A DNA stretch of 64,000 nucleotides, taken from positions 124,001 through 188,000 of the forward strand of contig NZ_JAKRFD010000009.1 in assembly GCF_022348185.1 (NCBI RefSeq), in the 5' to 3' direction. Source of the stretch: Epibacterium sp. Ofav1-8 (GTDB lineage: Bacteria; Pseudomonadota; Alphaproteobacteria; Rhodobacterales; Rhodobacteraceae). The translations under genes were made by a program, and so were the position numbers. Under the pieces are notes generated by a model, which saw only the letters and a list, made by a program, of their open reading frames with translations, was not told where the DNA came from and made no database searches. This document shows positions 1 to 64,000 of the stretch, in pieces (within the stretch, counting starts at the first letter, position 1; the number at the start of each line of letters is the position of its first letter).

Positions 1-839
1 TCAACCTCAATACCGCAGGCGGCGCGGTCTCTGCCGCGCCCATTCCGCCCATCCGCCATCGCGGCCAGTCGCGCGCCCAAACCGCCACACGCATCCGCGC
101 CGGGCTGGTGGATACCGGCGGCGGCGGGGGCGCGGCCAGAAACTCGGATATTGCGCTCGATGTGCAGGTCAATGCCCCAAACCGCATCTTTGCCCGGGGG
201 CGCGGCCTCAATGCGGAGCTGGGCGGCACGATCAACGTCCGGGGCACTACGTCGAATATCGCGCCCTCCGGCCAGATCGGGCTTATCCGCGGCACCTTCG
301 ATATTCTGGGACGTCGGCTCAATCTGGATGAGGGTCGCATCACGCTGCTCGGAGACCTGAAACCCTATCTGGAGTTCATCTCGACCGCCAATACGGAACA
401 GGGCACCGCCACCCTGTCGATCTCCGGCCGTATCGACGGCCCTGAAATCAAGGTGACCTCAGAGCCACCGCGCCCCAGCGAAGAAGCCCTGGCACTGCTG
501 TTGTTCGGCGACAATATCCAGGACATCTCGCCGCTGGCGCTGGCACGGCTGGCCGGGTCCGCGCTCACGCTCAGCGGGCGCGGCGGCGGCGCGCAAAAGG
601 CGCTGCGGGACACCACCGGCGCGGACAATGTCGACATCGGGGCCAACAACCTCGGTGTCGGGCAGCTCGGTCTGGGCGGGTACCTTGCGGACAATGTCTA
701 TACCGATCTGAACGTCACCGCCGAAGGGGACAGCGAACTCACCATCAACCTCGACCTGACCAAATCCCTGACCGTGACCGGCAAGGCCGACAGTGTCGGT
801 GAAACCGGCCTCGGCCTCTATTTCAAACGGGACTACTGA
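1..839 (+). CDS. tamB: TamB-like translocation/assembly module protein, C-terminal part (5' end outside window)
   Basis: The frame is open from the first complete codon (base 3) to the stop at 837-839, so this is the 3' end of a longer gene. The visible ~278 residues match the C-terminal TamB (DUF490) domain: a run of beta-strand sequence with the family-typical stretches GQIGLIRGTFDILGRR, GRITLLGD and LLFGDNI, and a terminal GLGLYFKRDY ending in an aromatic, outer-membrane-type strand. TamB is an inner-membrane-anchored periplasmic protein that works with the Omp85 protein TamA and is implicated in autotransporter assembly and phospholipid movement to the outer membrane. TamA would be expected upstream, outside the window. 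The gene lies 80 bases before a glycosyltransferase on the same strand, but nothing shows it belongs functionally to the polysaccharide locus. Confidence 0.85.
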   Translation, partial: NLNTAGGAVSAAPIPPIRHRGQSRAQTATRIRAGLVDTGGGGGAARNSDIALDVQVNAPNRIFARGRGLNAELGGTINVRGTTSNIAPSGQIGLIRGTFDILGRRLNLDEGRITLLGDLKPYLEFISTANTEQGTATLSISGRIDGPEIKVTSEPPRPSEEALALLLFGDNIQDISPLALARLAGSALTLSGRGGGAQKALRDTTGADNVDIGANNLGVGQLGLGGYLADNVYTDLNVTAEGDSELTINLDLTKSLTVTGKADSVGETGLGLYFKRDY

Positions 840-919
840 CCCTTTGAACCAGTTGCATTGCCGGGCAGGTCACGTAGGGTCGAACCAGGGCTCGCCAGGA
901 GCCGTAATGCGCGAGACCC

Positions 920-1909
920 ATGACTGACGCTTCCTGTTCCGCCACCGCCGCCCGTTTTGCAGATGTCGATGCCGTGGTGATCGGCCGCAACGAGGGCGCG
1001 CGGCTGGTCGCGTGCCTCCAGAGCCTGTCCGGGCAGGTCAATCGCATCATCTATGTGGACAGCGGTTCCACCGATGGATCGCTTCAGGCGGCAGAGGCGC
1101 TTGGGGCAGAAATCGTGTCGCTGGACATGTCCCTGCCCTTTACCGCCGCGCGCGCCCGCAATGCCGGGTTGGAGCGCCTGAACGCGGGGCACGCGGGGGC
1201 CCTGGTCCAGTTTCTGGATGGCGATTGCAGCCTGGTGTCCGACTGGCTGCCTGCGGCGGTTGCGTTCCTTGCTGACCGCCCGGATGTGGCGGTGGTCTGC
1301 GGGCGGCGACGCGAAGACGCGCCCGATGTCAGCATCTACAACCACCTGTGTGATCTGGAATGGGATACGCCCGTGGGCGAAGCGACGGCCTGTGGCGGCG
1401 ACGCCCTGATGCGCCGCAGCGCCGTGGGTCAGGTTGGCGGCTACCGGGACAGCCTCATCGCAGGTGAGGAGCCGGAAATGTGCCTGCGCCTGCGCCGGGC
1501 GGGATGGAAGATCTGGCGCATCGACGCGGAAATGACCCGGCACGATGCCCGCATGACGCGGTTCGGGCAATGGTGGAACCGAAGCCGCCGCGCCGGCCAT
1601 GCCTTTGCCGAAGGCGCGTATCTGCATGGCGCGCCCCCCGAACGGCACTGGGTTGCGGAAACCCGCCGCGCCCTCGTCTGGGGGGCACTGTTGCCGGTGG
1701 TGATGCTCACCCTGCTTGCGATTGCGCCGCCTGCGGCAGGGCTTGTCGCACTGGCCTATCCGGCGCAATTCCTGCGGCTGTCACTGCGGGACGGGCCAAA
1801 ACGGGCGTGGTTTTCGATCCTCGGCAAGTTTGCCGAGGCCCTGGGCGTGTGCGAGTTTCACCTCAACCGGATACGCGGGCGGCATCGCGGGCTGATCGAA
1901 TACAAATAG
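920..1909 (+). CDS. Family 2 glycosyltransferase with C-terminal membrane segment
   Basis: A 329-residue GT-A fold glycosyltransferase. The N-terminal nucleotide-binding strand reads AVVIGRNEGARL, followed by VDSGSTDGS and the metal-binding motif FLDGD near residue 100. A GGDALMRR stretch and GEEPEMCLRLRRAGW form the acceptor-side ED/QxxRW-like region. A hydrophobic stretch around residues 255-290 suggests membrane attachment, as in ExoA-like enzymes that extend lipid-linked sugars on the cytoplasmic face. Its neighbours are a WecG-type transferase, whose stop codon lies one base from this one on the opposite strand, and a Wzy-like polymerase, so a role in repeat-unit assembly is likely. Donor and acceptor sugars cannot be read from sequence. 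The Shine-Dalgarno is weak (GAG about 8 bases upstream). Confidence 0.85.
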   Translation: MTDASCSATAARFADVDAVVIGRNEGARLVACLQSLSGQVNRIIYVDSGSTDGSLQAAEALGAEIVSLDMSLPFTAARARNAGLERLNAGHAGALVQFLDGDCSLVSDWLPAAVAFLADRPDVAVVCGRRREDAPDVSIYNHLCDLEWDTPVGEATACGGDALMRRSAVGQVGGYRDSLIAGEEPEMCLRLRRAGWKIWRIDAEMTRHDARMTRFGQWWNRSRRAGHAFAEGAYLHGAPPERHWVAETRRALVWGALLPVVMLTLLAIAPPAAGLVALAYPAQFLRLSLRDGPKRAWFSILGKFAEALGVCEFHLNRIRGRHRGLIEYK

Positions 1910-1910
1910 G

Positions 1911-2681
1911 CTAGTCCGCGGCGGGACCCGCCCGCAGCCGCAATCGCAGGGCCTGCAGGATCTGACGCGGCAGAATCGCAAAGCATTTCGCATAGCGGGG
2001 CAGCAGGCGCATCGGGTTGCTCAGCATGCGCCAGAGCCATTCCATCGCCAGTCCCCGCACCCAACGCGGGGCCCGCGTCTGCGCCCCCGCAACAAAATCC
2101 AGCCCCGCCCCGATGGACGCAAAGCCCACCGCCGGGGCCAGCTGCCGCCCGAGTTGCGCGAATTGTTCCTGCTTGGGCGCGCCGAGGGCAATAAAACACA
2201 AGCCGATGTCATGCTCGGCCAGCTCCGCCAGGATCTGCCGCGCCTCTTCCCCCTCGGGGTCGAAGTTTCGGCTGGGCGCATGTGTATAGGCCACCTCCAG
2301 CCCGCGCACACGCTGCATCAATTCCGCCCGCGCCTGCGTCAGGACAGACGCGGTCGAGCCGACAAACGCGACTTTGACACCAGCCTCTGCCGCCAGCGCG
2401 CACAGGGGGACCACCAGATCCGACCCCGGCATCAGTTCCACCGGGCGCCCCGCCAGTCGCGACAGCCACACGATGGGCCGACCATCGGCGACGACAAAAT
2501 CTTGCGCCCGGTAGGCGGTCAGAAAGGCGGTATTTTCGGAAAGCTTCACCAGATGGTCCAGGTTCACCGTTGCCAGCGCAAAGCCCTCCGAACGCCCGAA
2601 CCGGCGTTTCAGAGTTTTTGTGAGCGCAGTCCTGTCCGCCACATTGACCGCAACTGTCTGATTGTTGAACACAAAGTGCAT
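1911..2681 (-). CDS. WecG/TagA/CpsF family glycosyltransferase
   Basis: About 256 residues, the normal length of the WecG/TagA/CpsF (GT26) family, which adds a sugar such as ManNAc(A) or glucose to a lipid-linked sugar in capsule, teichoic acid or ECA synthesis. Family signatures visible are VVADGRPIVWLSR with the active-site Asp, the LGAPKQEQF loop, GLDFVAG and the terminal RAPRWVRGLAMEWLWR followed by NPMRLLPRY. I chose ATG 2681 because AAGGTGA lies about 11 bases upstream on the minus strand; a GTG at 2696 in the same frame overlaps that sequence and is less likely. It is convergent with the preceding glycosyltransferase, leaving a single base between the two stop codons and no room for a separate terminator. 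Confidence 0.85.
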   Translation of the reverse strand: MHFVFNNQTVAVNVADRTALTKTLKRRFGRSEGFALATVNLDHLVKLSENTAFLTAYRAQDFVVADGRPIVWLSRLAGRPVELMPGSDLVVPLCALAAEAGVKVAFVGSTASVLTQARAELMQRVRGLEVAYTHAPSRNFDPEGEEARQILAELAEHDIGLCFIALGAPKQEQFAQLGRQLAPAVGFASIGAGLDFVAGAQTRAPRWVRGLAMEWLWRMLSNPMRLLPRYAKCFAILPRQILQALRLRLRAGPAAD

Positions 2682-2801
2682 GGCGATTCGGTTCACCTTT
2701 TGGGCTGATGATCCTGTTCTTTACGAAATTTCGTGAAGTCTGTGGCAGATCTTTCGGTTATCAATAGAACTGAATTCAGGTCGAAGTGGGGCGAAAAATA
2801 G

Positions 2802-4268
2802 GTGCCTAACGCAATTGCCTTTGCGATGTTGCTGGCCTGGCCGGTTGCGACGCTGGTGTTTTTCCAGCGGTTGCCGCTGCACCGGGCGATCCTGCTGTGC
2901 CTGGTGGGCGGCTATCTCATATTGCCCCCGACGGCGGCCTTCGACCTGCCGCTTGTTCCCGATCTCGACAAATTCTCGATCAGTTCGATCATGGCGCTGG
3001 TGGGGTGTCTGTTTGTCGCCAAGGAACCGGTTCCCCTCTTGCCCAAAGCGCTGTTCATGCGCCTGCTGGTGGCGATATTCGTGCTCTGCGCCATTCCGAC
3101 GGTGCTGACCAATTCGGACCGGATCATCTTTGAATCCGTGCCCAACTCCGCTCCGATCATCTTCTACAACTCCGAACTGCCGGGCTTGCGACTGCGCGAC
3201 CTGGGGTCGGTGATGATGGGGCAGATCATCGTGCTGATCCCCTTTTTCATCGCCCGCCGGCATCTGTCCACGCCCGAAGCGCATCGGGAGCTGCTGATCG
3301 CCTTCTGCGTTGCGGGACTGGCCTATTCCATCCCGGCGCTGATCGAAATCCGCCTCAGCCCGCAGATGAACGTCTGGATCTACGGGTTCTTCCAGCATGA
3401 CTTTGCGCAGATGATCCGCCAGGGCGGTTATCGCCCGATCGTCTTCCTGCCCCATGCCCTGTGGTTGGCGCTTTTTGTGTTCAGCGCCCTGCTGGCGGCC
3501 ACCTCGCTGGCCCGCGTCGCCCAGGGACGCGACCGGGTGCGCTTTGTCTGGGCGGCGATCTATCTGTTTGGCCTGCTTGTCCTGTGCAAAAGTATGGCGT
3601 CGCTCTCTTATGGGCTTGCCTTTACGCCCATCGTTGCGCTCGCGTCCTACCGCCTTCAGGTTAAGCTGGCTCTGGGCATTGCGCTGATCGGTTGCATTTA
3701 TCCGATGCTGCGAAACGCCCATGTGATCCCGCTGGACACTATTCTGGCGCAGGTCGAGGCAATCAGCGAGGACCGGGCGCAATCGCTCGGGTATCGCTTT
3801 GAAAACGAGGAGGCGTTGCTGGCGCGTGCCGCCGAGAAACCGCTGTTCGGCTGGGGCGGCTGGGGGCGCAACCTGATGCGCGACGAGGAAACCGGGCGGA
3901 TTCTGACCATCCCCGATGGCCACTGGATCATTGCCTTCGGCAGCTTCGGCTGGGTTGGCTATCTGGCGGAAATGGGGCTTCTGACCGGAACGCTGGGGCT
4001 GTTGTACTGGGCCTTGAGAGGCCGACGAAACAGGGAGATCTCGCCGCATGTGGCCTGCATTTCACTGATCCTTGGAGCGACCATGGTGGATATGCTGCTG
4101 AATGATACACTGGTACCGATCACCTGGATGTGCGCCGGCGCGCTGCTCGGCTATGCGGAACGTCTCCTTCATCCGGGCATTTTTGATCCCCGTCGCCCGT
4201 TGTTTCAGGGGCGGCAGGACATTGACACACCAGCAGACGGAAAGCGTTTGAAACCCGTCATACACTAG
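2802..4268 (+). CDS. Wzy-like polysaccharide repeat-unit polymerase (O-antigen ligase/polymerase superfamily)
   Basis: A 488-residue protein with roughly ten hydrophobic membrane segments and a large soluble loop between residues ~310 and ~375. The loop reads GYRFENEEALLARA ... PLFGWGGWGRNLM, a pattern typical of the EpsK/Wzy/WaaL-type periplasmic loop, including the conserved LFGWG. It would polymerise flipped repeat units at the periplasmic face of the inner membrane. GTG 2802 directly follows an in-frame stop and is the longest possible start; ATG 2826 is an alternative. Overall sequence conservation in this family is poor, so the call rests on topology, the LFGWG motif and the EPS context. 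A 236-bp gap follows before the PKS gene. Confidence 0.8.
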   Translation: MPNAIAFAMLLAWPVATLVFFQRLPLHRAILLCLVGGYLILPPTAAFDLPLVPDLDKFSISSIMALVGCLFVAKEPVPLLPKALFMRLLVAIFVLCAIPTVLTNSDRIIFESVPNSAPIIFYNSELPGLRLRDLGSVMMGQIIVLIPFFIARRHLSTPEAHRELLIAFCVAGLAYSIPALIEIRLSPQMNVWIYGFFQHDFAQMIRQGGYRPIVFLPHALWLALFVFSALLAATSLARVAQGRDRVRFVWAAIYLFGLLVLCKSMASLSYGLAFTPIVALASYRLQVKLALGIALIGCIYPMLRNAHVIPLDTILAQVEAISEDRAQSLGYRFENEEALLARAAEKPLFGWGGWGRNLMRDEETGRILTIPDGHWIIAFGSFGWVGYLAEMGLLTGTLGLLYWALRGRRNREISPHVACISLILGATMVDMLLNDTLVPITWMCAGALLGYAERLLHPGIFDPRRPLFQGRQDIDTPADGKRLKPVIH

Positions 4269-4504
4269 TCGCAAAGCATGCGCGGGCATCCGAGAGATCG
4301 CAATTTGGCCACAATGGCTCCTCTTACCTGCCCAAGATGTTTCGCAAAATTCGCTTATGTCGACTGGTGCAGCACAGGACCATGACCGGCCATAACGGGG
4401 CAGGACGGGGCCCGACGGTGACAACGCTGTATGCCGCCCATGCGGCGGCGGTATGAACAGAAGAGTAGCGGTGGGGGCGCCGCCTTGATTTTGGGGGCCA
4501 TAGT

Positions 4505-7500
4505 TTGGGGCGAGAACACAACAGCGCAAATGCAGTCAGCGGAGGAGGCTTCTCCGCCGATGATATTGCCGTGGTCGGCATGTCGGTCACCCTGCCCGGC
4601 GCATCCTCCATCCGCGCCTTCTGGGCCAATCTGCGCGATGGCATTGAGTCAATCGAGGTCGTCGACGAAGACAGCCTGCTCGCAGCCGGCGAACGCGCCG
4701 AAACCTTGCGCGATCCCAACTACGTGCCCGCCTCGGCCCGGCTGCAAGGCTTTGACGAATTTGACGCGGAGTTCTTTGGCTTTTCGCCCAAAGAGGCCGC
4801 GATCCTCGACCCGCAACACCGCAAGTTCCTCGAGGTCGCATGGGGCGCGATGGAGGATGCCGGTCACACCCCCGAGAGCCTGAAAGGCCAGGTCGGTGTC
4901 TATGCGGGCTGCGGCATGGGCAGCTATTTCTATTTCAACATCTGCTCGAACCCGGATCTGGTCGATGACGTGGGCATGTTCCTCTTGCGCCACACCGGCA
5001 ACGACAAGGATTTCCTGACCACGCGCGTCAGCCATGTCTTTGATCTCAAGGGACCATCGGTCAACGTGCAGACCGCCTGCTCCACCTCGCTGGTGGCGAT
5101 CCACTACGCCGCCGAGGCATTGCGCAAGGGCGAATGCGATATGGCGCTGGCCGGTGGCGTGACGATCGAACTGCCGCAGGGGCGCGGCTACCTCTACAAG
5201 GAAAACGAGATCCTGTCGCCCGACGGCCATTGCCACGCCTTTGACCACCGCGCGCAGGGCACGGTGTTCGGCTCTGGCGCGGGGGCCGTGGCGCTCCGGC
5301 GTCTCGGCGATGCGGTGGCCGATGGTGACCACATCTGGGCGGTCATCAAAGGCTCTGCGATCAACAACGATGGCGCGGCCAAGGCGGGATATCTGGCCCC
5401 TTCGGTGGATGGGCAATCCGCAGCGGTGCGCAAGGCGCTGACGGCTGCGCGGGTGAACCCCGAGACCATCGATTACGTCGAATGCCACGGCACCGGCACC
5501 TATATCGGCGACCCGATCGAGGTTGCCGCCCTTACGGACGCCTACCGCGACGGTACCGATGCAAAGGGCTATTGCCGGATCGGATCGGTCAAAACCAACA
5601 TCGGCCATCTGGACACGGCAGCTGGCGTGGCGGGGTTTGTGAAAACTGCACTCGCGCTGGAGAACAAATCGCTGCCGCCGTCGCTGGGGTATGAAAAACC
5701 CAATCCGACCATCGACTTTGAAACCTCGCCCTTCCGCGTGAACGATACGCTCTGCCCGTGGATTTCGCACAAAGGACCCCGGCGCGCCGCTGTGAATGCC
5801 CTTGGTGTCGGCGGCACCAATGCCCATGCGATCCTCGAAGAGGCCCCGGTGCGCGCGCCCTCCGAGGAAAGCGATTTCCCGTTTCAGGTGCTCTGTATTT
5901 CAGGCCAGACCAAGGCCGCGCTGGAGGCAAACACGCAGAACCTCGCGACCTACCTGCGCGCCAACCCCGATGTGGAGCTGGCGGATGTGGCCTACACGCT
6001 CAAGGAAGGTCGCCGCGGCTTTGCCAAACGTCGCGTGGTGGTGGCCGAAACCGCGACGGACGCCGCCGACATGCTGGAAGCCGCGAACCCGCGGGAGGTC
6101 TTCACCCACGGCCATCTCGGTGCGCATCCCGAGGTCGTGTTTATGTTCCCCGGCGGGGGCGCGCAATTTGCAGGCATGGCGCGCGACCTCTATGAGACGG
6201 AGCCGGTGTTTGCCGACTGGATGGATCAGGGGCTGGACCATCTGGAAAAGAGCCTCGATTTCGACATCCGCGCCCTGTGGTTGCCGGACCCCGGCGAGGA
6301 GACAAATGCTGATGCGGCGCTGCTGAAACCCTCGGTGCAATTGCCGCTCATCATGATCGTGGAATATGCGCTGGCGCAGCTCTGGATCAGCTGGGGCGTC
6401 CGGCCTGCCGCCATGGTGGGCCATTCCATGGGTGAAAACACTGCCGCCTGTCTGGCCGGTGTCATGAACTTTGAGGATTGCATCGACCTGGTGCAACTGC
6501 GGGGACGACTGTTTGACACGGTCGAGCCGGGCGGCATGTTGTCGATCTCGCTGCCGCTCTCTGAGGTCGAGACACTTGTGGGCGCGGATCTCGACATCGC
6601 CAGCGTAAACGCGCCCGAACTAACCGCTGTATCCGGCCCGAATGATCGCCTGGAGGCGCTGGCCGAGGACCTGCGCGCCCGCGATGTGGAGTTCCAGCGT
6701 ATCCCCATCGACATCGCCGCCCACAGCCGCATGCTGGAGCCGATCCTCGCGGCCTATGGCGATTTCCTGCGCCGTCTCGATCTGCAACCGCCGAACCTGC
6801 CGGTGATGTCGAACCGCACCGGCCAGCCGCTGACGCCGGAACAGGCCACCAGCGCCGACTACTGGGTTGAGCAACTGCGCAATACCGTGCGTTTTGCCGA
6901 TTGCATCGAAACGCTCGCAACCACCAAGGGCCGCGTCTACCTGGAGGTCGGCCCCGGCAAGGCCCTCAGCGCCTTGGCACAAATGTCGCCACAGGTTGCC
7001 TCCGGTCAGGTGCTCAGCTCTCTGCGTCACCCGGAACAGGATATCGCGGATGATGCCTATTTCTTTGGCATCATCGGCCGTCTCTGGGCCTGCGGGGTCG
7101 AGGCCGACTGGCCTCAGATCTGGGGCGATGCTCGCCGCAACCGCCTGAGCCTGCCCACCTATGCGTTCCAGCGTAGCCGCTATTTCATCGAACCCGGAAA
7201 GTCGGTGCAAGCGCCCGAGGTTGCCTTGCCCGCACGGCACGCGGACATTGCCGATTGGGGCTACCGCCCGGTCTGGCGGCCTCGTCTGGCCGATTGCGCG
7301 CTGGATGTGGAAAACGAACTCACGCTGGAGCCGCAGACCTGGCTGATCTTTGAGGACACCGCCGGACAGGCCGCCGCCTGCGCCGAGGCACTCGTTGCCG
7401 CCGGTCATCGGGTGGCCCGCGTGCGGGCTGGGGATACCTATGCGCAGCTTGCGCCCGATCTCTATCAACTGGCCCCGGAAGAAGGCCGGTTTGGTACCGA

Positions 7501-10500
7501 GGCCCTGCTGGCGGATCTGGCCGAGGCGGATCTTCTGCCGCAGCGGATCGCGCATTTCTGGCTGGTCACCGACACCGAGGATTTCCGCCCCGGCTCCTCC
7601 TTCTTTGATCGCAACATCGAGATGGGGCTGATGTCGCTCACCGCCTTGGGACAAGCGCTGGCGCAGGCAGAACTGCCGCATCCGGTACACCTCAGTGTGC
7701 TGACCACCGGTGCTGCGCAGGTGCGCGAGGAGCCCCTGCCCTATCCGGAAAAAGCAATGATCTCCGGCCCCGCCGGTGTGATCCCGCGCGAGATCCCCGG
7801 TGTCACCGTCGCGACCTGTGACATCGAGCTGCCGCAAACCCCTGCGGGCCTCTCAGCCCTCATATCCGGCACAAAACCCGCCCCAATCACGTCGCGTCTG
7901 CTCGAAGAACTGCTGGCCGCCCCCGGCAACCACGCCGCCGCCTGGCGTGGCGAAAAACGTCTGGAGCTTGACTATCGCCCCGTACCCCTCGCGGCACCAA
8001 CGGCAGGCGATCTGCCGCTGCAAACGGGGGGGCACTACCTCATAACCGGCGGCTACGGTGGCATCGGGCTGACGATCGCAGAGCACCTGATGCAGTCGTA
8101 TGAAGCGCGCATCACGCTCCTGTCCCGCGACGCCCTGCCACCGCGTGCCGAATGGGACCGCTACCTGCGCCGCCACAGCCCGGCTGACCGGATCGCAACC
8201 CGCATTCGCGCCGTTCAAAAACTTGAGGCGACCGGACGCGGCGAAGTGCTCACGCTCAGCGCCGATGTCTGCAACCTCCAGGACATGCGCAACGCGGCAG
8301 AGGCCGCCCGCGCCGCATTTGGCCCCATCACCGGCCTGTTCCACGGTGCAGGCCATATTGCCGACGCCCCCCTTCTGGCCAAGACAGATCGCCAGATCGC
8401 CGAGGTGCTCGCGCCCAAAGTGAACGGCCTGCGTGTGCTGGATCAGGTCTTCCCGGATGGCACGCTCGACCTGATGGTGCTGTTCTCCTCCTCCTCCACC
8501 GTGACGCGCCCTGCCGGGCAGGTGGATTACGTGGCCGCCAACGAATACCTCAACGCCTGGGCGAAATCCCGTCAGGGCGGGCAAACCCGCGTGATGGCCA
8601 TCGACTGGGGGATCTGGGCGGATGCCGGCATGGCAGCGGACGCTATGGCCGCCCGGCGCGGCGGCGCTGCCCCCTCGGACCCGCTGCCGTCAGAGGCCGC
8701 GCTTTGGCAGACACAAGGCTTTGATCGCTCCGGTGCACCGGTGTTCCGCAGCCGTTTTGACGCGCGCCGCGACTGGCTTCTGGACGATCACCGCACCCAT
8801 GATGGCACCGCCCTGATCCCCGGCACCGGCAATATCGAGCTGATTGTCGAAGGGCTGGATGCGCTCGGCAGCACCGCGCCCTACGAAATCCGGGACCTCT
8901 ATTTCCTGCAACCCTTTGTGGTTGAGGATCATATGCCACGCGAGGCGGTGATGCATCTGAGGCCCGGCGCTGCAGGCTATGAGGTGCAAATCCACGCGGA
9001 AACGACGGAGGGATATGCACGCACGGCGCAGGCTGAGGTGGTGACGCTGGACCACAGTGCCGCCACGACACTGGATCTGAATGCGATCTCCGCGCGCTGC
9101 ACGCCGCAAGAGGCAGATGTCGCGGGCGGACGCATCAGGTCCCCGCAAGAAGCCAACCTGCGGTTTGGTCCGCGCTGGCATGTTCTGCAATCAATGGCGC
9201 TTGGTCGGGACGAAGGGCTCGCGCAACTGTCCTTGCCTGATGTTGCAAAAAAAGACGGCGCGCTGTTGCATCCGGGGCTTCTGGATCTCGCAACCGGCTG
9301 GGCCATCGAACTTGCGCCGGGCTACGAGCCCAGCACGCTCTGGGTGCCGGTCTCCTATGGCACGATCCGGGTGCTCGCCCCGTTGACCAAGGACATCTAC
9401 AGCCATGTGCGGCTTGCGGAGGGGCAGGCCGAGCAAGGCGCCGTGTTGTTTGACATCACCCTGTCCGACCCGGCAGGGAATGTTTTGGTGGAAATCTCGC
9501 ATTTCCGCATGCAGCAGCTGAGCGGCGGCTTCAACCTTATGCCCACCCGCACCGACACCACAGCCGCCGCGCTTGGCCTGACCTCGGATGCGGAAACGCA
9601 GCCCCTGTCGCCGGACGAGCGTCGCCTGCTTGCCAATCTGGAGAATGGCATCCACACCAGCGAGGGCGGCATCGCGCTTGAACTTGCGCTCGCTGCGGGT
9701 CTGCCGCAGGTGATTGTCTCCTCGCTGGACCTCGACGCCCTGCGCCAGCAAGCAGCCACCAGCGGGCAAACCGCCCCCGAAGGTGAAGGGCAGAGCTTTG
9801 ACCGCCCCGATCTGGATACCGACTATGTCGCGCCCCGCACGGCAACCGAAGAGGCCCTCGCCGGTCATTTCGCCACCCTGCTGGGATTGTCGCAAATCGG
9901 GGTGGAGGACAGTTTCTTTGATCTGGGCGGTCATTCCCTCATCGCCGTGCGGCTCTTTGCGCAGATCAAACGCAGCTTCGGTGTCGAATTGCCGATGTCC
10001 GTGCTGTTTGATGCCCCCACCGTCGCCGCGCTGGCGGCCCGGATCGAGGCTGAAACCGGACCGATGCAGGCCCAGGGCGACACCGCAGGCGACCAAGAGG
10101 CGACACCACAGAGCTTCAGCCACCTCGTGCGCCTTGCCCCCGGCAAGGACAGCCAAGCCGCACCGATGTTCATCGTGGCGGGCATGTTTGGCAACGTGTT
10201 GAACCTGCGGCATCTGGCACAGATCCTTGGCGAGGATCGTCCGGTCTATGGGCTACAGGCGCGCGGCCTGATCGGCACGGATGAGCCGCACGAACGGATC
10301 GAGGACGCCGCCCGCGACTATATCGCCGAGATGCGACAGGTGCAGCCCGAAGGGCCTTATCTGATCGGTGGGTTTTCTGGCGGCGGCATCACCGCGTATG
10401 AGATCGCCCAGCAGCTCAAGGCCTCTGGCGAGGCGGTGGATGCGCTGGTGCTGCTGGATACGCCGCTGCCGGTGCGCCCTGACCTCAAACCCATTGACAA

Positions 10501-10969
10501 GGCGCTGATCAAGCTCGCTGAGATCCGCAGCAAAGGGCCGGGCTACCTCGGTGAATGGTTGCGCAACCGCATTGCCTGGGAAATTCGCAAGCGCCAGGAC
10601 CGCCCGGCGGAAACCGGCGAGAGCACCGGTTTCAACAACCGCAAGATCGAACTGGCCTTCCTGCGCGCGGTGGCCGCGTATGAGGTTCAGCCCTGGACGG
10701 GTCCGGTGACACTCTATCGACCTGTCCTGGACCGGCATTGGAAAGTCTCGGGTGGGCAATGGGTCAGCCGAGACCGTGAATACGTCTACGCGGACAACGA
10801 CTGGACCCGTTTTGCGCCGTCACTGATCGTGCGCGAGGTGCCGGGCGACCACGACGGTATGGTTCTGGTGCCCAACGTCAGCGTGCTCGGAAAAGAAATC
10901 CGCGATCTTCTCGGCCAAAGCGCACGGCAAAGCGCCGGGCCGCAGGACATCTCCAAGGCGGCGGAGTAA
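4505..10969 (+). CDS. Single-module type I polyketide synthase: KS-AT-KR-DH-ACP-TE
   Basis: A 2154-residue modular PKS. Domains by my count: KS ~20-445 (Cys192 in TACSTS, His328 in ECHGTG, His368 in NIGHLD); AT ~545-850 (Ser641 in GHSMGE; the specificity tetrad position reads IAAH, neither the malonyl HAFH nor methylmalonyl YASH form); KR ~910-1400 (TGGYGGIG at 1181-1188, Ser1331, Tyr1342, Asn1346); DH ~1420-1670 (His1429, Asp1594 in LLDLAT); ACP ~1780-1850 (Ser1811 in DLGGHSL); type I thioesterase ~1885-2140 (Ser1958 in GFSGG, His2116). All catalytic residues I looked for are present. DH follows KR, the reverse of canonical modules. The start is TTG 4505: the preceding in-frame stop is at 4466, no other start lies between, the KS core begins 20 residues in, and a GGGGG run lies 8 bases upstream. 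Heads a tightly packed seven-gene operon ending at 21629. It likely extends a chain handed over by the downstream NRPS and releases it. Confidence 0.93.
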   Translation: MGREHNSANAVSGGGFSADDIAVVGMSVTLPGASSIRAFWANLRDGIESIEVVDEDSLLAAGERAETLRDPNYVPASARLQGFDEFDAEFFGFSPKEAAILDPQHRKFLEVAWGAMEDAGHTPESLKGQVGVYAGCGMGSYFYFNICSNPDLVDDVGMFLLRHTGNDKDFLTTRVSHVFDLKGPSVNVQTACSTSLVAIHYAAEALRKGECDMALAGGVTIELPQGRGYLYKENEILSPDGHCHAFDHRAQGTVFGSGAGAVALRRLGDAVADGDHIWAVIKGSAINNDGAAKAGYLAPSVDGQSAAVRKALTAARVNPETIDYVECHGTGTYIGDPIEVAALTDAYRDGTDAKGYCRIGSVKTNIGHLDTAAGVAGFVKTALALENKSLPPSLGYEKPNPTIDFETSPFRVNDTLCPWISHKGPRRAAVNALGVGGTNAHAILEEAPVRAPSEESDFPFQVLCISGQTKAALEANTQNLATYLRANPDVELADVAYTLKEGRRGFAKRRVVVAETATDAADMLEAANPREVFTHGHLGAHPEVVFMFPGGGAQFAGMARDLYETEPVFADWMDQGLDHLEKSLDFDIRALWLPDPGEETNADAALLKPSVQLPLIMIVEYALAQLWISWGVRPAAMVGHSMGENTAACLAGVMNFEDCIDLVQLRGRLFDTVEPGGMLSISLPLSEVETLVGADLDIASVNAPELTAVSGPNDRLEALAEDLRARDVEFQRIPIDIAAHSRMLEPILAAYGDFLRRLDLQPPNLPVMSNRTGQPLTPEQATSADYWVEQLRNTVRFADCIETLATTKGRVYLEVGPGKALSALAQMSPQVASGQVLSSLRHPEQDIADDAYFFGIIGRLWACGVEADWPQIWGDARRNRLSLPTYAFQRSRYFIEPGKSVQAPEVALPARHADIADWGYRPVWRPRLADCALDVENELTLEPQTWLIFEDTAGQAAACAEALVAAGHRVARVRAGDTYAQLAPDLYQLAPEEGRFGTEALLADLAEADLLPQRIAHFWLVTDTEDFRPGSSFFDRNIEMGLMSLTALGQALAQAELPHPVHLSVLTTGAAQVREEPLPYPEKAMISGPAGVIPREIPGVTVATCDIELPQTPAGLSALISGTKPAPITSRLLEELLAAPGNHAAAWRGEKRLELDYRPVPLAAPTAGDLPLQTGGHYLITGGYGGIGLTIAEHLMQSYEARITLLSRDALPPRAEWDRYLRRHSPADRIATRIRAVQKLEATGRGEVLTLSADVCNLQDMRNAAEAARAAFGPITGLFHGAGHIADAPLLAKTDRQIAEVLAPKVNGLRVLDQVFPDGTLDLMVLFSSSSTVTRPAGQVDYVAANEYLNAWAKSRQGGQTRVMAIDWGIWADAGMAADAMAARRGGAAPSDPLPSEAALWQTQGFDRSGAPVFRSRFDARRDWLLDDHRTHDGTALIPGTGNIELIVEGLDALGSTAPYEIRDLYFLQPFVVEDHMPREAVMHLRPGAAGYEVQIHAETTEGYARTAQAEVVTLDHSAATTLDLNAISARCTPQEADVAGGRIRSPQEANLRFGPRWHVLQSMALGRDEGLAQLSLPDVAKKDGALLHPGLLDLATGWAIELAPGYEPSTLWVPVSYGTIRVLAPLTKDIYSHVRLAEGQAEQGAVLFDITLSDPAGNVLVEISHFRMQQLSGGFNLMPTRTDTTAAALGLTSDAETQPLSPDERRLLANLENGIHTSEGGIALELALAAGLPQVIVSSLDLDALRQQAATSGQTAPEGEGQSFDRPDLDTDYVAPRTATEEALAGHFATLLGLSQIGVEDSFFDLGGHSLIAVRLFAQIKRSFGVELPMSVLFDAPTVAALAARIEAETGPMQAQGDTAGDQEATPQSFSHLVRLAPGKDSQAAPMFIVAGMFGNVLNLRHLAQILGEDRPVYGLQARGLIGTDEPHERIEDAARDYIAEMRQVQPEGPYLIGGFSGGGITAYEIAQQLKASGEAVDALVLLDTPLPVRPDLKPIDKALIKLAEIRSKGPGYLGEWLRNRIAWEIRKRQDRPAETGESTGFNNRKIELAFLRAVAAYEVQPWTGPVTLYRPVLDRHWKVSGGQWVSRDREYVYADNDWTRFAPSLIVREVPGDHDGMVLVPNVSVLGKEIRDLLGQSARQSAGPQDISKAAE

Positions 10970-10972
10970 CCC

Positions 10973-11995
10973 ATGGCCGCCAACTCTATCCTCACGATCA
11001 TCCTGAACTTTCGCACGCCTGCAATGACGCTGCGCTCCGCAGAAGCGGCCTTGGAGGAAATGGAAGATCTGCCCGGCGAAGTGCTGATTATCGACAATGG
11101 ATCGGGCGATGGCTCTTTTGAGGCCCTGCGGGCCGGGGCGACGGCGCGCGGCTGGCTCGACAGCGGTCGCCTGCGCATTGAGGCCTCACCTGTCAACGGC
11201 GGCTTTGGTGCGGGCATGAACATCGGCTTTCGCGCGCGGCTTTCGGATGGGTCGCGCCCCGATTTCTACTACCTCCTCAACTCCGATGCCTTTCCCGAAC
11301 AGGACTGCATTCGCAGATTGCGGGACTTTCTACTGAGTGCTCCGGGTGCGGGGCTGGCGGGGTCGTATGTGCATGGCGAAGACGGCACGCCCCATTGCAC
11401 GCTGTTTCGCTTCCCAACCATCGCGAGCGAATTTGAAGGGGCCGCGCGCACCGGTGTGATCTCGCGCCTGCTGAAACACGCCATCGTGCCACTGGAGATC
11501 CCGGATGACGCACAACAAGTGGACTGGACCGCCGGGGCCAGCATGATGATCCGCCGCGAGGTCATCGAGGCCATCGGCGGCTTTGACGAGACGTTTTTTC
11601 TATACTTCGAGGAAACCGAACTCTGCCACCGTGCTGCACGTGCGGGCTGGCGGACGCATTATATCCCATACAGCACCGTTGCCCATGTGGGGTCGGCCTC
11701 AACCGGCATGAAGACATGGGCGCGCACACCGGAGTTCTGGCTGGACTCGCGGTTGCATTATTTCACGCAAACCCACGGTCCGATCTATGCGATTGGCGCG
11801 ACCCTTGCACGGCTGCTGGGCGGTGCGGTTTATGGTCTGCGCCGGCTGACCTCGGGCAAGCCCCGCGCCGATGCGCCCCATTTTCATCGCGACCTGCTGC
11901 GTCATCATTTCAAACGGTTGCTGCGCCCCCTGCCCGCGCCAAACCCGGCCCGGCCATTTGCGTCCGACGCCGTTCTGGAGGAACACAAGTCATGA
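10973..11995 (+). CDS. Family 2 glycosyltransferase (WbbL/rhamnosyltransferase-like)
   Basis: A 340-residue GT-A enzyme with no clear membrane segment. It opens with LTIILNFRTP and IIDNGSGDGS, has the NGGFGAGMNIGF loop typical of WbbL-like rhamnosyltransferases, and a metal-site region LLNSDA. The acceptor side is WTAGASMMIRR and GGFDETFFLYFEETELCHRA. It starts 3 bases after the PKS stop and its own stop overlaps the NRPS start as ATGA, so it is translated as part of the PKS/NRPS operon. Its position between the two assembly-line genes suggests that a sugar is joined to the assembly-line product, or that the product decorates a glycan. The rhamnose preference is only a family tendency. Confidence 0.88.
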   Translation: MAANSILTIILNFRTPAMTLRSAEAALEEMEDLPGEVLIIDNGSGDGSFEALRAGATARGWLDSGRLRIEASPVNGGFGAGMNIGFRARLSDGSRPDFYYLLNSDAFPEQDCIRRLRDFLLSAPGAGLAGSYVHGEDGTPHCTLFRFPTIASEFEGAARTGVISRLLKHAIVPLEIPDDAQQVDWTAGASMMIRREVIEAIGGFDETFFLYFEETELCHRAARAGWRTHYIPYSTVAHVGSASTGMKTWARTPEFWLDSRLHYFTQTHGPIYAIGATLARLLGGAVYGLRRLTSGKPRADAPHFHRDLLRHHFKRLLRPLPAPNPARPFASDAVLEEHKS

Positions 11996-14900
11996 CATTT
12001 TCAACCGTCGTCATTGGCAATGAATCCCTGCTGATCGGGTGTAGCGAGGCTTTGCTGACACGTGGTCACGAGATCCGGGCTGTGGTCAGCGAGAGTGCCG
12101 AGATCACCTCCTGGGCCGCATCCAAAGGGCTGCAGGTTCTTGCCGCCCCGAGTGACATCGAGGGCGACTTTGATTGGCTCTTGTCGATTGCCAACCTGCG
12201 GGTATTGCCCGAAGCAGTGATTGCCAAGGCCCGCCGGGGGGCGGTGAATTTCCACGATGGCCCGCTGCCCGAACGCGCAGGCCTGAACACCCCCAACTGG
12301 GCCATTCTCGAAGGGGCCGCGGAACACGGCATCACATGGCACTTGATCGAGGGCGGTGTGGACGAAGGCGACATCCTCGCCCAGCGCCGTTTTGCGGTCT
12401 CTGAGGATGAAACCGCCTTTAGCCTCAACTCGAAATGTTACGGCGCAGCGCTTGATAGCTTTGCCGAGGTGCTCGACCAATTGGAGAGCGGCACCCTCAA
12501 CCGCCAACCACAGGATCTGAGCCGGCGCCACTACCACGCCCGCGCGGATCGCCCGGAGGCCGCCGGGACCTTGCGCTTTGACCGCCCGGTTGCGGAGCTG
12601 CTGCGCGTTGTCCGTGGCCTGGATATGGGCGGCTATTGGAACCCGCTCACCACTGCAAAGATCCGCATGGCCGATCAGTTCGTTGCGGTGGGTCAGGCGC
12701 ATGCCGCTAAGGGCGCAGGCGCAGCGGGCGAGATCCTCGCCGTCACGGGTGACGACGTCACCATTGCTTGCGCCGATGGGGCCATTCGGCTCGGTGCGCT
12801 GACGACCTTGTCTGGCACGCCCCTGAGCCTGCGTGACCTTCTGCGCGCTGGCGATGTGCTCCCTGCTCTTGCCGAGAGTGACATCAACGCGCTGGAAAAT
12901 GCGGCGCAAACCAGCCAAACGCCCGAGGCCTATTGGCGGCGCGCGCTGTCCGGCATGCTGCCCCTGCCGGTCCCGTTGCAGACTGCTGAACAGGGTGATG
13001 CGCAAACCGCCGACATCACACTGCCTGTGGAGTGCCCGCCCGCAACATTGGCTGCGGCTGCGCTTGCATGGGTGTTGCGCAGTCTGGGCGAGACCGAGGG
13101 GTCAATCGCGCTCAGCCTGCCCAGGCTACAGTCTGCGGCAAAGTCCGGGCTGATGGCAGATTGGGTGCCCCTCAATGCCCAAGCGCATGAAGCATTCTCG
13201 ACCCTTGCGACCCGTGCTGAGGCGGTTCTGACCCGAGCGGAAGATCAGGGTGGTTTTGCAACGGACCTGATCCTGCGCGCGCCAGAGATTTCTGTGCAGG
13301 CCCCTCCGGCGGTTGTCTTGTGCCTTGATACAGACAGCGTGCCGGACCACGCCCAGCTGGCCCTGATCCAGTCCGGGGACCGCGTGCAGCTACAGTCCCG
13401 GCATCTGTCCCAACAGGCACTGTCCCTGCTGGCGGCACGCCTCGAATGCCTGCTGGCGGCACTGCCATCGCAGGCAGACAACGCACTTTCAGCCCTGCCC
13501 TTGCTACCCGACACCGAGCGCGAGCAGATGCTGGAGCAATGGAATGCAACCGACGCGGACTATCCGGCAGAGCAGACCATTCATGCCGCGTTTGAGGCTC
13601 AGGTGGCGCGAACACCGGATGCAACGGCCCTCGTTTTTGAAGATCAACACCTGAGTTATGCTGCGCTGAACCAGCGCGCCAATGCGCTGGCAAGGCATCT
13701 GCAAGAGCAGGGCGTGAAACCCGGCAGCCACGTCGGCGTCTATTTGCGCCGCTCGATGGATCTGGTGGTGGCCACGCTGGGTATTCTGAAGGCAGGCGCG
13801 GCCTATGTCCCGCTTGATCCGGCTTATCCAGGTGATCGTATCGCGCATTATATCACCGACAGTCAGGCCTCGGTCATTGTCACCCATGCAGCACTGGCAC
13901 CGGACCTGCCCGACAGCCGCGCGCAGTCCCTGCATCTCGACACGCTTGATCTCAGCACGCCTGCCGAACCCGTCAGCGAAGGCACTGCCGAGGATCTGGC
14001 CTATCTGATCTATACGTCTGGCTCGACCGGCCTGCCCAAGGGCGTGATGGTGCGGCACCGCAATGTTGCCAATTTCTTCACCGCCATGGATGCGCGTATC
14101 CCGCATCAGGCCGGCGACACATGGCTCGCAGTCACCAGCCTGTCGTTCGACATTTCCGTGCTGGAGCTGTTCTGGACGCTGGCGCGCGGCTTCAAACTGG
14201 TGCTCTCCAGCGATGAAAGCCGTCTGCAACTCTCAAATGGCCCCATCGCGCTCAGCGATCGCAAGATGGACTTCAACCTCTATTATTGGGGCAACGACGA
14301 CGGCGCGGGTGAGAAGAAATACGAGCTGCTCCTTGAGGGGGCGAAATTTGCCGACGCCCATGGCTTTAACGCGGTCTGGACGCCGGAGCGGCATTTCCAC
14401 GCCTTTGGTGGCCCCTACCCGAACCCGTCGGTCACGGGCGCTGCTGTCGCCGCCGTGACCCGCAACATCGGTGTGCGCGCAGGCTCTTGTGTGGCCCCGC
14501 TCCACCACCCGGCCCGCATTGCCGAGGAATGGGCGGTGATCGACAACCTCACCGGCGGGCGCGCGGGCATCGGGTTTGCCTCGGGCTGGCAGCCGGACGA
14601 CTTTATCCTGCGGCCAGAGAACACGCCCCCCGCCAACAAACCCGCGTTGTTCGAAGCGCTTGAGACCGTGCGCAAACTGTGGCGCGGCGAAGAGGTGGGT
14701 TTTCCGCGCAAGGATGGCGGCCTCCATTCGGTGGTGACGCAGCCGCGCCCGGTTTCGGACGAGCTTGCCGTCTGGGTCACAACGGCAGGCAACCCGGACA
14801 CATGGCGCGAAGCGGGGCGCGTGGGGGCCAATGTGCTCACGCATCTGTTGGGCCAGAGCATCGATGAGGTCGGCGACAAAATCGCCCTCTATCACGCCGC

Positions 14901-16560
14901 ATTGCGCGAGGCGGGGCATGATCCGGCAGATTTCACCGTCACGCTCATGCTGCACACCTATCTGGCTGACACCCGCGAGGCCGCCCGCGAGGTGGCGCGC
15001 GAGCCGATGAAAGACTACCTGCGCTCTGCTGCGGGGCTCATCAAGCAATACGCCTGGGCCTTCCCGGCGTTCAAGAAACCCAAGGGCGTCGACAACCCGT
15101 TCGAGATGGATCTGGGCAGCCTCAGCACCGAGGAACTTGAAGCGATCCTCGATTTTGCCTTTGAGCGCTATTTCGAGGACTCCGGCCTCTTCGGCACAGT
15201 TGAGGATGCCGTGGCGCGGGTCGAAGACCTCAAACGCATTGGCGTGGATGAGGTGGCCTGCCTGATCGACTACGGCATCGCGCCGCATGTGGTGCTGGAG
15301 GGTCTGAAACCCCTCGCCGACGTGCTGCGCCGCGCCAATCGCGTACAGGAACTGGCAGCGGATGATTTCTCGCTCGCGGCCCAGATCGTGCGCCACGGCG
15401 TCACGCATATGCAATGCACCCCTTCAATGGCGCGGATGATCGCCACCGACGCGGACGCTGGCCCGGTGCTGGCGCGATTGCAGCATCTGCTGGTGGGCGG
15501 TGAGGCTCTGCCCGGTGATTTGGTGAACGCCCTGCGCAGTCAGACCCGCGCGACGCTTCACAACATGTACGGCCCGACCGAGACGACGATCTGGTCCACG
15601 GTCGAAACCCTTGACGGGACGCCGCAGGGGATCGCGCCCATCGGCACGCCTGTTGCCAATACCACCGTCTATGTCCTCGATGGCACGGATCAGCCGGTGC
15701 CGATCGGGGCGGCGGGTGAGTTGTGCATCGGAGGCGCGGGTGTGACCGCTGGCTACTGGCAACGCGCGGACCTCACGGCGGAGCGTTTCCCGGCTGATCC
15801 CTTCAGGGCCGGTCAGCAGATGTATCGCACCGGCGATCTCGTGCGCTGGCGCGCGGATGGCACGCTCGAGTTCCTCGGCCGCACCGACCATCAGGTCAAG
15901 ATCCGGGGCCAACGGATTGAACTCGGTGAAATCGAGGCCGCCCTGTCCGCGATGGATGGCGTGACAGCCGCCGTGGTCATCCCGCGCAAAATCGGCACGG
16001 ACGAGCGTCTGGTCGGCTATGTGACCGCCTCTGCGCCGTTTTCCGAAGCGCAGGCCAAGACCCATCTGGCGCGACATCTGTCAGAGGTCATGGTGCCTGC
16101 ACATATCGTGACGCTTGAGGCGTTCCCGCTGACCCCCAACAAAAAGATCGACCGCAAGGCCCTGCCCGACCCGCAACCGGCCCGGTCCGGACCCCGCCCG
16201 GTGGCGGCGGCGCCACACTCGCATACGCAGGCGCAAATCGCCGGGATCTGGCAAAAGCTCCTTGGTGTAAGCGACGTGGCGCAGGGCGACAACTTCTTCG
16301 CCCTTGGCGGCCATTCCCTGCTCGCGGTTCAGGCGCACCGCGACATCCGCAACGCGCTCGCCGTCGACCGGCTGTCCATCACCGACATCTTCCGCTTTCC
16401 CACTCTTGATGGGCTGGCGGATCACATCGAATATCTTGCAAACGGTGCCACAGCCGCACAAAATGATCCCCCAAGCTCCGTTGCCGCCCCCGCCGGGCGC
16501 GCAGAGACCATGTCAAAACGGCGCGCGATGCGTGCCAACCGCAAGGCCAAATCCGGATGA
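11992..16560 (+). CDS. NRPS: formyltransferase - remnant C - A domain with embedded luciferase-like monooxygenase - PCP
   Basis: A 1522-residue protein starting at ATG 11992 (ATGA overlap with the upstream gene; GGAGGAA about 10 bases upstream). Residues ~1-300 form a formyltransferase fold with its triad intact: Asn86 and His88 in NFHDGPLP, Asp124 in GGVDEGD. Residues ~310-515 resemble the C-terminal half of a condensation domain but have no HHxxxDG, so it is not expected to condense. The A domain has A1 (~554), A3 YTSGSTGLPKG (~674), A4 SFDIS (~718), A5 NMYGPTE (~1191), A6-A8 and A10 NKKIDRKAL. Between A4 and A5, residues ~755-1110 are an FMN-dependent luciferase-like monooxygenase of the MupA/Atu3671 type. 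PCP Ser1442 lies in LGGHSLL. No TE; the tail is basic. Reading the specificity positions by eye gives D-I-L-Q-L-G-M-I-W, close to glycine codes. Best seen as an initiation module making an N-formylated and/or oxidised glycyl thioester. Confidence 0.92.
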   Translation: MTFSTVVIGNESLLIGCSEALLTRGHEIRAVVSESAEITSWAASKGLQVLAAPSDIEGDFDWLLSIANLRVLPEAVIAKARRGAVNFHDGPLPERAGLNTPNWAILEGAAEHGITWHLIEGGVDEGDILAQRRFAVSEDETAFSLNSKCYGAALDSFAEVLDQLESGTLNRQPQDLSRRHYHARADRPEAAGTLRFDRPVAELLRVVRGLDMGGYWNPLTTAKIRMADQFVAVGQAHAAKGAGAAGEILAVTGDDVTIACADGAIRLGALTTLSGTPLSLRDLLRAGDVLPALAESDINALENAAQTSQTPEAYWRRALSGMLPLPVPLQTAEQGDAQTADITLPVECPPATLAAAALAWVLRSLGETEGSIALSLPRLQSAAKSGLMADWVPLNAQAHEAFSTLATRAEAVLTRAEDQGGFATDLILRAPEISVQAPPAVVLCLDTDSVPDHAQLALIQSGDRVQLQSRHLSQQALSLLAARLECLLAALPSQADNALSALPLLPDTEREQMLEQWNATDADYPAEQTIHAAFEAQVARTPDATALVFEDQHLSYAALNQRANALARHLQEQGVKPGSHVGVYLRRSMDLVVATLGILKAGAAYVPLDPAYPGDRIAHYITDSQASVIVTHAALAPDLPDSRAQSLHLDTLDLSTPAEPVSEGTAEDLAYLIYTSGSTGLPKGVMVRHRNVANFFTAMDARIPHQAGDTWLAVTSLSFDISVLELFWTLARGFKLVLSSDESRLQLSNGPIALSDRKMDFNLYYWGNDDGAGEKKYELLLEGAKFADAHGFNAVWTPERHFHAFGGPYPNPSVTGAAVAAVTRNIGVRAGSCVAPLHHPARIAEEWAVIDNLTGGRAGIGFASGWQPDDFILRPENTPPANKPALFEALETVRKLWRGEEVGFPRKDGGLHSVVTQPRPVSDELAVWVTTAGNPDTWREAGRVGANVLTHLLGQSIDEVGDKIALYHAALREAGHDPADFTVTLMLHTYLADTREAAREVAREPMKDYLRSAAGLIKQYAWAFPAFKKPKGVDNPFEMDLGSLSTEELEAILDFAFERYFEDSGLFGTVEDAVARVEDLKRIGVDEVACLIDYGIAPHVVLEGLKPLADVLRRANRVQELAADDFSLAAQIVRHGVTHMQCTPSMARMIATDADAGPVLARLQHLLVGGEALPGDLVNALRSQTRATLHNMYGPTETTIWSTVETLDGTPQGIAPIGTPVANTTVYVLDGTDQPVPIGAAGELCIGGAGVTAGYWQRADLTAERFPADPFRAGQQMYRTGDLVRWRADGTLEFLGRTDHQVKIRGQRIELGEIEAALSAMDGVTAAVVIPRKIGTDERLVGYVTASAPFSEAQAKTHLARHLSEVMVPAHIVTLEAFPLTPNKKIDRKALPDPQPARSGPRPVAAAPHSHTQAQIAGIWQKLLGVSDVAQGDNFFALGGHSLLAVQAHRDIRNALAVDRLSITDIFRFPTLDGLADHIEYLANGATAAQNDPPSSVAAPAGRAETMSKRRAMRANRKAKSG

Positions 16561-17276
16561 CGCAGGCGCAACAGGATACCTCCGATCTCGGCTCCGACCG
16601 GCTGTCGCTGCTGCGGTCGCTGCTCTCGAAAGCGGTCGCCATCGGCAGCGCCGATCCGCAAGGCCCGCTGCCGGCCCCCTTCCCCGAAGAGCGCGCCTGC
16701 CTGTCTGCCAACGCGGTGGACAAGCGCCGCCGGGAATTTGCCGCCGGTCGCGCCGCCGCCCATCAGGCAATGCGCGCGTTGAACCGGGAGCCCGCCCCCA
16801 TCCTGATCGGCCCGAAACGCGCGCCCCTCTGGCCCGCGGGGGTGTCGGGCAGCATCACCCATTGCCGCAGCTGCGCGCTTGCGGCCATTGCCCGCCACAG
16901 CACCCATCCCGGTCTCGGCATCGATGTGGAGGAAGACACGCCGCTCTCCGCCGATCTCTGGCCTTCCATCGCCAATGCGACCGAACGCGACTGGCTTGCC
17001 CGGCATCCGAACCCGGGTCAAGCGGGCAAGCTGCTGTTCTCCGCCAAGGAAGCCGCCTACAAGGCGCAATACGCCATTTCGCAGCGGTTCTTCGGCTTTG
17101 ACGGGCTGGACCTGACGTTTGATGACGGGGCGACTGGTGCGGGCGGGTTCACCGCAACCTTCACAGGCGAACAGCCCCCCTTTCGCGCCGGCGCCCGGCT
17201 GCAGGGGCGATTTGCCATCGGATGCGGCGTCATCATCACCGCGGTCGAAATCCTGAACAACGAGCCCTGCACATGA
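16557..17276 (+). CDS. 4'-phosphopantetheinyl transferase (EntD/Sfp superfamily)
   Basis: A 239-residue PPTase that would convert apo ACP/PCP domains to the holo form by adding phosphopantetheine from CoA. Visible motifs are KRRREFAAGR (residues ~60-70), GSITH (~100), the magnesium-binding GIDVEED (~120) and FSAKEAAYKAQY (~160), arranged as in EntD-type enzymes. It overlaps the NRPS stop by ATGA and itself overlaps the next gene by ATGA. Having a dedicated PPTase inside the operon implies that the PKS ACP (Ser1811) and NRPS PCP (Ser1442) are its natural substrates and that both are active. No truncation or missing motif was seen. Confidence 0.92.
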   Translation: MTQAQQDTSDLGSDRLSLLRSLLSKAVAIGSADPQGPLPAPFPEERACLSANAVDKRRREFAAGRAAAHQAMRALNREPAPILIGPKRAPLWPAGVSGSITHCRSCALAAIARHSTHPGLGIDVEEDTPLSADLWPSIANATERDWLARHPNPGQAGKLLFSAKEAAYKAQYAISQRFFGFDGLDLTFDDGATGAGGFTATFTGEQPPFRAGARLQGRFAIGCGVIITAVEILNNEPCT

Positions 17277-18259
17277 TGTCCGTGCTGAGGCGCCTTCCCC
17301 GCCGTGCCCTGCTGGCCGCCACGGCGCTTATTCCGGTCGGTCTCCTGGGGATCTGGGGGTTCACCTCCGCACAGCCCGCGCCGCAGGACCTGCCTGCGCT
17401 GGAGGCGCCAGAGGCCCCCTTGCGGGTGTACCACCTGGGGCATTCCCTCGTCGGACAGAACATCCCGCATCTCCTGGCGCAGTTTGCCGGTGAGGGCCAT
17501 CGCTACAACATGCAACGCGGATCCGGCACCTCCCTGCGGGCACATTGGGAAGACTCCGAACCCATTCTCGATTTCGATGCCGTCAACAAGGCTCCGGTCT
17601 GGCGCGATCCCAAAGAAGCGCTGGCCGCAGGCGAATACGACGCCGTGATCCTGACCGAGATGGTCGAACTGCGCGATGCGCTTGATTACTTTGACGGCGC
17701 AAAATACCTGCATCGCTGGGCCAGCCTGGCCCGCTCCGCCAACCCGGACGTGCGGCTCTATCTCTACGAGACCTGGCATCGTCTGGATGATCCCGTGGGC
17801 TGGCTGGAGCGGATTGACAGCGATCTCGACACGCTCTGGCTGGGCCGGCTGACCGCGACGGACACCCGCAGCCGCCCCGAGACAGCACCGATCTACCTTA
17901 TCCCGGGAGGGCAGGTCCTGGCCGCTGTGGTGCGCGCCGCCGAGGCGGGACAGATCCCCGGTCTCGACCAGCGCGCGCAGCTCTTTGCCCGCGCAGCCGA
18001 TGGCAGCCTCGACCAGATCCACCTCAGCCCGCTTGGGGAATATATCATCGCGCTGACCCACTATGCCGTGCTGTACCACCGGTCGCCGGAGGGTCTGCCA
18101 CATCAGGTCACGCTCTTTGATGGCACCGCCGTCTCTGCCCTCGACGCCGAGGGCGCGGCCAGGGTGCAGGCGCTGGTCTGGGAAGTCGTCACCCGCCTGC
18201 CCCGCACCGGCGTGCAGCCTGCGGTGGCGGTGCCGCCAGCCGAGGACCCGGAGACATGA
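17273..18259 (+). CDS. Exported or membrane-anchored SGNH/GDSL-like hydrolase (paralogue of the next gene's N-terminal half)
   Basis: About 328 residues from ATG 17273, which overlaps the PPTase stop. The N-terminus (LRRLPRRALLAATALIPVGLLGIWGF) is a signal peptide or anchor, so the rest is probably periplasmic. A GDS-like block I reads LGHSLVG (~residue 56-62), and an Asp-x-x-His block V reads DQIHLS (Asp247, His250), consistent with an SGNH esterase or acyltransferase fold. It shares LRxxWE, ILTE, a WH pair and a GGQ/TGQ element with the first ~260 residues of the downstream protein, which suggests tandem duplication. In polysaccharide loci this fold often adds or removes O-acyl groups, but the substrate is unknown here. 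An alternative is a carbohydrate-binding protein with a degenerate site. Confidence 0.7.
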   Translation: MMSVLRRLPRRALLAATALIPVGLLGIWGFTSAQPAPQDLPALEAPEAPLRVYHLGHSLVGQNIPHLLAQFAGEGHRYNMQRGSGTSLRAHWEDSEPILDFDAVNKAPVWRDPKEALAAGEYDAVILTEMVELRDALDYFDGAKYLHRWASLARSANPDVRLYLYETWHRLDDPVGWLERIDSDLDTLWLGRLTATDTRSRPETAPIYLIPGGQVLAAVVRAAEAGQIPGLDQRAQLFARAADGSLDQIHLSPLGEYIIALTHYAVLYHRSPEGLPHQVTLFDGTAVSALDAEGAARVQALVWEVVTRLPRTGVQPAVAVPPAEDPET

Positions 18260-20793
18260 GCGCCACCGACCTGCTCAGTGCTGTCGTCATGATCGGCCAT
18301 TCGCTGATCGGACCGGAGAATCCCCGCATGCTGCAACAGCTGCTGGCGGCCGGGCAGGACGGCAGACCGGTAGTGGAATACCAGATCATCAATGGCGCGC
18401 CTCTGCGCTACAACTGGGAACACGCCGACAAGGCGCAGGGGATCAACGCGCGCGACCGCTTGGCCACGGCGCCCGTCGATGCGCTGATCGTGACCGAAGC
18501 GGTGCCGCTCGCCAATCATCTGCGCTGGAGCAATACCGAACAGGCGGTGGTGAATTTCTACTCCCTCGCCGCCGAGAGCAATCCCGGTGTCACCCTCTAT
18601 GTCCAGGAGGGCTGGCACAGCCTGCTGAGCGGCAGCGGCGAGGAGGTGCCTTTCGACGATGGCGGGGATGTTCCCTGGCGAGACCGGCTCGACAATGATT
18701 TGCCGCGCTGGCGGGGCATCGTCGACAAGGTCGCAGCCCGCACCGGAGGCGATATTCGTCTGCTGCCGACGGGTCAGGCGCTTGGCCGTCTGGCGGATGC
18801 GATCGAGGCCGGGACCGTGCCCGGGCTGCGCAGCATTCAGGACGTGTTCTCCGACGACATCCATCCAAACGACATCGGGTTCTACTATCTTGCGCTGGTG
18901 CAATACGCGGTCCTGACCGGCGCAGCGCCGGACGGGTTGCCACGTGTCCTGCAGACGGAATGGGGCACCTCCTACACCGCGCCCTCACCGGAGCTGGCGC
19001 AACGGTTGCAGGAACTCGCCGCAAATGCCGCGGTCGACGCCCCCCAGCGCACGGCCCTGCCGCCCGATCCGGTGGCATTGCCGAGCGATCCGATCCCGGT
19101 TGCGCTCAACGCCGCGCCCGACCGCTTTGACATGGCGGGGCCGCGCCCGGAGGTCCGCCAGCAGCCCGTTGCGATGAACCTGGCGGCCCTGCGTGACTGG
19201 AGCCCGCAGGCGCCCTTTCTGGATCATTTCAAAACCGCACGCAGCTGGATCGGCCATCTGCCGGGGCGCTGGGGCGGGGTGACCGAACAAGAGCTGCGCG
19301 CGGCGGGCTATCTCGACCCACACGGCTGGCCGCTGGCCATTCCGCCCGAACTGGGTTCGATCGGCACGGTGCTGCTGACCGATCTGCCGCCAACGGCCAC
19401 GGGCCTTGCCGGGCGCTATGTGCTGCGGTTTGACGGCGACGGCATCGTCGAAGTGGGCGGTCGCGCCACCCAGGTGCGCTATGGAAAGGGCGAGGTCTCC
19501 TTTGACTTCACCCCCGGCGAAGGCGCGGTCGACATCCGCATTCAACGCAGCGACCGCGAAGGCACCGGCGATTATGTCCGCAATATCACCGTGGTGCGCG
19601 AAGAGGATCTGGACGCCTTTGCCCGGGGCGCCCTGTTCAACCCCGACTGGCTCGACAAGATCGAAGGCTTTGCGGCGCTGCGGTTCATGGATTGGATGGA
19701 GACCAACAACTCCGACCAGGTGGGCTGGGAAGACCGCCCGCGCGTCGCCGATTACACCTGGACCCGCAAGGGGGTTCCCGCCGAGGTGCTGGTGACGCTT
19801 GCCAACCGGATCGGCGCGGATGCCTGGTTTACCCTGCCGCATAAGGTCGATGACACCTATGCGCGCAACTTCGCCGAGCTTGTGCACGGGGGGCTGGACG
19901 AAGACCTCACCGCCTATGTGGAGTATTCCAACGAGGTCTGGAACTGGCAGTTCCAGCAGGCGCAATGGGCGGATGATCAGGCCCGCGACGCCTGGGGCAG
20001 CGATGGGCTCTGGCTGCAGTACTACGCCGGCCGGGCAAGCGACATCGCGGCGATCTGGACCGAGGTCTTTTCGGACGGGCGCGCCGATGCTGACCTGTCG
20101 CACCGGCTGGTGCGGGTGATCTCCACCCAGACCGGCTGGCTCGGCCTGGAGGAACAGATCCTGACCGCGCCCATCTGGACCGCCGAGGATCCCGCGCGTC
20201 AGGCGCCCTACCACAGCTTTGATGCCTATGCGGTCACCGGCTATTTCGGCGCGTTCCTGGGCACCCAGGACCATGCCCCGATGGTCCGCGCCTGGATCGC
20301 CGACAGTCTGGATCGCGCGCGTCAGGCGGCTGCGGAACAGGGGCTTCGGGGCGCGGCGGCCCGCGATTATGTCGCGGCGCATCGCTTTGACGTTGCCGTG
20401 TCACAGGCTGCGGCCGAATTGCAGGATGGGCTGAACGCGGCACAATCGGAGGGAACGCTCGACGATCTGCTGACCCGCGTCCTGCCCTACCACGCGGAGG
20501 TTGCACGGGAACACGACCTCGACCTCATCATGTATGAGGGCGGCACCCATGTCGTCGGTCACGGGCCGCTGGTCGACGATGACATGCTGACCGAGTTTTT
20601 CGTCCACCTGAACTACACGGCGGAGATGGCCGAACTGTACCGCCGGCTCCTGAATGCCTGGCCGGATCTTGGCGGCACGCTGTTCGGGGCCTATTCGGAT
20701 GTCTCCGTCGCGGGGCGTTGGGGCAGCTGGGGCGCCTTGCGCACGCTGTCAGACAGCAACCCGCGCTGGGACGTGCTGGAGGCGGCCAAGTGA
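18256..20793 (+). CDS. Two-domain protein: SGNH-like N-terminus fused to clan GH-A-like glycoside hydrolase domain
   Basis: 845 residues. Residues ~10-260 are SGNH-like (IGHSLIG near 13-19, DDIHPND in the block V position) and clearly related to the preceding gene. A linker and small beta domain follow (~300-450; RYVLRFDGDG, DIRIQRS). Residues ~455-845 look like a TIM-barrel glycosidase: EYSNEVWNW carries an Asn-Glu pair (Glu560) like the acid/base of clan GH-A, and IMYEGGTH (Glu761) fits the nucleophile strand. No signal peptide is visible, unlike the neighbour, so its location is uncertain. Starts by ATGA overlap. It could trim or transglycosylate the polysaccharide, or bind glycan without catalysis; the glycosidase reading is inference from two motif neighbourhoods. 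Confidence 0.6.
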   Translation: MSATDLLSAVVMIGHSLIGPENPRMLQQLLAAGQDGRPVVEYQIINGAPLRYNWEHADKAQGINARDRLATAPVDALIVTEAVPLANHLRWSNTEQAVVNFYSLAAESNPGVTLYVQEGWHSLLSGSGEEVPFDDGGDVPWRDRLDNDLPRWRGIVDKVAARTGGDIRLLPTGQALGRLADAIEAGTVPGLRSIQDVFSDDIHPNDIGFYYLALVQYAVLTGAAPDGLPRVLQTEWGTSYTAPSPELAQRLQELAANAAVDAPQRTALPPDPVALPSDPIPVALNAAPDRFDMAGPRPEVRQQPVAMNLAALRDWSPQAPFLDHFKTARSWIGHLPGRWGGVTEQELRAAGYLDPHGWPLAIPPELGSIGTVLLTDLPPTATGLAGRYVLRFDGDGIVEVGGRATQVRYGKGEVSFDFTPGEGAVDIRIQRSDREGTGDYVRNITVVREEDLDAFARGALFNPDWLDKIEGFAALRFMDWMETNNSDQVGWEDRPRVADYTWTRKGVPAEVLVTLANRIGADAWFTLPHKVDDTYARNFAELVHGGLDEDLTAYVEYSNEVWNWQFQQAQWADDQARDAWGSDGLWLQYYAGRASDIAAIWTEVFSDGRADADLSHRLVRVISTQTGWLGLEEQILTAPIWTAEDPARQAPYHSFDAYAVTGYFGAFLGTQDHAPMVRAWIADSLDRARQAAAEQGLRGAAARDYVAAHRFDVAVSQAAAELQDGLNAAQSEGTLDDLLTRVLPYHAEVAREHDLDLIMYEGGTHVVGHGPLVDDDMLTEFFVHLNYTAEMAELYRRLLNAWPDLGGTLFGAYSDVSVAGRWGSWGALRTLSDSNPRWDVLEAAK

Positions 20794-21629
20794 ACCACCT
20801 GCTGTCGGTCTTGATCCCGGCCCACAACGAGGCGGACTATATCGCAAGCTGCCTGGCGGCGCTCTTTGCCTCCGAACCGCTCCCTGCCGATGTCAATGTC
20901 GAGGTTCTGGTGCTGGCGAACGGCTGCACGGACGAGACCGCCAACCGCGCCCGCGCCTGCACACCGCCCCCCGGCTGGGCGCTGCATGTGCTGGAACTGG
21001 CCAAAGGCGACAAGCTGGCCGCCCTGAACCAGGGCGATGCCCAAGCGCAGGGCGATATGCTTGTCTATCTGGACGCCGATGTGACCGTCGACCCTGCCCT
21101 CTTGCCGCAGATCGCCCTGAGCCTGCACCGGGTGACCGGGCCCGCCTACAGGGGCGGATCCCCCCGGGTCGCGGCGGCCCAGAGCATCGTCACGCGCGCC
21201 TACGCCAGGGTCTGGCAAAACCTGCCCTTCGTGCAGGAAGGGGTGCCCGGTTTTGGGGTGTTTGCGATGAACCGCGCCGGGCGGCAACGCTGGGAACACT
21301 GGCCCGCGATCATCTCGGACGACACCTTCGCCCGGCTCCAGTTCACGCCGCAGGAACGTCAGCGCCTTTCGGCCGGCTACACCTGGCCCATGGTCGAGGG
21401 GTTTCGCAATCTGGTGCGCGTCCGGCGGCGGCAGGATCAGGGCGTCGCGGAAATCTCCCGCCGGTTCCCTGATCTCTTGCGCAACGATGACAAGGTCCCG
21501 GTCACGCTGTCTCGGCTGCTTCGGATCGCGGGGCGCCACCCTGTTGGATTACTCGTCTATCTTGCGGTGGCCGTGGCCGTCCGCTCGCCGCTTTTTGCCA
21601 ATCGCTCCAACTGGGAGCGGGGACGCTAG
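20790..21629 (+). CDS. Family 2 glycosyltransferase, membrane-associated
   Basis: 279 residues from GTG 20790, which overlaps the previous stop as GTGA; the frame is open further upstream but that region belongs to the preceding gene. GT-A motifs: VLIPAHNEADY, VLANGCTDET, the KLAALNQGDAQAQGD loop and YLDADVTVD (DxD-type). VPGFGVFAMNR and ISDDTFARLQF form the acceptor side. A C-terminal hydrophobic stretch (PVGLLVYLAVAVAV) suggests membrane association. It is the last gene of the PKS/NRPS operon and converges on a GT4 gene 42 bases away. Donor sugar unknown. Confidence 0.85.
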   Translation: MNHLLSVLIPAHNEADYIASCLAALFASEPLPADVNVEVLVLANGCTDETANRARACTPPPGWALHVLELAKGDKLAALNQGDAQAQGDMLVYLDADVTVDPALLPQIALSLHRVTGPAYRGGSPRVAAAQSIVTRAYARVWQNLPFVQEGVPGFGVFAMNRAGRQRWEHWPAIISDDTFARLQFTPQERQRLSAGYTWPMVEGFRNLVRVRRRQDQGVAEISRRFPDLLRNDDKVPVTLSRLLRIAGRHPVGLLVYLAVAVAVRSPLFANRSNWERGR

Positions 21630-21671
21630 CGCGCTCTTCAGACGCTGCCCACCGGCATCGGGCACCACGCC

Positions 21672-22883
21672 TCAGGCGTCTGCCTTGATCGCCTCGGCAA
21701 AATGTGCGGCCAGCTTGCCTGCTTCATGATCGATGTCATGGCGTTGCAACACCCGCTCCCGTGCAGCGCGGCCGAGGCGGTCCAACCCGCTGTGCGGTGT
21801 GTTGGCCAGATCCACCAGCGCCTGCGCCAGCGCATCGACATCCCCCGCGGGCACCAGCCAGCCGGTCTCTCCCGGCTGCACCAGCTCGGGCGTGCCGGCG
21901 ACATAAGTGGCCAGCACCGGGCGCGCGGAGGCCATCGCCTCCATGATCACCATCGGCAGCCCCTCCGCAAACGAGGGCATGACCAGCGCATGCGCCGCCT
22001 CCAGCTGCGCCCGGACCTCCGCCTCGGTGAGCCAGCCGGTGAGTGTCACATGCGCAGACAGATCGAGACGCGCGATCTCGGCCTCCAGCGCGCCGCGCAT
22101 CTCACCGTCGCCCACCAGCGCCAGATGCAGGTCCGGGACCTGCCGCACGGCGCGCGCCAAGGCCTGCACCAGCAACATCTGCCCCTTTTGTTCGACGAAA
22201 CGGCCAATGCAGATCAGCCTGACCGGCCCCTCCGGCAGCGGCTTGGGCGCGGCAAAGCGGTCCGGTTCGATGCCACAATGGACCACCTTGATCCGCGACC
22301 AGGCGCCAAAGGACGCCCAGCGGCTCAGCTGGCTGCGGCCAAAACTGGAGATCGCCACGGCAAACCGGGCCCGGTCGACCTTCTGTCCCAGCGCAAGGCT
22401 GTGGGGCGCGTCGAATTCCTCCGGCCCATGGGTGGTGAAACTGTAACCCGGCCCCCCCAGCGCATGCGCCAGCATGGAAACCGTGGTGGCATTGGTGCCG
22501 AAATGGGCGTGTAGATGCGCGCACTGCTGCCGGTCGCAGATCCGGCGCACCATCGCCGCTTCCAGCAGATAGATGAGGGCACGCCCCCGCGCCCCGCTGA
22601 TGTGCCCCAGTCGCAACGCCAGCCGGACCGCGCGCCAGCAGCGCTGCGGCGCGCGCGGAACATAGGCCAGAAACGCCCACAGCAGACGCGCCGCCCCGAA
22701 CCGCAGGACATAGTGGCACCGCTCCGCTTCTGCGCGGTCCCCGGGGTCCGTCAGCTCCTGTGTCCCCGGGCGCATCGGCAGGCGCACCACCTCGATGCCT
22801 CGGCGCTCCAGCGCATGGATCTCACGCCGAATGAAGCTCTGGGAGGGCTGCGGATAGGTGTTCAGCACATATGCAATCTTCAC
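21672..22883 (-). CDS. Family 4 glycosyltransferase (GT-B)
   Basis: 403 residues from GTG 22883, chosen because AAGGAAAG lies about 10 bases upstream and the family-typical VKIAYVLNTYPQPSQSFI starts there; the open frame continues 87 bases further upstream. The C-terminal half has the GT4 hallmarks IGRFVEQKG, the glycine-rich VGDGEMR and the EX7E motif in SFAEGLPMVIMEAMA, followed by AGTPELV and GWLVPAGD. Retaining GT4 enzymes use nucleotide sugars on the cytoplasmic face. Being on the minus strand, it is not part of the PKS operon but lies between it and the Wzx-like gene, so it most likely builds the same repeat unit. Confidence 0.87.
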   Translation of the reverse strand: MKIAYVLNTYPQPSQSFIRREIHALERRGIEVVRLPMRPGTQELTDPGDRAEAERCHYVLRFGAARLLWAFLAYVPRAPQRCWRAVRLALRLGHISGARGRALIYLLEAAMVRRICDRQQCAHLHAHFGTNATTVSMLAHALGGPGYSFTTHGPEEFDAPHSLALGQKVDRARFAVAISSFGRSQLSRWASFGAWSRIKVVHCGIEPDRFAAPKPLPEGPVRLICIGRFVEQKGQMLLVQALARAVRQVPDLHLALVGDGEMRGALEAEIARLDLSAHVTLTGWLTEAEVRAQLEAAHALVMPSFAEGLPMVIMEAMASARPVLATYVAGTPELVQPGETGWLVPAGDVDALAQALVDLANTPHSGLDRLGRAARERVLQRHDIDHEAGKLAAHFAEAIKADA

Positions 22884-23075
22884 ACGTCGGTCTTTCCTTG
22901 CCTGTCTTCCGGCCAAGACTACGCGTTTGCCCGGGTTTTGCCCAGCGCCACGACCCGCGACGGGCGGCAAAAAAGATCAGCGTCCTAGCACTTTAGCACA
23001 GAACCCCGCCGGACGGCCGCATCGCAATTGACCTCGCCCGCCGCGCCGCCTAGCCTGCAGCCGATCCGCAACCAC

Positions 23076-24443
23076 ATGCTCTGGACCTCCATGAAAACCG
23101 CCTTGACTGGCCAAAGCCTGATGGCACGTGTCGTGAGATCGACCTCGTGGATCATCCTCGGTTTCGGCACCGGGCAGGTGTTACGCCTGGCCTCCAATCT
23201 TGCCCTGACCCGGCTGCTCTTTCCCGAAGCCTTCGGCCTGATGGCGCTGGTCACCGTGATCATCATCGGGCTGTCGCTGTTTTCCGACATGGGCGTGTCC
23301 AATGCGATCGCGCAGAACCCGCGCGGCGACGATCCTGATTTCCTCGACTCCGCCTGGACCGTGCAGATTTGCCGCGGCGGGCTCCTCTGGGCGCTGACCG
23401 GCGTGCTCGCCCTACCGGCGGCGGCCTTCTACAACGCGGACGAACTGGCCTATTGCCTGCCCATCGCCGGTTTCAGCCTGGCCCTGCAGGGGTTCACCCC
23501 AACCCGGGTGGAAACCGCCTATCGTCACCTCATGGTCGGGCGGGTGACCGCAATAACCTTGGCGGCGCAGGTGTTCGGCATCGCCAGCATGGTCACCCTG
23601 GCGATCCTGACCCAGTCGGTCGTCGCGCTGGCCATCGGCAGCGTCCTGCAGGAAGCGGCCCGTCTCGCCCTGGCGCATCTGGCGCTGCCCGGACGCAAGA
23701 ACCAGTTTCGCTGGGAGCCCGCCGCCACCAAGGAACTGATCGGAATGGGCAAGTGGATCTTCCTGTCCACCGCCTGCTTTTTCCTGACCACCCAGGGCGA
23801 CCGCGCCATTCTCGGCAAATATCTGACACTCGAGGCGATGGGGATCTACAATATCGCCTTCTTCCTGGCCAGCTTTCCCGTGCAGCTGGGTCAGGACGTC
23901 AATCAGCGTCTGATGATCCCGGTCTATCGCGACAAACCCGCGCGCGAGAACCCGCACAACCGGCGCAAACAGCGACAGCTGCGGTTTGTCCTGACCGCGG
24001 GTATCCTGTCCATGCTGTGGCTGATGGCCTGGATCGGTCCCTGGCTTGTCGACCTGCTCTATGATGCGCGCTATGACGACGCCGGTGCGATCATCGTGCT
24101 TCTTGCCGCCAGCCTGGCGCCCTCGATCATCGTACTGACCTATGACCGCGCCGCGCTGGCCGCCGGCAATACCAAAGGGTTCTTTTTCTACACCGCCACC
24201 CGGGCCATGCTGCAGACGGCGCTGTTTCTCCTCGGGATGACGCAGTTCGGCCTGATCGGCGGTATCGCAGCGCTCGGGCTCGCCGTGGTCTTCTCCTACC
24301 CGGTTCTGATGCGCCATACCCGCCCCTATGCCGCACAGGATCCGCTGCACGATATCGGCTTTCTGTCGGCAAGCCTGATCATCTGCGGCGGCGCATTGAC
24401 CTATCACTGGGATCAGATCAGCTCGGTTCTGCTTCAGATGTAG
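23076..24443 (+). CDS. Wzx-like flippase / polysaccharide exporter (MOP superfamily)
   Basis: About 455 residues with roughly 12 predicted membrane segments. The N-terminal pattern (STSWIILGFGTGQVLRLASNLALTRLLFPEAFGLMALVTV) is the standard opening of the oligosaccharide flippase family, which moves lipid-linked repeat units across the inner membrane. The start is uncertain: ATG 23076 and ATG 23091 are both plausible, and a TTG at 23028 opens the frame; none has a strong Shine-Dalgarno. It pairs functionally with the Wzy-like gene (2802) and Wzz-like gene (24536) to make a Wzy-dependent pathway. It converges on the wzz-like gene with a small GC hairpin in the 92-base gap. Confidence 0.85.
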   Translation: MLWTSMKTALTGQSLMARVVRSTSWIILGFGTGQVLRLASNLALTRLLFPEAFGLMALVTVIIIGLSLFSDMGVSNAIAQNPRGDDPDFLDSAWTVQICRGGLLWALTGVLALPAAAFYNADELAYCLPIAGFSLALQGFTPTRVETAYRHLMVGRVTAITLAAQVFGIASMVTLAILTQSVVALAIGSVLQEAARLALAHLALPGRKNQFRWEPAATKELIGMGKWIFLSTACFFLTTQGDRAILGKYLTLEAMGIYNIAFFLASFPVQLGQDVNQRLMIPVYRDKPARENPHNRRKQRQLRFVLTAGILSMLWLMAWIGPWLVDLLYDARYDDAGAIIVLLAASLAPSIIVLTYDRAALAAGNTKGFFFYTATRAMLQTALFLLGMTQFGLIGGIAALGLAVVFSYPVLMRHTRPYAAQDPLHDIGFLSASLIICGGALTYHWDQISSVLLQM

Positions 24444-24455
24444 CGCCTGTGGGGA

Positions 24456-24473
24456 GGCGCGCCGCCACGCGCC
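24456..24473. terminator. Short GC hairpin between convergent wzx- and wzz-like genes
   Basis: GGCGCG (24456-24461) pairs with CGCGCC (24468-24473) around a 6-base loop, 13 bases after the wzx-like stop. There is no T-tract, so it could act as a bidirectional or factor-assisted terminator at best. Confidence 0.3.
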
Positions 24474-24535
24474 ACATGCCCCGTCAGCCCGGCCACCGCA
24501 GGCCCGTCGCATCAGGCCGGATCAATTGGCGTGTG

Positions 24536-25810
24536 TCAGGTCTTGGGCGCAGCCCGGGCCACAGTGGTGCGCGCCCGCAGCAACCGCGTCAGCAGCCCGC
24601 GACGGCGGGGCTCCAGCACGGGGATGGAGACCACAGGCGACAGGCCGGTTTCGCGCGTCATCTGCGCACTGGTCCGTAGCACCGGGTGGCGTAGATCCAG
24701 CAGGAATGCGACCACAACCCCAAGGATGAGGCTCACCAGCCCGCCTTTCAGCGCTGTTGCCTTGCGCCCGCTCCCCACCGCGTAATCCGGCAGCGAAGCG
24801 GCCTCGATCACGGTCAGCCGTTCGCCCTGGCGCGACGCCTCAAGACGAAAGCCCACCTCGGCCTCGGCCCGCCGCTGCGTCATGATCTCCAGCTCGGATT
24901 GCATCTGCTCCATGCGACGGTCGTAATTGGCCAGTTGGCGATCCACTTCCGGCGTCAGTTCCAATGACGCCTCAAGCACCTCGCGCCGCTCTTCCAGCAG
25001 CCGGCGTTGCGCCTCGAGCGCTTCCTGCTTGGCTTCTGTTTCGGCCTGGATCCGGCGGGCATACCCCTCGCGCTGCGTTGCGACCGCCTCTTCCGCGGCC
25101 TTGCGCATCTGGATCTCTTCGCGCGCCAGCTCCAGAAGGCTCTCGTTGATCGCGGCGATCTCGGCACCGCGCATCTCGATCGCGCCCGGCAGGGTCACGG
25201 CATTGGCATACCGGAAATCCGCCACTTCCTCTTCCAGCGCCGCGATCCGGTCGATCAACGCTTTTTCCTTCTCGGTAAAGAAGGTCAGCGTTTCCTGCGC
25301 CTGCTCCAGCCGGGTGGATTGGCTCAGCGCGATCGTGCGCCGCGAAAACTCGCGCGCAACCGCCTGGGCCTGCTCCCGCGTCGGCATCACCGCGGTGATG
25401 GTCAGAACCGAGATCGCGCCGTCATCCGACATGCCTTCGCGCGCCGCTGCCGTGCCGGTCAGGGTCACCGACTGGCGCACCAGCGGTACGATTTCGGACG
25501 CCAGCAACCCCGGGCGATCCGCATAGAGGTTCAGCTGGTCGACGATTTCGAGAATGGTGCCCCGCGCCATCAGACGCTGCTCGATCAGCTGGATGCGCCT
25601 GGCGGACGACCCGTCGACGGTAGAGCGCGCCAGTTCACCGGCGATCTTGGGCCGGGTGATCTGGATCACCTCGGTGCTGGAATAGACCTGTTCCTGCGAC
25701 AGCGCGATCCAGAGCGATGCCACACACCCCAGGAACGTGACCAGCAGGATCACCCCCGCGCGGCGGCGCAGAAGGTCCAGAAAGTCCGAGAGTGAATAAA
25801 TCGAAGCCAT
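24536..25810 (-). CDS. Wzz/GumC-like polysaccharide chain-length determinant (PCP family)
   Basis: A 424-residue polysaccharide co-polymerase. A cytoplasmic N-terminus with SLSDFLDLLRRR precedes TM1 (~18-38, GVILLVTFLGCVASLWIAL). A long periplasmic domain follows, with heptad-rich, charged coiled coil at ~165-330. TM2 is at ~372-392 (GGLVSLILGVVVAFLL), with a short cytoplasmic tail. The kinase domain fused in ExoP/Wzc proteins is absent; the separate CpsD-like gene 69 bases upstream on the same strand would supply it. The protein sets the chain length of Wzy polymers and links to export. It is last in a minus-strand unit read as priming transferase, CpsD-like, Wzz. Confidence 0.85.
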   Translation of the reverse strand: MASIYSLSDFLDLLRRRAGVILLVTFLGCVASLWIALSQEQVYSSTEVIQITRPKIAGELARSTVDGSSARRIQLIEQRLMARGTILEIVDQLNLYADRPGLLASEIVPLVRQSVTLTGTAAAREGMSDDGAISVLTITAVMPTREQAQAVAREFSRRTIALSQSTRLEQAQETLTFFTEKEKALIDRIAALEEEVADFRYANAVTLPGAIEMRGAEIAAINESLLELAREEIQMRKAAEEAVATQREGYARRIQAETEAKQEALEAQRRLLEERREVLEASLELTPEVDRQLANYDRRMEQMQSELEIMTQRRAEAEVGFRLEASRQGERLTVIEAASLPDYAVGSGRKATALKGGLVSLILGVVVAFLLDLRHPVLRTSAQMTRETGLSPVVSIPVLEPRRRGLLTRLLRARTTVARAAPKT

Positions 25811-25879
25811 GGGTCCGTGTTTCTAATGTTCGCATTCAAAGCCGCCGCAAGCCCGGCTGCGGGGATGCCGTCCGTGTGT

Positions 25880-27055
25880 TCAGTCCGTACTGTTCAATCC
25901 GTCGCCGTTGCGCGCCCGGTTCAGGACCACGCCCAGCAGCTGGGTGTGACCTGCCAGCATTTTCTCGCAGGCGCGCAGATGGCGCGCTGTCGTCTGCTCT
26001 GCATCCGAGACCAGCAGCACCCCATCGACCTGCGGCAGAAAGGCGGCCACGTCATCGTTCTGAAGCACCGGCGGCATGTCAAACAGCACGACATCGGCGC
26101 AGGTGCGGCGGATCATGTCGGTTATCGTGGCGGCGCAGGTCGCTTCGTGCAGCACTTCGGCGGCATTATAACAGGCGGAGGTGTTCAGCCCCAGTGCCAG
26201 ACTGTCGCCGGCCGCAACCAGATGATCCTCCAGCCGCAATTCGCCGCGCAGGAACCCGGGCATATCCCCGCTGTAGAGCGCCGCGCGCTCCAGGCCCAGC
26301 GACTTGGCCACCCCCGGGTTGCGCAGGTTCATGTCCATCAGCACCGTGCGGCTGCCGGGCACGCGCGCCAGGCTGAGAGCCAGGTTGGCCGCGGTGAAAC
26401 TGGCACCACATTTGGCGGTCGGGGCACAGATCGCCACGCGTTTCCACCCGTGGTCGCGCAAGGTGTGCAACATCCGGGTCCGCAGCAGGTCAAAGGCGCG
26501 CGCGGTGGGCGAGGTGCGAAAATAATCCACCAGCGGCAACCGGCTGCGGCGCCGGCCCAGCCCGGTGATCTCTACCTGACGCATGACAAGCCAGGGATCC
26601 GGCAACGGGGCCGGCAAGGCGGGCTCCTGCTCGATCTGGAAGATCGGGGGGATGCTGCGCTCCGGCGGCGGCATGACAGACGGCTGTGGCGCCGATTTGG
26701 CTGCCGATTGTGGCCGTTTGGGGACCACTTTCGCGGGCGGGCTGTCGTCGTCTTTGGTGTTGACCGGCTCTGACAGCGCAGCCGCCTCCCGTGGCGGGGC
26801 CGAGGGCGCTGCGTCGCCCGGCGCCGCAACCGGGTCCTGTTGGATGTCCGGTGCGCCCGGATCGGCAGGCAGGTCCTGTGCAGGAGAAACCCGCGACGCG
26901 TCCGACCGCAAAGGATCGGCCGCAGGCGTGTCCTCACGCTTGCGGCGTCGCCGAAATTTCTTGAACCCCTGGTCCGTCATCTGCTCGCTACTATCCTGTT
27001 CTCCACCGAATGTGGGTACTGATCGTTGGCTATTGTGATCAAGACTATCTTTCAC
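25880..27055 (-). CDS. CpsD/CapB-like ATPase partner of Wzz, with degenerate P-loop
   Basis: 391 residues. The first ~150 are low-complexity, Pro/Ala/Asp-rich after a basic patch (KKFRRRRKR, ~32-40). The C-terminal ~230 residues match the Mrp/MinD-like fold of CpsD/BY-kinases: the P-loop region CAPTAKCGASFTAANLALSL (~210-229), Walker A' LMDMNLRNPG (Asp241) and Walker B VVLFDMPP. The P-loop lysine that should follow the glycine is Ala218, although a deviant-Walker signature lysine (Lys215) is kept. No C-terminal tyrosine cluster is present, so it is unlikely to be an autophosphorylating BY-kinase and may be a structural regulator of the Wzz-like protein. GTG 27055 has AAAGG about 7 bases upstream; ATG 26980 is an alternative start. 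Confidence 0.78.
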   Translation of the reverse strand: MKDSLDHNSQRSVPTFGGEQDSSEQMTDQGFKKFRRRRKREDTPAADPLRSDASRVSPAQDLPADPGAPDIQQDPVAAPGDAAPSAPPREAAALSEPVNTKDDDSPPAKVVPKRPQSAAKSAPQPSVMPPPERSIPPIFQIEQEPALPAPLPDPWLVMRQVEITGLGRRRSRLPLVDYFRTSPTARAFDLLRTRMLHTLRDHGWKRVAICAPTAKCGASFTAANLALSLARVPGSRTVLMDMNLRNPGVAKSLGLERAALYSGDMPGFLRGELRLEDHLVAAGDSLALGLNTSACYNAAEVLHEATCAATITDMIRRTCADVVLFDMPPVLQNDDVAAFLPQVDGVLLVSDAEQTTARHLRACEKMLAGHTQLLGVVLNRARNGDGLNSTD

Positions 27056-27122
27056 GCAACACCTTTACGATTTCACCTACATTTCACGACACTGCGCCAA
27101 AACGCCCCTGCGCGAGACCCGC

Positions 27123-27836
27123 TCAGCACCCGGTGCGGCGCAGGATGACGGGCAGCGTCATGATCAGGATGTGCAGATCGCGGACCAGCGACACCTCACG
27201 GCAATAGGCCTCGTCGATCACGGCCCGCTGGCGGAAACTGGTGGCATTGCGGTCCCCCACCTGCCACGGGCCGGTGATCCCCGGACGCAGCGTGTAATAG
27301 CTGTCGGGCTTGCCATAGAGCGACAGCTGGTCGACCATCATCGGCCGCGCGCCAACCAGGCTCATATCGCCGGTCAACACGTTCCAAAGCTGTGGCAGCT
27401 CATCCAGAGAGGTCGCGCGCAGGAAACGTCCGACACGGGTAATCCGCGGATCATCCTGCAGCTTCTGGGTTTCGTCCCATTCACGGCGCAGCGCGGGATC
27501 CTCGCGCAGCACCCGCTCCAGCATGCCTTCGGCGTCGCGCACCATGGTCCGGAGCTTCAGGATATGGAACACCCGCCCGCCCTGGCCGATCCGCTTCTGC
27601 CGATAGAACGGCAGCCCGCCCTCGACCCACAGGGCCAAGGCGCAGATGATCACCAGCGGCAGGACAAATGGCAGCCCAAGCAGCACGATGGTGACGTCCA
27701 GCACACGTTTGCCGAACTTCACGTAGACGCCATGGTCATAGTCATAGGATGCGTCCCGGAATGCCGAGGCCAGCGCCATATCCGGCAAGTCCCCGACCCC
27801 TGCAACTGCGACCGCCCCACGATCCAGCGTTTTCAT
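27123..27836 (-). CDS. Polyprenyl-phosphate sugar-1-phosphate transferase (ExoY/WbaP type)
   Basis: 237 residues, the size of monotopic ExoY-like enzymes that start a repeat unit by moving sugar-1-phosphate onto undecaprenyl phosphate. After a ~40-residue variable leader comes the re-entrant hydrophobic helix RVLDVTIVLLGLPFVLPLVII, then PFYRQKRIGQGGRVF, FHILKLRTM with the conserved Lys-Leu-Arg-Thr-Met, the TSLDELPQLWNVLTGDMSLVGARP block with its catalytic Asp-Glu, and RPGITGPWQV. All core motifs are intact. It is the first gene of the minus-strand unit; ATG 27836 has GGGGG about 8-12 bases upstream. Donor is probably UDP-galactose or UDP-glucose by family, not provable here. Confidence 0.92.
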   Translation of the reverse strand: MKTLDRGAVAVAGVGDLPDMALASAFRDASYDYDHGVYVKFGKRVLDVTIVLLGLPFVLPLVIICALALWVEGGLPFYRQKRIGQGGRVFHILKLRTMVRDAEGMLERVLREDPALRREWDETQKLQDDPRITRVGRFLRATSLDELPQLWNVLTGDMSLVGARPMMVDQLSLYGKPDSYYTLRPGITGPWQVGDRNATSFRQRAVIDEAYCREVSLVRDLHILIMTLPVILRRTGC

Positions 27837-28197
27837 AGTCTAACCCCCAATATAACTCGCACACGGTCGTGGCCTGGATCAGGCGACAAGCGATACTCTT
27901 TAAACCCCTTGAGCATCATCCCGTCTGGTCCATCTGCTCCCCAAGCGATGGACCGCTGTGATCGACAGTGCGCCAGAAGCACCTCCGTGCCTCCAAACTC
28001 TGTCTATAAACTTACTGTATTTGACAAAAAATCGATGTAAATCTGATCGAAGGGTTACCAACCCCTACCTTTTGGCGCTTCCTACGCCGTTCGGGGAAAC
28101 AGTCCAACCCTTCCGCCGACATTGTATACGAAAGAGCATCAGCGCGATCCTTTCTTGCCACACAGAATCAGGATCGGCGATGTGAACGGCGCAGGAA
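27837..28197. other. Gene-free stretch upstream of the priming transferase
   Basis: 361 bases between two minus-strand genes. The part 28005-28045 is AT-rich compared with its surroundings and probably contains the promoter of the exoY-like unit. A TTGACA at 28021 on the plus strand has no matching -10. No RNA gene or convincing operator was recognised. Confidence 0.4.
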
Positions 28198-29226
28198 TCA
28201 AGGCGATTTTGTGGCGGCGCTGCGATAGCTTCCGGGACTCTGGTCGGTCCAGCGGCGGAACGCATCGTTAAAGCTGCTGAGGCTCGAATAGCCGAGCAGA
28301 AAGGAGATCTCGGACAGCGATTTCTCGTTCTGCCGCAGGTAGCGCAACGCCAGCGATTTGCGCACGCCCTCCAGAATGGCAAAGAAACTGGTGCCCTCGC
28401 TGGCGAGTTTGCGCGACAGCGTCCGCTGGCTCATGTCCAGCAGCTCCGCGACCTTGGCGAGGCTGGCCTCTCCGTCCGACATGCCGTCCATGATCAGCCG
28501 TTCCACGGTAATCGACAGGGAATTCTGGGCCAGCGTGTCAACGCGTTCCAGCAGTTCCGCATGCTCCATGAGCAGGCGCAGCAAGCCCGGGTCGGCGCTT
28601 TGCAGGGGCTGATCCAGGTCGCGCTCGCGATAGCAGATCCGGTTCACCCGCGCCCGATACCCCGGCGCCACGCCGAGAGCAGAACGGGCCACCTGGGCCG
28701 GGACATGTTCCGAATGCATGAAGTCCACCTGCACCGGCGACACCTGCCCACCGCTCAGCTCCTTGAGCGTGCGGATCAGGAACGCGGCAGTGAACTCGCT
28801 CCAGTGCCGCAGATTCAATTGCCCCTGGGCGCCGTAGTCCCACTGCAGATCCGCATATCCCGCGGCGGGTCCAAATGGCGCGCCCGGAAGGATGATCCGG
28901 AATTGCCCGCTCAGGCGGGTGAGAGTCTGAAGCGCTTGTCGCAGCGTCGAGGAGGCTCCGATTGCATATCCGGTCAGCCCCGCGTCGCGCAGGGCGCAAG
29001 CCCGCGCCAGCGTGTAGCCGATGTCCGGCGCGGCGAGCAGGTCTTCGGCCGCGTCCAGCACCATGGCGTGTTCATGGACAGGCAAGGCCTGCACCACAGC
29101 GGACCCGCGATCGGAAGACGTGGCCTCCTGCTGCAACGATGCGAGTACGTTGTGCCCCTTGCCCGCCGCGTATCGTGCAAGCAGCGCTATGAAGGGCCCC
29201 CCGTTTGGGGCAAAGACATCACTCAT
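28198..29226 (-). CDS. AraC-family transcriptional regulator with Arabinose_bd-type N-terminal domain
   Basis: 342 residues from ATG 29226, which has GGGAGG 8 bases upstream; the longer open frame to 29340 lacks such a site. Residues ~20-210 resemble the ligand/oligomerisation domain found in OruR/ArgR-type AraC regulators (GYTLARACALRDAGLTGYAI, LRQALQTLTR, HSEHVPAQV). The C-terminal ~100 residues hold two helix-turn-helix units: SLAKVAELLDMSQRTLSRKL and SEISFLLGYSSLSSFNDAFRRWTDQSPGSYR. It sits between the EPS locus and a divergent DgoK-like gene; either side could be its target, and no ligand can be assigned. Confidence 0.88.
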   Translation of the reverse strand: MSDVFAPNGGPFIALLARYAAGKGHNVLASLQQEATSSDRGSAVVQALPVHEHAMVLDAAEDLLAAPDIGYTLARACALRDAGLTGYAIGASSTLRQALQTLTRLSGQFRIILPGAPFGPAAGYADLQWDYGAQGQLNLRHWSEFTAAFLIRTLKELSGGQVSPVQVDFMHSEHVPAQVARSALGVAPGYRARVNRICYRERDLDQPLQSADPGLLRLLMEHAELLERVDTLAQNSLSITVERLIMDGMSDGEASLAKVAELLDMSQRTLSRKLASEGTSFFAILEGVRKSLALRYLRQNEKSLSEISFLLGYSSLSSFNDAFRRWTDQSPGSYRSAATKSP

Positions 29227-29682
29227 GACACGCCTCCCGCAGGTCGGGAGGTCCCGCATCGCGGATGAGGTGTACTCAGGCCGCCGATCTCGTTTCGACG
29301 CTTGTCCAATACGGCAGTTCTTCCCATTGCTGGACCTCACACAGACGCATCTCCTAGAAATTAAGATGCGTTAACACATTTCAAAAACTTACATAGTCCA
29401 TAGAGCCGCAGAGCAGGAAAAGATCCCAACTGTTGCGCAGAAGGCAAAGTTTCGCGCTCTGATTGCGGGACCTTCGGGCACCCATGCTACGCTTATTTCG
29501 TCCGGCAGCGGGATCTAGCCTCAGGTTACCCAAAACTCTAAAATTTTCAGCAATGCATTGGTCTAATTCAGCGAACCAAAGGTATAGTCAGACTAAACCG
29601 AGGATTGTGACGCCCTGCGATTGTGTTTTTTCAAAAAACACGGCATCAGTACCGGCAAAGTTCCAGATGCCCGGGGTCGCTC
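29227..29682. other. 456-bp intergenic region between divergent regulator and DgoK-like gene
   Basis: AT content rises at 29350-29640, which fits divergent promoters for the AraC-type gene and the DgoK-like gene. A TTAA-6-TTAA pair lies at 29361-29374. No conserved gene, tRNA or terminator was seen. Confidence 0.4.
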
Positions 29683-30501
29683 ATGTCCGCCACACCGCCC
29701 ACCTCACCTTGGATCGCCTTTGATCCCCACCACAGCCCGCCACGCGCCTGGACGATCGACGGCGATCAGCTGAATGTGGCGGCAACGGAGGTGTCCGACC
29801 TCGACGCTGCGCTGGCGCTTGCCCCCGGCGCGCCGCTGATCACCTGCGGCGCAGAGGGCGCGCAGGCGGTGCCGGTCCCGGCCAAACCGGCTGATCTGCC
29901 CGCCCGTGCAACCGCGCATGCAAGCGGACGAGTCCGGAGCATGCCGCCGCTGTCGCAGGCGCAGCCGGATCTGCGCCTTACCGGATCGGTCTGCCGCATC
30001 GATGGTTTTCTCAGCCTGAACCCGTCTTGGGATGGTGTGATCTGCGTGCCGGGCCCCGTTGCCACCGATTGGGTCCTGATCAGCGCCTCGGAAATCGTGA
30101 GCTTCCTCAGCTTCGCAAGCTGGCCGTTGATTGCCAGCATGTGCCCCGCGGCACAGCCAGGGGACGCGGCTGATGTTGCCGCGCTGACCGAGCCGCTGCA
30201 GGATGTGCTGTCCAAACCGGAAACCCTGGCCTTGCGCCTGGCGGAAATCCGGTCCCAGCAGGCTGCCGCGCGGCTCTCCGACGCCGCTGCGCTGGGACGG
30301 ACCTGGGGCGCGGTACTCGGCGCCGAACTGGCCGCTGCAAGGTCCTATTGGCTGGGGCAGAACATGGCCCTGATCGCCACCCCAGACTTTGCCGCGCCCT
30401 ACCTCAAAGCCTTCGAGAGCCAGTATATCCCGGTGACACAGGCCGATGAGGCGCGCATGACGCTGGCTGGCCTGGTGCGCGCCTATCATCGCACCACCTG
30501 A
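29683..30501 (+). CDS. DgoK-like (2-dehydro-3-deoxygalactonokinase family) protein with lost catalytic motifs
   Basis: 272 residues from ATG 29683 (GGGG about 9 bases upstream). The C-terminal ~80 residues (GAELAAARSYWLGQ, VALI-like MALIATPDF, MTLAGLVRA) and the scaffold SEIVSFLSF match the DgoK family, which phosphorylates 2-keto-3-deoxygalactonate. The active-site signatures are replaced: the phosphate-loop DWGTS position reads DPHHS, the ADVMRGEET position reads PDLRLTGSV, the PGTHTKW position reads PGPVATDW, and the FMTGE position reads FASWP. The N-lobe is also shortened. The frame is open throughout with no frameshift. This looks like a pseudokinase or an early decay product rather than a working kinase. 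Neighbours (AraC regulator, TIGR03084 protein) give no galactonate pathway. Confidence 0.7.
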   Translation: MSATPPTSPWIAFDPHHSPPRAWTIDGDQLNVAATEVSDLDAALALAPGAPLITCGAEGAQAVPVPAKPADLPARATAHASGRVRSMPPLSQAQPDLRLTGSVCRIDGFLSLNPSWDGVICVPGPVATDWVLISASEIVSFLSFASWPLIASMCPAAQPGDAADVAALTEPLQDVLSKPETLALRLAEIRSQQAAARLSDAAALGRTWGAVLGAELAAARSYWLGQNMALIATPDFAAPYLKAFESQYIPVTQADEARMTLAGLVRAYHRTT

Positions 30502-30650
30502 CGCCGGGCACTCCCGTTCGGACCTGATGGCGCTCCCCCTGTGCGCGGCGCGCCGCCCCAGTGCGCGACCGATACGGTGTCGGCTATGGTCGCGCTCGGG
30601 GCAGACCAAGGCGCGGCCAGATCAGTGGCGACAGGCGGGATGGCCCGCTC

Positions 30651-31469
30651 TCAGGCCCCGCGCTGACCCTGCTCGGCCATGGCATAACGAGTGCCCGGCG
30701 CAGGTGGGGTCTCCGGCGGGCCGGCGAAACACTGCGCCTGCGCCATCCAGGCACCCGCGGTGGCGCCGGTCACGCGCAATCCGGTATCCGCCAGATTGCG
30801 GACTTGCGTCACCACCTGCGCAAACTCCACCGCCTGCCCCTCGATCCGATTGGCCTCATCCGGCGCATTCCAGCTCCAGACCTCTCCCGATGGTGCCTCC
30901 AGACGCACCTGGGGCGGAACCGGCGGCACCTCCTGTCCCCGCACCTGAAAGCTCCAGCCGAAGGTGACAACACCCAGATGCACGATATTCCGGATCCGAC
31001 CGCTTTCGGGACGTGTCGCCCCCAGCAGGTCAAAGATCGCCTGCCCATGCGCCCAGGTTTCCATCTGGCGCGCGGTGACCGCGCTCAGGGCGCTCATGTC
31101 CGGCCCGACCCAGCACACCCTGGATTTCGGATCCGCCTGCGCAAAGGCATCGGCGAGCTGTTCGCTGCCCTGCATCCAGGCCTCAAACAGCGCCGCCCCG
31201 CCAAGCCCGTTCAACCAGGGCCGCTGCAAGCTCAGAATGCTCTGCCCCGCATCCAGCCGTTCCAGCGCCGGCCCCATCATGGTGTGAAACGCCGACGGCC
31301 CCTCCAGTGCGGCGGCAGCCGCGGCGTTGAAGAAATGCAGATGACCAAGCACGTCCTCGACGGTCCAGCCCTTGAACTGGGTCTGCATGCCATAGATCTC
31401 TTGCGGCTGGCGACCGATACAGGCCGCCAGCACACGGCTTTCTTCGCGAAAATCCTCGGCTTGCCTCAT
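30651..31469 (-). CDS. TIGR03084-family protein (DinB/maleylpyruvate isomerase N-terminal-like metal-binding fold)
   Basis: 272 residues. The opening AEDFREESRVLAACI followed by TQFKGWTVEDVLGHLHFFN matches the TIGR03084 family, a four-helix DinB-like fold with a metal site: His44-like in GHLHFF and a second cluster in METWAHGQAIFD. Related enzymes are thiol-dependent isomerases or transferases, but the function of this family is not established. The C-terminal region has a beta-rich segment (SGEVWSWNAPDE). Convergent with the DgoK-like gene and divergent from the Asp-rich protein gene; no operon partner. Confidence 0.75.
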   Translation of the reverse strand: MRQAEDFREESRVLAACIGRQPQEIYGMQTQFKGWTVEDVLGHLHFFNAAAAAALEGPSAFHTMMGPALERLDAGQSILSLQRPWLNGLGGAALFEAWMQGSEQLADAFAQADPKSRVCWVGPDMSALSAVTARQMETWAHGQAIFDLLGATRPESGRIRNIVHLGVVTFGWSFQVRGQEVPPVPPQVRLEAPSGEVWSWNAPDEANRIEGQAVEFAQVVTQVRNLADTGLRVTGATAGAWMAQAQCFAGPPETPPAPGTRYAMAEQGQRGA

Positions 31470-31775
31470 TGCCCCTCCCGATAGGTGTCAGCCCGTTGCC
31501 GCCCTACCCTCAACAGCGACGCGAATCCTTGCAAGGTGCCGTGTGACTGGTGACGCAACGGAAACAATGGGCATGCCGCCGCCGCACCGTCGAGAATGCG
31601 GCCCCCAAAAAGGGCGATTTTGTATAAAAATTGAGAAAATTTGGAGGCACCCTCGCCCGCCTTTCTATTCTGGCGCCATGCGGTCAGCCAGTGCCACCCG
31701 TCCCGGTATGAGGGAGCGGTATGCTGGCCCCCGTGTGGTGGAAGTGAGTAAATCAGATTTGAGGGGATGGTGGCC
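31470..31775. other. 306-bp intergenic region upstream of the Asp-rich protein gene
   Basis: Mostly GC-rich with an AT-rich island at 31615-31645 that could hold the promoter of the downstream gene. GAGGGG at 31761-31766 is the Shine-Dalgarno that favours ATG 31776. No RNA gene recognised. Confidence 0.4.
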
Positions 31776-32918
31776 ATGACATGGTTCTCATTTGGCTGGG
31801 GGAAATCCTACAGCTTTGGCGGAAAGTCGCATTTCGGGGGCAAGTTCAGCAGCTGGAACAATCACGGCTGGAACTACGACGCGTGGTCCGGCTGCAGCGG
31901 ACGCGCGAAATCCTGGCGCGATCACGATGATGACGACAGGGATGACGACAAATTCGGCTGGCACTTCGGACGCGGCAAACATCAGCGCGACGACGACGAT
32001 GACGACGGGCGCGACTGCGACGATGATGATCGCGGCGGACGCTGGGGGCGTCATCGTGACCGGGACGACGATGACGACCGTGGCGGACGTGGTCACAAAT
32101 GGTGGGACCGCGACGATGACGACGACCGCGGCGGACGTGGACACCGATGGTGGGACCGCGATGACGACGATGATCGCGGCGGACGCGGGCACAGATGGTG
32201 GGACCGCGACGACGATGACCGCGGCGGCTGCGGTCGGGATGACGACGACGACGATGATGACGGCGGCGACACGGGCGGTGATACTGGCGGTGATACGGGG
32301 GGCGACACCGGTGGTGACACAGGTGGCGACGGTGGCAAGGTCACCATCGACTTCACCCTCGGCGACAGCCAACAGCTGACCTTTGAGGTCAGCCAGACCG
32401 AGCAGGGTCAGCTGTTCTTCAAGGTGGTGCCAACCTCCTGGGACAGCGAAGAGACCGACATCGACGGCATCTTCATGAACCTGACAGATGACGAAACCGC
32501 CGAAGGGTTGAACATTCACCCCGATGACAACGCGATCCCGCTGACCAATACAGAGGTCGACCCCAACGCGGTGAACTCCCTGGCAGATGGCACCACCCTG
32601 TCGGAGACCTTCGACATCGGGCTTCAGTTCGGCCAGACGCCTGACAGCACCGACGGCTATGTCGACAACCTGTCCTTCACGCTGTGGTCCGACAATGGCC
32701 CGCTGTCGCTGGAAGACGTCGACCTGAGCCGCATCGCGCTTGTCACCGGTCTGGACAGCGACTCTCCCGAGGTCATCGTCGGCGGCTATGACGATCCGGA
32801 CACATCCGAAGATGAGACGGCCAACCTCGACGACGTCATGGCGCTCATGTCGCAGGAGGTCTCGGACGAGGACGACACCACCGCAGAAGAAGAAGACGAA
32901 CTGCTCGAAATGGTCTGA
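31776..32918 (+). CDS. Asp/Gly-rich tandem-repeat protein with C-terminal beta domain, function unknown
   Basis: 380 residues from ATG 31776, preferred over ATG 31767 because GAGGGG lies 9 bases upstream of the former and abuts the latter. I do not recognise a family. Residues ~1-45 are Gly/Ser/Trp-rich, ~45-160 are dominated by Asp/Arg with three 15-16-residue repeats (RGGRGHxWWDRDDDDD), then five GGDT units (~163-186). The C-terminal ~195 residues look like a beta-sandwich (VTIDFTLGD, LFFKVVP, DNLSFTLW) followed by an extremely acidic tail. There is no signal peptide, so if exported it would use a C-terminal type I or unknown route. The composition suggests calcium or polysaccharide binding at the surface, but this is speculation. 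A good terminator follows. Confidence 0.75.
   Translation: MTWFSFGWGKSYSFGGKSHFGGKFSSWNNHGWNYDAWSGCSGRAKSWRDHDDDDRDDDKFGWHFGRGKHQRDDDDDDGRDCDDDDRGGRWGRHRDRDDDDDRGGRGHKWWDRDDDDDRGGRGHRWWDRDDDDDRGGRGHRWWDRDDDDRGGCGRDDDDDDDDGGDTGGDTGGDTGGDTGGDTGGDGGKVTIDFTLGDSQQLTFEVSQTEQGQLFFKVVPTSWDSEETDIDGIFMNLTDDETAEGLNIHPDDNAIPLTNTEVDPNAVNSLADGTTLSETFDIGLQFGQTPDSTDGYVDNLSFTLWSDNGPLSLEDVDLSRIALVTGLDSDSPEVIVGGYDDPDTSEDETANLDDVMALMSQEVSDEDDTTAEEEDELLEMV
32079..32219 (+). repeat. Tandem coding repeat, two 48-bp units plus one 45-bp unit
   Basis: Units begin at 32079, 32127 and 32175, each encoding RGGRGH-K/R-WWDRDDDD(D). Synonymous differences between units (for example gac/gat choices) show that they are not a fresh duplication and that the protein sequence is kept. 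Confidence 0.85.
32262..32333 (+). repeat. Tandem 12-bp coding repeat (GGDT units)
   Basis: Five consecutive GGDT units plus a GGDG end, with varied third codon positions (ggc/ggt/ggg, gac/gat, acg/act/acc/aca). They form a flexible linker between the Asp-rich part and the beta domain. Confidence 0.85.
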
Positions 32919-32944
32919 CCCGAGCACGGTCCGACACAGGCTTT

Positions 32945-32972
32945 GGGGCGCTCGCGGGCGCCCCATTTGCAT
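32945..32972 (+). terminator. Rho-independent-type terminator after the Asp-rich gene
   Basis: GGGGCGC (32945-32951) pairs with GCGCCCC (32958-32964) over a 6-base loop, followed by ATTTGCATTT. It starts 27 bases after the stop codon. Confidence 0.7.
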
Positions 32973-33020
32973 TTGTGCGGCAGGCGCCGTGCCCCGTGCC
33001 CTCCGACAGGAGACCTGCGC

Positions 33021-34154
33021 CTAGGGCAGCGGGTCGGTCCGGAATAGGCGCACTTTCAGCCCCCCATGGGCGATCGGCGCGCCCAGCGGCAGAAAGGGCA
33101 GTCCCGTCGCCCTCGCCAACTGGGTGTCGCTGGTCACCAGCCCGACACGCCAGCCGGAGAACCGGGTCTTCAGAACCTCGCCCAGCGCGCCATAGACCGC
33201 ATAGAGCTGTTTCTTGTTGCCGATCCGCGCGCCGTAGGGCGGGTTGACGATGACCAGTCCCGCCGGCCCCTCCGGGCGCTCAAGGTCGCTCACCGCCGCA
33301 TGGCCAAAGCGACACAGGTCCGACACGCCCGCGCGCTCTGCGTTTTGCGTTGCCATCTCCACCGCCCCTGCGTTGCGATCAGATCCATGGTGGCGCAGCT
33401 CGGAATGCAGCGGCGCGGGCAACTGCGCCTTGAGCGCCTGCCAGACGTCGGCATCAAAATTGGCAAGCCGCTCGAAGGCAAACGGCCGCCCCCGCCCCGG
33501 AGCCAGACCCCGCGCGATCTCTGCCGCCTCGATCACAAAGGTGCCGGAGCCGCACATCGGGTCCAGCACCGGCTCCTGTCCGTCATAGCCACAGGCCCGC
33601 AGCATCAGCGCCGCCAGGGTTTCCCGCATCGGCGCCTTGCCCACCGCGACCTTGTGGCCGCGCTTGTGCAGCCCCTCGCCAGAGGTGTCGACGCTGAAGA
33701 TGCAGGTATTGTCGTCGATCCGGACCTTCACCGTCACCGGCTCGGCCTGATCCTCCTCGCCGGCGATCGGCGCGCCCAGCTCTTCGGTGATTGCGGTCTC
33801 GATCCGCTGGGTGGCAGCGCCGGCGTGATAGATCTTGGATTTCCGGTTTGTGACCACCTCGACCCGGACCGGCACATCCGGCCGCAGCACCTCGCCCCAG
33901 GGGAATTTGCGCGCGCGTTTGTCCAGTTGCGCCAGATGAAACGCCCGGAAGGACCCGATCCGGGCCAGCACGCGTGTCGCGCCCCGTAGATACAGGTTGG
34001 CACGATACACATCCTGCCAGGTCCCCTCAAAGGCAACCCCGCCGGGCACCTGCCAGGGATTGGCAAATCCGGCCGCGCGGGCCTCCTGGCACAGGGGTGT
34101 TTCCAACCCGGGCGGGGCGATGAGGAATATTTCAAACGGAGCATCTGCAGTCAT
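33021..34154 (-). CDS. THUMP-domain class I rRNA (guanine-N2) methyltransferase, RlmL/YcbY N-half type
   Basis: 377 residues from ATG 34154 (the frame opens 24 bases earlier). Residues ~1-160 form the ferredoxin-like/THUMP RNA-binding part (GLETPLCQEARAAGF, RVEVVTNRKSKIYHAGAA, VKVRIDDNTC). Residues ~170-377 are a Rossmann SAM methyltransferase with VLDPMCGSGTFVIEAAE as SAM-binding motif I and the catalytic NPPYGARIG, typical of N2-guanine modification of 23S rRNA (G2445 in E. coli). The RlmK half fused in E. coli RlmL is missing, as is usual outside gammaproteobacteria. Exact target site is inferred from family only. Confidence 0.88.
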   Translation of the reverse strand: MTADAPFEIFLIAPPGLETPLCQEARAAGFANPWQVPGGVAFEGTWQDVYRANLYLRGATRVLARIGSFRAFHLAQLDKRARKFPWGEVLRPDVPVRVEVVTNRKSKIYHAGAATQRIETAITEELGAPIAGEEDQAEPVTVKVRIDDNTCIFSVDTSGEGLHKRGHKVAVGKAPMRETLAALMLRACGYDGQEPVLDPMCGSGTFVIEAAEIARGLAPGRGRPFAFERLANFDADVWQALKAQLPAPLHSELRHHGSDRNAGAVEMATQNAERAGVSDLCRFGHAAVSDLERPEGPAGLVIVNPPYGARIGNKKQLYAVYGALGEVLKTRFSGWRVGLVTSDTQLARATGLPFLPLGAPIAHGGLKVRLFRTDPLP

Positions 34155-34328
34155 GACGGCTCTCATAGCCGGAATCACGGCGCTTCAACATCCCAAAAAA
34201 CCGGTCGCAACACGGAGTGGCAAAGCGACGTCTGGTCCGCAAAACCCCGCGACCGGCGGATTACCGCAGGTCAACGGCGCGGCGCAGGTTGAAAAAAATC
34301 ACATTTATTTTCAGCGCTCTACAAGATT

Positions 34329-34342
34329 ACTAAAAAATTAGT
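34329..34342. promoter_or_regulatory. Small palindrome with adjacent -35-like TTGACA upstream of glpV
   Basis: ACTAA (34329-34333) and TTAGT (34338-34342) form an inverted repeat, immediately followed by TTGACA at 34343-34348. No good -10 hexamer sits 16-18 bases downstream, so the promoter is only partly supported. The palindrome could be an operator for the glycerol regulon repressor or another regulator. Confidence 0.35.
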
Positions 34343-34429
34343 TTGACAATTCCCCGTCATCAGTGAACCCTCTTTGCCAGTTGGATGCGCAAAAAACATC
34401 CGACCTTACAGACTTTAGGGAGGAGAAAG

Positions 34430-36163
<1,734 letters not shown>

Positions 36164-36188
36164 TCTCCCTGGGGTCCTTCCCCTGACT

Positions 36189-36213
36189 GCCGGGCCTGAT
36201 CATCGGGCCCGGC
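36189..36213 (+). promoter_or_regulatory. Intercistronic hairpin between glpV and glpS
   Basis: GCCGGGCC (36189-36196) pairs with GGCCCGGC (36206-36213), loop 9, starting 26 bases after the glpV stop in a 186-base gap. No T-tract. A likely transcript-stabilising or partial-termination hairpin that keeps binding-protein mRNA above transporter mRNA. Confidence 0.6.
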
Positions 36214-36349
36214 CCCACCTGCCCCGGCTGTTCGGCCTCTCTGCAACAGCGGCCCGCCGGCCGGGGTTTTTCCTTCGAACCTCTCGAAACACAGATTGCC
36301 CCGCGCACGCCCTCGACGTGAGCGCAGGGCCGGAAAGTTCCAAACCACC

Positions 36350-37426
36350 ATGGCACTCGAACTCAGATCCGTGACCAAGCGCGTGGGCGGTGATCTCCAT
36401 ATCAAGGAGACGTCCCTGACGCTCGAACCCGGTCACTTCAACGTCCTTCTGGGCGCCACCGGGTCGGGAAAGACCTCTCTTATCAAGATGATGGCCGGGC
36501 TTGACCCGATTGCCTCCGGTTCTGTCCTGATGGACGGGCAGGATGTGACCAGCCTCAGCACGCAAAAGCGCAACATCAGCCTCGTGCATCAGTTCTTCAT
36601 CAACTATCCGCATATGACGGTCTACGACAACATCGCCTCGCCGCTGAAGGTTGCCGGCATGGCCAAGTCGGAGCTGGACGACCGCGTGCAGGAAGCCGCA
36701 AAGATCCTGCAACTGACCCCGATGCTGCACCGCCGCCCGCATGAGCTTTCCGGTGGCCAGCAGCAGCGCACCGCGCTGGCCCGCGCCATCGCCAAGGAAA
36801 GCCGGGCGGTGTTCCTGGATGAGCCGCTGGCGAACCTCGACTATAAACTTCGCGAGGAACTGCGCGACCAGCTGCCCGAACTCTTTGCAGGTCGTGGTGC
36901 CGTGGTGGTCTATGCCACCTCCGAACCCGAAGAGGCGCTGCTCCTGGGTGGCAAGACCGCCCTGATGCGCGACGGGCGGGTGACGCAATTCGGCCCCACC
37001 GCCGAGATCTACCGCAACCCCGAAAACGTGGAGGCCGCGCGGGTGTTCTCCGATCCGCCGATCAACACCGCCACCATCACCAAGCAGGGATCTGAGGCGC
37101 GTCTGGGCGCGGATGTCAGCTGGACTCTCGACGGTGCGGCGGCCGGATTGCAGGACGGCACCTACACCATCGCCATTCGCCCGCACCACGTGGTGCCGGT
37201 GGCCGAGGCCGCCGGTCTGGTGAAGCTCAACGGCCGGGTGCAGGTGACCGAGCTTTCGGGTTCTGAGAGTTCCGCGCATTTCGACCTTGCCGCCTCCGGG
37301 CAGGAGACCTCCTGGGTGTCGCTCAGCCATGGCGTGCACCCCTACGAGGTCGGCGAACTGCATGATTTCTATATGGATCCCCGGGCGGCTTATGTCTTTG
37401 CCCCCGACGGCTCCCGCGTGGCGTGA
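36350..37426 (+). CDS. glpS: Glycerol-type ABC transporter ATPase 1 (GlpS-like), H-loop His replaced
   Basis: 358 residues from ATG 36350. Nucleotide-binding domain ~1-230: Walker A GATGSGKTS (Lys41), signature LSGGQQQR (133-140), Walker B AVFLDEP (Asp157, Glu158), D-loop ANLD. The H-loop, normally THD, reads ATSEPEEA, so the switch histidine is Ser191. The C-terminal ~120 residues are an MOI/TOBE-type regulatory domain as in MalK/UgpC (YTIAIRPHHVVPV). It pairs with the next ATPase, whose signature motif is missing, so the two proteins are expected to form a heterodimer with one complete ATP site. It sits 9 bases before glpT. Confidence 0.88.
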   Translation: MALELRSVTKRVGGDLHIKETSLTLEPGHFNVLLGATGSGKTSLIKMMAGLDPIASGSVLMDGQDVTSLSTQKRNISLVHQFFINYPHMTVYDNIASPLKVAGMAKSELDDRVQEAAKILQLTPMLHRRPHELSGGQQQRTALARAIAKESRAVFLDEPLANLDYKLREELRDQLPELFAGRGAVVVYATSEPEEALLLGGKTALMRDGRVTQFGPTAEIYRNPENVEAARVFSDPPINTATITKQGSEARLGADVSWTLDGAAAGLQDGTYTIAIRPHHVVPVAEAAGLVKLNGRVQVTELSGSESSAHFDLAASGQETSWVSLSHGVHPYEVGELHDFYMDPRAAYVFAPDGSRVA

Positions 37427-37435
37427 GGCGATAAG

Positions 37436-38509
37436 ATGGCCAAGATTACCCTGTCCAAACTGCGGCACAGCTACCTGTCCAATCCCAAATCCGACAGCGA
37501 CTACGCGCTGAAGGAGATCGACCTCGACTGGAACGACGGCGGTGCCTATGCGCTGCTCGGCCCCTCCGGTTGTGGCAAATCCACCCTCTTGAACATCATT
37601 TCCGGTCTGCTGGTGCCCTCCGAGGGCCAGATCCTGTTTGACGGTCAGGACGTCACCAAACTGCCCCCCGACCAGCGCAATATCGCGCAGGTGTTCCAGT
37701 TCCCGGTGATCTACGACACCATGACCGTCTACGACAACCTCGCCTTCCCGCTGCGCAATCGCGGTCGGGACGAGGCCACTGTCGAACAGCGCGTCATGGC
37801 GATCGCCGAGATGCTGGAGGTCACCGAAATGCTGGGCCAAAAGGCCGCCGGCCTCAGCCCCGACAACAAGCAGAAGATCTCGATGGGGCGTGGCCTCGTG
37901 CGCGAGGACGTCAATGTGGTGATGTTCGACGAACCGCTCACCGTGATCGACCCGCATCTGAAGTGGAAGCTGCGCTCCAAGCTCAAAGAACTGCACCAGC
38001 GCGTCAAGGCGACGATGATCTACGTCACCCACGACCAGACCGAGGCGCTGACCTTTGCCGATCAGGTGGTGGTGATGCAGCTGGGCGAAGTGGTGCAGAT
38101 CGGCACCCCGGTCGAGCTTTTCGAACGTCCCGCGCATACGTTTGTCGGCCATTTCATCGGCTCGCCGGGCATGAACATCATCCCCTGCTCTTACGATGGC
38201 AGCGCCAGGATCGAGGGCCAGCCCGTCACCTTGGAAGGTCCCGTGCGCGGCACCCCCACCGGCCAGACCGAAATCGGCATCCGCCCGGAGTTTGTCTCGC
38301 TGTCTGACAGCGGCCTGCCCGCCACGGTCACCAAGGTTTCCGATGTGGGCCGCCATACGGTCGTCGAATGCGACTGCCTCGGCCACAAGGTCAACGCCGT
38401 GATCGAGGAAGGCGCCGCACCGCAAAAGGGCGACAGCACCCACCTCGCCTTCCGCCAAGACCAGACCCGGCTTTATGTCGACGGCTGGCTCGCCACTGAT
38501 CCGGAGTAA
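37436..38509 (+). CDS. glpT: Glycerol-type ABC transporter ATPase 2 (GlpT-like), signature motif degenerate
   Basis: 357 residues. Walker A GPSGCGKST (Lys48), Q-loop VFQFPVIYDTMTVYDN, Walker B VVMFDEP (Asp165, Glu166) and H-loop THDQ (His199) are intact, but the ABC signature LSGGQ is replaced by LSPDNKQKISM (residues 140-150). A C-terminal regulatory domain (~240-357; GQTEIGIRPEFVSLS) follows. This defect is complementary to that of GlpS. The name follows the rhizobial GlpSTPQUV system and is unrelated to the E. coli glycerol-3-phosphate antiporter GlpT. It lies 6 bases before the first permease. Confidence 0.88.
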   Translation: MAKITLSKLRHSYLSNPKSDSDYALKEIDLDWNDGGAYALLGPSGCGKSTLLNIISGLLVPSEGQILFDGQDVTKLPPDQRNIAQVFQFPVIYDTMTVYDNLAFPLRNRGRDEATVEQRVMAIAEMLEVTEMLGQKAAGLSPDNKQKISMGRGLVREDVNVVMFDEPLTVIDPHLKWKLRSKLKELHQRVKATMIYVTHDQTEALTFADQVVVMQLGEVVQIGTPVELFERPAHTFVGHFIGSPGMNIIPCSYDGSARIEGQPVTLEGPVRGTPTGQTEIGIRPEFVSLSDSGLPATVTKVSDVGRHTVVECDCLGHKVNAVIEEGAAPQKGDSTHLAFRQDQTRLYVDGWLATDPE

Positions 38510-38515
38510 CAGCAA

Positions 38516-39379
38516 ATGAAAACCGAAAACCAAAAAGCATGGTTCTTTGTGCTGCCGGTCCTGCTGCTGGTGGCCTTCAACGCCCTGATCCCGATGATGA
38601 CCGTCGTCAACTACTCCGTGCAGGAGACCTTTGGCGACAACGTCTTCTTCTGGCAAGGGTTGGACTGGTTCGAACAGATCCTGCGCTCGGACCGTTTCCA
38701 CGCGGCCCTTGGGCGACAGTTCCTGTTCACCTTCCTGATCCTCATCATCGAAGTGCCCTTGGGCATCGCCATCGCCCTGTCGATGCCGCGCAAAGGGTTC
38801 TGGGTGCCGGTCTGTCTCGTCCTGATGGCGCTGCCGATGCTGATCCCGTGGAACGTCGTCGGCGCGATGTGGAACATCTTCACCCTGCCCGACATCGGCC
38901 TTCTGGGGTACTTCCTGAACCACACGCTGGGCATCAACTACGACATGACGCAGGACCCGATCGCGGCCTGGGTGACCATCGTCACCATGGACGTCTGGCA
39001 CTGGACCTCGCTGGTGGTGCTCCTGTCCTATGCCGGTCTTGTCTCAATCCCGGACGCCTACTATCAGGCGGCTAAGATCGACGGCGCATCCAACTGGTCG
39101 GTGTTCCGCTACATCCAGCTGCCGAAGATGAAGACCGTCCTCACCATCGCCATCCTGTTGCGGTTCATGGACAGCTTCAACATCTACACCGAGCCGTTTG
39201 TCCTCACCGGCGGTGGTCCCGGCAACTCCACCACGCTGCTGTCGATCGACCTGGTGAAAATCGCTCTTGGTCAGTTCGACCTCGGCCCCGCCGCCGCGAT
39301 GTCGCTCATCTACTTTGCAATCACGCTTCTGGTCAGCTGGCTGTTCTACACGCTGATGACCAAAGACGATCAGAACTAA
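38516..39379 (+). CDS. glpP: Glycerol-type ABC transporter permease 1 (GlpP-like)
   Basis: 287 residues with six predicted membrane helices, starting at AWFFVLPVLLLVAFNALIPMM. The cytoplasmic EAA loop that contacts the ATPases reads YYQAAKIDGASNWSVFRYIQLPKMK (residues ~182-206). The PFVLTGGGPGNSTTLLS stretch is typical of MalF/UgpA-type sugar or polyol permeases. Forms the inner-membrane channel with the next gene's product. Very short spacing from glpT (6 bases) and to glpQ (14 bases). Confidence 0.9.
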   Translation: MKTENQKAWFFVLPVLLLVAFNALIPMMTVVNYSVQETFGDNVFFWQGLDWFEQILRSDRFHAALGRQFLFTFLILIIEVPLGIAIALSMPRKGFWVPVCLVLMALPMLIPWNVVGAMWNIFTLPDIGLLGYFLNHTLGINYDMTQDPIAAWVTIVTMDVWHWTSLVVLLSYAGLVSIPDAYYQAAKIDGASNWSVFRYIQLPKMKTVLTIAILLRFMDSFNIYTEPFVLTGGGPGNSTTLLSIDLVKIALGQFDLGPAAAMSLIYFAITLLVSWLFYTLMTKDDQN

Positions 39380-39393
39380 GGGAGGGACCAGAT

Positions 39394-40191
39394 ATGCAGA
39401 AACGTTCCATCGTCCCCATCGTCTATATCCTGTTCCTCATGCTGCCGATCTACTGGCTGGTGGCGATGAGCTTCAAGACAACCAATGAAATCCTCTCCGG
39501 CTTCTCGCTGTTTCCGCAGACCTTCACGCTGGAGAACTACAAGGTGATCTTTACCGATCCCAGCTGGTACTGGGGCTACATCAACTCGATCCTCTACGTG
39601 TCGATCAACACGGTGATCTCGGTCTGCGTGGCGCTGCCTGCGGCCTATGCCTTCTCGCGCTACCGCTTTCTGGGCGACAAGCAGCTGTTCTTCTGGCTGC
39701 TGACCAACCGGATGGCGCCGGCGGCGGTCTTTGCGCTGCCCTTCTTCCAGCTCTATTCCGCCGTCGGTCTCTTTGACACCCATCTCGCGGTGGCGCTGGC
39801 GCATTGCTTGTTCAATATTCCGCTGGCGGTCTGGATCCTCGAAGGGTTCATGGGCGGCGTGCCAAAAGAACTGGACGAGACGGCCTATGTGGACGGCTAT
39901 TCCTTCCCGCGCTTCTTCGTGTCGATCTTCCTGCCCGCCATCAAGGCCGGCGTCGGCGTGGCGGCCTTCTTCTGCTTCATGTTCTCCTGGGTCGAACTGC
40001 TGCTGGCCAAGACCCTGACGGCAGTTGCGGCAAAACCGATCGCCGCCACCATGACCAAGACGGCCTCATCTGCGGGCTACGAGCTGGGCCTGCTGGCGGC
40101 AGCGGGCACCTTGACCATCATTCCGGGCGCGATCGTGATCTATTTCGTCCGCAACTACATCGCGAAGGGCTTCGCGATGGGGAGAGTTTGA
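39394..40191 (+). CDS. glpQ: Glycerol-type ABC transporter permease 2 (GlpQ-like)
   Basis: 265 residues, six predicted membrane helices, MalG/UgpE type. A cytoplasmic start (MQKRSIVP) precedes IVYILFLMLPIYWLVAMSFKT, and the EAA loop reads ELDETAYVDGYSFPRFFVSIFLP (~160-182). GGAGGG precedes the ATG. The stop is one base before the glpU start. Not the periplasmic phosphodiesterase also called GlpQ in other bacteria. Confidence 0.9.
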   Translation: MQKRSIVPIVYILFLMLPIYWLVAMSFKTTNEILSGFSLFPQTFTLENYKVIFTDPSWYWGYINSILYVSINTVISVCVALPAAYAFSRYRFLGDKQLFFWLLTNRMAPAAVFALPFFQLYSAVGLFDTHLAVALAHCLFNIPLAVWILEGFMGGVPKELDETAYVDGYSFPRFFVSIFLPAIKAGVGVAAFFCFMFSWVELLLAKTLTAVAAKPIAATMTKTASSAGYELGLLAAAGTLTIIPGAIVIYFVRNYIAKGFAMGRV

Positions 40192-40192
40192 T

Positions 40193-40471
40193 ATGCTGAG
40201 CTGGATGGCCTGGACCTGGCCCACCGCCCTTGTCTTCATCGGGATCTTTTCCGCCATCGGCGTGCTGATCCTGCTGGAAATCCGCACCCCCGGCGGCGAT
40301 GCCCGCAAGGGTGTCCTCGGCCTCACCACCACCCGGGGAGACCGATTGTTCATCACGCTGCTGGGCACCTCCTATATCTTCCTGGCCTGGCTGGGCCTGA
40401 TCGGAACACCGCTCTGGATTCCGCTTGGTCTGGCGATCGCCTGGGGCATCTTCTGCTTCTGGAAGGTCTAG
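40193..40471 (+). CDS. glpU: DUF2160 small membrane protein of the glycerol ABC operon (GlpU-like)
   Basis: 92 residues with three hydrophobic segments (WTWPTALVFIGIFSAIGVLILL; LFITLLGTSYIFLAWLGLI; WIPLGLAIAWGIFCFWKV) separated by a polar loop with EIRTPGGDARKGVLGLTTTRGDR. This is the DUF2160 family, which accompanies GlpSTPQV transporters; its role is unknown but it is presumably an accessory subunit. GGGGAGAG lies 6 bases upstream of the ATG and inside the end of glpQ. Last gene of the operon. Confidence 0.88.
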   Translation: MLSWMAWTWPTALVFIGIFSAIGVLILLEIRTPGGDARKGVLGLTTTRGDRLFITLLGTSYIFLAWLGLIGTPLWIPLGLAIAWGIFCFWKV

Positions 40472-40482
40472 AGGGCCCGCGG

Positions 40483-40528
40483 GTCAAGGGGGCCGCAGGC
40501 CCCGCCCAACGGGCGGCTTGCCCTTGAC
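40483..40528. terminator. Long hairpin after glpU
   Basis: GTCAAGGG (40483-40490) pairs with CCCTTGAC (40521-40528), and inner parts GCCGC/GCGGC and CGCCC/GGGCG can extend the structure. It starts 12 bases after the stop. There is no T-run, so it is either a factor-assisted terminator or an RNA-stabilising structure. Confidence 0.5.
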
Positions 40529-40554
40529 GCGCCAGTCCAAACACACTCAAGAAC

Positions 40555-40585
40555 GGTCCTGAGGGCACACCTGCCCCTCAGGACC
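40555..40585. terminator. Second hairpin after glpU
   Basis: GGTCCTGAGGG-C (40555-40566) pairs with GCCCCTCAGGACC (40573-40585) with one bulge and a 6-base loop. Its position suggests a second termination or insulation element between glpU and the blaI-like gene. Confidence 0.5.
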
Positions 40586-40839
40586 ATCTCAGCAAACCCG
40601 CACCGCTTCGCCTCACACGCGCCCTGCACGCGCCCTGTGCGGTCCGGCCATCACCTCTCCTGAGACGTAGAATCGGCGCGCGGAAGCGCACAATTTTACA
40701 CCCCGGCGCCGCTCCGCCACGCATCTTCTAAAAAAATAGTTTTCGCAGGCGCCGAAATCCCCTAACCTGATCCCGATCATAACGCGATCTCCGCGGCTTC
40801 TCCCCGGTTGCGGCACCGCAAAAGCAAAGCTTGGACATT

Positions 40840-41235
40840 ATGCGCAAGAAACAGGACCACTCTCTGCTGACCGAGGTCGAACTTGAGTTCATGACCGTGG
40901 TCTGGGATCTGGGTCAGGGTTCCGTGCGCGACATCCTTGCCGAGCTGAACAAGGTCCAAGAGCGCGCCTATACATCCGTCGCCACTGTTCTCAAGATCAT
41001 GGAACAGAAGGGCTTTCTGACCAGTGAACGGGTCGACCGTTCGCTTGTCTATCGCCCGGCGATCCCAAAGGCGGATTATCAAAAAACATCGCTCAAGAAC
41101 CTGTCGAGCAAACTCTTCAACGGCGCACCCGCTGCCCTCGTGGCCCGGCTCGTCGATGACGAGGACATCACCGATGACATGCTCGTTGAAATGCGTGCCT
41201 TGCTGAACGAAAGGCTGGGGGACAATGAAAGCTGA
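40840..41235 (+). CDS. BlaI/MecI/CopY-family transcriptional repressor
   Basis: 131 residues; ATG 40840 is preferred over TTG 40831. The N-terminal ~75 residues are the winged helix of the family: LTEVELEFMTVVWDLGQGSVRDILAEL, then the recognition segment YTSVATVLKIMEQKGFLTSERV. The C-terminal helices (LKNLSSKLFNGAPAALVARLVDDEDI) form the dimerisation region that, in BlaI/MecI, is cleaved or released when the membrane sensor is triggered. It overlaps the M56 peptidase gene by 11 bases, the classic repressor-sensor arrangement. No beta-lactamase or copper gene lies nearby, so the signal is unknown. Confidence 0.9.
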   Translation: MRKKQDHSLLTEVELEFMTVVWDLGQGSVRDILAELNKVQERAYTSVATVLKIMEQKGFLTSERVDRSLVYRPAIPKADYQKTSLKNLSSKLFNGAPAALVARLVDDEDITDDMLVEMRALLNERLGDNES

Positions 41236-42364
41236 TGCGCTTCTGAACGCTTATATCGACCTCAATCTGCTGGTATGCGCCGGCGCGCTGCTGTGGCTCG
41301 TCGCGCGGGCCGGATTGCGGCGCACCTCCCTGGCGACTGTCTATGGCCCGCAATTGCGATTGCTGAACGGCATGACCGTGCTGCTGGCCGTCATGCCCGG
41401 CCTCGTGCTGGTGCTGAACGCCAGCGGGCTGGGGCATCCGCCCACCCTCTCCGATGTTCTGGTCTCGCAGTATCTTCAAGGCAACGTGAGCATGTCCGCC
41501 TCCCGCTTTGAAACCCTGATCGGCCTGCGCGAGGATCTGATCCGCACGCTCAGCGCCGGCAGCGCGATCTGGAGCCAGATCGCGGTGGTTGCACTGGTCA
41601 GCGGCACCTTGATCTCCGGCGCGCTGCTGGTCCGGGCCGTGATGCGCCTGCGCCGCGCCCTGGCCTCCGCCTACCACTGGAAACGCATCGGCCGGGTCGA
41701 GCTCTTGCTCAGCGACCACACCGCGGTGGCCTATTCCACCCGGGGCCTGCGCCGGCTTTATGTGGTGCTGCCCACCGCCCTGCTGAACGACCCGCTGGAT
41801 CTGCGCCTGACCCTGGCGCATGAGCTGCAGCATTTCCGCCAACGCGATGTCGAGACCGCCTTTTTGATGGAATGCCTGCGGCCGCTGCTGTTCTGGAACC
41901 CGGCCTTCTACCTCTGGCGCCGCGACATGCGTGCGGTGCGCGAATTCGCCTGCGACCAGGCCCTCAGCGCCCGGTCCCGCTTTGATCTGCGCAGCTATTG
42001 CGAATGCCTGATCCGCTCCACCGAACGGGCGCGCAAGACCCCGATCTACCTGAGCCCCCGCAGCCCCTCGGTGGCGCTGCTGCAACGGCGCGAGATCCAT
42101 AGCGCCCCGATCCTTGCCCGCCGCATCATCGCGGTCACCGAACAGCGCCCCGATGGGCCGCAGCATCTGGTCTGGACCGGCGTCGCCGCCGCCATCGCCT
42201 GCGCCGTGGTCGCCACCGCCTTCCTGATCCAGCGCCCCGGGGACTGGAGCCACGACCGCATCATGCTGTCGACCATCGTGAACCTGGAACGCATGGCCCA
42301 TCGCAGCGCCGCGCAAACCACGGTTTCGGCGCTCAATGGCGGCTTTGTCACCTCCTCGGACTGA
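41225..42364 (+). CDS. M56-family membrane metallopeptidase (BlaR1-like sensor without penicillin-binding domain)
   Basis: 379 residues. Several membrane helices (~14-30, ~48-68, ~113-138 and a C-terminal one ~315-335) surround a zinc peptidase domain with LTLAHELQHFRQRDVE (HExxH-type HELQH) and a downstream EFACDQALS that supplies the third ligand region. Unlike BlaR1/MecR1 there is no C-terminal serine beta-lactam sensor domain, only ~45 residues after the last helix. It would inactivate the cognate BlaI-like repressor by proteolysis in response to an unknown envelope signal. It overlaps the repressor gene. Confidence 0.87.
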   Translation: MKADALLNAYIDLNLLVCAGALLWLVARAGLRRTSLATVYGPQLRLLNGMTVLLAVMPGLVLVLNASGLGHPPTLSDVLVSQYLQGNVSMSASRFETLIGLREDLIRTLSAGSAIWSQIAVVALVSGTLISGALLVRAVMRLRRALASAYHWKRIGRVELLLSDHTAVAYSTRGLRRLYVVLPTALLNDPLDLRLTLAHELQHFRQRDVETAFLMECLRPLLFWNPAFYLWRRDMRAVREFACDQALSARSRFDLRSYCECLIRSTERARKTPIYLSPRSPSVALLQRREIHSAPILARRIIAVTEQRPDGPQHLVWTGVAAAIACAVVATAFLIQRPGDWSHDRIMLSTIVNLERMAHRSAAQTTVSALNGGFVTSSD

Positions 42365-42459
42365 CCCGCAACAGCGCTCAGGATTTCTCAACCGCACGCG
42401 CCAAACGTTTTGCCCCGGACGGTCTTCCTCGCTATGAACCGGTCGAGGAGACCTGCGAC

Positions 42460-43122
42460 ATGAAGCTTCAGCCCATCGATATTTCGAAAACCGCCTCTGC
42501 CGCGTCGATCGTGTTCGACGCGCTGCGCAAGGCCATCATCGAAGGCGAGCTGGAAGAGGGCACCCCCCTGCGGCAGGATGAAATCGCGCGTTTGTTCAAC
42601 ACCAGCCGCATTCCGGTGCGCGAGGCGATTTCACGGCTGGAGGAAAAGGGTCTGGTGACCTCGCAGCGGTTCAAGGGCGCGGTGGTTGCCGGCCTGCATC
42701 TGGACGAGCTGCGCGAGATCTTCGAATACCGCGCCCTGATCGAACCCGAGGTGATCCGCCGCGCCGTGCCAAACATGGATGCAAGCACGCTCGAAGAGGC
42801 GAAGTCCTTCTTTCAGGGATTGAATACCACCCAGGACCCGCTGGCCTGGGGGGATCTGAACCGCAGTTTTCATGAACGCCTCTATCGCGCCTCGGGCCTG
42901 CCCTACCACGAGGACGCGATTGCCAAGGCGATGGACCGGGTGGATCGCTACCTGCGGGCCGCGCTGGTCCGGTCCGGCAATGTCGCCAGATCCAACGCGG
43001 AACATCTGGCGATCTGGCAGGCCTGCGCCGCCGGCGAGGCCGATCAGGCGGCGGAACTGACCCGCGACCACATCATGCAATCCTGCGCCGGACTGGTCCG
43101 CAACATGACGGGTCAGGACTAG
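42460..43122 (+). CDS. GntR-family regulator, FCD (FadR-type) subgroup
   Basis: 220 residues. N-terminal winged helix: ASIVFDALRKAIIEGELEEGTPLRQDEIARLFNTSRIPVREAISRLEEKGLV. The C-terminal FCD all-helical ligand domain carries the metal-binding pattern: Asp and His in LNRSFHERLYRASG, His in SNAEHLAIWQA, and His in ELTRDHI. GAGGAGA is 9 bases upstream. It converges on the PfkB kinase gene with a 4-base gap, so the kinase is not in its operon. Ligands of this subgroup are usually small organic acids; none can be named here. Confidence 0.9.
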   Translation: MKLQPIDISKTASAASIVFDALRKAIIEGELEEGTPLRQDEIARLFNTSRIPVREAISRLEEKGLVTSQRFKGAVVAGLHLDELREIFEYRALIEPEVIRRAVPNMDASTLEEAKSFFQGLNTTQDPLAWGDLNRSFHERLYRASGLPYHEDAIAKAMDRVDRYLRAALVRSGNVARSNAEHLAIWQACAAGEADQAAELTRDHIMQSCAGLVRNMTGQD

Positions 43123-43126
43123 CCGA

Positions 43127-44053
43127 CTAGAGCTCGGTAGCCCAGGGCGGGTTGGCCCCGGCCCGCGCCACCGTGATGGCTGCCACCCGCGCCCCATGCG
43201 CCAGAGCCAGCTTCAGCGCGTCGGGCGCAAGCTGGCGCAGCGCCTCCTTGGTGAGCAGCCCCTGTTCGTCCAGCCGTGCCATGACGCCGGCGTTGAACGT
43301 ATCCCCGGCCCCGACCGTATCCACCACCTCTGCCGGCTCAGCGGCGACCTCGACGGTCTCGCCGCCCGGCAGCACGCCGATGGCTCCCTCGGCGCCCTTG
43401 GTGACCAGCACCACCGCCGGTCCAAGCGCTTGCAAGGCGCGGGCCTGCGACAGGAGGCCATCCTGCTCCGGCAGGATCCAGGCCAGGTCCTCGTCCGAGA
43501 CCTTGACCATATCCGCTTGCGCCAGCATCGCCATCAGCCGCGCCCGGTAGCGCTGCTCATCCGGCGCAAACCCCGGTCGGATATTGGGATCCATCACCAC
43601 CGCACGGCGGCCGCCGTCCCGCTCCAGGAGCGTTGCGTAGGTGTCCGCACAGGGTTCGCAGGCCAGGCTGATGCCGCCAAAGAACAGGGCCCCCACATCC
43701 GACTGCACCACCGGCAGCGCCGCAGCAGCGATCATGCGCCCAGCCGTGTTTTCGTCATAGAAGGCGTATTTTGCATGGCCGTTTTCCAACTTCACAAACG
43801 CCAGCGTCGTCGGCAGGTCAGAGCGGATCAGATACTGCGTTCCCACCCCGCTCTGCCCCAAGGCCGCATCAAGCTGCGCACCAAACAGATCGGTCGACAC
43901 CCCACTGAGGAGCGCCGTTGACCGCCCCAGCCGCCCCAGCGCAATGGCGGTATTGAACACCGCCCCGCCCGAATGGGGCACAAAAGCCTCCTGGCCATCC
44001 AGAGTTTTGTTGGGGATCATGTCGATCAGCGCTTCACCGCAGCAAAGGATCAT
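43127..44053 (-). CDS. PfkB-family carbohydrate kinase, probable fructokinase
   Basis: 308 residues. N-terminal CCGEALIDMIP, then the PfkB glycine motif SGGAVFNTAIALGRLG (~29-44), and near the C-terminus the signature DTVGAGDTFNAGVMARL (~244-260) with the catalytic Asp of GAGD. The organisation and length match fructokinases (FrcK/ScrK type), which convert fructose to fructose-6-phosphate in the cytoplasm; other sugars such as ribose or adenosine analogues are possible. The gene stands alone on the minus strand with AGGA about 8 bases upstream of the ATG. Confidence 0.85.
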   Translation of the reverse strand: MILCCGEALIDMIPNKTLDGQEAFVPHSGGAVFNTAIALGRLGRSTALLSGVSTDLFGAQLDAALGQSGVGTQYLIRSDLPTTLAFVKLENGHAKYAFYDENTAGRMIAAAALPVVQSDVGALFFGGISLACEPCADTYATLLERDGGRRAVVMDPNIRPGFAPDEQRYRARLMAMLAQADMVKVSDEDLAWILPEQDGLLSQARALQALGPAVVLVTKGAEGAIGVLPGGETVEVAAEPAEVVDTVGAGDTFNAGVMARLDEQGLLTKEALRQLAPDALKLALAHGARVAAITVARAGANPPWATEL

Positions 44054-44348
44054 GGCGTCGTCCTGTCATTCCTGTTTCACGGTGCTGCCAAACGGCCAGC
44101 CACCCGGGCACGGTCGCTACCTTAGCGCGCCGCTGATGGGGGCGCTAACATTTTTCAACTTCTCTGACAAATTATTCCTGCATCCGCCCCGGCCCAGGAC
44201 GACGCTGACCGGGACGCGCGGAGCAGTGACGCCCTGCCGCAGGTGACAGCATGACGCGCGACATGGGCGCGCAAAGCCACATCCGGGATATTGCTTTTTA
44301 GGGGTCATGGGATAGCTGTTGCCCCAAGCCCTAGCCGAGGAGGCTCCC

Positions 44349-45761
44349 ATGCTGGATGGCATATCCGCAGAAACGCTCGCCCGTGTCCAATTTGCCTTTA
44401 CGGTATCGTTCCACATCATCTTTCCGGCCTTCTCGATCGGTCTGGCCAGTTTCCTTGCGGTGCTGAATGCGCTCTGGCTCAGGACCCGGGACACCACCTA
44501 CCTGACCCTGTTCAACTACTGGAAAAAGATCTTTGCCGTGGCCTTTGGCATGGGCGTGGTCTCCGGCATCGTGATGTCCTATCAGTTCGGCACCAACTGG
44601 TCGGTGTTTTCCGACAAGGCCGGCCCCGTCATCGGGCCGTTGATGGCTTATGAGGTGCTTTCGGCCTTCTTCCTGGAGGCGGGCTTTCTCGGGATCATGC
44701 TGTTTGGCCGTGATCGGGTGGGCGACAAGCTGCATATGTTTGCAACCGGCATGGTCGCCTTCGGGACGCTGATGTCGGCGACCTGGATCCTGTCGGTGAA
44801 CAGCTGGATGCAGACCCCTGCGGGCTATTCCATCGCCGCCAACGGCCAGTTCATCCCGGAGGACTGGTGGCAGATCGTGTTCAACCCCTCCTTCCCCTAC
44901 CGGCTGGTGCATATGGTGCTGGCGGCCTTCCTGACCACGGCCTTTGTGGTCGGCGCGGTCGGCGCGCTGCACCTGTTGCGGGATCGCGACGACCGCGAGG
45001 CGCGGCGGATGTTCTCCATGGCGATGTGGATGGCGCTGATCGTGACGCCGATCCAGATCTTCGCCGGCGATGCCCATGGCCTCAACACGCTGGAGCATCA
45101 GCCGGTCAAGGTGATGGCGATGGAAGGCCATTACGACAGCCACCCCGAGGGCGCGCCCCTGATCCTGTTCGGCATTCCGAACCCGGCGGAAAAGCGCGTC
45201 GACTATGCCCTCGAGATCCCCAAGCTGTCGTCGCTGATCCTGAAACATGACCTGAACGCGCCGCTGGACGGGCTCGACACCGTGCCCGACACCGAAGAAC
45301 CGCCGGTCCCGATCGTCTTTTTCAGCTTTCGGGTGATGGTCGGCCTCGGCTTTGCGATGCTGGCCGTGGGACTGTGGAGCGGCGTCGCGCGGCTGCGGGG
45401 GCGGCTCTATACAGCGCCCTGGCTGCACCGCGCCTGCCTGCTGATGGGGCCAACCGGGTTCATCGCCGTGCTGGCGGGCTGGATCACCACCGAAGTCGGG
45501 CGCCAGCCCTACACGGTCTATGGGCTGCTGCGCACCTCCGACAGCCTTGCCCCGGTCGCAGCCCCCGCAGTGGCCACATCGCTGATTGCCTTTGTGGTGG
45601 TCTACTTCTTCGTCTTTGGCGCCGGCACCGCCTACATCCTGGCGATGATGAACAAACGGCCCGCCACCCCGCGCCTGGGACTGCGGGATGCGCCGGTGCG
45701 CGCCGCCGGTCTGGTGCCCCCCGGCAAACTCGATGCCCTGTCCCCCAAGACCCCGAACTGA
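44349..45761 (+). CDS. cydA: bd-type (cyanide-insensitive-like) quinol oxidase subunit I
   Basis: 470 residues from ATG 44349 (GGAGG 8 bases upstream). Nine-helix subunit carrying hemes b558, b595 and d. Visible landmarks are the heme-ligand region FTVSFHIIFPAFSIG, the GMGVVSGIVMSYQFGTNW helix, PFRLVHM-like PYRLVHMVLAAF, a short Q-loop around residues 250-320 (NTLEHQPVKVMAMEGHY), and GWITTEVGRQPYTVYGLLRT. The short Q-loop and GRQPY are typical of CioA-type enzymes rather than E. coli CydA. Oxidises ubiquinol and reduces oxygen to water without proton pumping. Co-transcribed with cydB and a small subunit. Confidence 0.95.
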   Translation: MLDGISAETLARVQFAFTVSFHIIFPAFSIGLASFLAVLNALWLRTRDTTYLTLFNYWKKIFAVAFGMGVVSGIVMSYQFGTNWSVFSDKAGPVIGPLMAYEVLSAFFLEAGFLGIMLFGRDRVGDKLHMFATGMVAFGTLMSATWILSVNSWMQTPAGYSIAANGQFIPEDWWQIVFNPSFPYRLVHMVLAAFLTTAFVVGAVGALHLLRDRDDREARRMFSMAMWMALIVTPIQIFAGDAHGLNTLEHQPVKVMAMEGHYDSHPEGAPLILFGIPNPAEKRVDYALEIPKLSSLILKHDLNAPLDGLDTVPDTEEPPVPIVFFSFRVMVGLGFAMLAVGLWSGVARLRGRLYTAPWLHRACLLMGPTGFIAVLAGWITTEVGRQPYTVYGLLRTSDSLAPVAAPAVATSLIAFVVVYFFVFGAGTAYILAMMNKRPATPRLGLRDAPVRAAGLVPPGKLDALSPKTPN

Positions 45762-45772
45762 GGACGCATATC

Positions 45773-46777
45773 ATGGAATTCGATCTCGCATTCATCTGGG
45801 CCGGCCTCATCGCCTTTGCCGTTCTCACCTATGTGATCCTCGACGGGTTCGACCTCGGGCTCGGCATCCTGTTCCCCTTTGCCAAATCGCATGCGGAGCG
45901 CGATCTGATGATGAACTCCGTCGCGCCGGTCTGGGATGGCAATGAAACCTGGCTGGTGCTCGGCGGCGGCGGGCTGTTTGCGGTGTTTCCGCTGGCCTAT
46001 GCCGTCGTCATGCCCGCCCTCTACATGCCGATCATGGTGATGCTGCTGGCGCTGGTGTTTCGCGGCGTCTCCTTCGAATACCGCTGGCGGGCGCAAAAGC
46101 TCAAATGGGTCTGGGACCTCGCCTTTTCCGGCGGCTCGCTGGTGGCCGCGCTCTGTCAGGGCATCGCCCTGGGCGCGCTGGTGCAGGGGATCAAGATCGA
46201 GGACCGCGCCTATGCCGGGGGCTGGTTCGACTGGCTCAGCCCGTTCTCGCTCCTGTGTGGTCTGGCGGTGGCGGTCGGCTATGCGCTGCTGGGCGCCTGC
46301 TGGCTGATCATGAAGACCGAAGGCGGCATTTGTGACCACATGCGCCGCCTCGCCCGGCCCCTCGCCGTTGCCACGCTGGCCTTGATCGGCGTGGTGAGCC
46401 TGTGGACGCCGTTCCTCGACCCGGTCTATTTCTCGCGCTGGTTCAACCTGCCCGGCAGCCTCTGGAGTTTCTGCGTCCCGGCACTGATGGCGGCGCTTGT
46501 GTGGTTGCTGTTCTCCGGCCTGCGCGGCGGCGCCGACCGGCAGCCGTTCTTTGCCGCGCTTGGCATATTCGTGACCTGCTTTATCGGCCTCGGCATCAGC
46601 TTCTATCCGATGATGGTGCCTCCGAGCCTCAGCATCTGGGCCGCCGCCGCCCCCGACAAGAGCCTGTCCTTCACGCTGGTCGGGGCGCTGGTCCTGCTGC
46701 CGCTGATCCTGAGCTATACCGCCTATGCCTATTGGGTGTTTCGCGGCAAAATGGATCCCAACGAAGGCTATCACTGA
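45773..46777 (+). CDS. cydB: bd-type quinol oxidase subunit II
   Basis: 334 residues from ATG 45773, 11 bases after cydA. Opens with LAFIWAGLIAFAVLTYVILDGFDLGLGIL, the diagnostic start of CydB, followed by NSVAPVWDGNETWLVLGGGGLFAVFPLAY and VFRGVSFEYRW. About eight membrane helices; it has no heme ligands and serves as structural partner of subunit I. The frame is open well upstream of ATG 45773 inside cydA, but that extension is not credible as protein. The stop overlaps the next ATG by one base (TGATG). Confidence 0.95.
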   Translation: MEFDLAFIWAGLIAFAVLTYVILDGFDLGLGILFPFAKSHAERDLMMNSVAPVWDGNETWLVLGGGGLFAVFPLAYAVVMPALYMPIMVMLLALVFRGVSFEYRWRAQKLKWVWDLAFSGGSLVAALCQGIALGALVQGIKIEDRAYAGGWFDWLSPFSLLCGLAVAVGYALLGACWLIMKTEGGICDHMRRLARPLAVATLALIGVVSLWTPFLDPVYFSRWFNLPGSLWSFCVPALMAALVWLLFSGLRGGADRQPFFAALGIFVTCFIGLGISFYPMMVPPSLSIWAAAAPDKSLSFTLVGALVLLPLILSYTAYAYWVFRGKMDPNEGYH

Positions 46778-46872
46778 TGCGACGCTGGCTCTGGTTCATC
46801 GGCCTGTGGTGTGCGAGCGTCCTGGTGCTGGGCATCGTGGCCATGATCATCCGCTGGGCGATCGTGCCCTAG
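46777..46872 (+). CDS. 31-residue DUF2474/CydX-like small subunit of the bd oxidase
   Basis: A tiny single-helix membrane protein: basic start MRRW, one hydrophobic helix (LWFIGLWCASVLVLGIVAMII) and RWAIVP end. Size, overlap with cydB (TGATG) and sequence pattern fit the DUF2474 family found after cioAB genes, functionally analogous to CydX, which stabilises the oxidase heme centre. Easily missed because it is only 32 codons. Confidence 0.82.
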   Translation: MRRWLWFIGLWCASVLVLGIVAMIIRWAIVP

Positions 46873-47164
46873 CGCGCCGCAGGTCCCGTCAATCCAACAG
46901 AATTTCTGCGGTCGCATGTGCGCGTCACCTTGCATTGGCGCCGGGGATATGCCCCCTATGGTTGTGCGCACCCCACGCGGCCGCAAAATCGCCAACGCGG
47001 GAGATTGACGCAACGGCAGGCCATCATGCCAGAGCGGCGCATCCATCAGCGAGAACCTGCGCACTGCAAGCCTCTCTCGCCATTTTATGCTTATTTAACG
47101 CTTCCCAGTCTTTCGGGCCTGATGCAGGGTATTGGATACAATAACCAAGCAAAGAGGGAGTCCC

Positions 47165-48781
47165 ATGACCTACCGTTCGATTCTGATACCCGCCCTGTTG
47201 TCGGGAACCATGCTCACCAGCGCCCATGCCGCGGATGTGCCGGCGGATGCCAATCTCGCCGCGGACCAGACCTTCACCTATCGGGTGCTGGACGAGTTTT
47301 CCTCCTTTGATCCGCAGGTGGTCGAGGGCGTGGTCGGCTCCGAGGTGGTGCGCGATCTGTTTGAGGGGCTCTACAATCAGGATGCGGACGGCAACAACGT
47401 CCCCGGCGTCGCGCTGAGCCATGAGGTCAGCGAAGACAACATGACCTACACGTTCAAACTGCGCGACACTGCCAAATGGTCGGACGGCAAACCGGTGACC
47501 GCAGGTGATTTTGTCTACGCCTGGCAGCGCGCCGTCGATCCGGAGCTGGCCTCGCCCTATGCCTGGTACATGGAACTGATGTCGATCCAGAACGCATCTG
47601 CCATCATCGCCGGCGAAAAACCGATCACCGATCTGGGCGTGTCGGCCCCGGACGACCAGACGCTGGTTGTGCAGCTGAGCCAGCCGCTGCCGTATTTCGA
47701 CAAGATGGTCACCCACGCCACCACCTTTCCGGCCCCGAAATGGGCGATCGACGAACATGGCAAATCCTGGACCCGGCCTGAGAACATGGTGTCCAACGGC
47801 GCTTACGTCCTGACGGAACATGTGCTGAAGGAACGCTCCGTGCGCGAGCGCAACCCGATGTACTGGGACAACGACAAGACCGTGATCGACAAGGTCGTGA
47901 CCCTCAATATCGGTGACGAGGCACAGGGCCTGACCCGCTACCGCGCCGGTGAGGTCGACAAGACCGAGATCCCCGCAGGTCAGTACCCGACCCTGAAGGA
48001 AGAGTTCCCGGACGAGGCCTATGCCCTGCCCCGCCTGTGCAACTACTATTTCACCTTCAACGTCGAAAGCGGCCCGGAGGCGTTCAAGGACGCCCGCGTC
48101 CGCCAGGCGCTGTCCTATGCGATCGACCGCAGCGTGATCACCAATGCGGTGCTGCAGGGCGGCCAGTTCCCGGCCTTCACCTTCACCCCCGGCGCGACCG
48201 CCGACTTCGAGGTGCCCGAAGTGCCCTATGCCACCATGACCCAGGCCGAGCGCGACGCCAAGGCCAAGGAGCTGCTGGCCGAAGCAGGCTATGGTCCGGA
48301 CGGTGAGAAACTCGCCTTCAACTACCTCTACAACACGTCGGAATCGCACCAGCAGGTGGCCATCGTCGCCTCGCAGATGTGGAAGCAGAAACTCGGCATC
48401 GACGTGACCCTGGAAAACCAGGAATGGAAAGTGTTCCTGGAAACCCGCGGCAACCAGAACTTCGACATGGCGCGCGGTGCCTGGTGTGGCGATTACAACG
48501 AGGCTTCGACCTTCCTCGACCTGCTGACCACGCCCTCGGGCTACAACGACGGCAAATACTCCAACGAGAAAGTCGACGCCCTGATGACCGAGGCAAAATC
48601 CTCGCAGGACACCACGCCGCTCTATGCCGAGGTCGAAAAGATCCTCGCCGACGAAATGCCGGTGGTGCCGGTCTATCACTACTCGACGAACATCATGCTC
48701 AGCAGCAACATCAAGGGCTGGCCGATCCATAACGTCGAGCAGAACTGGTACTCCAAGGACCTCTACAAGGTCGCCGAGTAA
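47165..48781 (+). CDS. oppA: Oligopeptide ABC transporter substrate-binding protein
   Basis: 538 residues from ATG 47165 (AGAGGGAG 5-8 bases upstream; an in-frame upstream start at 47132 is not needed). Signal peptide MTYRSILIPALLSGTMLTSAHA ends before ADVPADA. The family 5 solute-binding fold shows LDEFSSFDPQVVEGVVGSEVVRDLFEGL, AKWSDGKPVTAGDFVYAWQRAVDPE, VRQALSYAIDR and DEMPVVPVYHY. It resembles E. coli OppA/MppA rather than dipeptide DppA. First gene of oppABCDF; captures peptides in the periplasm. Confidence 0.92.
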   Translation: MTYRSILIPALLSGTMLTSAHAADVPADANLAADQTFTYRVLDEFSSFDPQVVEGVVGSEVVRDLFEGLYNQDADGNNVPGVALSHEVSEDNMTYTFKLRDTAKWSDGKPVTAGDFVYAWQRAVDPELASPYAWYMELMSIQNASAIIAGEKPITDLGVSAPDDQTLVVQLSQPLPYFDKMVTHATTFPAPKWAIDEHGKSWTRPENMVSNGAYVLTEHVLKERSVRERNPMYWDNDKTVIDKVVTLNIGDEAQGLTRYRAGEVDKTEIPAGQYPTLKEEFPDEAYALPRLCNYYFTFNVESGPEAFKDARVRQALSYAIDRSVITNAVLQGGQFPAFTFTPGATADFEVPEVPYATMTQAERDAKAKELLAEAGYGPDGEKLAFNYLYNTSESHQQVAIVASQMWKQKLGIDVTLENQEWKVFLETRGNQNFDMARGAWCGDYNEASTFLDLLTTPSGYNDGKYSNEKVDALMTEAKSSQDTTPLYAEVEKILADEMPVVPVYHYSTNIMLSSNIKGWPIHNVEQNWYSKDLYKVAE

Positions 48782-48807
48782 CCCTTTCTGAAACATCAAC
48801 AACCCAT

Positions 48808-48837
48808 CGCCCCGGTCGCCTCCCTGCGGCCGGGGCG
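48808..48837 (+). promoter_or_regulatory. Intercistronic hairpin between oppA and oppB
   Basis: A 12-bp stem with one G-T wobble, 48808-48819 (CGCCCCGGTCGC) with 48826-48837 (GCGGCCGGGGCG), loop CTCCCT. It begins 27 bases after the oppA stop and ends 15 bases before oppB. No T-tract; expected to stabilise oppA mRNA or cause partial termination. Confidence 0.65.
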
Positions 48838-48852
48838 TGATGAGGCAGTCAT

Positions 48853-49782
48853 ATGTTGAACTACACCCTGCGCCGCCTGTTCACGGTGGTGCCGACGCTT
48901 CTGGTGCTGATCGTCTTTTCGTTCTACCTGATGCGCCTTGCCCCCGGCGGGCCCTTCACCTCTGAAAAGCCGCTGCCGCCCGCCGTCATGGCCAATGTTC
49001 TGGAGCGCTACGGCATGGACCAGCCGCTCCATGTGCAGCTCTGGACCTATATCAAGAACATCGTCCTCCATTTCGACTTCGGCCCCTCCTTCAGCCAGAA
49101 GGACCGCACGGTGAACGACGTGATCGCGGGCGGCTTCCCGGTCACGCTGACCTACGGGTTCTGGTCCGCGGTCTTTGTGCTGGTCTGCGGCATCCCGCTG
49201 GGGATCATCGCCGCCCTGCGTCACAACTCCTTCTGGGATTACGCGATGACCGGGCTGGCGATCTTTTCCCAGATCTTTCCCAACTTCGTGCTCGCGCCGC
49301 TGATGGTCCTGTTGTTCACCCTCTGGTGGGGTCTGCTGCCCGGCGGTGGCTGGAACGGCGGCCAATGGGAATACATCATCATGCCTGCCGTGGCTTTGGG
49401 CACCTCCTACATGGCCGGGGTCGCGCGGTTGACCCGTGGCTCCTTCCTTGAGGTGATGAACTCCCCCTTCATCCGCACCGCCCGCGCCAAGGGGCTGCCG
49501 GAACGCACCATCATCATTCGCCACGCGCTGAAACCGGCGCTGCTGCCGACGCTGACCTACATGGGGCCGGTTTTTGTCTACATGATCACCGGATCGGTCT
49601 TCATCGACGTGTTCTTTTCCACCGGCGGTATCGGGCAGGACTTCATCGACGGCGCCTACAGCCGCGACTACTCGATGCTGCTGGGGCTCGCGATCCTCTA
49701 TTCCGTGCTGACCTTCACCCTGAACCTGTTGCTCGACCTCGCCTATGCCTGGATCGACCCGAAAGTGCGGAGCAAGCTGTGA
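48853..49782 (+). CDS. oppB: Oligopeptide ABC transporter permease OppB
   Basis: 309 residues. MLNYTLRRLFTVVPTLLVLIVFSFYLMRLAPGGPF is the standard OppB/DppB start with TM1 and the GGP turn. Six membrane helices in all; the EAA-type loop is RTARAKGLPERTIIIRHALKPALLPTLTYMG, and the VFSTGGIG-like FFSTGGIGQDFIDG end is conserved. Forms the channel with OppC. Its stop overlaps the oppC GTG start by GTGA. Confidence 0.95.
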   Translation: MLNYTLRRLFTVVPTLLVLIVFSFYLMRLAPGGPFTSEKPLPPAVMANVLERYGMDQPLHVQLWTYIKNIVLHFDFGPSFSQKDRTVNDVIAGGFPVTLTYGFWSAVFVLVCGIPLGIIAALRHNSFWDYAMTGLAIFSQIFPNFVLAPLMVLLFTLWWGLLPGGGWNGGQWEYIIMPAVALGTSYMAGVARLTRGSFLEVMNSPFIRTARAKGLPERTIIIRHALKPALLPTLTYMGPVFVYMITGSVFIDVFFSTGGIGQDFIDGAYSRDYSMLLGLAILYSVLTFTLNLLLDLAYAWIDPKVRSKL

Positions 49783-50711
49783 CCACTGCCAAGAAACAGA
49801 TGAACTCTGCCGCCTATGCCGAGGCCGCAGCCGAGGAGATGATCGTCTCCCGCTCGTTCTGGGCCGATGCCCGGCGCCGGTTCCTGAAGAACCGCATGGC
49901 GGTCGGCTCCGTGGTGATGCTGGTGCTGCTGGTGCTCTTTGCCATCTTCGGCCATACCATCGCGCAATGGAATTACGAGGAAATCGACTGGAACGTCCTC
50001 GGCAAGATCAAGACCGAAGGCGGCCCGGCCCTGGCCAACGGCCATTTCTTCGGCGTCGACGAGCTGGGCCGCGACCTCTATGCCCGCGTCGTGCAGGGCA
50101 GCCGGACCTCGCTGCTGGTGGGCTTTCTCGCGGGCACCGCTTCGGTGATCCTCGGCTCCATCCTCGGCGCCACGGCGGGCTATTTCGGCGGCCGCACCGA
50201 CCAGATCATCATGGGCGCCTACACCATCTGGCTGTCGATCCCCTACATCATCTTCTTCGTGGTCTGGCAGGCCTTCTTTGGCCGCTCGCTGACGCAGATG
50301 ATCCTGGTGATCATCCTGGTGAACTGGACCGCAGGCCTGCTGATCGTGCGGGGTCAGGTGATGATGCTGAAGAACCGCGAATTCGTGGATGCGGCGCGGA
50401 TGCTGGGGATGAGCGATTTCACCATCATCTTCAAACACCTGATGCCCAATATCCTCTGGGTGATCGTGATCTACACCTCGATCGTCATCCCCGAGGTCAT
50501 CATGATGGAAAGCCTCGTCTCCTTCCTCGGCGTCGGCATCCAGGAGCCCAATACCTCCTGGGGGGCGCTGATCTCCGAAGGGGCGCGCACCATGACCTTT
50601 GGCACGCTCTGGCAGCTCGCCTTCCCGGCGGCCTTCTTCGTGATCGCGCAGGTCTCTCTCTATTACATCGGCGACGGTCTCCGTGACGCCCTCGACCCGA
50701 AGGACCGCTGA
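49779..50711 (+). CDS. oppC: Oligopeptide ABC transporter permease OppC
   Basis: 310 residues from GTG 49779. A cytoplasmic N-terminal extension (~30 residues) and RRRFLKNRMAVGSVVMLVLLVLFAIFG form TM1. FGVDELGRDLYARVVQGSRTSL is the conserved DppC/OppC periplasmic segment and EFVDAARMLGMSDFTIIFKHLMPN the EAA loop. It is 3 bases before oppD. Confidence 0.95.
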   Translation: MTTAKKQMNSAAYAEAAAEEMIVSRSFWADARRRFLKNRMAVGSVVMLVLLVLFAIFGHTIAQWNYEEIDWNVLGKIKTEGGPALANGHFFGVDELGRDLYARVVQGSRTSLLVGFLAGTASVILGSILGATAGYFGGRTDQIIMGAYTIWLSIPYIIFFVVWQAFFGRSLTQMILVIILVNWTAGLLIVRGQVMMLKNREFVDAARMLGMSDFTIIFKHLMPNILWVIVIYTSIVIPEVIMMESLVSFLGVGIQEPNTSWGALISEGARTMTFGTLWQLAFPAAFFVIAQVSLYYIGDGLRDALDPKDR

Positions 50712-50714
50712 GAC

Positions 50715-51677
50715 ATGAGCCTTCTGTCCGTAAACAATCTGAACATCCGCTTCCGCACCGGCGACGGTCATGTCCATGCGGTCAATGACGTCAGCTTCGA
50801 CATCGCCAAAGGTCAGAAACTGGCCGTGGTGGGCGAGAGCGGCTCCGGCAAATCCCAGATCGCCATGTCGATCATGGGGCTGCTGGCCAACAACGCCGAG
50901 GCCACGGGCGAGATCCTCTACGAGGGTCAGAACCTGCTGACCCTGCCCAATGCGGCGCTGAACAGGATCCGCGCCAAGGACATCGGCATGATCTTCCAGG
51001 ACCCGATGAGCTCGCTCAATCCCTACATGCGGATCGAGCGCCAGCTCGGCGAGGTGGTGGAACAGCACGAGGGCCTCTCGCGCCGCGATGCGCGCAAACG
51101 CGTGCTGGAGGTGATGGAGGCGGTGCAGATCCCCGATGCCAAGAACCGCCTGACCGCCTATCCGCACGAGTTTTCGGGCGGCATGCGGCAGCGGATCGTC
51201 ATCGCCATGGCGCTGATCTGCAAACCCAGGCTGATCCTCGCGGATGAGCCGACAACCGCGCTCGATGTCACCGTGCAGGCGCAGATCATGGCGCTTCTGG
51301 ACGAGATCCAGCGCGATCTGGGCACTGCGGTGATGCTGATTACCCATGACCTCGGCGTGGTGGCGGGGTTCTGCGAGGACACGCTGGTGCTCTATGGGGG
51401 CCGGGTGATGGAGGCAGCGCCGACGCTCGACCTGTTCGATGCGCCCGGGCATCCCTACACCCGTGGCCTGCTCAGGGCGGTGCCGAACATTCACGAGGCC
51501 ACCGGCGCGCTGGCGGCCATTCCCGGCAGTCCGCCAAACCAGACCCGCCCGCCGGCCGCCTGCCCCTTCGCCCCCCGTTGCGGCGATGCGGTGGACGCCT
51601 GTCACCAGACCCTGCCCCCGCTGGAGGGGCGCAGCCGGAAACGCGCCTGCATCCGCCCCGTGGAGGAGCTGACATGA
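50715..51677 (+). CDS. oppD: Oligopeptide ABC transporter ATPase OppD
   Basis: 320 residues. Walker A GESGSGKSQ (~40-48), Q-loop IFQDPMSSLNPYMR, signature FSGGMRQR, Walker B LILADEPTTALDVT, H-loop ITHDLGVV. The C-terminal extension contains the oligopeptide-ATPase Cys motif (CPFAPRC ... ACHQ), which binds an Fe-S cluster in several DppD/OppD proteins. It overlaps oppF by ATGA. Confidence 0.95.
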   Translation: MSLLSVNNLNIRFRTGDGHVHAVNDVSFDIAKGQKLAVVGESGSGKSQIAMSIMGLLANNAEATGEILYEGQNLLTLPNAALNRIRAKDIGMIFQDPMSSLNPYMRIERQLGEVVEQHEGLSRRDARKRVLEVMEAVQIPDAKNRLTAYPHEFSGGMRQRIVIAMALICKPRLILADEPTTALDVTVQAQIMALLDEIQRDLGTAVMLITHDLGVVAGFCEDTLVLYGGRVMEAAPTLDLFDAPGHPYTRGLLRAVPNIHEATGALAAIPGSPPNQTRPPAACPFAPRCGDAVDACHQTLPPLEGRSRKRACIRPVEELT

Positions 51678-52654
51678 CCCAGACCCCGATCCTTTCTGTT
51701 GACGACCTGCGGGTCACCTTCGCCATCAATCAGGGCAAGAAATGGCCGTGGTCACCGGCAAACAGCCTGCATGCGGTGAATGGCGTCAGCTTCGATCTGC
51801 ATCGCGGCCAGACGCTGGGCATCGTGGGCGAGTCGGGCTGTGGCAAATCCACCCTGATCCGCGCCATCGCCGGGCTTGTCGCGCCCTCGGGCGGCACTGT
51901 CCGGCTGGACGGCACTGTGGTGGACTACCAGAACCGGGCCAGCCTCCAGGACCTGCGCAAGCGGATGCAGATGATCTTTCAGGACCCGATCGCATCCCTG
52001 AACCCGCGCATGACCATCCGCGACATCGTCTCCGAACCGCTGGCCTATTTCCGCCCGGAATTCTCGGCCCAGGAGCGCAAGCAGGCGACCCGTGACATTC
52101 TGGATCGCGTCGGCATCCCGGAGCGCAACTTCAACCGCTTCCCGCATGAGTTCTCCGGCGGCCAGTGTCAGCGGATCGGCATCGCCCGGGCGCTGGTCTC
52201 GGCGCCGCAGATCCTGCTCTGTGACGAGCCGGTCTCGGCGCTGGATGTGTCGATCCAGGCGCAGGTCATCAACCTCCTGAAGGATCTGCAAGCCGAGATG
52301 GGCCTGACCCTGATCTTTGTGGCGCATGATCTGGGCGTGGTGCGGCATATCTCGGATGATGTGCTGGTGCTCTATCTGGGCGGCGTGATGGAAAAGGCCC
52401 CGGCTGGCGAGGTCGTGGACCATCCGCGCCACCCCTACAGCCAGGCGCTGCTGTCGGCGGTGCCGGTGCCCGATCCGCGTGTCAAAACCACGCCGCAGGT
52501 GCTGGATGGCGATCTGCCCAGCCCGCTGGCGCTGCCGCAGGGCTGCCTGTTCCAGTCCCGCTGCCCCAAACGCATCGACGCCTGCCGCAGCACCCGCCCC
52601 GCCCTGAAGGGCACCGACAGCGCCCAGGTCGCCTGCCTGCTGGAAGAGGTCTGA
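51674..52654 (+). CDS. oppF: Oligopeptide ABC transporter ATPase OppF
   Basis: 326 residues from ATG 51674 (ATGA overlap; the frame is open for a further 96 bases upstream inside oppD). Walker A GESGCGKST, Q-loop MIFQDPIASLNPRMTI, signature FSGGQCQR, Walker B LLCDEPVSALDVS, H-loop VAHDLGVVRH. The C-terminal Cys motif reads GCLFQSRCPKRIDAC. Partner of OppD. A strong terminator lies about 90 bases downstream. Confidence 0.95.
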   Translation: MTQTPILSVDDLRVTFAINQGKKWPWSPANSLHAVNGVSFDLHRGQTLGIVGESGCGKSTLIRAIAGLVAPSGGTVRLDGTVVDYQNRASLQDLRKRMQMIFQDPIASLNPRMTIRDIVSEPLAYFRPEFSAQERKQATRDILDRVGIPERNFNRFPHEFSGGQCQRIGIARALVSAPQILLCDEPVSALDVSIQAQVINLLKDLQAEMGLTLIFVAHDLGVVRHISDDVLVLYLGGVMEKAPAGEVVDHPRHPYSQALLSAVPVPDPRVKTTPQVLDGDLPSPLALPQGCLFQSRCPKRIDACRSTRPALKGTDSAQVACLLEEV

Positions 52655-52746
52655 GGCCGCCGGCCCAGTTCCCGGCCCAGCCCGCTGCACGATCACCGGC
52701 CAGTCTTCGACACTGTCCCCGGCTCTGTCAGCAGGTCCAGAACGAT

Positions 52747-52780
52747 GGCCTCCGGTCCCGATCCGGAGGCCATTAAACTT
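52747..52780 (+). terminator. Rho-independent-type terminator of the opp operon
   Basis: A perfect 9-bp stem GGCCTCCGG (52747-52755) / CCGGAGGCC (52763-52771), loop TCCCGAT, followed by ATTAAACTTT. Confidence 0.8.
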
Positions 52781-52905
52781 TGCCCTATTTTGATCTCGGT
52801 ATTTAACGTTTCTTTTCTGACCCTTTTGGCAGGTTTCCAGTTGATCCGCTGCCCTCTTCGCTCAAATCCCTGTTGGGGGCGCATTCAGTTGAAAGTGCCA
52901 CGTTC

Positions 52906-55900
52906 ATGCCCGCGACAGACCATTCCGACGCCCCCCAGAGCAACGATCCGGAGTCCTCGGACGTCACGATTCCGCACGGGTTTGACCCCGAAGATCTGGA
53001 TCCCTGGGATCCCGACTTCATTCCCGAGGAGGAAGAAGAGGAAGAAGACGAGGAGGATGAGGACGGCGGCGGCCTGATCGAAAACGTCCTTGTCGGTCTG
53101 GGCCTTGGCGCGCAGGGCAACGGCAATGCCTATGGCGTGGGCAACGGGACTGGAAACGGCAACGGGCTGTATAAATTGCTGCTTGGTGGCGACACCGACG
53201 ACAATCTGACCGGCTCTGGTGACGCGGATGCCGTGCTGGGCGGGCGCGGCCATGACAGCGTCGATGGCGGCGATGGCAACGATACGCTGATGGGGGACAC
53301 GGACGGCAACACCGGCCAGGATGCCACCCCGCTGGTGCTGAACATCGACAACCTGGTCAGCCAGACCTACAGCGGCAATCATGCGGTGGCCGGGGATTCC
53401 GCAGTCTATCGCGATGTCGCCTTTCTCGACGACGGCACCTCGGTCTGGGGCCGCCTTGTGCTGGTCAGCTCTTCCGACCCCTATATGAGCATCGACCTCT
53501 CCGGGGACCGGGGCGCAGAAATCCTGATGGACGGGTACGGCACCGGCGACACCGCCGAATTCCGGCTGGAGTTCTTTGACCCCACCACCGGCGAGGCGCT
53601 CGAGCTGAACTCCACCGCCACCTTCAACGATCTCGACCAGAACTATGACGCCTGGGACGTCGAAGCGGTGACGCTGGACGCGGATGATTTCAACGCCTTT
53701 GGCACCTCCTCCGACAGCTCGCTGAACGTGACCCAGGATGGCAGCACCGTGCGCGCCGCCGGCACCGAAGCCAATAATCCCGATGACGAGGACGCCTGGT
53801 TCTCGGCCGAATTCGACGGGCGCAGCTCGATCAATTTCACGCTGGAGGCCCGCAACACGCCCTCCGGTTTCACGCTCTCGGGCGATCTGATCGAAGATGC
53901 GGTCTACACGCCGATCGACGCGGGCAACGACACCCTGCTGGGCGGTCTCGGCTCCGATCTGATCTTTGGCGAAGGCGGCAACGACCTGCTGGACGGCGGC
54001 GAAGGCGACGACAGCATCGATGGCGGCGAGGGGGACGACATCCTGACCGGCGGTCTCGGCGCCGACACGCTGATCGGCGGGCTCGGCGGCGACACCATGT
54101 CCGGCGGCGATGGCGATGACCTCATCGACGGCGGCGAAGGCGATGACAGCCTGTCGACCGGCCTCGGCAACGACACGCTTCTGGGCGGCGAAGGCAATGA
54201 CACGCTGCACAACTCCGCCGGCGATGACAGCCTCGTGGGCGGTGTCGGCGACGACAGCATCGTGGCCACCGAAGGCAATGACACGCTGGAGGGCGACGAG
54301 GGCAACGACACCATGTATGCCGGCGTCGACGACGACAGCATGGACGGCGGCGACGGCGATGACAGCATGTTCGGCGAGGACGGACATGACGAGATGTATG
54401 GCGGCATCGGCGCCGACTACATGGAAGGCGGCAGCGGCAATGACACCATCGACGGGGGCGATGATGGCGATACCATTTCCGGCGGCGACGGCGACGACCT
54501 CATCTATGGCGGCGGCGGCAATGACAGCCTGACCACCGGCATCGGCAATGATACCCTCTTCGGCGGCGATGGCGACGACACCCTGCGCAACTCTTCCGGC
54601 GATGACAGCCTTGTCGGCGGCACCGGCAACGACAGCATCGTCGCCACCGACGGCAATGACACGCTGGAGGGCGGCACCGGCAACGATACCATGTACGGCG
54701 GCAATGACGACGACCTTCTGGTCGGCGGCAGCGGCGCGGACGAGATGTATGGTGAGGCGGATGCCGACACTTTCCGGATCGAGGACAACTTCGGCAATGA
54801 CACCGTCGTGGGGGGCGAGGCCGGCAATGACCTCGACGTGGTCGATCTCTCCTACATGACCGGCCCGGTCACGGTGACCTATACCGGAGACGAATCCGGC
54901 TTTATCACCGACGGGACCGATACCATCCAGTTCTCCGAGATCGAGCAGCTGGTGCTGACGGATCAGGACGACGTGGTCGACGCCCGCAATGACAGCGTCG
55001 GGGTCGACATCGACGCGGGCGACGGCAATGACACGCTGCAAGGCGGCCAGGGCGATGACCGCTTTACCGGCGGGCTGGGCGATGACGAGATCGCCCTGAC
55101 GGCGTCAGGCGGCACCGATACCATCACCGATTTCGACCTCAACGACGATGACACCGACGGGTTCTACAACGACCAGCTCGATGTGTCGGAGCTGACCGGC
55201 GGCTCCGGGGCTGATGGCGCGGTGCAGACCATCGACGTGACCACCTCGGATGACGGGTTCGGCAATGCGCTGCTGACCTTCCCCGACGGTGAGCAACTGG
55301 TGCTGGAAGGGGTGGACCCGAGCCAGATGACCACCCATGCGCAGCTGTTTGCCGCCGGCATCCCCTGCTACACGCCGGGGGCGCTGATCCAGACGGCACA
55401 TGGGGTCAAACCCGTGGAACAGATCCGCGTCGGGGACCTGATACAGACCGCGGACAACGGCCTTCAGCCCGTTGTCTGGACCGGGCGGCGCCTGTTGTCG
55501 CGCATGGATCTGCTGCGCCAGCCGCATCTGCGCCCCGTCCTGCTGCGCCCGGGCGGGCTGGTCGGCACGCAACGCCCGCTGCGGGTCTCGCCCCAGCATC
55601 GCTTCGTGCTGCCCGCAGCCGCCCAAGCGGCCCCCCCGGAGGCCTTTGCCCGTGCCCGCCTGTTGCAGGACATGGATCCGGATCACGTGCAGGTCGACAA
55701 CAGCTTGCGGCCCACCTGCTACATCCACCTGCTGACCGAAGATCACCAGGTCATCTTTGCCGACGGATGCGCCAGCGAAACCTTCTGGCCCGGCCCCGAG
55801 GCCCTGCGCAGCCTGTCTTCGCAGGATCGCCGAGAGCTCTTCGACCTGTTTCCGGAGCTGCTGCCCGCCCTTGCCAGCCGCGGTGCCCCCGGGCGCAAAA

Positions 55901-56004
55901 TCGTCGCGCAGGGGTATGGTGACCTGGCCCGCACGGACCTGCGGCGCAAGGATGTAAAACACCGCTTCCCGCTGCCCGCGGATCACGCCCGCCGCAGCGC
56001 CTGA
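52906..56004 (+). CDS. RTX calcium-binding repeat protein with C-terminal Hint domain
   Basis: About 1032 residues from ATG 52906 (TTG 52873 is an in-frame alternative; neither has a strong Shine-Dalgarno). An acidic N-terminus with a run of Glu/Asp is followed by a Gly/Asn-rich segment and a first RTX block (~92-130). An unrecognised beta-rich insert (~135-340) precedes a long second RTX block (GGxGxDxxx nonapeptides, ~343-630, with a terminal RTX/beta segment to ~810). A Hint_2 domain begins at Cys821 (CYTPGALIQTAHG ... VGDLIQTADNG) and ends with HQVIFADGCASETF near residue 950, followed by a ~75-residue tail. No N-terminal signal peptide. RTX proteins of this form in Rhodobacterales are surface or secreted, often type I exported; the Hint domain may self-process. 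Adhesin or matrix role is inference. Confidence 0.88.
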   Translation: MPATDHSDAPQSNDPESSDVTIPHGFDPEDLDPWDPDFIPEEEEEEEDEEDEDGGGLIENVLVGLGLGAQGNGNAYGVGNGTGNGNGLYKLLLGGDTDDNLTGSGDADAVLGGRGHDSVDGGDGNDTLMGDTDGNTGQDATPLVLNIDNLVSQTYSGNHAVAGDSAVYRDVAFLDDGTSVWGRLVLVSSSDPYMSIDLSGDRGAEILMDGYGTGDTAEFRLEFFDPTTGEALELNSTATFNDLDQNYDAWDVEAVTLDADDFNAFGTSSDSSLNVTQDGSTVRAAGTEANNPDDEDAWFSAEFDGRSSINFTLEARNTPSGFTLSGDLIEDAVYTPIDAGNDTLLGGLGSDLIFGEGGNDLLDGGEGDDSIDGGEGDDILTGGLGADTLIGGLGGDTMSGGDGDDLIDGGEGDDSLSTGLGNDTLLGGEGNDTLHNSAGDDSLVGGVGDDSIVATEGNDTLEGDEGNDTMYAGVDDDSMDGGDGDDSMFGEDGHDEMYGGIGADYMEGGSGNDTIDGGDDGDTISGGDGDDLIYGGGGNDSLTTGIGNDTLFGGDGDDTLRNSSGDDSLVGGTGNDSIVATDGNDTLEGGTGNDTMYGGNDDDLLVGGSGADEMYGEADADTFRIEDNFGNDTVVGGEAGNDLDVVDLSYMTGPVTVTYTGDESGFITDGTDTIQFSEIEQLVLTDQDDVVDARNDSVGVDIDAGDGNDTLQGGQGDDRFTGGLGDDEIALTASGGTDTITDFDLNDDDTDGFYNDQLDVSELTGGSGADGAVQTIDVTTSDDGFGNALLTFPDGEQLVLEGVDPSQMTTHAQLFAAGIPCYTPGALIQTAHGVKPVEQIRVGDLIQTADNGLQPVVWTGRRLLSRMDLLRQPHLRPVLLRPGGLVGTQRPLRVSPQHRFVLPAAAQAAPPEAFARARLLQDMDPDHVQVDNSLRPTCYIHLLTEDHQVIFADGCASETFWPGPEALRSLSSQDRRELFDLFPELLPALASRGAPGRKIVAQGYGDLARTDLRRKDVKHRFPLPADHARRSA
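54106..54738 (+). repeat. Duplicated ~255-bp block within the RTX region (offset 378 bp)
   Basis: 54106-54360 and 54484-54738 encode nearly the same ~85 residues: a shared order of DGDDLI, a TG(L/I)GNDTL unit, GNDTL-H/R-NS, GDDSLVGG, DSIVAT and NDTMY. Spacing is exactly 378 bases (126 codons). It includes two unusual non-RTX units (the NS(A/S)GDDS and SIVAT elements) conserved in both copies. Confidence 0.8.
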
Positions 56005-56015
56005 CCCGAGCGCCC

Positions 56016-56282
56016 TCAGAAGGGATGCGCCAGATCGTAGACCTCGCCATATCGCGCCAGATCCGCCGCGATCTCGGCGGCATCCGGTGACGTCCAGTTT
56101 GCGCCGTCAATCATCCCTTCGCGGACCAGATCCGCGCGCAGCCCCTCGAAGTCCAGCTCCGACAGGGCCCAGGGGATTACGTTCGGCGCATCCAGGCGGC
56201 AATACATGCGCGTGACCTGCGACGTGCCGCGCAGCCGCGCGCCGCTAAAGCTCCTGAGCTGGTTTTCAAACACCGGATGCAT
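56016..56282 (-). CDS. Hypothetical protein (88 residues) at the 3' end of the imuAB-dnaE2 operon
   Basis: Starts at ATG 56282, only 7 bases after the dnaE2 stop on the same strand. Its frame is open further upstream inside dnaE2, but the downstream start is the sensible one. The protein (MHPVFENQLRSFSGARLRG ... DLAHPF) has a basic N-terminal third and an acidic, helical C-terminal half with three Trp/Tyr-containing segments, and no signal peptide or membrane helix. I do not recognise a family. Operon position suggests a link to translesion mutagenesis; an unrelated passenger gene is possible. Converges on the RTX gene, 11 bases away. Confidence 0.65.
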   Translation of the reverse strand: MHPVFENQLRSFSGARLRGTSQVTRMYCRLDAPNVIPWALSELDFEGLRADLVREGMIDGANWTSPDAAEIAADLARYGEVYDLAHPF

Positions 56283-56289
56283 GGTCCCG

Positions 56290-59200
56290 CTAGTGGAAAT
56301 CCCGGCTTGGAAAGAGCTTCTTGGCCTGATCGCGCGGATGCATGGCGCGGGCGGGATAGCGGGACTGCTTGGGCGTGTCATCGGCCCGGGGGCCCTCGGT
56401 GCTGAGGGCCTCCGGCATGGGATGCCCCAGATCATAGAGCTTGTGGGACAGGTCGCGAATATCCTGCGCGATCACATGCACGACAATGCCTTCGCGTTGC
56501 ACCGTCCCGCGCACCTGCAACAGCCGCCCGCCCATGACAATACGCCGGAACTGCTCATAGACCTTGGGCCAGACCACCACATTGCTGACCCCTGTTTCAT
56601 CCTCAAGCGTCAGGAAGATCACCCCCGATGCGGTGCCGGGGCGCTGGCGGGTGATGACCAGCCCGCACACCGTGCACTGTCCCAGAGGCCGGTCCACAAG
56701 CGCATTATGCGGGGTGAGGCCGGTCATGCCGGGCCGCAACAGCTCCATCGGATGGGCGCGCAGCGACAGGCGGGTGGAGACATAATCCTCGACCACCTCT
56801 TCGCCCAGATGCATGCTGGGCAGGGCGACGGACGGTTCCCGGACCACCTCCCCGTCGATCGGGTCGTCAAACAGCGGCAAGGGGGTCTTGCTGCGGATCG
56901 CCTTGACCTGCCACAGCGCATCGCGGCGGGTCAGGTCCATGCTGCAAAACGCATCCGCTTCGGCCAGCCGCGTCAGCACATCCGGGCGCAGCCCCGCCCG
57001 CAGCCACAGGGCCTCCGGCGTGGTATAGCCATTGCCGCGTGCCGCCACGATCCAATCCGCCTCTTCCTGCTTGAAGCCCTTGATCTGGCGAAATCCCAGC
57101 CGCAGGGCCAGGGCGCCATCGGGGCGGCGTTCCAGCGTGTTGTCCCATGCGGAGTGGTTCACACAGATCGGGCGGATCTCCACGCCATGCTCGCGGGCGT
57201 CCCGCACGATCTGGGCCGGGGCATAAAACCCCATGGGCTGGGAGTTCAGCAGGGCACAGGCAAAGATGGCGGGATGATGACATTTCAGCCAGGCCGACAC
57301 ATAGGCCAGCATGGCAAAGGCCGCCGCATGGCTTTCGGGAAACCCGTAATCGGCGAAGCCCTCGATCTGACCAAAACAGCGTTCGGCCACCTCCTGGGGA
57401 TAGCCGTTTGCCAGCATGCCCGCGATGAACTTGTCCCGATACAGACCGATGGTGCCCATGCGCCGGAACGAGGCCAGCGACCGGCGCAGATAATCGGCCT
57501 CCTCGGCCGAGAACCCCGCGCCGACCACCGCGATCTGCAGCGCCTGCTCCTGAAAGAGCGGCACCCCCAGGGTGCGCCGCGTCACCTCCTCCAGCGCTGG
57601 CCCAAAGGGATCGGGCTGCTCCAGCCCGTTGCGCCGCCGGATGTAGGGCTGCACCATGTCGCCCTGAATGGGACCGGGGCGCACGATCGCCACCTCGATC
57701 ACCAGATCGTAGAATTTGCGGGGCTGCATCCGGGGCAGGAAATTCATCTGCGCCCGGCTTTCCACCTGAAAGACCCCCACCGCATCCGCCCGGCACAACA
57801 TGTCATACGTGGCCGGGTCCTCCTGCGGGACCGAGGCGATACTCTGTGTGACATGCTCGTGCTGCTGCATCAGGGCAAATGCCTTTTGAATGCAGCTGAG
57901 CATCCCCAGCCCCAGCACATCCACCTTGAGGATGCCCAGCGCGTCGATGTCATCCTTGTCCCAGCAGATCACCGTGCGATCTTCCATCGCCGCATTCTCG
58001 ATGGGCGCAAGCTCATCCAACCGCCCGCGCGTGATCACAAAGCCCCCCACATGCTGCGAGAGATGGCGGGGAAAGCCGATGATCTCGCCAATCAGCCGCA
58101 GGGTCTGCATCAGCCGGCGGTCCTGCGGATCAAGACCCAGCTCGCGGATGCGGTCCGGATCGACGCCGCCGTTGCTCATGCCCCAGATCTGACCGGACAG
58201 CCCGGCGGTGACATCCTGCGACAGGCCCATCACCTTGCCCACCTCGCGGATCGCCGCGCGGGTGCGGAAATGGATCACGGTGGCGCACAGCCCCGCCCGG
58301 TCCCGGCCATATTTCTCGTAGATCCACTGGATCACCTCTTCGCGCCGCTCGTGCTCGAAATCGACATCGATATCCGGCGGCTCCCCGCGATGCTTGGACA
58401 CGAACCGTTCAAAGACCATGGCGATCATGTCGGGGCTGACATCGGTGATGCCCAGCAGGTAGCACAGAATGGAATTGGCCGCCGAGCCGCGCCCCTGACA
58501 CAGGATCCCGCGTGACCGGGCGAATTGCACGATGTCATGCACCGTCAGGAAATAGGCCGGAAAGTTCAGCTCCCGGACCACGGCCAGTTCCTTTTCCATC
58601 AACCGGATCGCCCGATCCGGCGCGCCCCCGGGATAGCGCCGCACCAGCCCGTCGCGCACCAGCCGCTCCAGGCGGGCGTGCGGGGTTTCGCCGTCGGCCT
58701 CTTCATGCGGATATTCATAAGACAGCTCCCCCAGATCAAAGCTGCACCGGGCCGCGATCTCCAGGCTGCGGCGCACCGCGCCCAGATGATTGCGAAACAG
58801 CCGCGCCATATCCGCCTCCCCCTTCAGGCGGCGCTCCCCGTTGGGCAGGGCGCGGGTGCCGATCTCGTCAATGGTGATATGTTCGCGCATGCAGGTCAGC
58901 ACATCGGCCAATTGCCGGCGGCTGGCCCGGTGCATCAGCACATCCCCCACCGCCACCATCGGCGCACAGGCCTTTTGCGCAACCGTGGAACAGGCAGCCA
59001 GATAGGCCTGGTCGCTGCCGTCATACCGGGGCGCGGCCCCCAGGAACACGTGATTGGGAAAATGCCGCCGCATGTGCTGAATATCCGGCACCGCGTCCTG
59101 CACCCGCTGCTGCGGCAAGGCGATCAGGATCATCCCCTTGCAGGCCGCATGCAGGTCCCGGGCATAGAGCTCGCAGTCTCCCTTGTCCGCACGGCGCTTG

Positions 59201-59661
59201 CCCAGGGTCAGCAACCGGGTCAGGCGCTCGTAGGCCGCCCGGTCCCGGGGCAGCGCAACCCAGTCCACCGCACTGTCGCGCAGGACCAGCCGGCACCCCA
59301 CGATCAGCTTTGGCAGCGGCGTTGCGGCCGCGGGCGCCGCCAGCGGGGCGGCCGGTCCCTTTTTCTGCCGGGAGGAGGGGTCGACACGGTGCTGGGAGCG
59401 GATTTCCACAGCGGTGCCGGCCTCCCGTTTCAGCTCTTTCAACGCGCTCCACGCCCGCACCACGCCGGCCAGGGAGTTCCGGTCCGTGATGGCAATCGCC
59501 GAGAGGCCCAGCTCGGCGGCGCGCAGGACCAGCTCTTCCGGGTGCGAGGCCCCGGTCAGAAAGGTGAAATTGCTGGTGGTACACAATTCGGCATAGCCCT
59601 GCCCCGGCATCAGCGCCGGGGTCGTGGGCGTCGTCGGCGGCGTGGGGTCGGTCTGGGTCAT
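56290..59661 (-). CDS. dnaE2: Error-prone DNA polymerase III alpha subunit DnaE2 (ImuC)
   Basis: 1123 residues from ATG 59661, which overlaps the imuB stop as ATGA and has AGGGAG upstream; an in-frame ATG at 59685 lies within imuB. An N-terminal PHP domain (TTSNFTFLTGASHPEELVLRAAELGLSAIAITDRNSLAG) is followed by a polymerase core with the catalytic acidic pattern PPDIDVDFEHERREEV, the QGRGSAANSILCYLLGITD segment, the fingers region (QEQALQIAVVGAGFSAEEADYLRR), and a C-terminal OB-fold (VFLTLEDETG-like VIFLTLEDETGVSNVVVW). DnaE2 does translesion synthesis in the SOS response together with ImuB. A normal full-length gene. Confidence 0.95.
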   Translation of the reverse strand: MTQTDPTPPTTPTTPALMPGQGYAELCTTSNFTFLTGASHPEELVLRAAELGLSAIAITDRNSLAGVVRAWSALKELKREAGTAVEIRSQHRVDPSSRQKKGPAAPLAAPAAATPLPKLIVGCRLVLRDSAVDWVALPRDRAAYERLTRLLTLGKRRADKGDCELYARDLHAACKGMILIALPQQRVQDAVPDIQHMRRHFPNHVFLGAAPRYDGSDQAYLAACSTVAQKACAPMVAVGDVLMHRASRRQLADVLTCMREHITIDEIGTRALPNGERRLKGEADMARLFRNHLGAVRRSLEIAARCSFDLGELSYEYPHEEADGETPHARLERLVRDGLVRRYPGGAPDRAIRLMEKELAVVRELNFPAYFLTVHDIVQFARSRGILCQGRGSAANSILCYLLGITDVSPDMIAMVFERFVSKHRGEPPDIDVDFEHERREEVIQWIYEKYGRDRAGLCATVIHFRTRAAIREVGKVMGLSQDVTAGLSGQIWGMSNGGVDPDRIRELGLDPQDRRLMQTLRLIGEIIGFPRHLSQHVGGFVITRGRLDELAPIENAAMEDRTVICWDKDDIDALGILKVDVLGLGMLSCIQKAFALMQQHEHVTQSIASVPQEDPATYDMLCRADAVGVFQVESRAQMNFLPRMQPRKFYDLVIEVAIVRPGPIQGDMVQPYIRRRNGLEQPDPFGPALEEVTRRTLGVPLFQEQALQIAVVGAGFSAEEADYLRRSLASFRRMGTIGLYRDKFIAGMLANGYPQEVAERCFGQIEGFADYGFPESHAAAFAMLAYVSAWLKCHHPAIFACALLNSQPMGFYAPAQIVRDAREHGVEIRPICVNHSAWDNTLERRPDGALALRLGFRQIKGFKQEEADWIVAARGNGYTTPEALWLRAGLRPDVLTRLAEADAFCSMDLTRRDALWQVKAIRSKTPLPLFDDPIDGEVVREPSVALPSMHLGEEVVEDYVSTRLSLRAHPMELLRPGMTGLTPHNALVDRPLGQCTVCGLVITRQRPGTASGVIFLTLEDETGVSNVVVWPKVYEQFRRIVMGGRLLQVRGTVQREGIVVHVIAQDIRDLSHKLYDLGHPMPEALSTEGPRADDTPKQSRYPARAMHPRDQAKKLFPSRDFH

Positions 59662-61124
59662 GCGAACTCTCCCTGTACAAACCATCCGGGGTTCTGCGGC
59701 GTGTAGAACAGCCAGAGCCGCCGCCCCTGCACGGTCTCCACCTGCCAGTAGTCGCGCAGGCCCGACCGCCAGTTGTCATCCTCCAGCCACCATTCCGGGG
59801 CGATGCGTTCGGGTCCCGTGGCACGCCCCGTGGTCAGCGACATCCGCCGCCAGCGAAAACGGGCGGGCGGCTCCGGCCCCTGCCCTGCGATGGGTTCGGG
59901 GGGAAACAGGCACAGCGGGCGCGGGGTGAGCCGGGACCAGCCCCCCGCCGGCTCCGAATAGGCGGCCGGCGCCACGATAAAGCTGCGCTCCGGGATATGG
60001 CTGTCGGCAGGCAGGAACCGTTGAATATTCTCCAACCCGATCCGGGTGCCGATGCGGGTGACAAGATCCTCCAGCTGCCCTGCCTGCCCGGAGCCGACAT
60101 GGGTGACCTGCTCGGCCGGCAGCGCTTCGACCTGCGTCGCCTCCAGCCGCAGCTGATCGATGCCAAAGCCCGCATCCACCTCCGCCAGCCCGCGTTCGAA
60201 CAGGGGCAGGATGCGCTGCGCGTCACGCAGCGGGCGGGCCAGGCGCAGTTCCACCTGCTGGTGATCCTGATCGACCCGGCGCAACGTGACACAAAGCTTG
60301 CGCGCCCCCGCCTGCTGCGCCTTCAGCTTGGCACAAAGCTGGGTCAGCAGCCGCTGCACCCCGGCCCGCACATCATCGACAAGGCCGATGGGCTCCGGCA
60401 AGGTCAGGCGCACGCCGTAGTGGGGCGGATCCGCCAGCGGCGTGATCTCTTCGGGCTGCTGCCCCAGCGCCTGATCCAGCCGCATCAGCACCTCGGGCCC
60501 GAACCGCCGGGTCAGCGGCGCGCGCGGCGCATCGGCAAGATCGCCGATCGTGCGCAGCCCCAGCCGCGCCAGCGCCGTTGCGGTGCCCGCATCCAGCCGC
60601 AGGGCCGCCACCGGCAGGGCCCGCAGCGCCGGCAGCATCTCTCCGGGGGCGGCGATCCCCTCGTCGTGATGCGCCAGCGCCCAGGCCGCGCCGCGCGTAT
60701 CCGCCACCCCCGCCCGCACCGTCAGCCCCGCCCGCAGCAACCGTGCGCGCATATCCCGCAGCATCTGCGCCTCGCCCCCCAAAAGATGCGCAGAACCGCT
60801 GACATCCAGCACCAGACCGTCCTGGCCCTCCAGCCCGACCCAGGGGCAATACCGCTTGGCCCAGCGGCACAGCGCATGCAGGAATCGCTGATCCTCCGGC
60901 GGGACCGCGACGGCGGTTTTCAGATCCGGGCAAAAGGCCCGGGCATCGGAATGGGACATGCCCCGATGCAACCCCTGCGCCTCCGCCACCGCATTCAGGC
61001 AATAGAGGCGATTGGCATTGCTTTGTTTGAGGGTGAGGGCAAAGGGGCCCTCAAACGAACAGCCCCGCAGAACCCGGTCACTCGCCAGCCGGGGAAACCA
61101 TAATGAAACGACGCGACGCTGCAT
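59658..61124 (-). CDS. imuB: ImuB, inactive Y-family polymerase homologue
   Basis: About 488 residues from ATG 61124 (an in-frame ATG also at 61145); either start overlaps the end of imuA. The N-terminus RRVVSLWFPRLASDRVLRG lacks the Y-family DxD-type acidic residue, and the SIDE motif position reads LVLDVSGSAHLLGG, so it is not expected to polymerise. Little-finger-like and C-terminal regions follow (LCVTLRRVDQDHQQVELRLARP; RDYWQVETVQGRRLWLFY). ImuB acts as a hub linking DnaE2, ImuA and the beta clamp. The typical cassette order imuA-imuB-dnaE2 supports the call. Confidence 0.93.
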   Translation of the reverse strand: MQRRVVSLWFPRLASDRVLRGCSFEGPFALTLKQSNANRLYCLNAVAEAQGLHRGMSHSDARAFCPDLKTAVAVPPEDQRFLHALCRWAKRYCPWVGLEGQDGLVLDVSGSAHLLGGEAQMLRDMRARLLRAGLTVRAGVADTRGAAWALAHHDEGIAAPGEMLPALRALPVAALRLDAGTATALARLGLRTIGDLADAPRAPLTRRFGPEVLMRLDQALGQQPEEITPLADPPHYGVRLTLPEPIGLVDDVRAGVQRLLTQLCAKLKAQQAGARKLCVTLRRVDQDHQQVELRLARPLRDAQRILPLFERGLAEVDAGFGIDQLRLEATQVEALPAEQVTHVGSGQAGQLEDLVTRIGTRIGLENIQRFLPADSHIPERSFIVAPAAYSEPAGGWSRLTPRPLCLFPPEPIAGQGPEPPARFRWRRMSLTTGRATGPERIAPEWWLEDDNWRSGLRDYWQVETVQGRRLWLFYTPQNPGWFVQGEFA

Positions 61125-61632
61125 CCCATCGAACATGCCAGACACCTAATGTTCCCGATTTGTTCTTGATAATCTCCCATCGTTGCAGAGTCGAGTCCCC
61201 GGGATCGAACACCGGGGTGCAGCGCCAGCGGGTTTCGGCGGCATTGCTGCCCATCCCCTCCGGGATCAGGGCCAGCCCGGTGGCGCGCCCATCCCGCGCC
61301 GCAAGCTGCAACCGCCGCCCTTCGGTCAGCCCCAGGGGTTTGTTCAACCTCATCACGACCAGCGAGACCGCCCCTGCACGCAACGCCTCTTCGGCGACGG
61401 CCAGGGTCTGCAGCTGGTCCTTGGTGCGGCAGACCGTCAGGTCCTCGGGCGCGATGAAATCGGCAAAGCCATTGGGGTTGATCTCGGTCGAGTCCCATCC
61501 GCCGCGCACCCACATGCAATGCCCGCCCAGCCGCGCCGCAAGCGCAAAGGCAAAGGTATAGGCCCCCGGGCCGCAGACCTCATGCGTGCGGGTTTTGGCA
61601 GGCGGAAAGACACGGGGATCAAGATCACTCAT
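61078..61632 (-). CDS. imuA: ImuA, RecA-like component of the mutasome
   Basis: 184 residues from ATG 61632. RecA-like core fold without a clear Walker A: AYTFAFALAARLGGHCMWVRGGWDSTEINPNGFADFIAPEDLTVCRTKDQLQTLAVAEEALRAG, VSLVVMRLNKPLGLTEGRRLQLAAR. ImuA homologues are required with ImuB for DnaE2-dependent mutagenesis. First gene of the operon; it overlaps imuB by ~47 bases. No canonical alphaproteobacterial LexA box was found in the ~245 bases upstream. Confidence 0.88.
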   Translation of the reverse strand: MSDLDPRVFPPAKTRTHEVCGPGAYTFAFALAARLGGHCMWVRGGWDSTEINPNGFADFIAPEDLTVCRTKDQLQTLAVAEEALRAGAVSLVVMRLNKPLGLTEGRRLQLAARDGRATGLALIPEGMGSNAAETRWRCTPVFDPGDSTLQRWEIIKNKSGTLGVWHVRWDAASRRFIMVSPAGE

Positions 61633-61877
61633 ACGCCAGATTTAGCATTCGAAGGCCGATTTGAAAATCCTGCTATCACCGGACGGACCGTCCCCCCCGA
61701 CCTCGCGCGGGCCGCTGACAGGCACATCCCCGCGCAGCAATCAATCCGGAGCGCAAAGATGGCGCCTCGGAATATACCCTTATTTTTCAAGGTGTTGATA
61801 GCGGCGCCCGTGACCGGATCAGCACTACGCCTCCGCGTGTCCGCCGGTATCGGTCCCGCGACCCAAGGCCGCGCGCT

Positions 61878-62789
61878 CTACAGGTCCACGCCGTGCGGCG
61901 GTGTCAGGTCCGGGATTTCATCCGGCTCTGCGGCGGCGGTCGGCTGCGACAGGGCCGCCCCCTCCTGGAGCGCAAGCCCGGCAAAGTCCCAGAGCTTCGG
62001 GTCCATCATATGCGACGGGCGGATATTGGTCAGCGCCTTGAACATCACCTGGCGGCGGCCGGGGCTGTTCTTTTCCCAGCCATCCAGGATCTGCTTGACC
62101 TGCTGGCGCTGCAACCCGTCCTGACTGCCGCAGAGATCACAGGGGATGATCGGGTAGTTCATGGCGCGGGCGAATTTCTCGCAATCGGCCTCGGCCACAT
62201 GGGCCAGCGGGCGCAGGACGAACAGGTCGCCCTCCTCGTTGACCAGCTTGGGCGGCATGGTCGCCAGCCGGCCGCCGTGGAAGAGATTCATAAAGAAGGT
62301 TTCGAGGATGTCGTCGCGGTGATGACCCAGAACAACCGCCGAGCAGCCTTCCTCGCGGGCGATGCGATAGAGGTTGCCGCGCCGCAGCCGCGAGCAGAGC
62401 GCGCAATAGGTGCGGCCCTGCGGCACCTTGTCCATGACGATCGAATAGGTGTCCTGATATTCGATCCGATGCGGCACGCCCACTTTCTCCAGGAACTCCG
62501 GCAGCACCGTCGCCGGAAAGCCCGGCTGCCCCTGATCGAGGTTGCAGGCCAGCAGGTCCACCGGCAGCAGCCCGCGCCACTTCAACTCGATGAGCACGGC
62601 CAGCAGCGTATAGGAATCCTTGCCGCCGGACAGGCACACCAGCCAGCGGGCCTCGCTGCGGTCCACCATGCCGTATTGCTCAACGGCTTCGCGCACGGAC
62701 CGTATGATCCGCTTGCGCAGTTTGCGGAATTCCGTCGTCTGTGGCGCACCCTGAAAGATCGGGTGGATGTCATCTAGGTCATTGGTCAT
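61878..62789 (-). CDS. ttcA: tRNA 2-thiocytidine(32) synthetase TtcA
   Basis: 303 residues from ATG 62789; the open frame extends 201 bases further but the upstream part is compositionally unlike the family. PP-loop ATP-pyrophosphatase motif [11 protein letters not shown] (~52-62). Two Cys pairs that bind a 4Fe-4S cluster in this family are present: [12 protein letters not shown] (~130-140) and [16 protein letters not shown] (~223). [27 protein letters not shown] is conserved. Modifies cytidine 32 of certain tRNAs. The gene is monocistronic and divergent from the GGDEF-EAL gene. Confidence 0.94.
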
Positions 62790-63196
62790 GGCCGGGTGAA
62801 TACGGCAAACGGCTGGCGGCGGGAAGCCTTTCTCGCACCTGCTGTTGCGGGAAACGGACCGTTGGCGCCCGTGGTGTCGGATCAGGGCCTCCGGAGCGGC
62901 ACTGAAAGCCCCGCGCCCCGCGCGCGCCATGCTGAAAAACGCCAAAGGCGCATCAGCGCGCCTGTCTCGCGGCCGGCCCGGGGGAATCAATCCGCCCCGC
63001 GGCCGGGCCGGCCACCCTGCTGCCCACCGGCTGACACATTCCGATCCGAATTCACGCCGCGCGCAGCGGATGGCCCCGAAAAAACCGGCTGCCGGACGTG
63101 AAACCGGTGGAAACTCACATCCGCGTTAACTCTCCGGTCAGACCCAAGATCTAGTCTGAGCAGGCACCACCGGCGAAGTCGAAAGGTCTTACAGCT
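62790..63196. other. 407-bp intergenic region between divergent ttcA and GGDEF-EAL genes
   Basis: Very GC-rich, with a 10-bp inverted repeat GGCCGGCCCG (62971-62980) / CGGGCCGGCC (63004-63013) around a 23-base loop. The last ~80 bases before 63197 are less GC-rich and may hold the promoter of the GGDEF-EAL gene. No RNA gene recognised. Confidence 0.45.
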
Positions 63197-64000
63197 ATGA
63201 AACTACCGAATTCACGTCTCCTACAGCGGGTCAGAGACGGGTTCTCGCAAGTGGTGTTTGGCCCGCCAATGCTCGCCTTTCTGCCTGCGCTGACGCTGGG
63301 GGCCTTCTGGTTCGGCGGCGAAACCGCGCTGCTGGTGGCCGCCCTCGGGTTGCCGCTGATGTTTGCCGTTCTGGGCAGCCTCATGCGCGACAAGGCCCCC
63401 GCCCCCGGACGCGACGCCCTGACCGGGATGATTCTGGCCGACGGGTTCCAGGCGCGGGTCAAATCCATCTATCACCGCACCGAGGACAGCGGCCTGAAAT
63501 CGGCGCTGATGGTGCTGGAGATCGACGACCACGACGACCTGATTGCCGCGCATGGCCAGGACGCCGGTGACATCGTGATGCAGCGGATCGGCGAACGCAT
63601 CACCGCGACGCTGCGCCACCGCGATACCGTCGCGCGTTTGGGACGCAACCGCTTTGCCATTTGCCTCGCGCCGGTCATGCAACTGGATCTGGAGCTGTGC
63701 ATCCAGCTTGCCGGTCGTCTCCAGGTCGCGGTGGAAGAGCCTGTGGCCGTGGATGGCACCTCGCTGTTCGTGTCCTGCTCGATCGGCATCTGCCAACGCC
63801 ACCGTGCCCCCAAGGGTGCTGCCAACGGCTGGATCGAATGCGCCGTTGCCGCCCTGGACGAGGCGATCAGCGTCGGCCCCTCCAGCATCCGGGCCTTCTC
63901 CAACGACACCCATGTGCACCTGAACCGGACCGACAACCTGCTGGAAGACGCGGCCATGGCGCTGGAAAACGGCATGATCCAGGCCTGGTTCCAACCGCAG
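63197..64000 (+). CDS. Membrane GGDEF-EAL protein, N-terminal part (3' end outside window); GGDEF degenerate
   Basis: 268 codons are visible from ATG 63197 (GAAAGG about 9 bases upstream) to the window edge with no stop. After a short basic start, residues ~20-55 form membrane segments (FLPALTLGAFWFGG; ALLVAALGLPLMFAVLGSL). A GGDEF-like domain follows (DALTGMILADGFQARV ... LEIDDHDDLIAAHGQDAGDIVMQRIGERI ... VARLGRNRFAICL): the GGDEF position reads LGRNRF, so cyclase activity is not expected. The visible end (ALENGMIQAWFQPQ) is the start of an EAL phosphodiesterase domain. The protein probably degrades cyclic di-GMP or senses GTP; the EAL active site lies outside the window. Confidence 0.87.
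   Translation, partial: MKLPNSRLLQRVRDGFSQVVFGPPMLAFLPALTLGAFWFGGETALLVAALGLPLMFAVLGSLMRDKAPAPGRDALTGMILADGFQARVKSIYHRTEDSGLKSALMVLEIDDHDDLIAAHGQDAGDIVMQRIGERITATLRHRDTVARLGRNRFAICLAPVMQLDLELCIQLAGRLQVAVEEPVAVDGTSLFVSCSIGICQRHRAPKGAANGWIECAVAALDEAISVGPSSIRAFSNDTHVHLNRTDNLLEDAAMALENGMIQAWFQPQ

Follow-up and report, generated by a model that had tools for sequence, protein, structure and literature searches.

A Wzx/Wzy-type polysaccharide locus with its own PKS/NRPS assembly line, proposed to make an acyl substituent for the glycan

What would a PKS/NRPS assembly line be doing amid genes for a surface polysaccharide? The question is raised by the window analysed here, a stretch of 64,000 nucleotides from Epibacterium sp. 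Ofav1-8, in which seven genes (PKS, GT2, NRPS, PPTase, SGNH, SGNH-GH and GT2) span positions 4505-21629, all on the + strand (Table 1). A first, sequence-only reading had described them as spaced by 3 bases or overlapping by 4 nucleotides, and this proved accurate: 3 bases separate PKS from GT2a, and the remaining five junctions, after start correction, are 4-base ATGA/GTGA overlaps. The operon is embedded in a Wzx/Wzy-type polysaccharide locus (920-27836). On balance, we favour the view that this EPS locus carries the assembly line as its own, and that its product is an acyl group with which the glycan is substituted.

Table 1 Features of the locus, in window positions. The starts of NRPS, PPTase, SGNH1, SGNH-GH and GT2b are corrected ones.
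Feature	Positions	Strand	Evidence
GT2_up, GT2 glycosyltransferase of polysaccharide locus	920-1909	+	PF00535 3.4e-14
GT26 (WecG/TagA/CpsF) glycosyltransferase	1911-2696	-	PF03808 3.6e-45
Wzy-like polymerase candidate, 488 aa	2802-4268	+	~10 hydrophobic segments, weak Wzy_C match
Type I PKS, KS-AT-KR-DH-ACP-TE, 2154 aa	4505-10969	+	Domain profiles, active-site motifs
GT2a, GT2 glycosyltransferase	10973-11995	+	PF13641/PF00535
NRPS loading-type module, formyltransferase - A (Gly code) - PCP, 1522 aa	11992-16560	+	
MupA/Atu3671-type luciferase-like monooxygenase domain, within A domain	14272-15324	+	TIGR04020
4'-phosphopantetheinyl transferase (PPTase), 4PPT_N/ACPS families	16557-17276	+	PF17837 5.1e-25, PF01648 8.3e-13
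SGNH1, membrane-anchored or exported SGNH hydrolase/acyltransferase candidate	17273-18259	+	
SGNH-GH (also SGNH2-GH, SGNH2), SGNH domain and clan GH-A glycosidase barrel	18256-20793	+	
GT2b, GT2 glycosyltransferase, GTG start	20790-21629	+	PF00535 1.9e-16
GT4 glycosyltransferase	21672-22970	-	PF13692 1.8e-37
Wzx-type flippase	23028-24443	+	PF13440 9.6e-44, PF01943 2.3e-19
Wzz-like chain-length protein	24536-25810	-	TIGR03007 1e-18, PF02706 3.3e-4, both below curated cut-offs
BY-type tyrosine kinase (Wzc/CpsD-like)	25880-27055	-	TIGR03018 2e-19, TIGR01007 8.9e-15, below cut-offs
Priming polyprenyl-phosphate sugar transferase	27123-27836	-	PF02397 3.3e-58
PKS-GT2a-NRPS block common to Tritonibacter mobilis	4650-16100		Nucleotide identity, edges approximate

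Most of the EPS set listed in the sequence-only reading was recovered, namely the priming transferase, Wzx, Wzz-like protein, GT26 and GT4, while its Wzy-like protein is a weak match to Wzy_C (PF04932, E 0.0051, 17.1 bits, below the Pfam cut-off of 31.7) that found nothing in NCBIfam or in a PDB sequence search. Missing from that list was the tyrosine kinase; like the chain-length protein it is clearly related, though under the curated cut-offs, and its P. marina relative carries the annotation CpsD/CapB. The Wzy-like gene precedes the PKS in 17 of the 19 upstream regions fetched, directly so in 15, and GT2_up stands near GT26 and Wzy in many relatives. As a candidate for the Wzy-like gene, the - strand ORF 2721-4049 was dropped because its translation is hydrophilic; it is a shadow of the overlapping + strand gene, and a PDB sequence search with it returned nothing.

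The locus shares with Wzx/Wzy-dependent EPS loci a priming transferase, flippase, polymerase candidate, chain-length protein, kinase and several glycosyltransferases. It differs from the usual ones in its complete PKS/NRPS/PPTase line and in the absence of an outer-membrane exporter (Wza) from the locus. Two PF02563 matches are found on other contigs (C36 and C10); we consider an exporter in the same locus not essential, and the genome does have one.

The PKS retains active-site motifs (TACSTSL, HGTGT, GHSMGE, GGYGGIG, GGHSL and GFSGG). In a domain profile search KR and DH domains were found and no enoylreductase domain was matched. The NRPS consists of a formyltransferase (PF00551, 1.1e-14), an AMP-binding domain split by a luciferase-like monooxygenase, and a PCP. 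The NxH motif of the formyltransferase reads NFHDGPLP in 120 of 120 homologues. The monooxygenase (TIGR04020, 471.5 bits, cut-off 244.45) is inserted after the A4-type motif FDISVLEL, which is kept in 115 of 120 homologues; MIW is found in 118 and MVW in 2.

Read from its motifs with GrsA position numbering, the A-domain specificity code is DILQLGMIW. This equals the published code of glycine A domains with a monooxygenase, four of which, all DILQLGMIWK, are given in passages of PMC12283262. Domains and code together make the NRPS resemble a glycine-type loading module, formyltransferase-A(monooxygenase)-PCP; since no condensation-domain family was matched (E up to 1e-3), a terminal role was set aside. 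Formyltransferase-A(Gly)-PCP modules are proposed, in passages of PMC5764310 and PMC4504003, as formylglycine starters of PKS chains.

The built-in monooxygenase suggests that the chemistry could differ with the coupling unchanged: passages of PMC12283262 report that glycine modules with a monooxygenase carry out a hydroxylation followed by backbone cleavage between carbons, which leaves a terminal amide, and cleavage of the formylglycyl unit here would give a glyoxylyl- or amide-type group instead of a formamido-enoyl chain. We consider this improbable, as the present module is predicted to be N-formylated and resembles a starter rather than a terminal module, and as a PKS with KR, DH and TE is conserved also in Aminobacter and Shinella, where the domain make-up is the same. 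The site of insertion differs too: the introduction of PMC12283262 describes insertions between A8 and A9, whereas here the insert follows the A4-type motif.

Is the assembly line tied to the polysaccharide genes, or is it an independent cluster for a natural product, which only happens to occupy a genomic hot spot in common with them? We surveyed 198 Rhodobacteraceae genomes, one per genus. Matches to NRPS (73 genomes), Wzy (75), Wzx (71) and SGNH-GH (75) fell in nearly the same genomes: NRPS and SGNH-GH occur together in 70, SGNH-GH alone in 5, NRPS alone in 3 and neither in 120, and the NRPS accompanies 68 of the 75 Wzy-bearing and 67 of the 71 Wzx-bearing genomes. Wzx and Wzy thus usually come with the NRPS, and neither of the two refuting conditions set by the sequence-only reading holds as a generalisation. 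Seven genomes do have related polysaccharide genes and no NRPS, for which reason we rejected the idea that the polysaccharide pathway depends on PKS/NRPS.

Shared ancestry was accounted for on an rpoB tree covering 100 of the 198 genomes, where the NRPS changed at least 22 times. In 15 supported independent NRPS pairs, Wzy changed in the same direction in 11.6, Wzx in 12.1 and SGNH-GH in 13.2 on average, and none of the three ever changed in the opposite direction. In 61 of the 73 genomes no more than 40 kb, measured between gene starts, separates the NRPS from Wzy or Wzx; in nine of the other 12, one or other of these genes is on a different contig. Wzy was unmatched in five NRPS genomes (G022, G098, G144, G155 and G158, of which only G144 is in the tree), and in three of them (G022, G144 and G158) Wzx was unmatched as well.

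Gene order was compared in the best 80 named SGNH-GH loci of 553 confirmed. The NRPS is present in 58 of these best 80, and in 52 of the 58 the full series of 12 genes, PKS through priming transferase, is kept in order and orientation; this arrangement is not due to chance. The association with polysaccharide genes also persists in rearranged layouts, and polysaccharide-type genes lie beside PKS/NRPS in all seven plasmid records examined (15 listed, 29 matched), three of which are from Hyphomicrobiales. In the P. marina plasmid copy, the PPTase was not matched. The earlier claim that the assembly line is coupled to the EPS locus is borne out well outside this single window. The line and the polysaccharide genes are co-inherited and co-localised.

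PKS-GT2a-NRPS lies in an 11.4-kb block that is nearly identical in Tritonibacter mobilis (91-99% nucleotide identity per bin) between diverged flanks (54-82%), from which we infer that the three genes were probably exchanged as one unit. Such exchange could speak for an independent cluster, as could G144 and G479, whose related NRPS/PKS genes stood without a polysaccharide set in the stretches retrieved (20 and 40 kb) and which are among the exceptions to the coupling. Set against gain and loss in step with Wzy, Wzx and SGNH-GH after correction for phylogeny, even where the parts are far apart, and the recurrence of the association in other layouts, in another order and on plasmids, an independent cluster is very unlikely. 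In a class-wide survey, the NRPS was found at E up to 1e-150 in 5 of 289 genomes, four of which belong to the window's family, the window genome included.

The two SGNH proteins matched nothing in Pfam or NCBIfam, nor in PHROGs, PADLOC or PDB sequence searches. Their predicted structures show an SGNH/DUF4886 fold in both and a clan GH-A barrel in the C-terminal part of SGNH-GH; the catalytic Ser and His motifs, GHSL and DxIH, are invariant. Among the structure matches listed, the SGNH folds are closer to carbohydrate esterases than to the sole acyltransferase. No signal peptide is visible by eye in the SGNH-GH of the window; three rearranged relatives have one. SGNH1-SGNH-GH-GT2b stands apart from PKS/NRPS in six genomes.

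Two GT2 genes within the operon, one of them (GT2a) between PKS and NRPS and inside the block common to Tritonibacter mobilis, would also suit a small molecule glycosylated by GT2a/GT2b and exported by Wzx, that is, a glycosylated natural product or glycolipid and not a polymer substituent. However, the NRPS shares its inheritance with Wzy and Wzx, and the conserved locus also contains Wzz, the kinase, the priming transferase and GT26, all in keeping with a polymer. Weak GT2a relatives (31-36%) moreover occur in seven loci without PKS/NRPS, adjoining Wzy in six, which weakens the idea that GT2a is exclusive to the assembly line. Of the two products offered by the earlier reading, a substituent of the glycan fits better than a glycosylated small molecule, which we rate as unlikely.

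Since the assembly line, which resembles a small one for antibiotics, lies within the polysaccharide genes and is gained and lost with them, it probably makes an unusual chemical tag for the sugar coat. Its product, the order of steps, the acceptor and the transferring enzyme we infer as follows. The PPTase would activate the carrier domains; the NRPS would load glycine and N-formylate it, and its monooxygenase may oxidise the alpha carbon. The PKS would accept this starter, add a malonyl unit, reduce and dehydrate, giving a formamido-enoyl chain of about C4. A locus enzyme, perhaps the PKS thioesterase, SGNH1 or the SGNH domain of SGNH-GH, would transfer the acyl chain onto a sugar, either in the repeat unit or in the polymer. 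The lipid-linked repeat would be built by GT2a, GT2b, GT4, GT26 and GT2_up, flipped by Wzx and polymerised by the Wzy-like protein; the Wzz-like protein and the kinase would set chain length, and the GH-A domain would trim the polymer.

RkpA/WcbR-type PKSs of rhizobial and Burkholderia capsules have a role that suggests a possible lipid-like primer, anchor or cap. The product here might similarly prime, anchor or cap the chain end of the polysaccharide, and type I PKS genes are indeed known within surface polysaccharide and capsule clusters (passages of PMC3908369, compared by description). We find this quite improbable: those passages mention no NRPS partner, whereas the starter predicted for the present line is a formylated amino acid and the gene set is of Wzx/Wzy type, and a single KS-AT-KR-DH module without enoylreductase should, if not iterative, yield a chain that is short and polar.

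Turning back to a glycan substituent, a close biosynthetic likeness is found in the oxazolomycin, conglobatin and phthoxazolin lines, in which, according to passages of PMC5764310 and PMC4504003, a formyltransferase + glycine-type A + PCP loading module likewise feeds a PKS; a formyltransferase is also mentioned there for the loading module of rhizopodin. The present line differs in having just one PKS module, which carries a TE of its own, in the monooxygenase embedded in its A domain and in its setting in a polysaccharide locus. The lines compared have an OzmP/CongE-type cyclodehydratase; no gene of this locus is annotated as one. The individual parts are already known; for the combination, no description was found in the open-access literature searched, mostly from listings, in agreement with the earlier reading that no system of exactly this composition has been described.

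The broader proposal, that an exchangeable PKS/NRPS cassette decorates EPS with an N-formylglycine-derived, perhaps alpha-oxidised, unsaturated acyl group in more than a third of the sampled Rhodobacteraceae genera as well as in some Hyphomicrobiales, we regard as evenly balanced. If true, it would define a class of glycan decorations made on thiotemplates, linking thiotemplate natural products with surface polysaccharides, fields that are usually separate, and would offer an exchangeable glycan-decorating cassette. It would predict an enoyl or formamido group on the EPS, which could affect adhesion, metal binding and algal contact, and would give a place of action to common orphan PKS/NRPS of marine bacteria. 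It also cautions genome miners against taking every such PKS/NRPS match as the sign of a secreted small molecule. In Phaeobacter inhibens, the PKS Inhi_1972 and the NRPS Inhi_1974 are two locus tags apart; the passages of PMC4062626 on them class both as secondary metabolism, with no product and no EPS link, and they are probably the same PKS/NRPS pair as that of the window.

The sequence-only reading had placed a PKS/NRPS assembly line of seven same-strand genes, tightly spaced, inside a Wzy-dependent exopolysaccharide locus, and both parts of this layout hold. The genes for the PKS, a GT2 (GT2a), the NRPS, a PPTase, two SGNH proteins (SGNH1 and SGNH-GH) and a second GT2 (GT2b) are separated by a 3-base gap between PKS and GT2a and by 4-base overlaps at the remaining five junctions. 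The expected polysaccharide genes flank this run on both sides; no outer-membrane exporter gene was found in their locus. The genome holding the window comprises 4.76 Mb in 37 contigs and, judged by homologues, belongs to the Rhodobacteraceae in the vicinity of Tritonibacter and Phaeobacter.

Features of the polysaccharide locus and of the DNA beyond it
Feature	Location	Window positions	Strand
GT2_up	left flank of seven-gene run	920-1909	+
GT26	left flank of seven-gene run		-
Wzy-like gene	left flank of seven-gene run	2802-4268	+
Seven-gene run, PKS to GT2b	assembly line	4505-21629	+
GT4	right flank of seven-gene run		-
Wzx	right flank of seven-gene run		+
Wzz-like gene	right flank of seven-gene run		-
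Tyrosine kinase	right flank of seven-gene run		-
Priming transferase	right flank of seven-gene run		-
Cytochrome bd oxidase subunit I gene		44319-45761	
1043-aa protein, RTX calcium-binding repeats and Hint domain	~25 kb from the locus	52873-56004	

A single draw of one genome per genus gave 198 Rhodobacteraceae genomes. The numbers with a match, followed by the E-value ceiling applied, were 73 for the NRPS (1e-100), 75 for Wzy (1e-10) and 71 for Wzx (1e-40); SGNH-GH was counted in 75 at a ceiling of 1e-3, a figure that takes in partial matches and matches to SGNH1 alone. Raw counts, which ignore kinship, put NRPS and SGNH-GH together in 70 genomes, SGNH-GH alone in five, NRPS alone in three and neither in 120; the NRPS accompanied Wzy in 68 genomes and Wzx in 67. 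Kinship was corrected for with an rpoB protein tree of 100 of the 198 genomes, on which the NRPS changed at least 22 times. Across 15 independent pairs on supported branches, it was followed on average by Wzy in 11.6, Wzx in 12.1 and SGNH-GH in 13.2, with zero cases in the opposite direction for any of the three (median p of 0.0005, 0.0005 and 0.0002, respectively). The anticipated co-conservation of the NRPS and SGNH genes with the Wzx/Wzy set is thereby borne out.

In 61 of the 73 genomes, no more than 40 kb separates the NRPS from Wzy or Wzx, measured start to start at the best place per genome. Eight of the other 12 (G022, G028, G062, G098, G118, G144, G147, G155, G158, G166, G185 and G186) are fragmented into at least 250 contigs. 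Two further layouts were seen. Three genomes (G020, G088, G190) carry SGNH-GH, GT4, GT2b and Wzx before the PKS, with Wzz and the kinase after the PPTase. In six others (G026, G034, G121, G135, G175, G178), Wzy is within ~15 kb of PKS-GT2a-NRPS, and SGNH1-SGNH-GH-GT2b sits on a separate contig or at least 165 kb off; in the four of these fetched further (G034, G121, G175, G178), other polysaccharide genes adjoin Wzy. Genome G126 has two NRPS copies (contigs C6 and C47; L173-L176), each beside polysaccharide genes.

Gene order was followed in the best 80 named loci among 553 confirmed through SGNH-GH. The NRPS is present in 58, and 52 of these keep all twelve genes, from the PKS to the priming transferase, in identical order and orientation at the score limits used. 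The remaining six miss one to four genes, three (L071, L072, L076) being truncated by contig ends. Among the 22 loci with no NRPS within reach, several are on short contigs and many have the full 10 kb upstream. A Wzy-like gene precedes the PKS in the same direction in 17 of 19 fetched upstream regions, directly in 15; a GT4-like piece intervenes in L149 and L152. Altogether, the assembly line looks intact, includes a PPTase of its own, and shares both inheritance and location with a set of polysaccharide genes.

The coupling has exceptions. Seven genomes (G077, G080, G092, G104, G137, G174, G189) hold Wzy relatives and other polysaccharide genes with the NRPS absent at the threshold used; these Wzy relatives are more distant (34-43% or 40-45% in two separate searches). 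The corresponding loci (L161-L169) lack PKS and NRPS and keep a distant GT2a relative; in all but one of the seven genomes, it lies next to the relative of Wzy. Five genomes with SGNH-GH matches likewise lack the NRPS. Conversely, five genomes have the NRPS and no Wzy match (G022, G098, G144, G155, G158). In G144, the fetched 20 kb (L155) hold additional PKS and NRPS matches around the NRPS relative, in which the formyltransferase motif was not found; this set is perhaps an ordinary natural product cluster. G479, surveyed in addition, has both NRPS and PKS, with GT4 as the sole polysaccharide-type match in 40 kb.

The PKS reads KS-AT-KR-DH-ACP-TE with the usual active-site motifs, including the AT motif GHSMGE, which we take to indicate malonyl preference. 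The NRPS consists of a formyltransferase, a split A domain and a PCP; the domain search matched no condensation-domain family, hence it looks like a starter module. The insert splitting the A domain is a MupA/Atu3671-type luciferase-like monooxygenase (TIGR04020, 471.5 bits against a cut-off of 244.45), and the best solved relative of the NRPS is linear gramicidin synthetase A. The specificity residues, numbered as in GrsA, are D-I-L-Q-L-G-M-I-W, with K taken from the A10-type motif NKKIDRK. According to PMC12283262, DILQLGMIWK is the code of each of the four monooxygenase-bearing glycine A domains that it covers. Among 120 NRPS homologues listed, the formyltransferase motif NFHDGPLP occurs in all, the A4-type motif FDISVLEL in 115 (the pattern is unmatched in five), and MIW in 118, with MVW in two; first-pass code extraction gave DILQLGM in 99, DILQMGM in 14 and another or unread code in seven.

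Going by established family roles, the formyltransferase and the Gly A domain would provide a formylglycyl unit, and the PKS, with KR and DH and no enoylreductase, an enoyl group. PMC5764310 and PMC4504003 propose formylglycyl formation for oxazolomycin- and conglobatin-type lines, which share this pairing of domains with the window NRPS, and PMC8739492 proposes hydroxylation for monooxygenases of the insert's subfamily. We infer that an acyl group of formamido-enoyl type, about C4 in length, would be attached to the glycan by either the TE or one of the SGNH proteins; no acyltransferase to sugars was identified in the locus.

PKS genes (rkpA/wcbR) are known in capsule clusters (PMC3908369) and resemble the present case in lying within a surface polysaccharide gene set. 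The section seen of PMC4062626 lists a PKS and an NRPS of Phaeobacter inhibens, with no product given, which are probably the same pair as in the window; the extract of PMC11225332 describes a T1PKS and an NRPS-like cluster of Tritonibacter mobilis AK171 with no similarity to known clusters. Open-access literature, judged mostly by titles and abstract openings, yielded no description of a PKS/NRPS that acts together with a polysaccharide of the Wzx/Wzy type, in agreement with the initial remark, which knew of no described system of exactly this composition.

Compared with Tritonibacter mobilis (L039, L196), ~4650-16100 shows 91-99% DNA identity per bin, with a left edge near the PKS start and a right edge just before the NRPS PCP, both intragenic. 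Identity drops to 54-82% on both flanks (200-base bins left, 100-base bins right), which suggests a joint exchange of PKS, GT2a and most of the NRPS that did not extend to the neighbouring polysaccharide genes. The region around this sharp block is otherwise ~70% identical.

A plasmid search matched 29 records, of which 15 were listed and seven, a non-random choice, examined; in every one of these, the motifs of the formyltransferase and the A domain equal those of the window NRPS or come close to them. Most of the locus is present on Parasedimentitalea marina pW43C (L181); a PPTase was not matched, nor was Wzx within the fetched stretch, which stops at the start of the record. The SGNH-GH copy of this plasmid matched in two pieces from different query parts (25492-27399) and so may be disrupted or have lost an internal portion. 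Two Paracoccus plasmids hold PKS-GT2a-NRPS within a polysaccharide locus of differing arrangement. On a Ruegeria plasmid, polysaccharide-type genes adjoin the triad; a transposase and a short match to the PPTase are also present, and neither Wzx nor Wzy was matched. In Hyphomicrobiales (Aminobacter, Shinella and an unannotated Rhizobium plasmid), the PKS is divergent from NRPS-PPTase and Wzx matches at 27-32%; GT26 is matched near the assembly-line genes in Shinella and the Rhizobium plasmid. On the latter (Rhizobium sp. BG6, L185), the PKS matched as two abutting pieces (7328-13755), which points to a possible interruption of the reading frame. Aminobacter and Shinella have the same PKS and NRPS domain make-up as the window.
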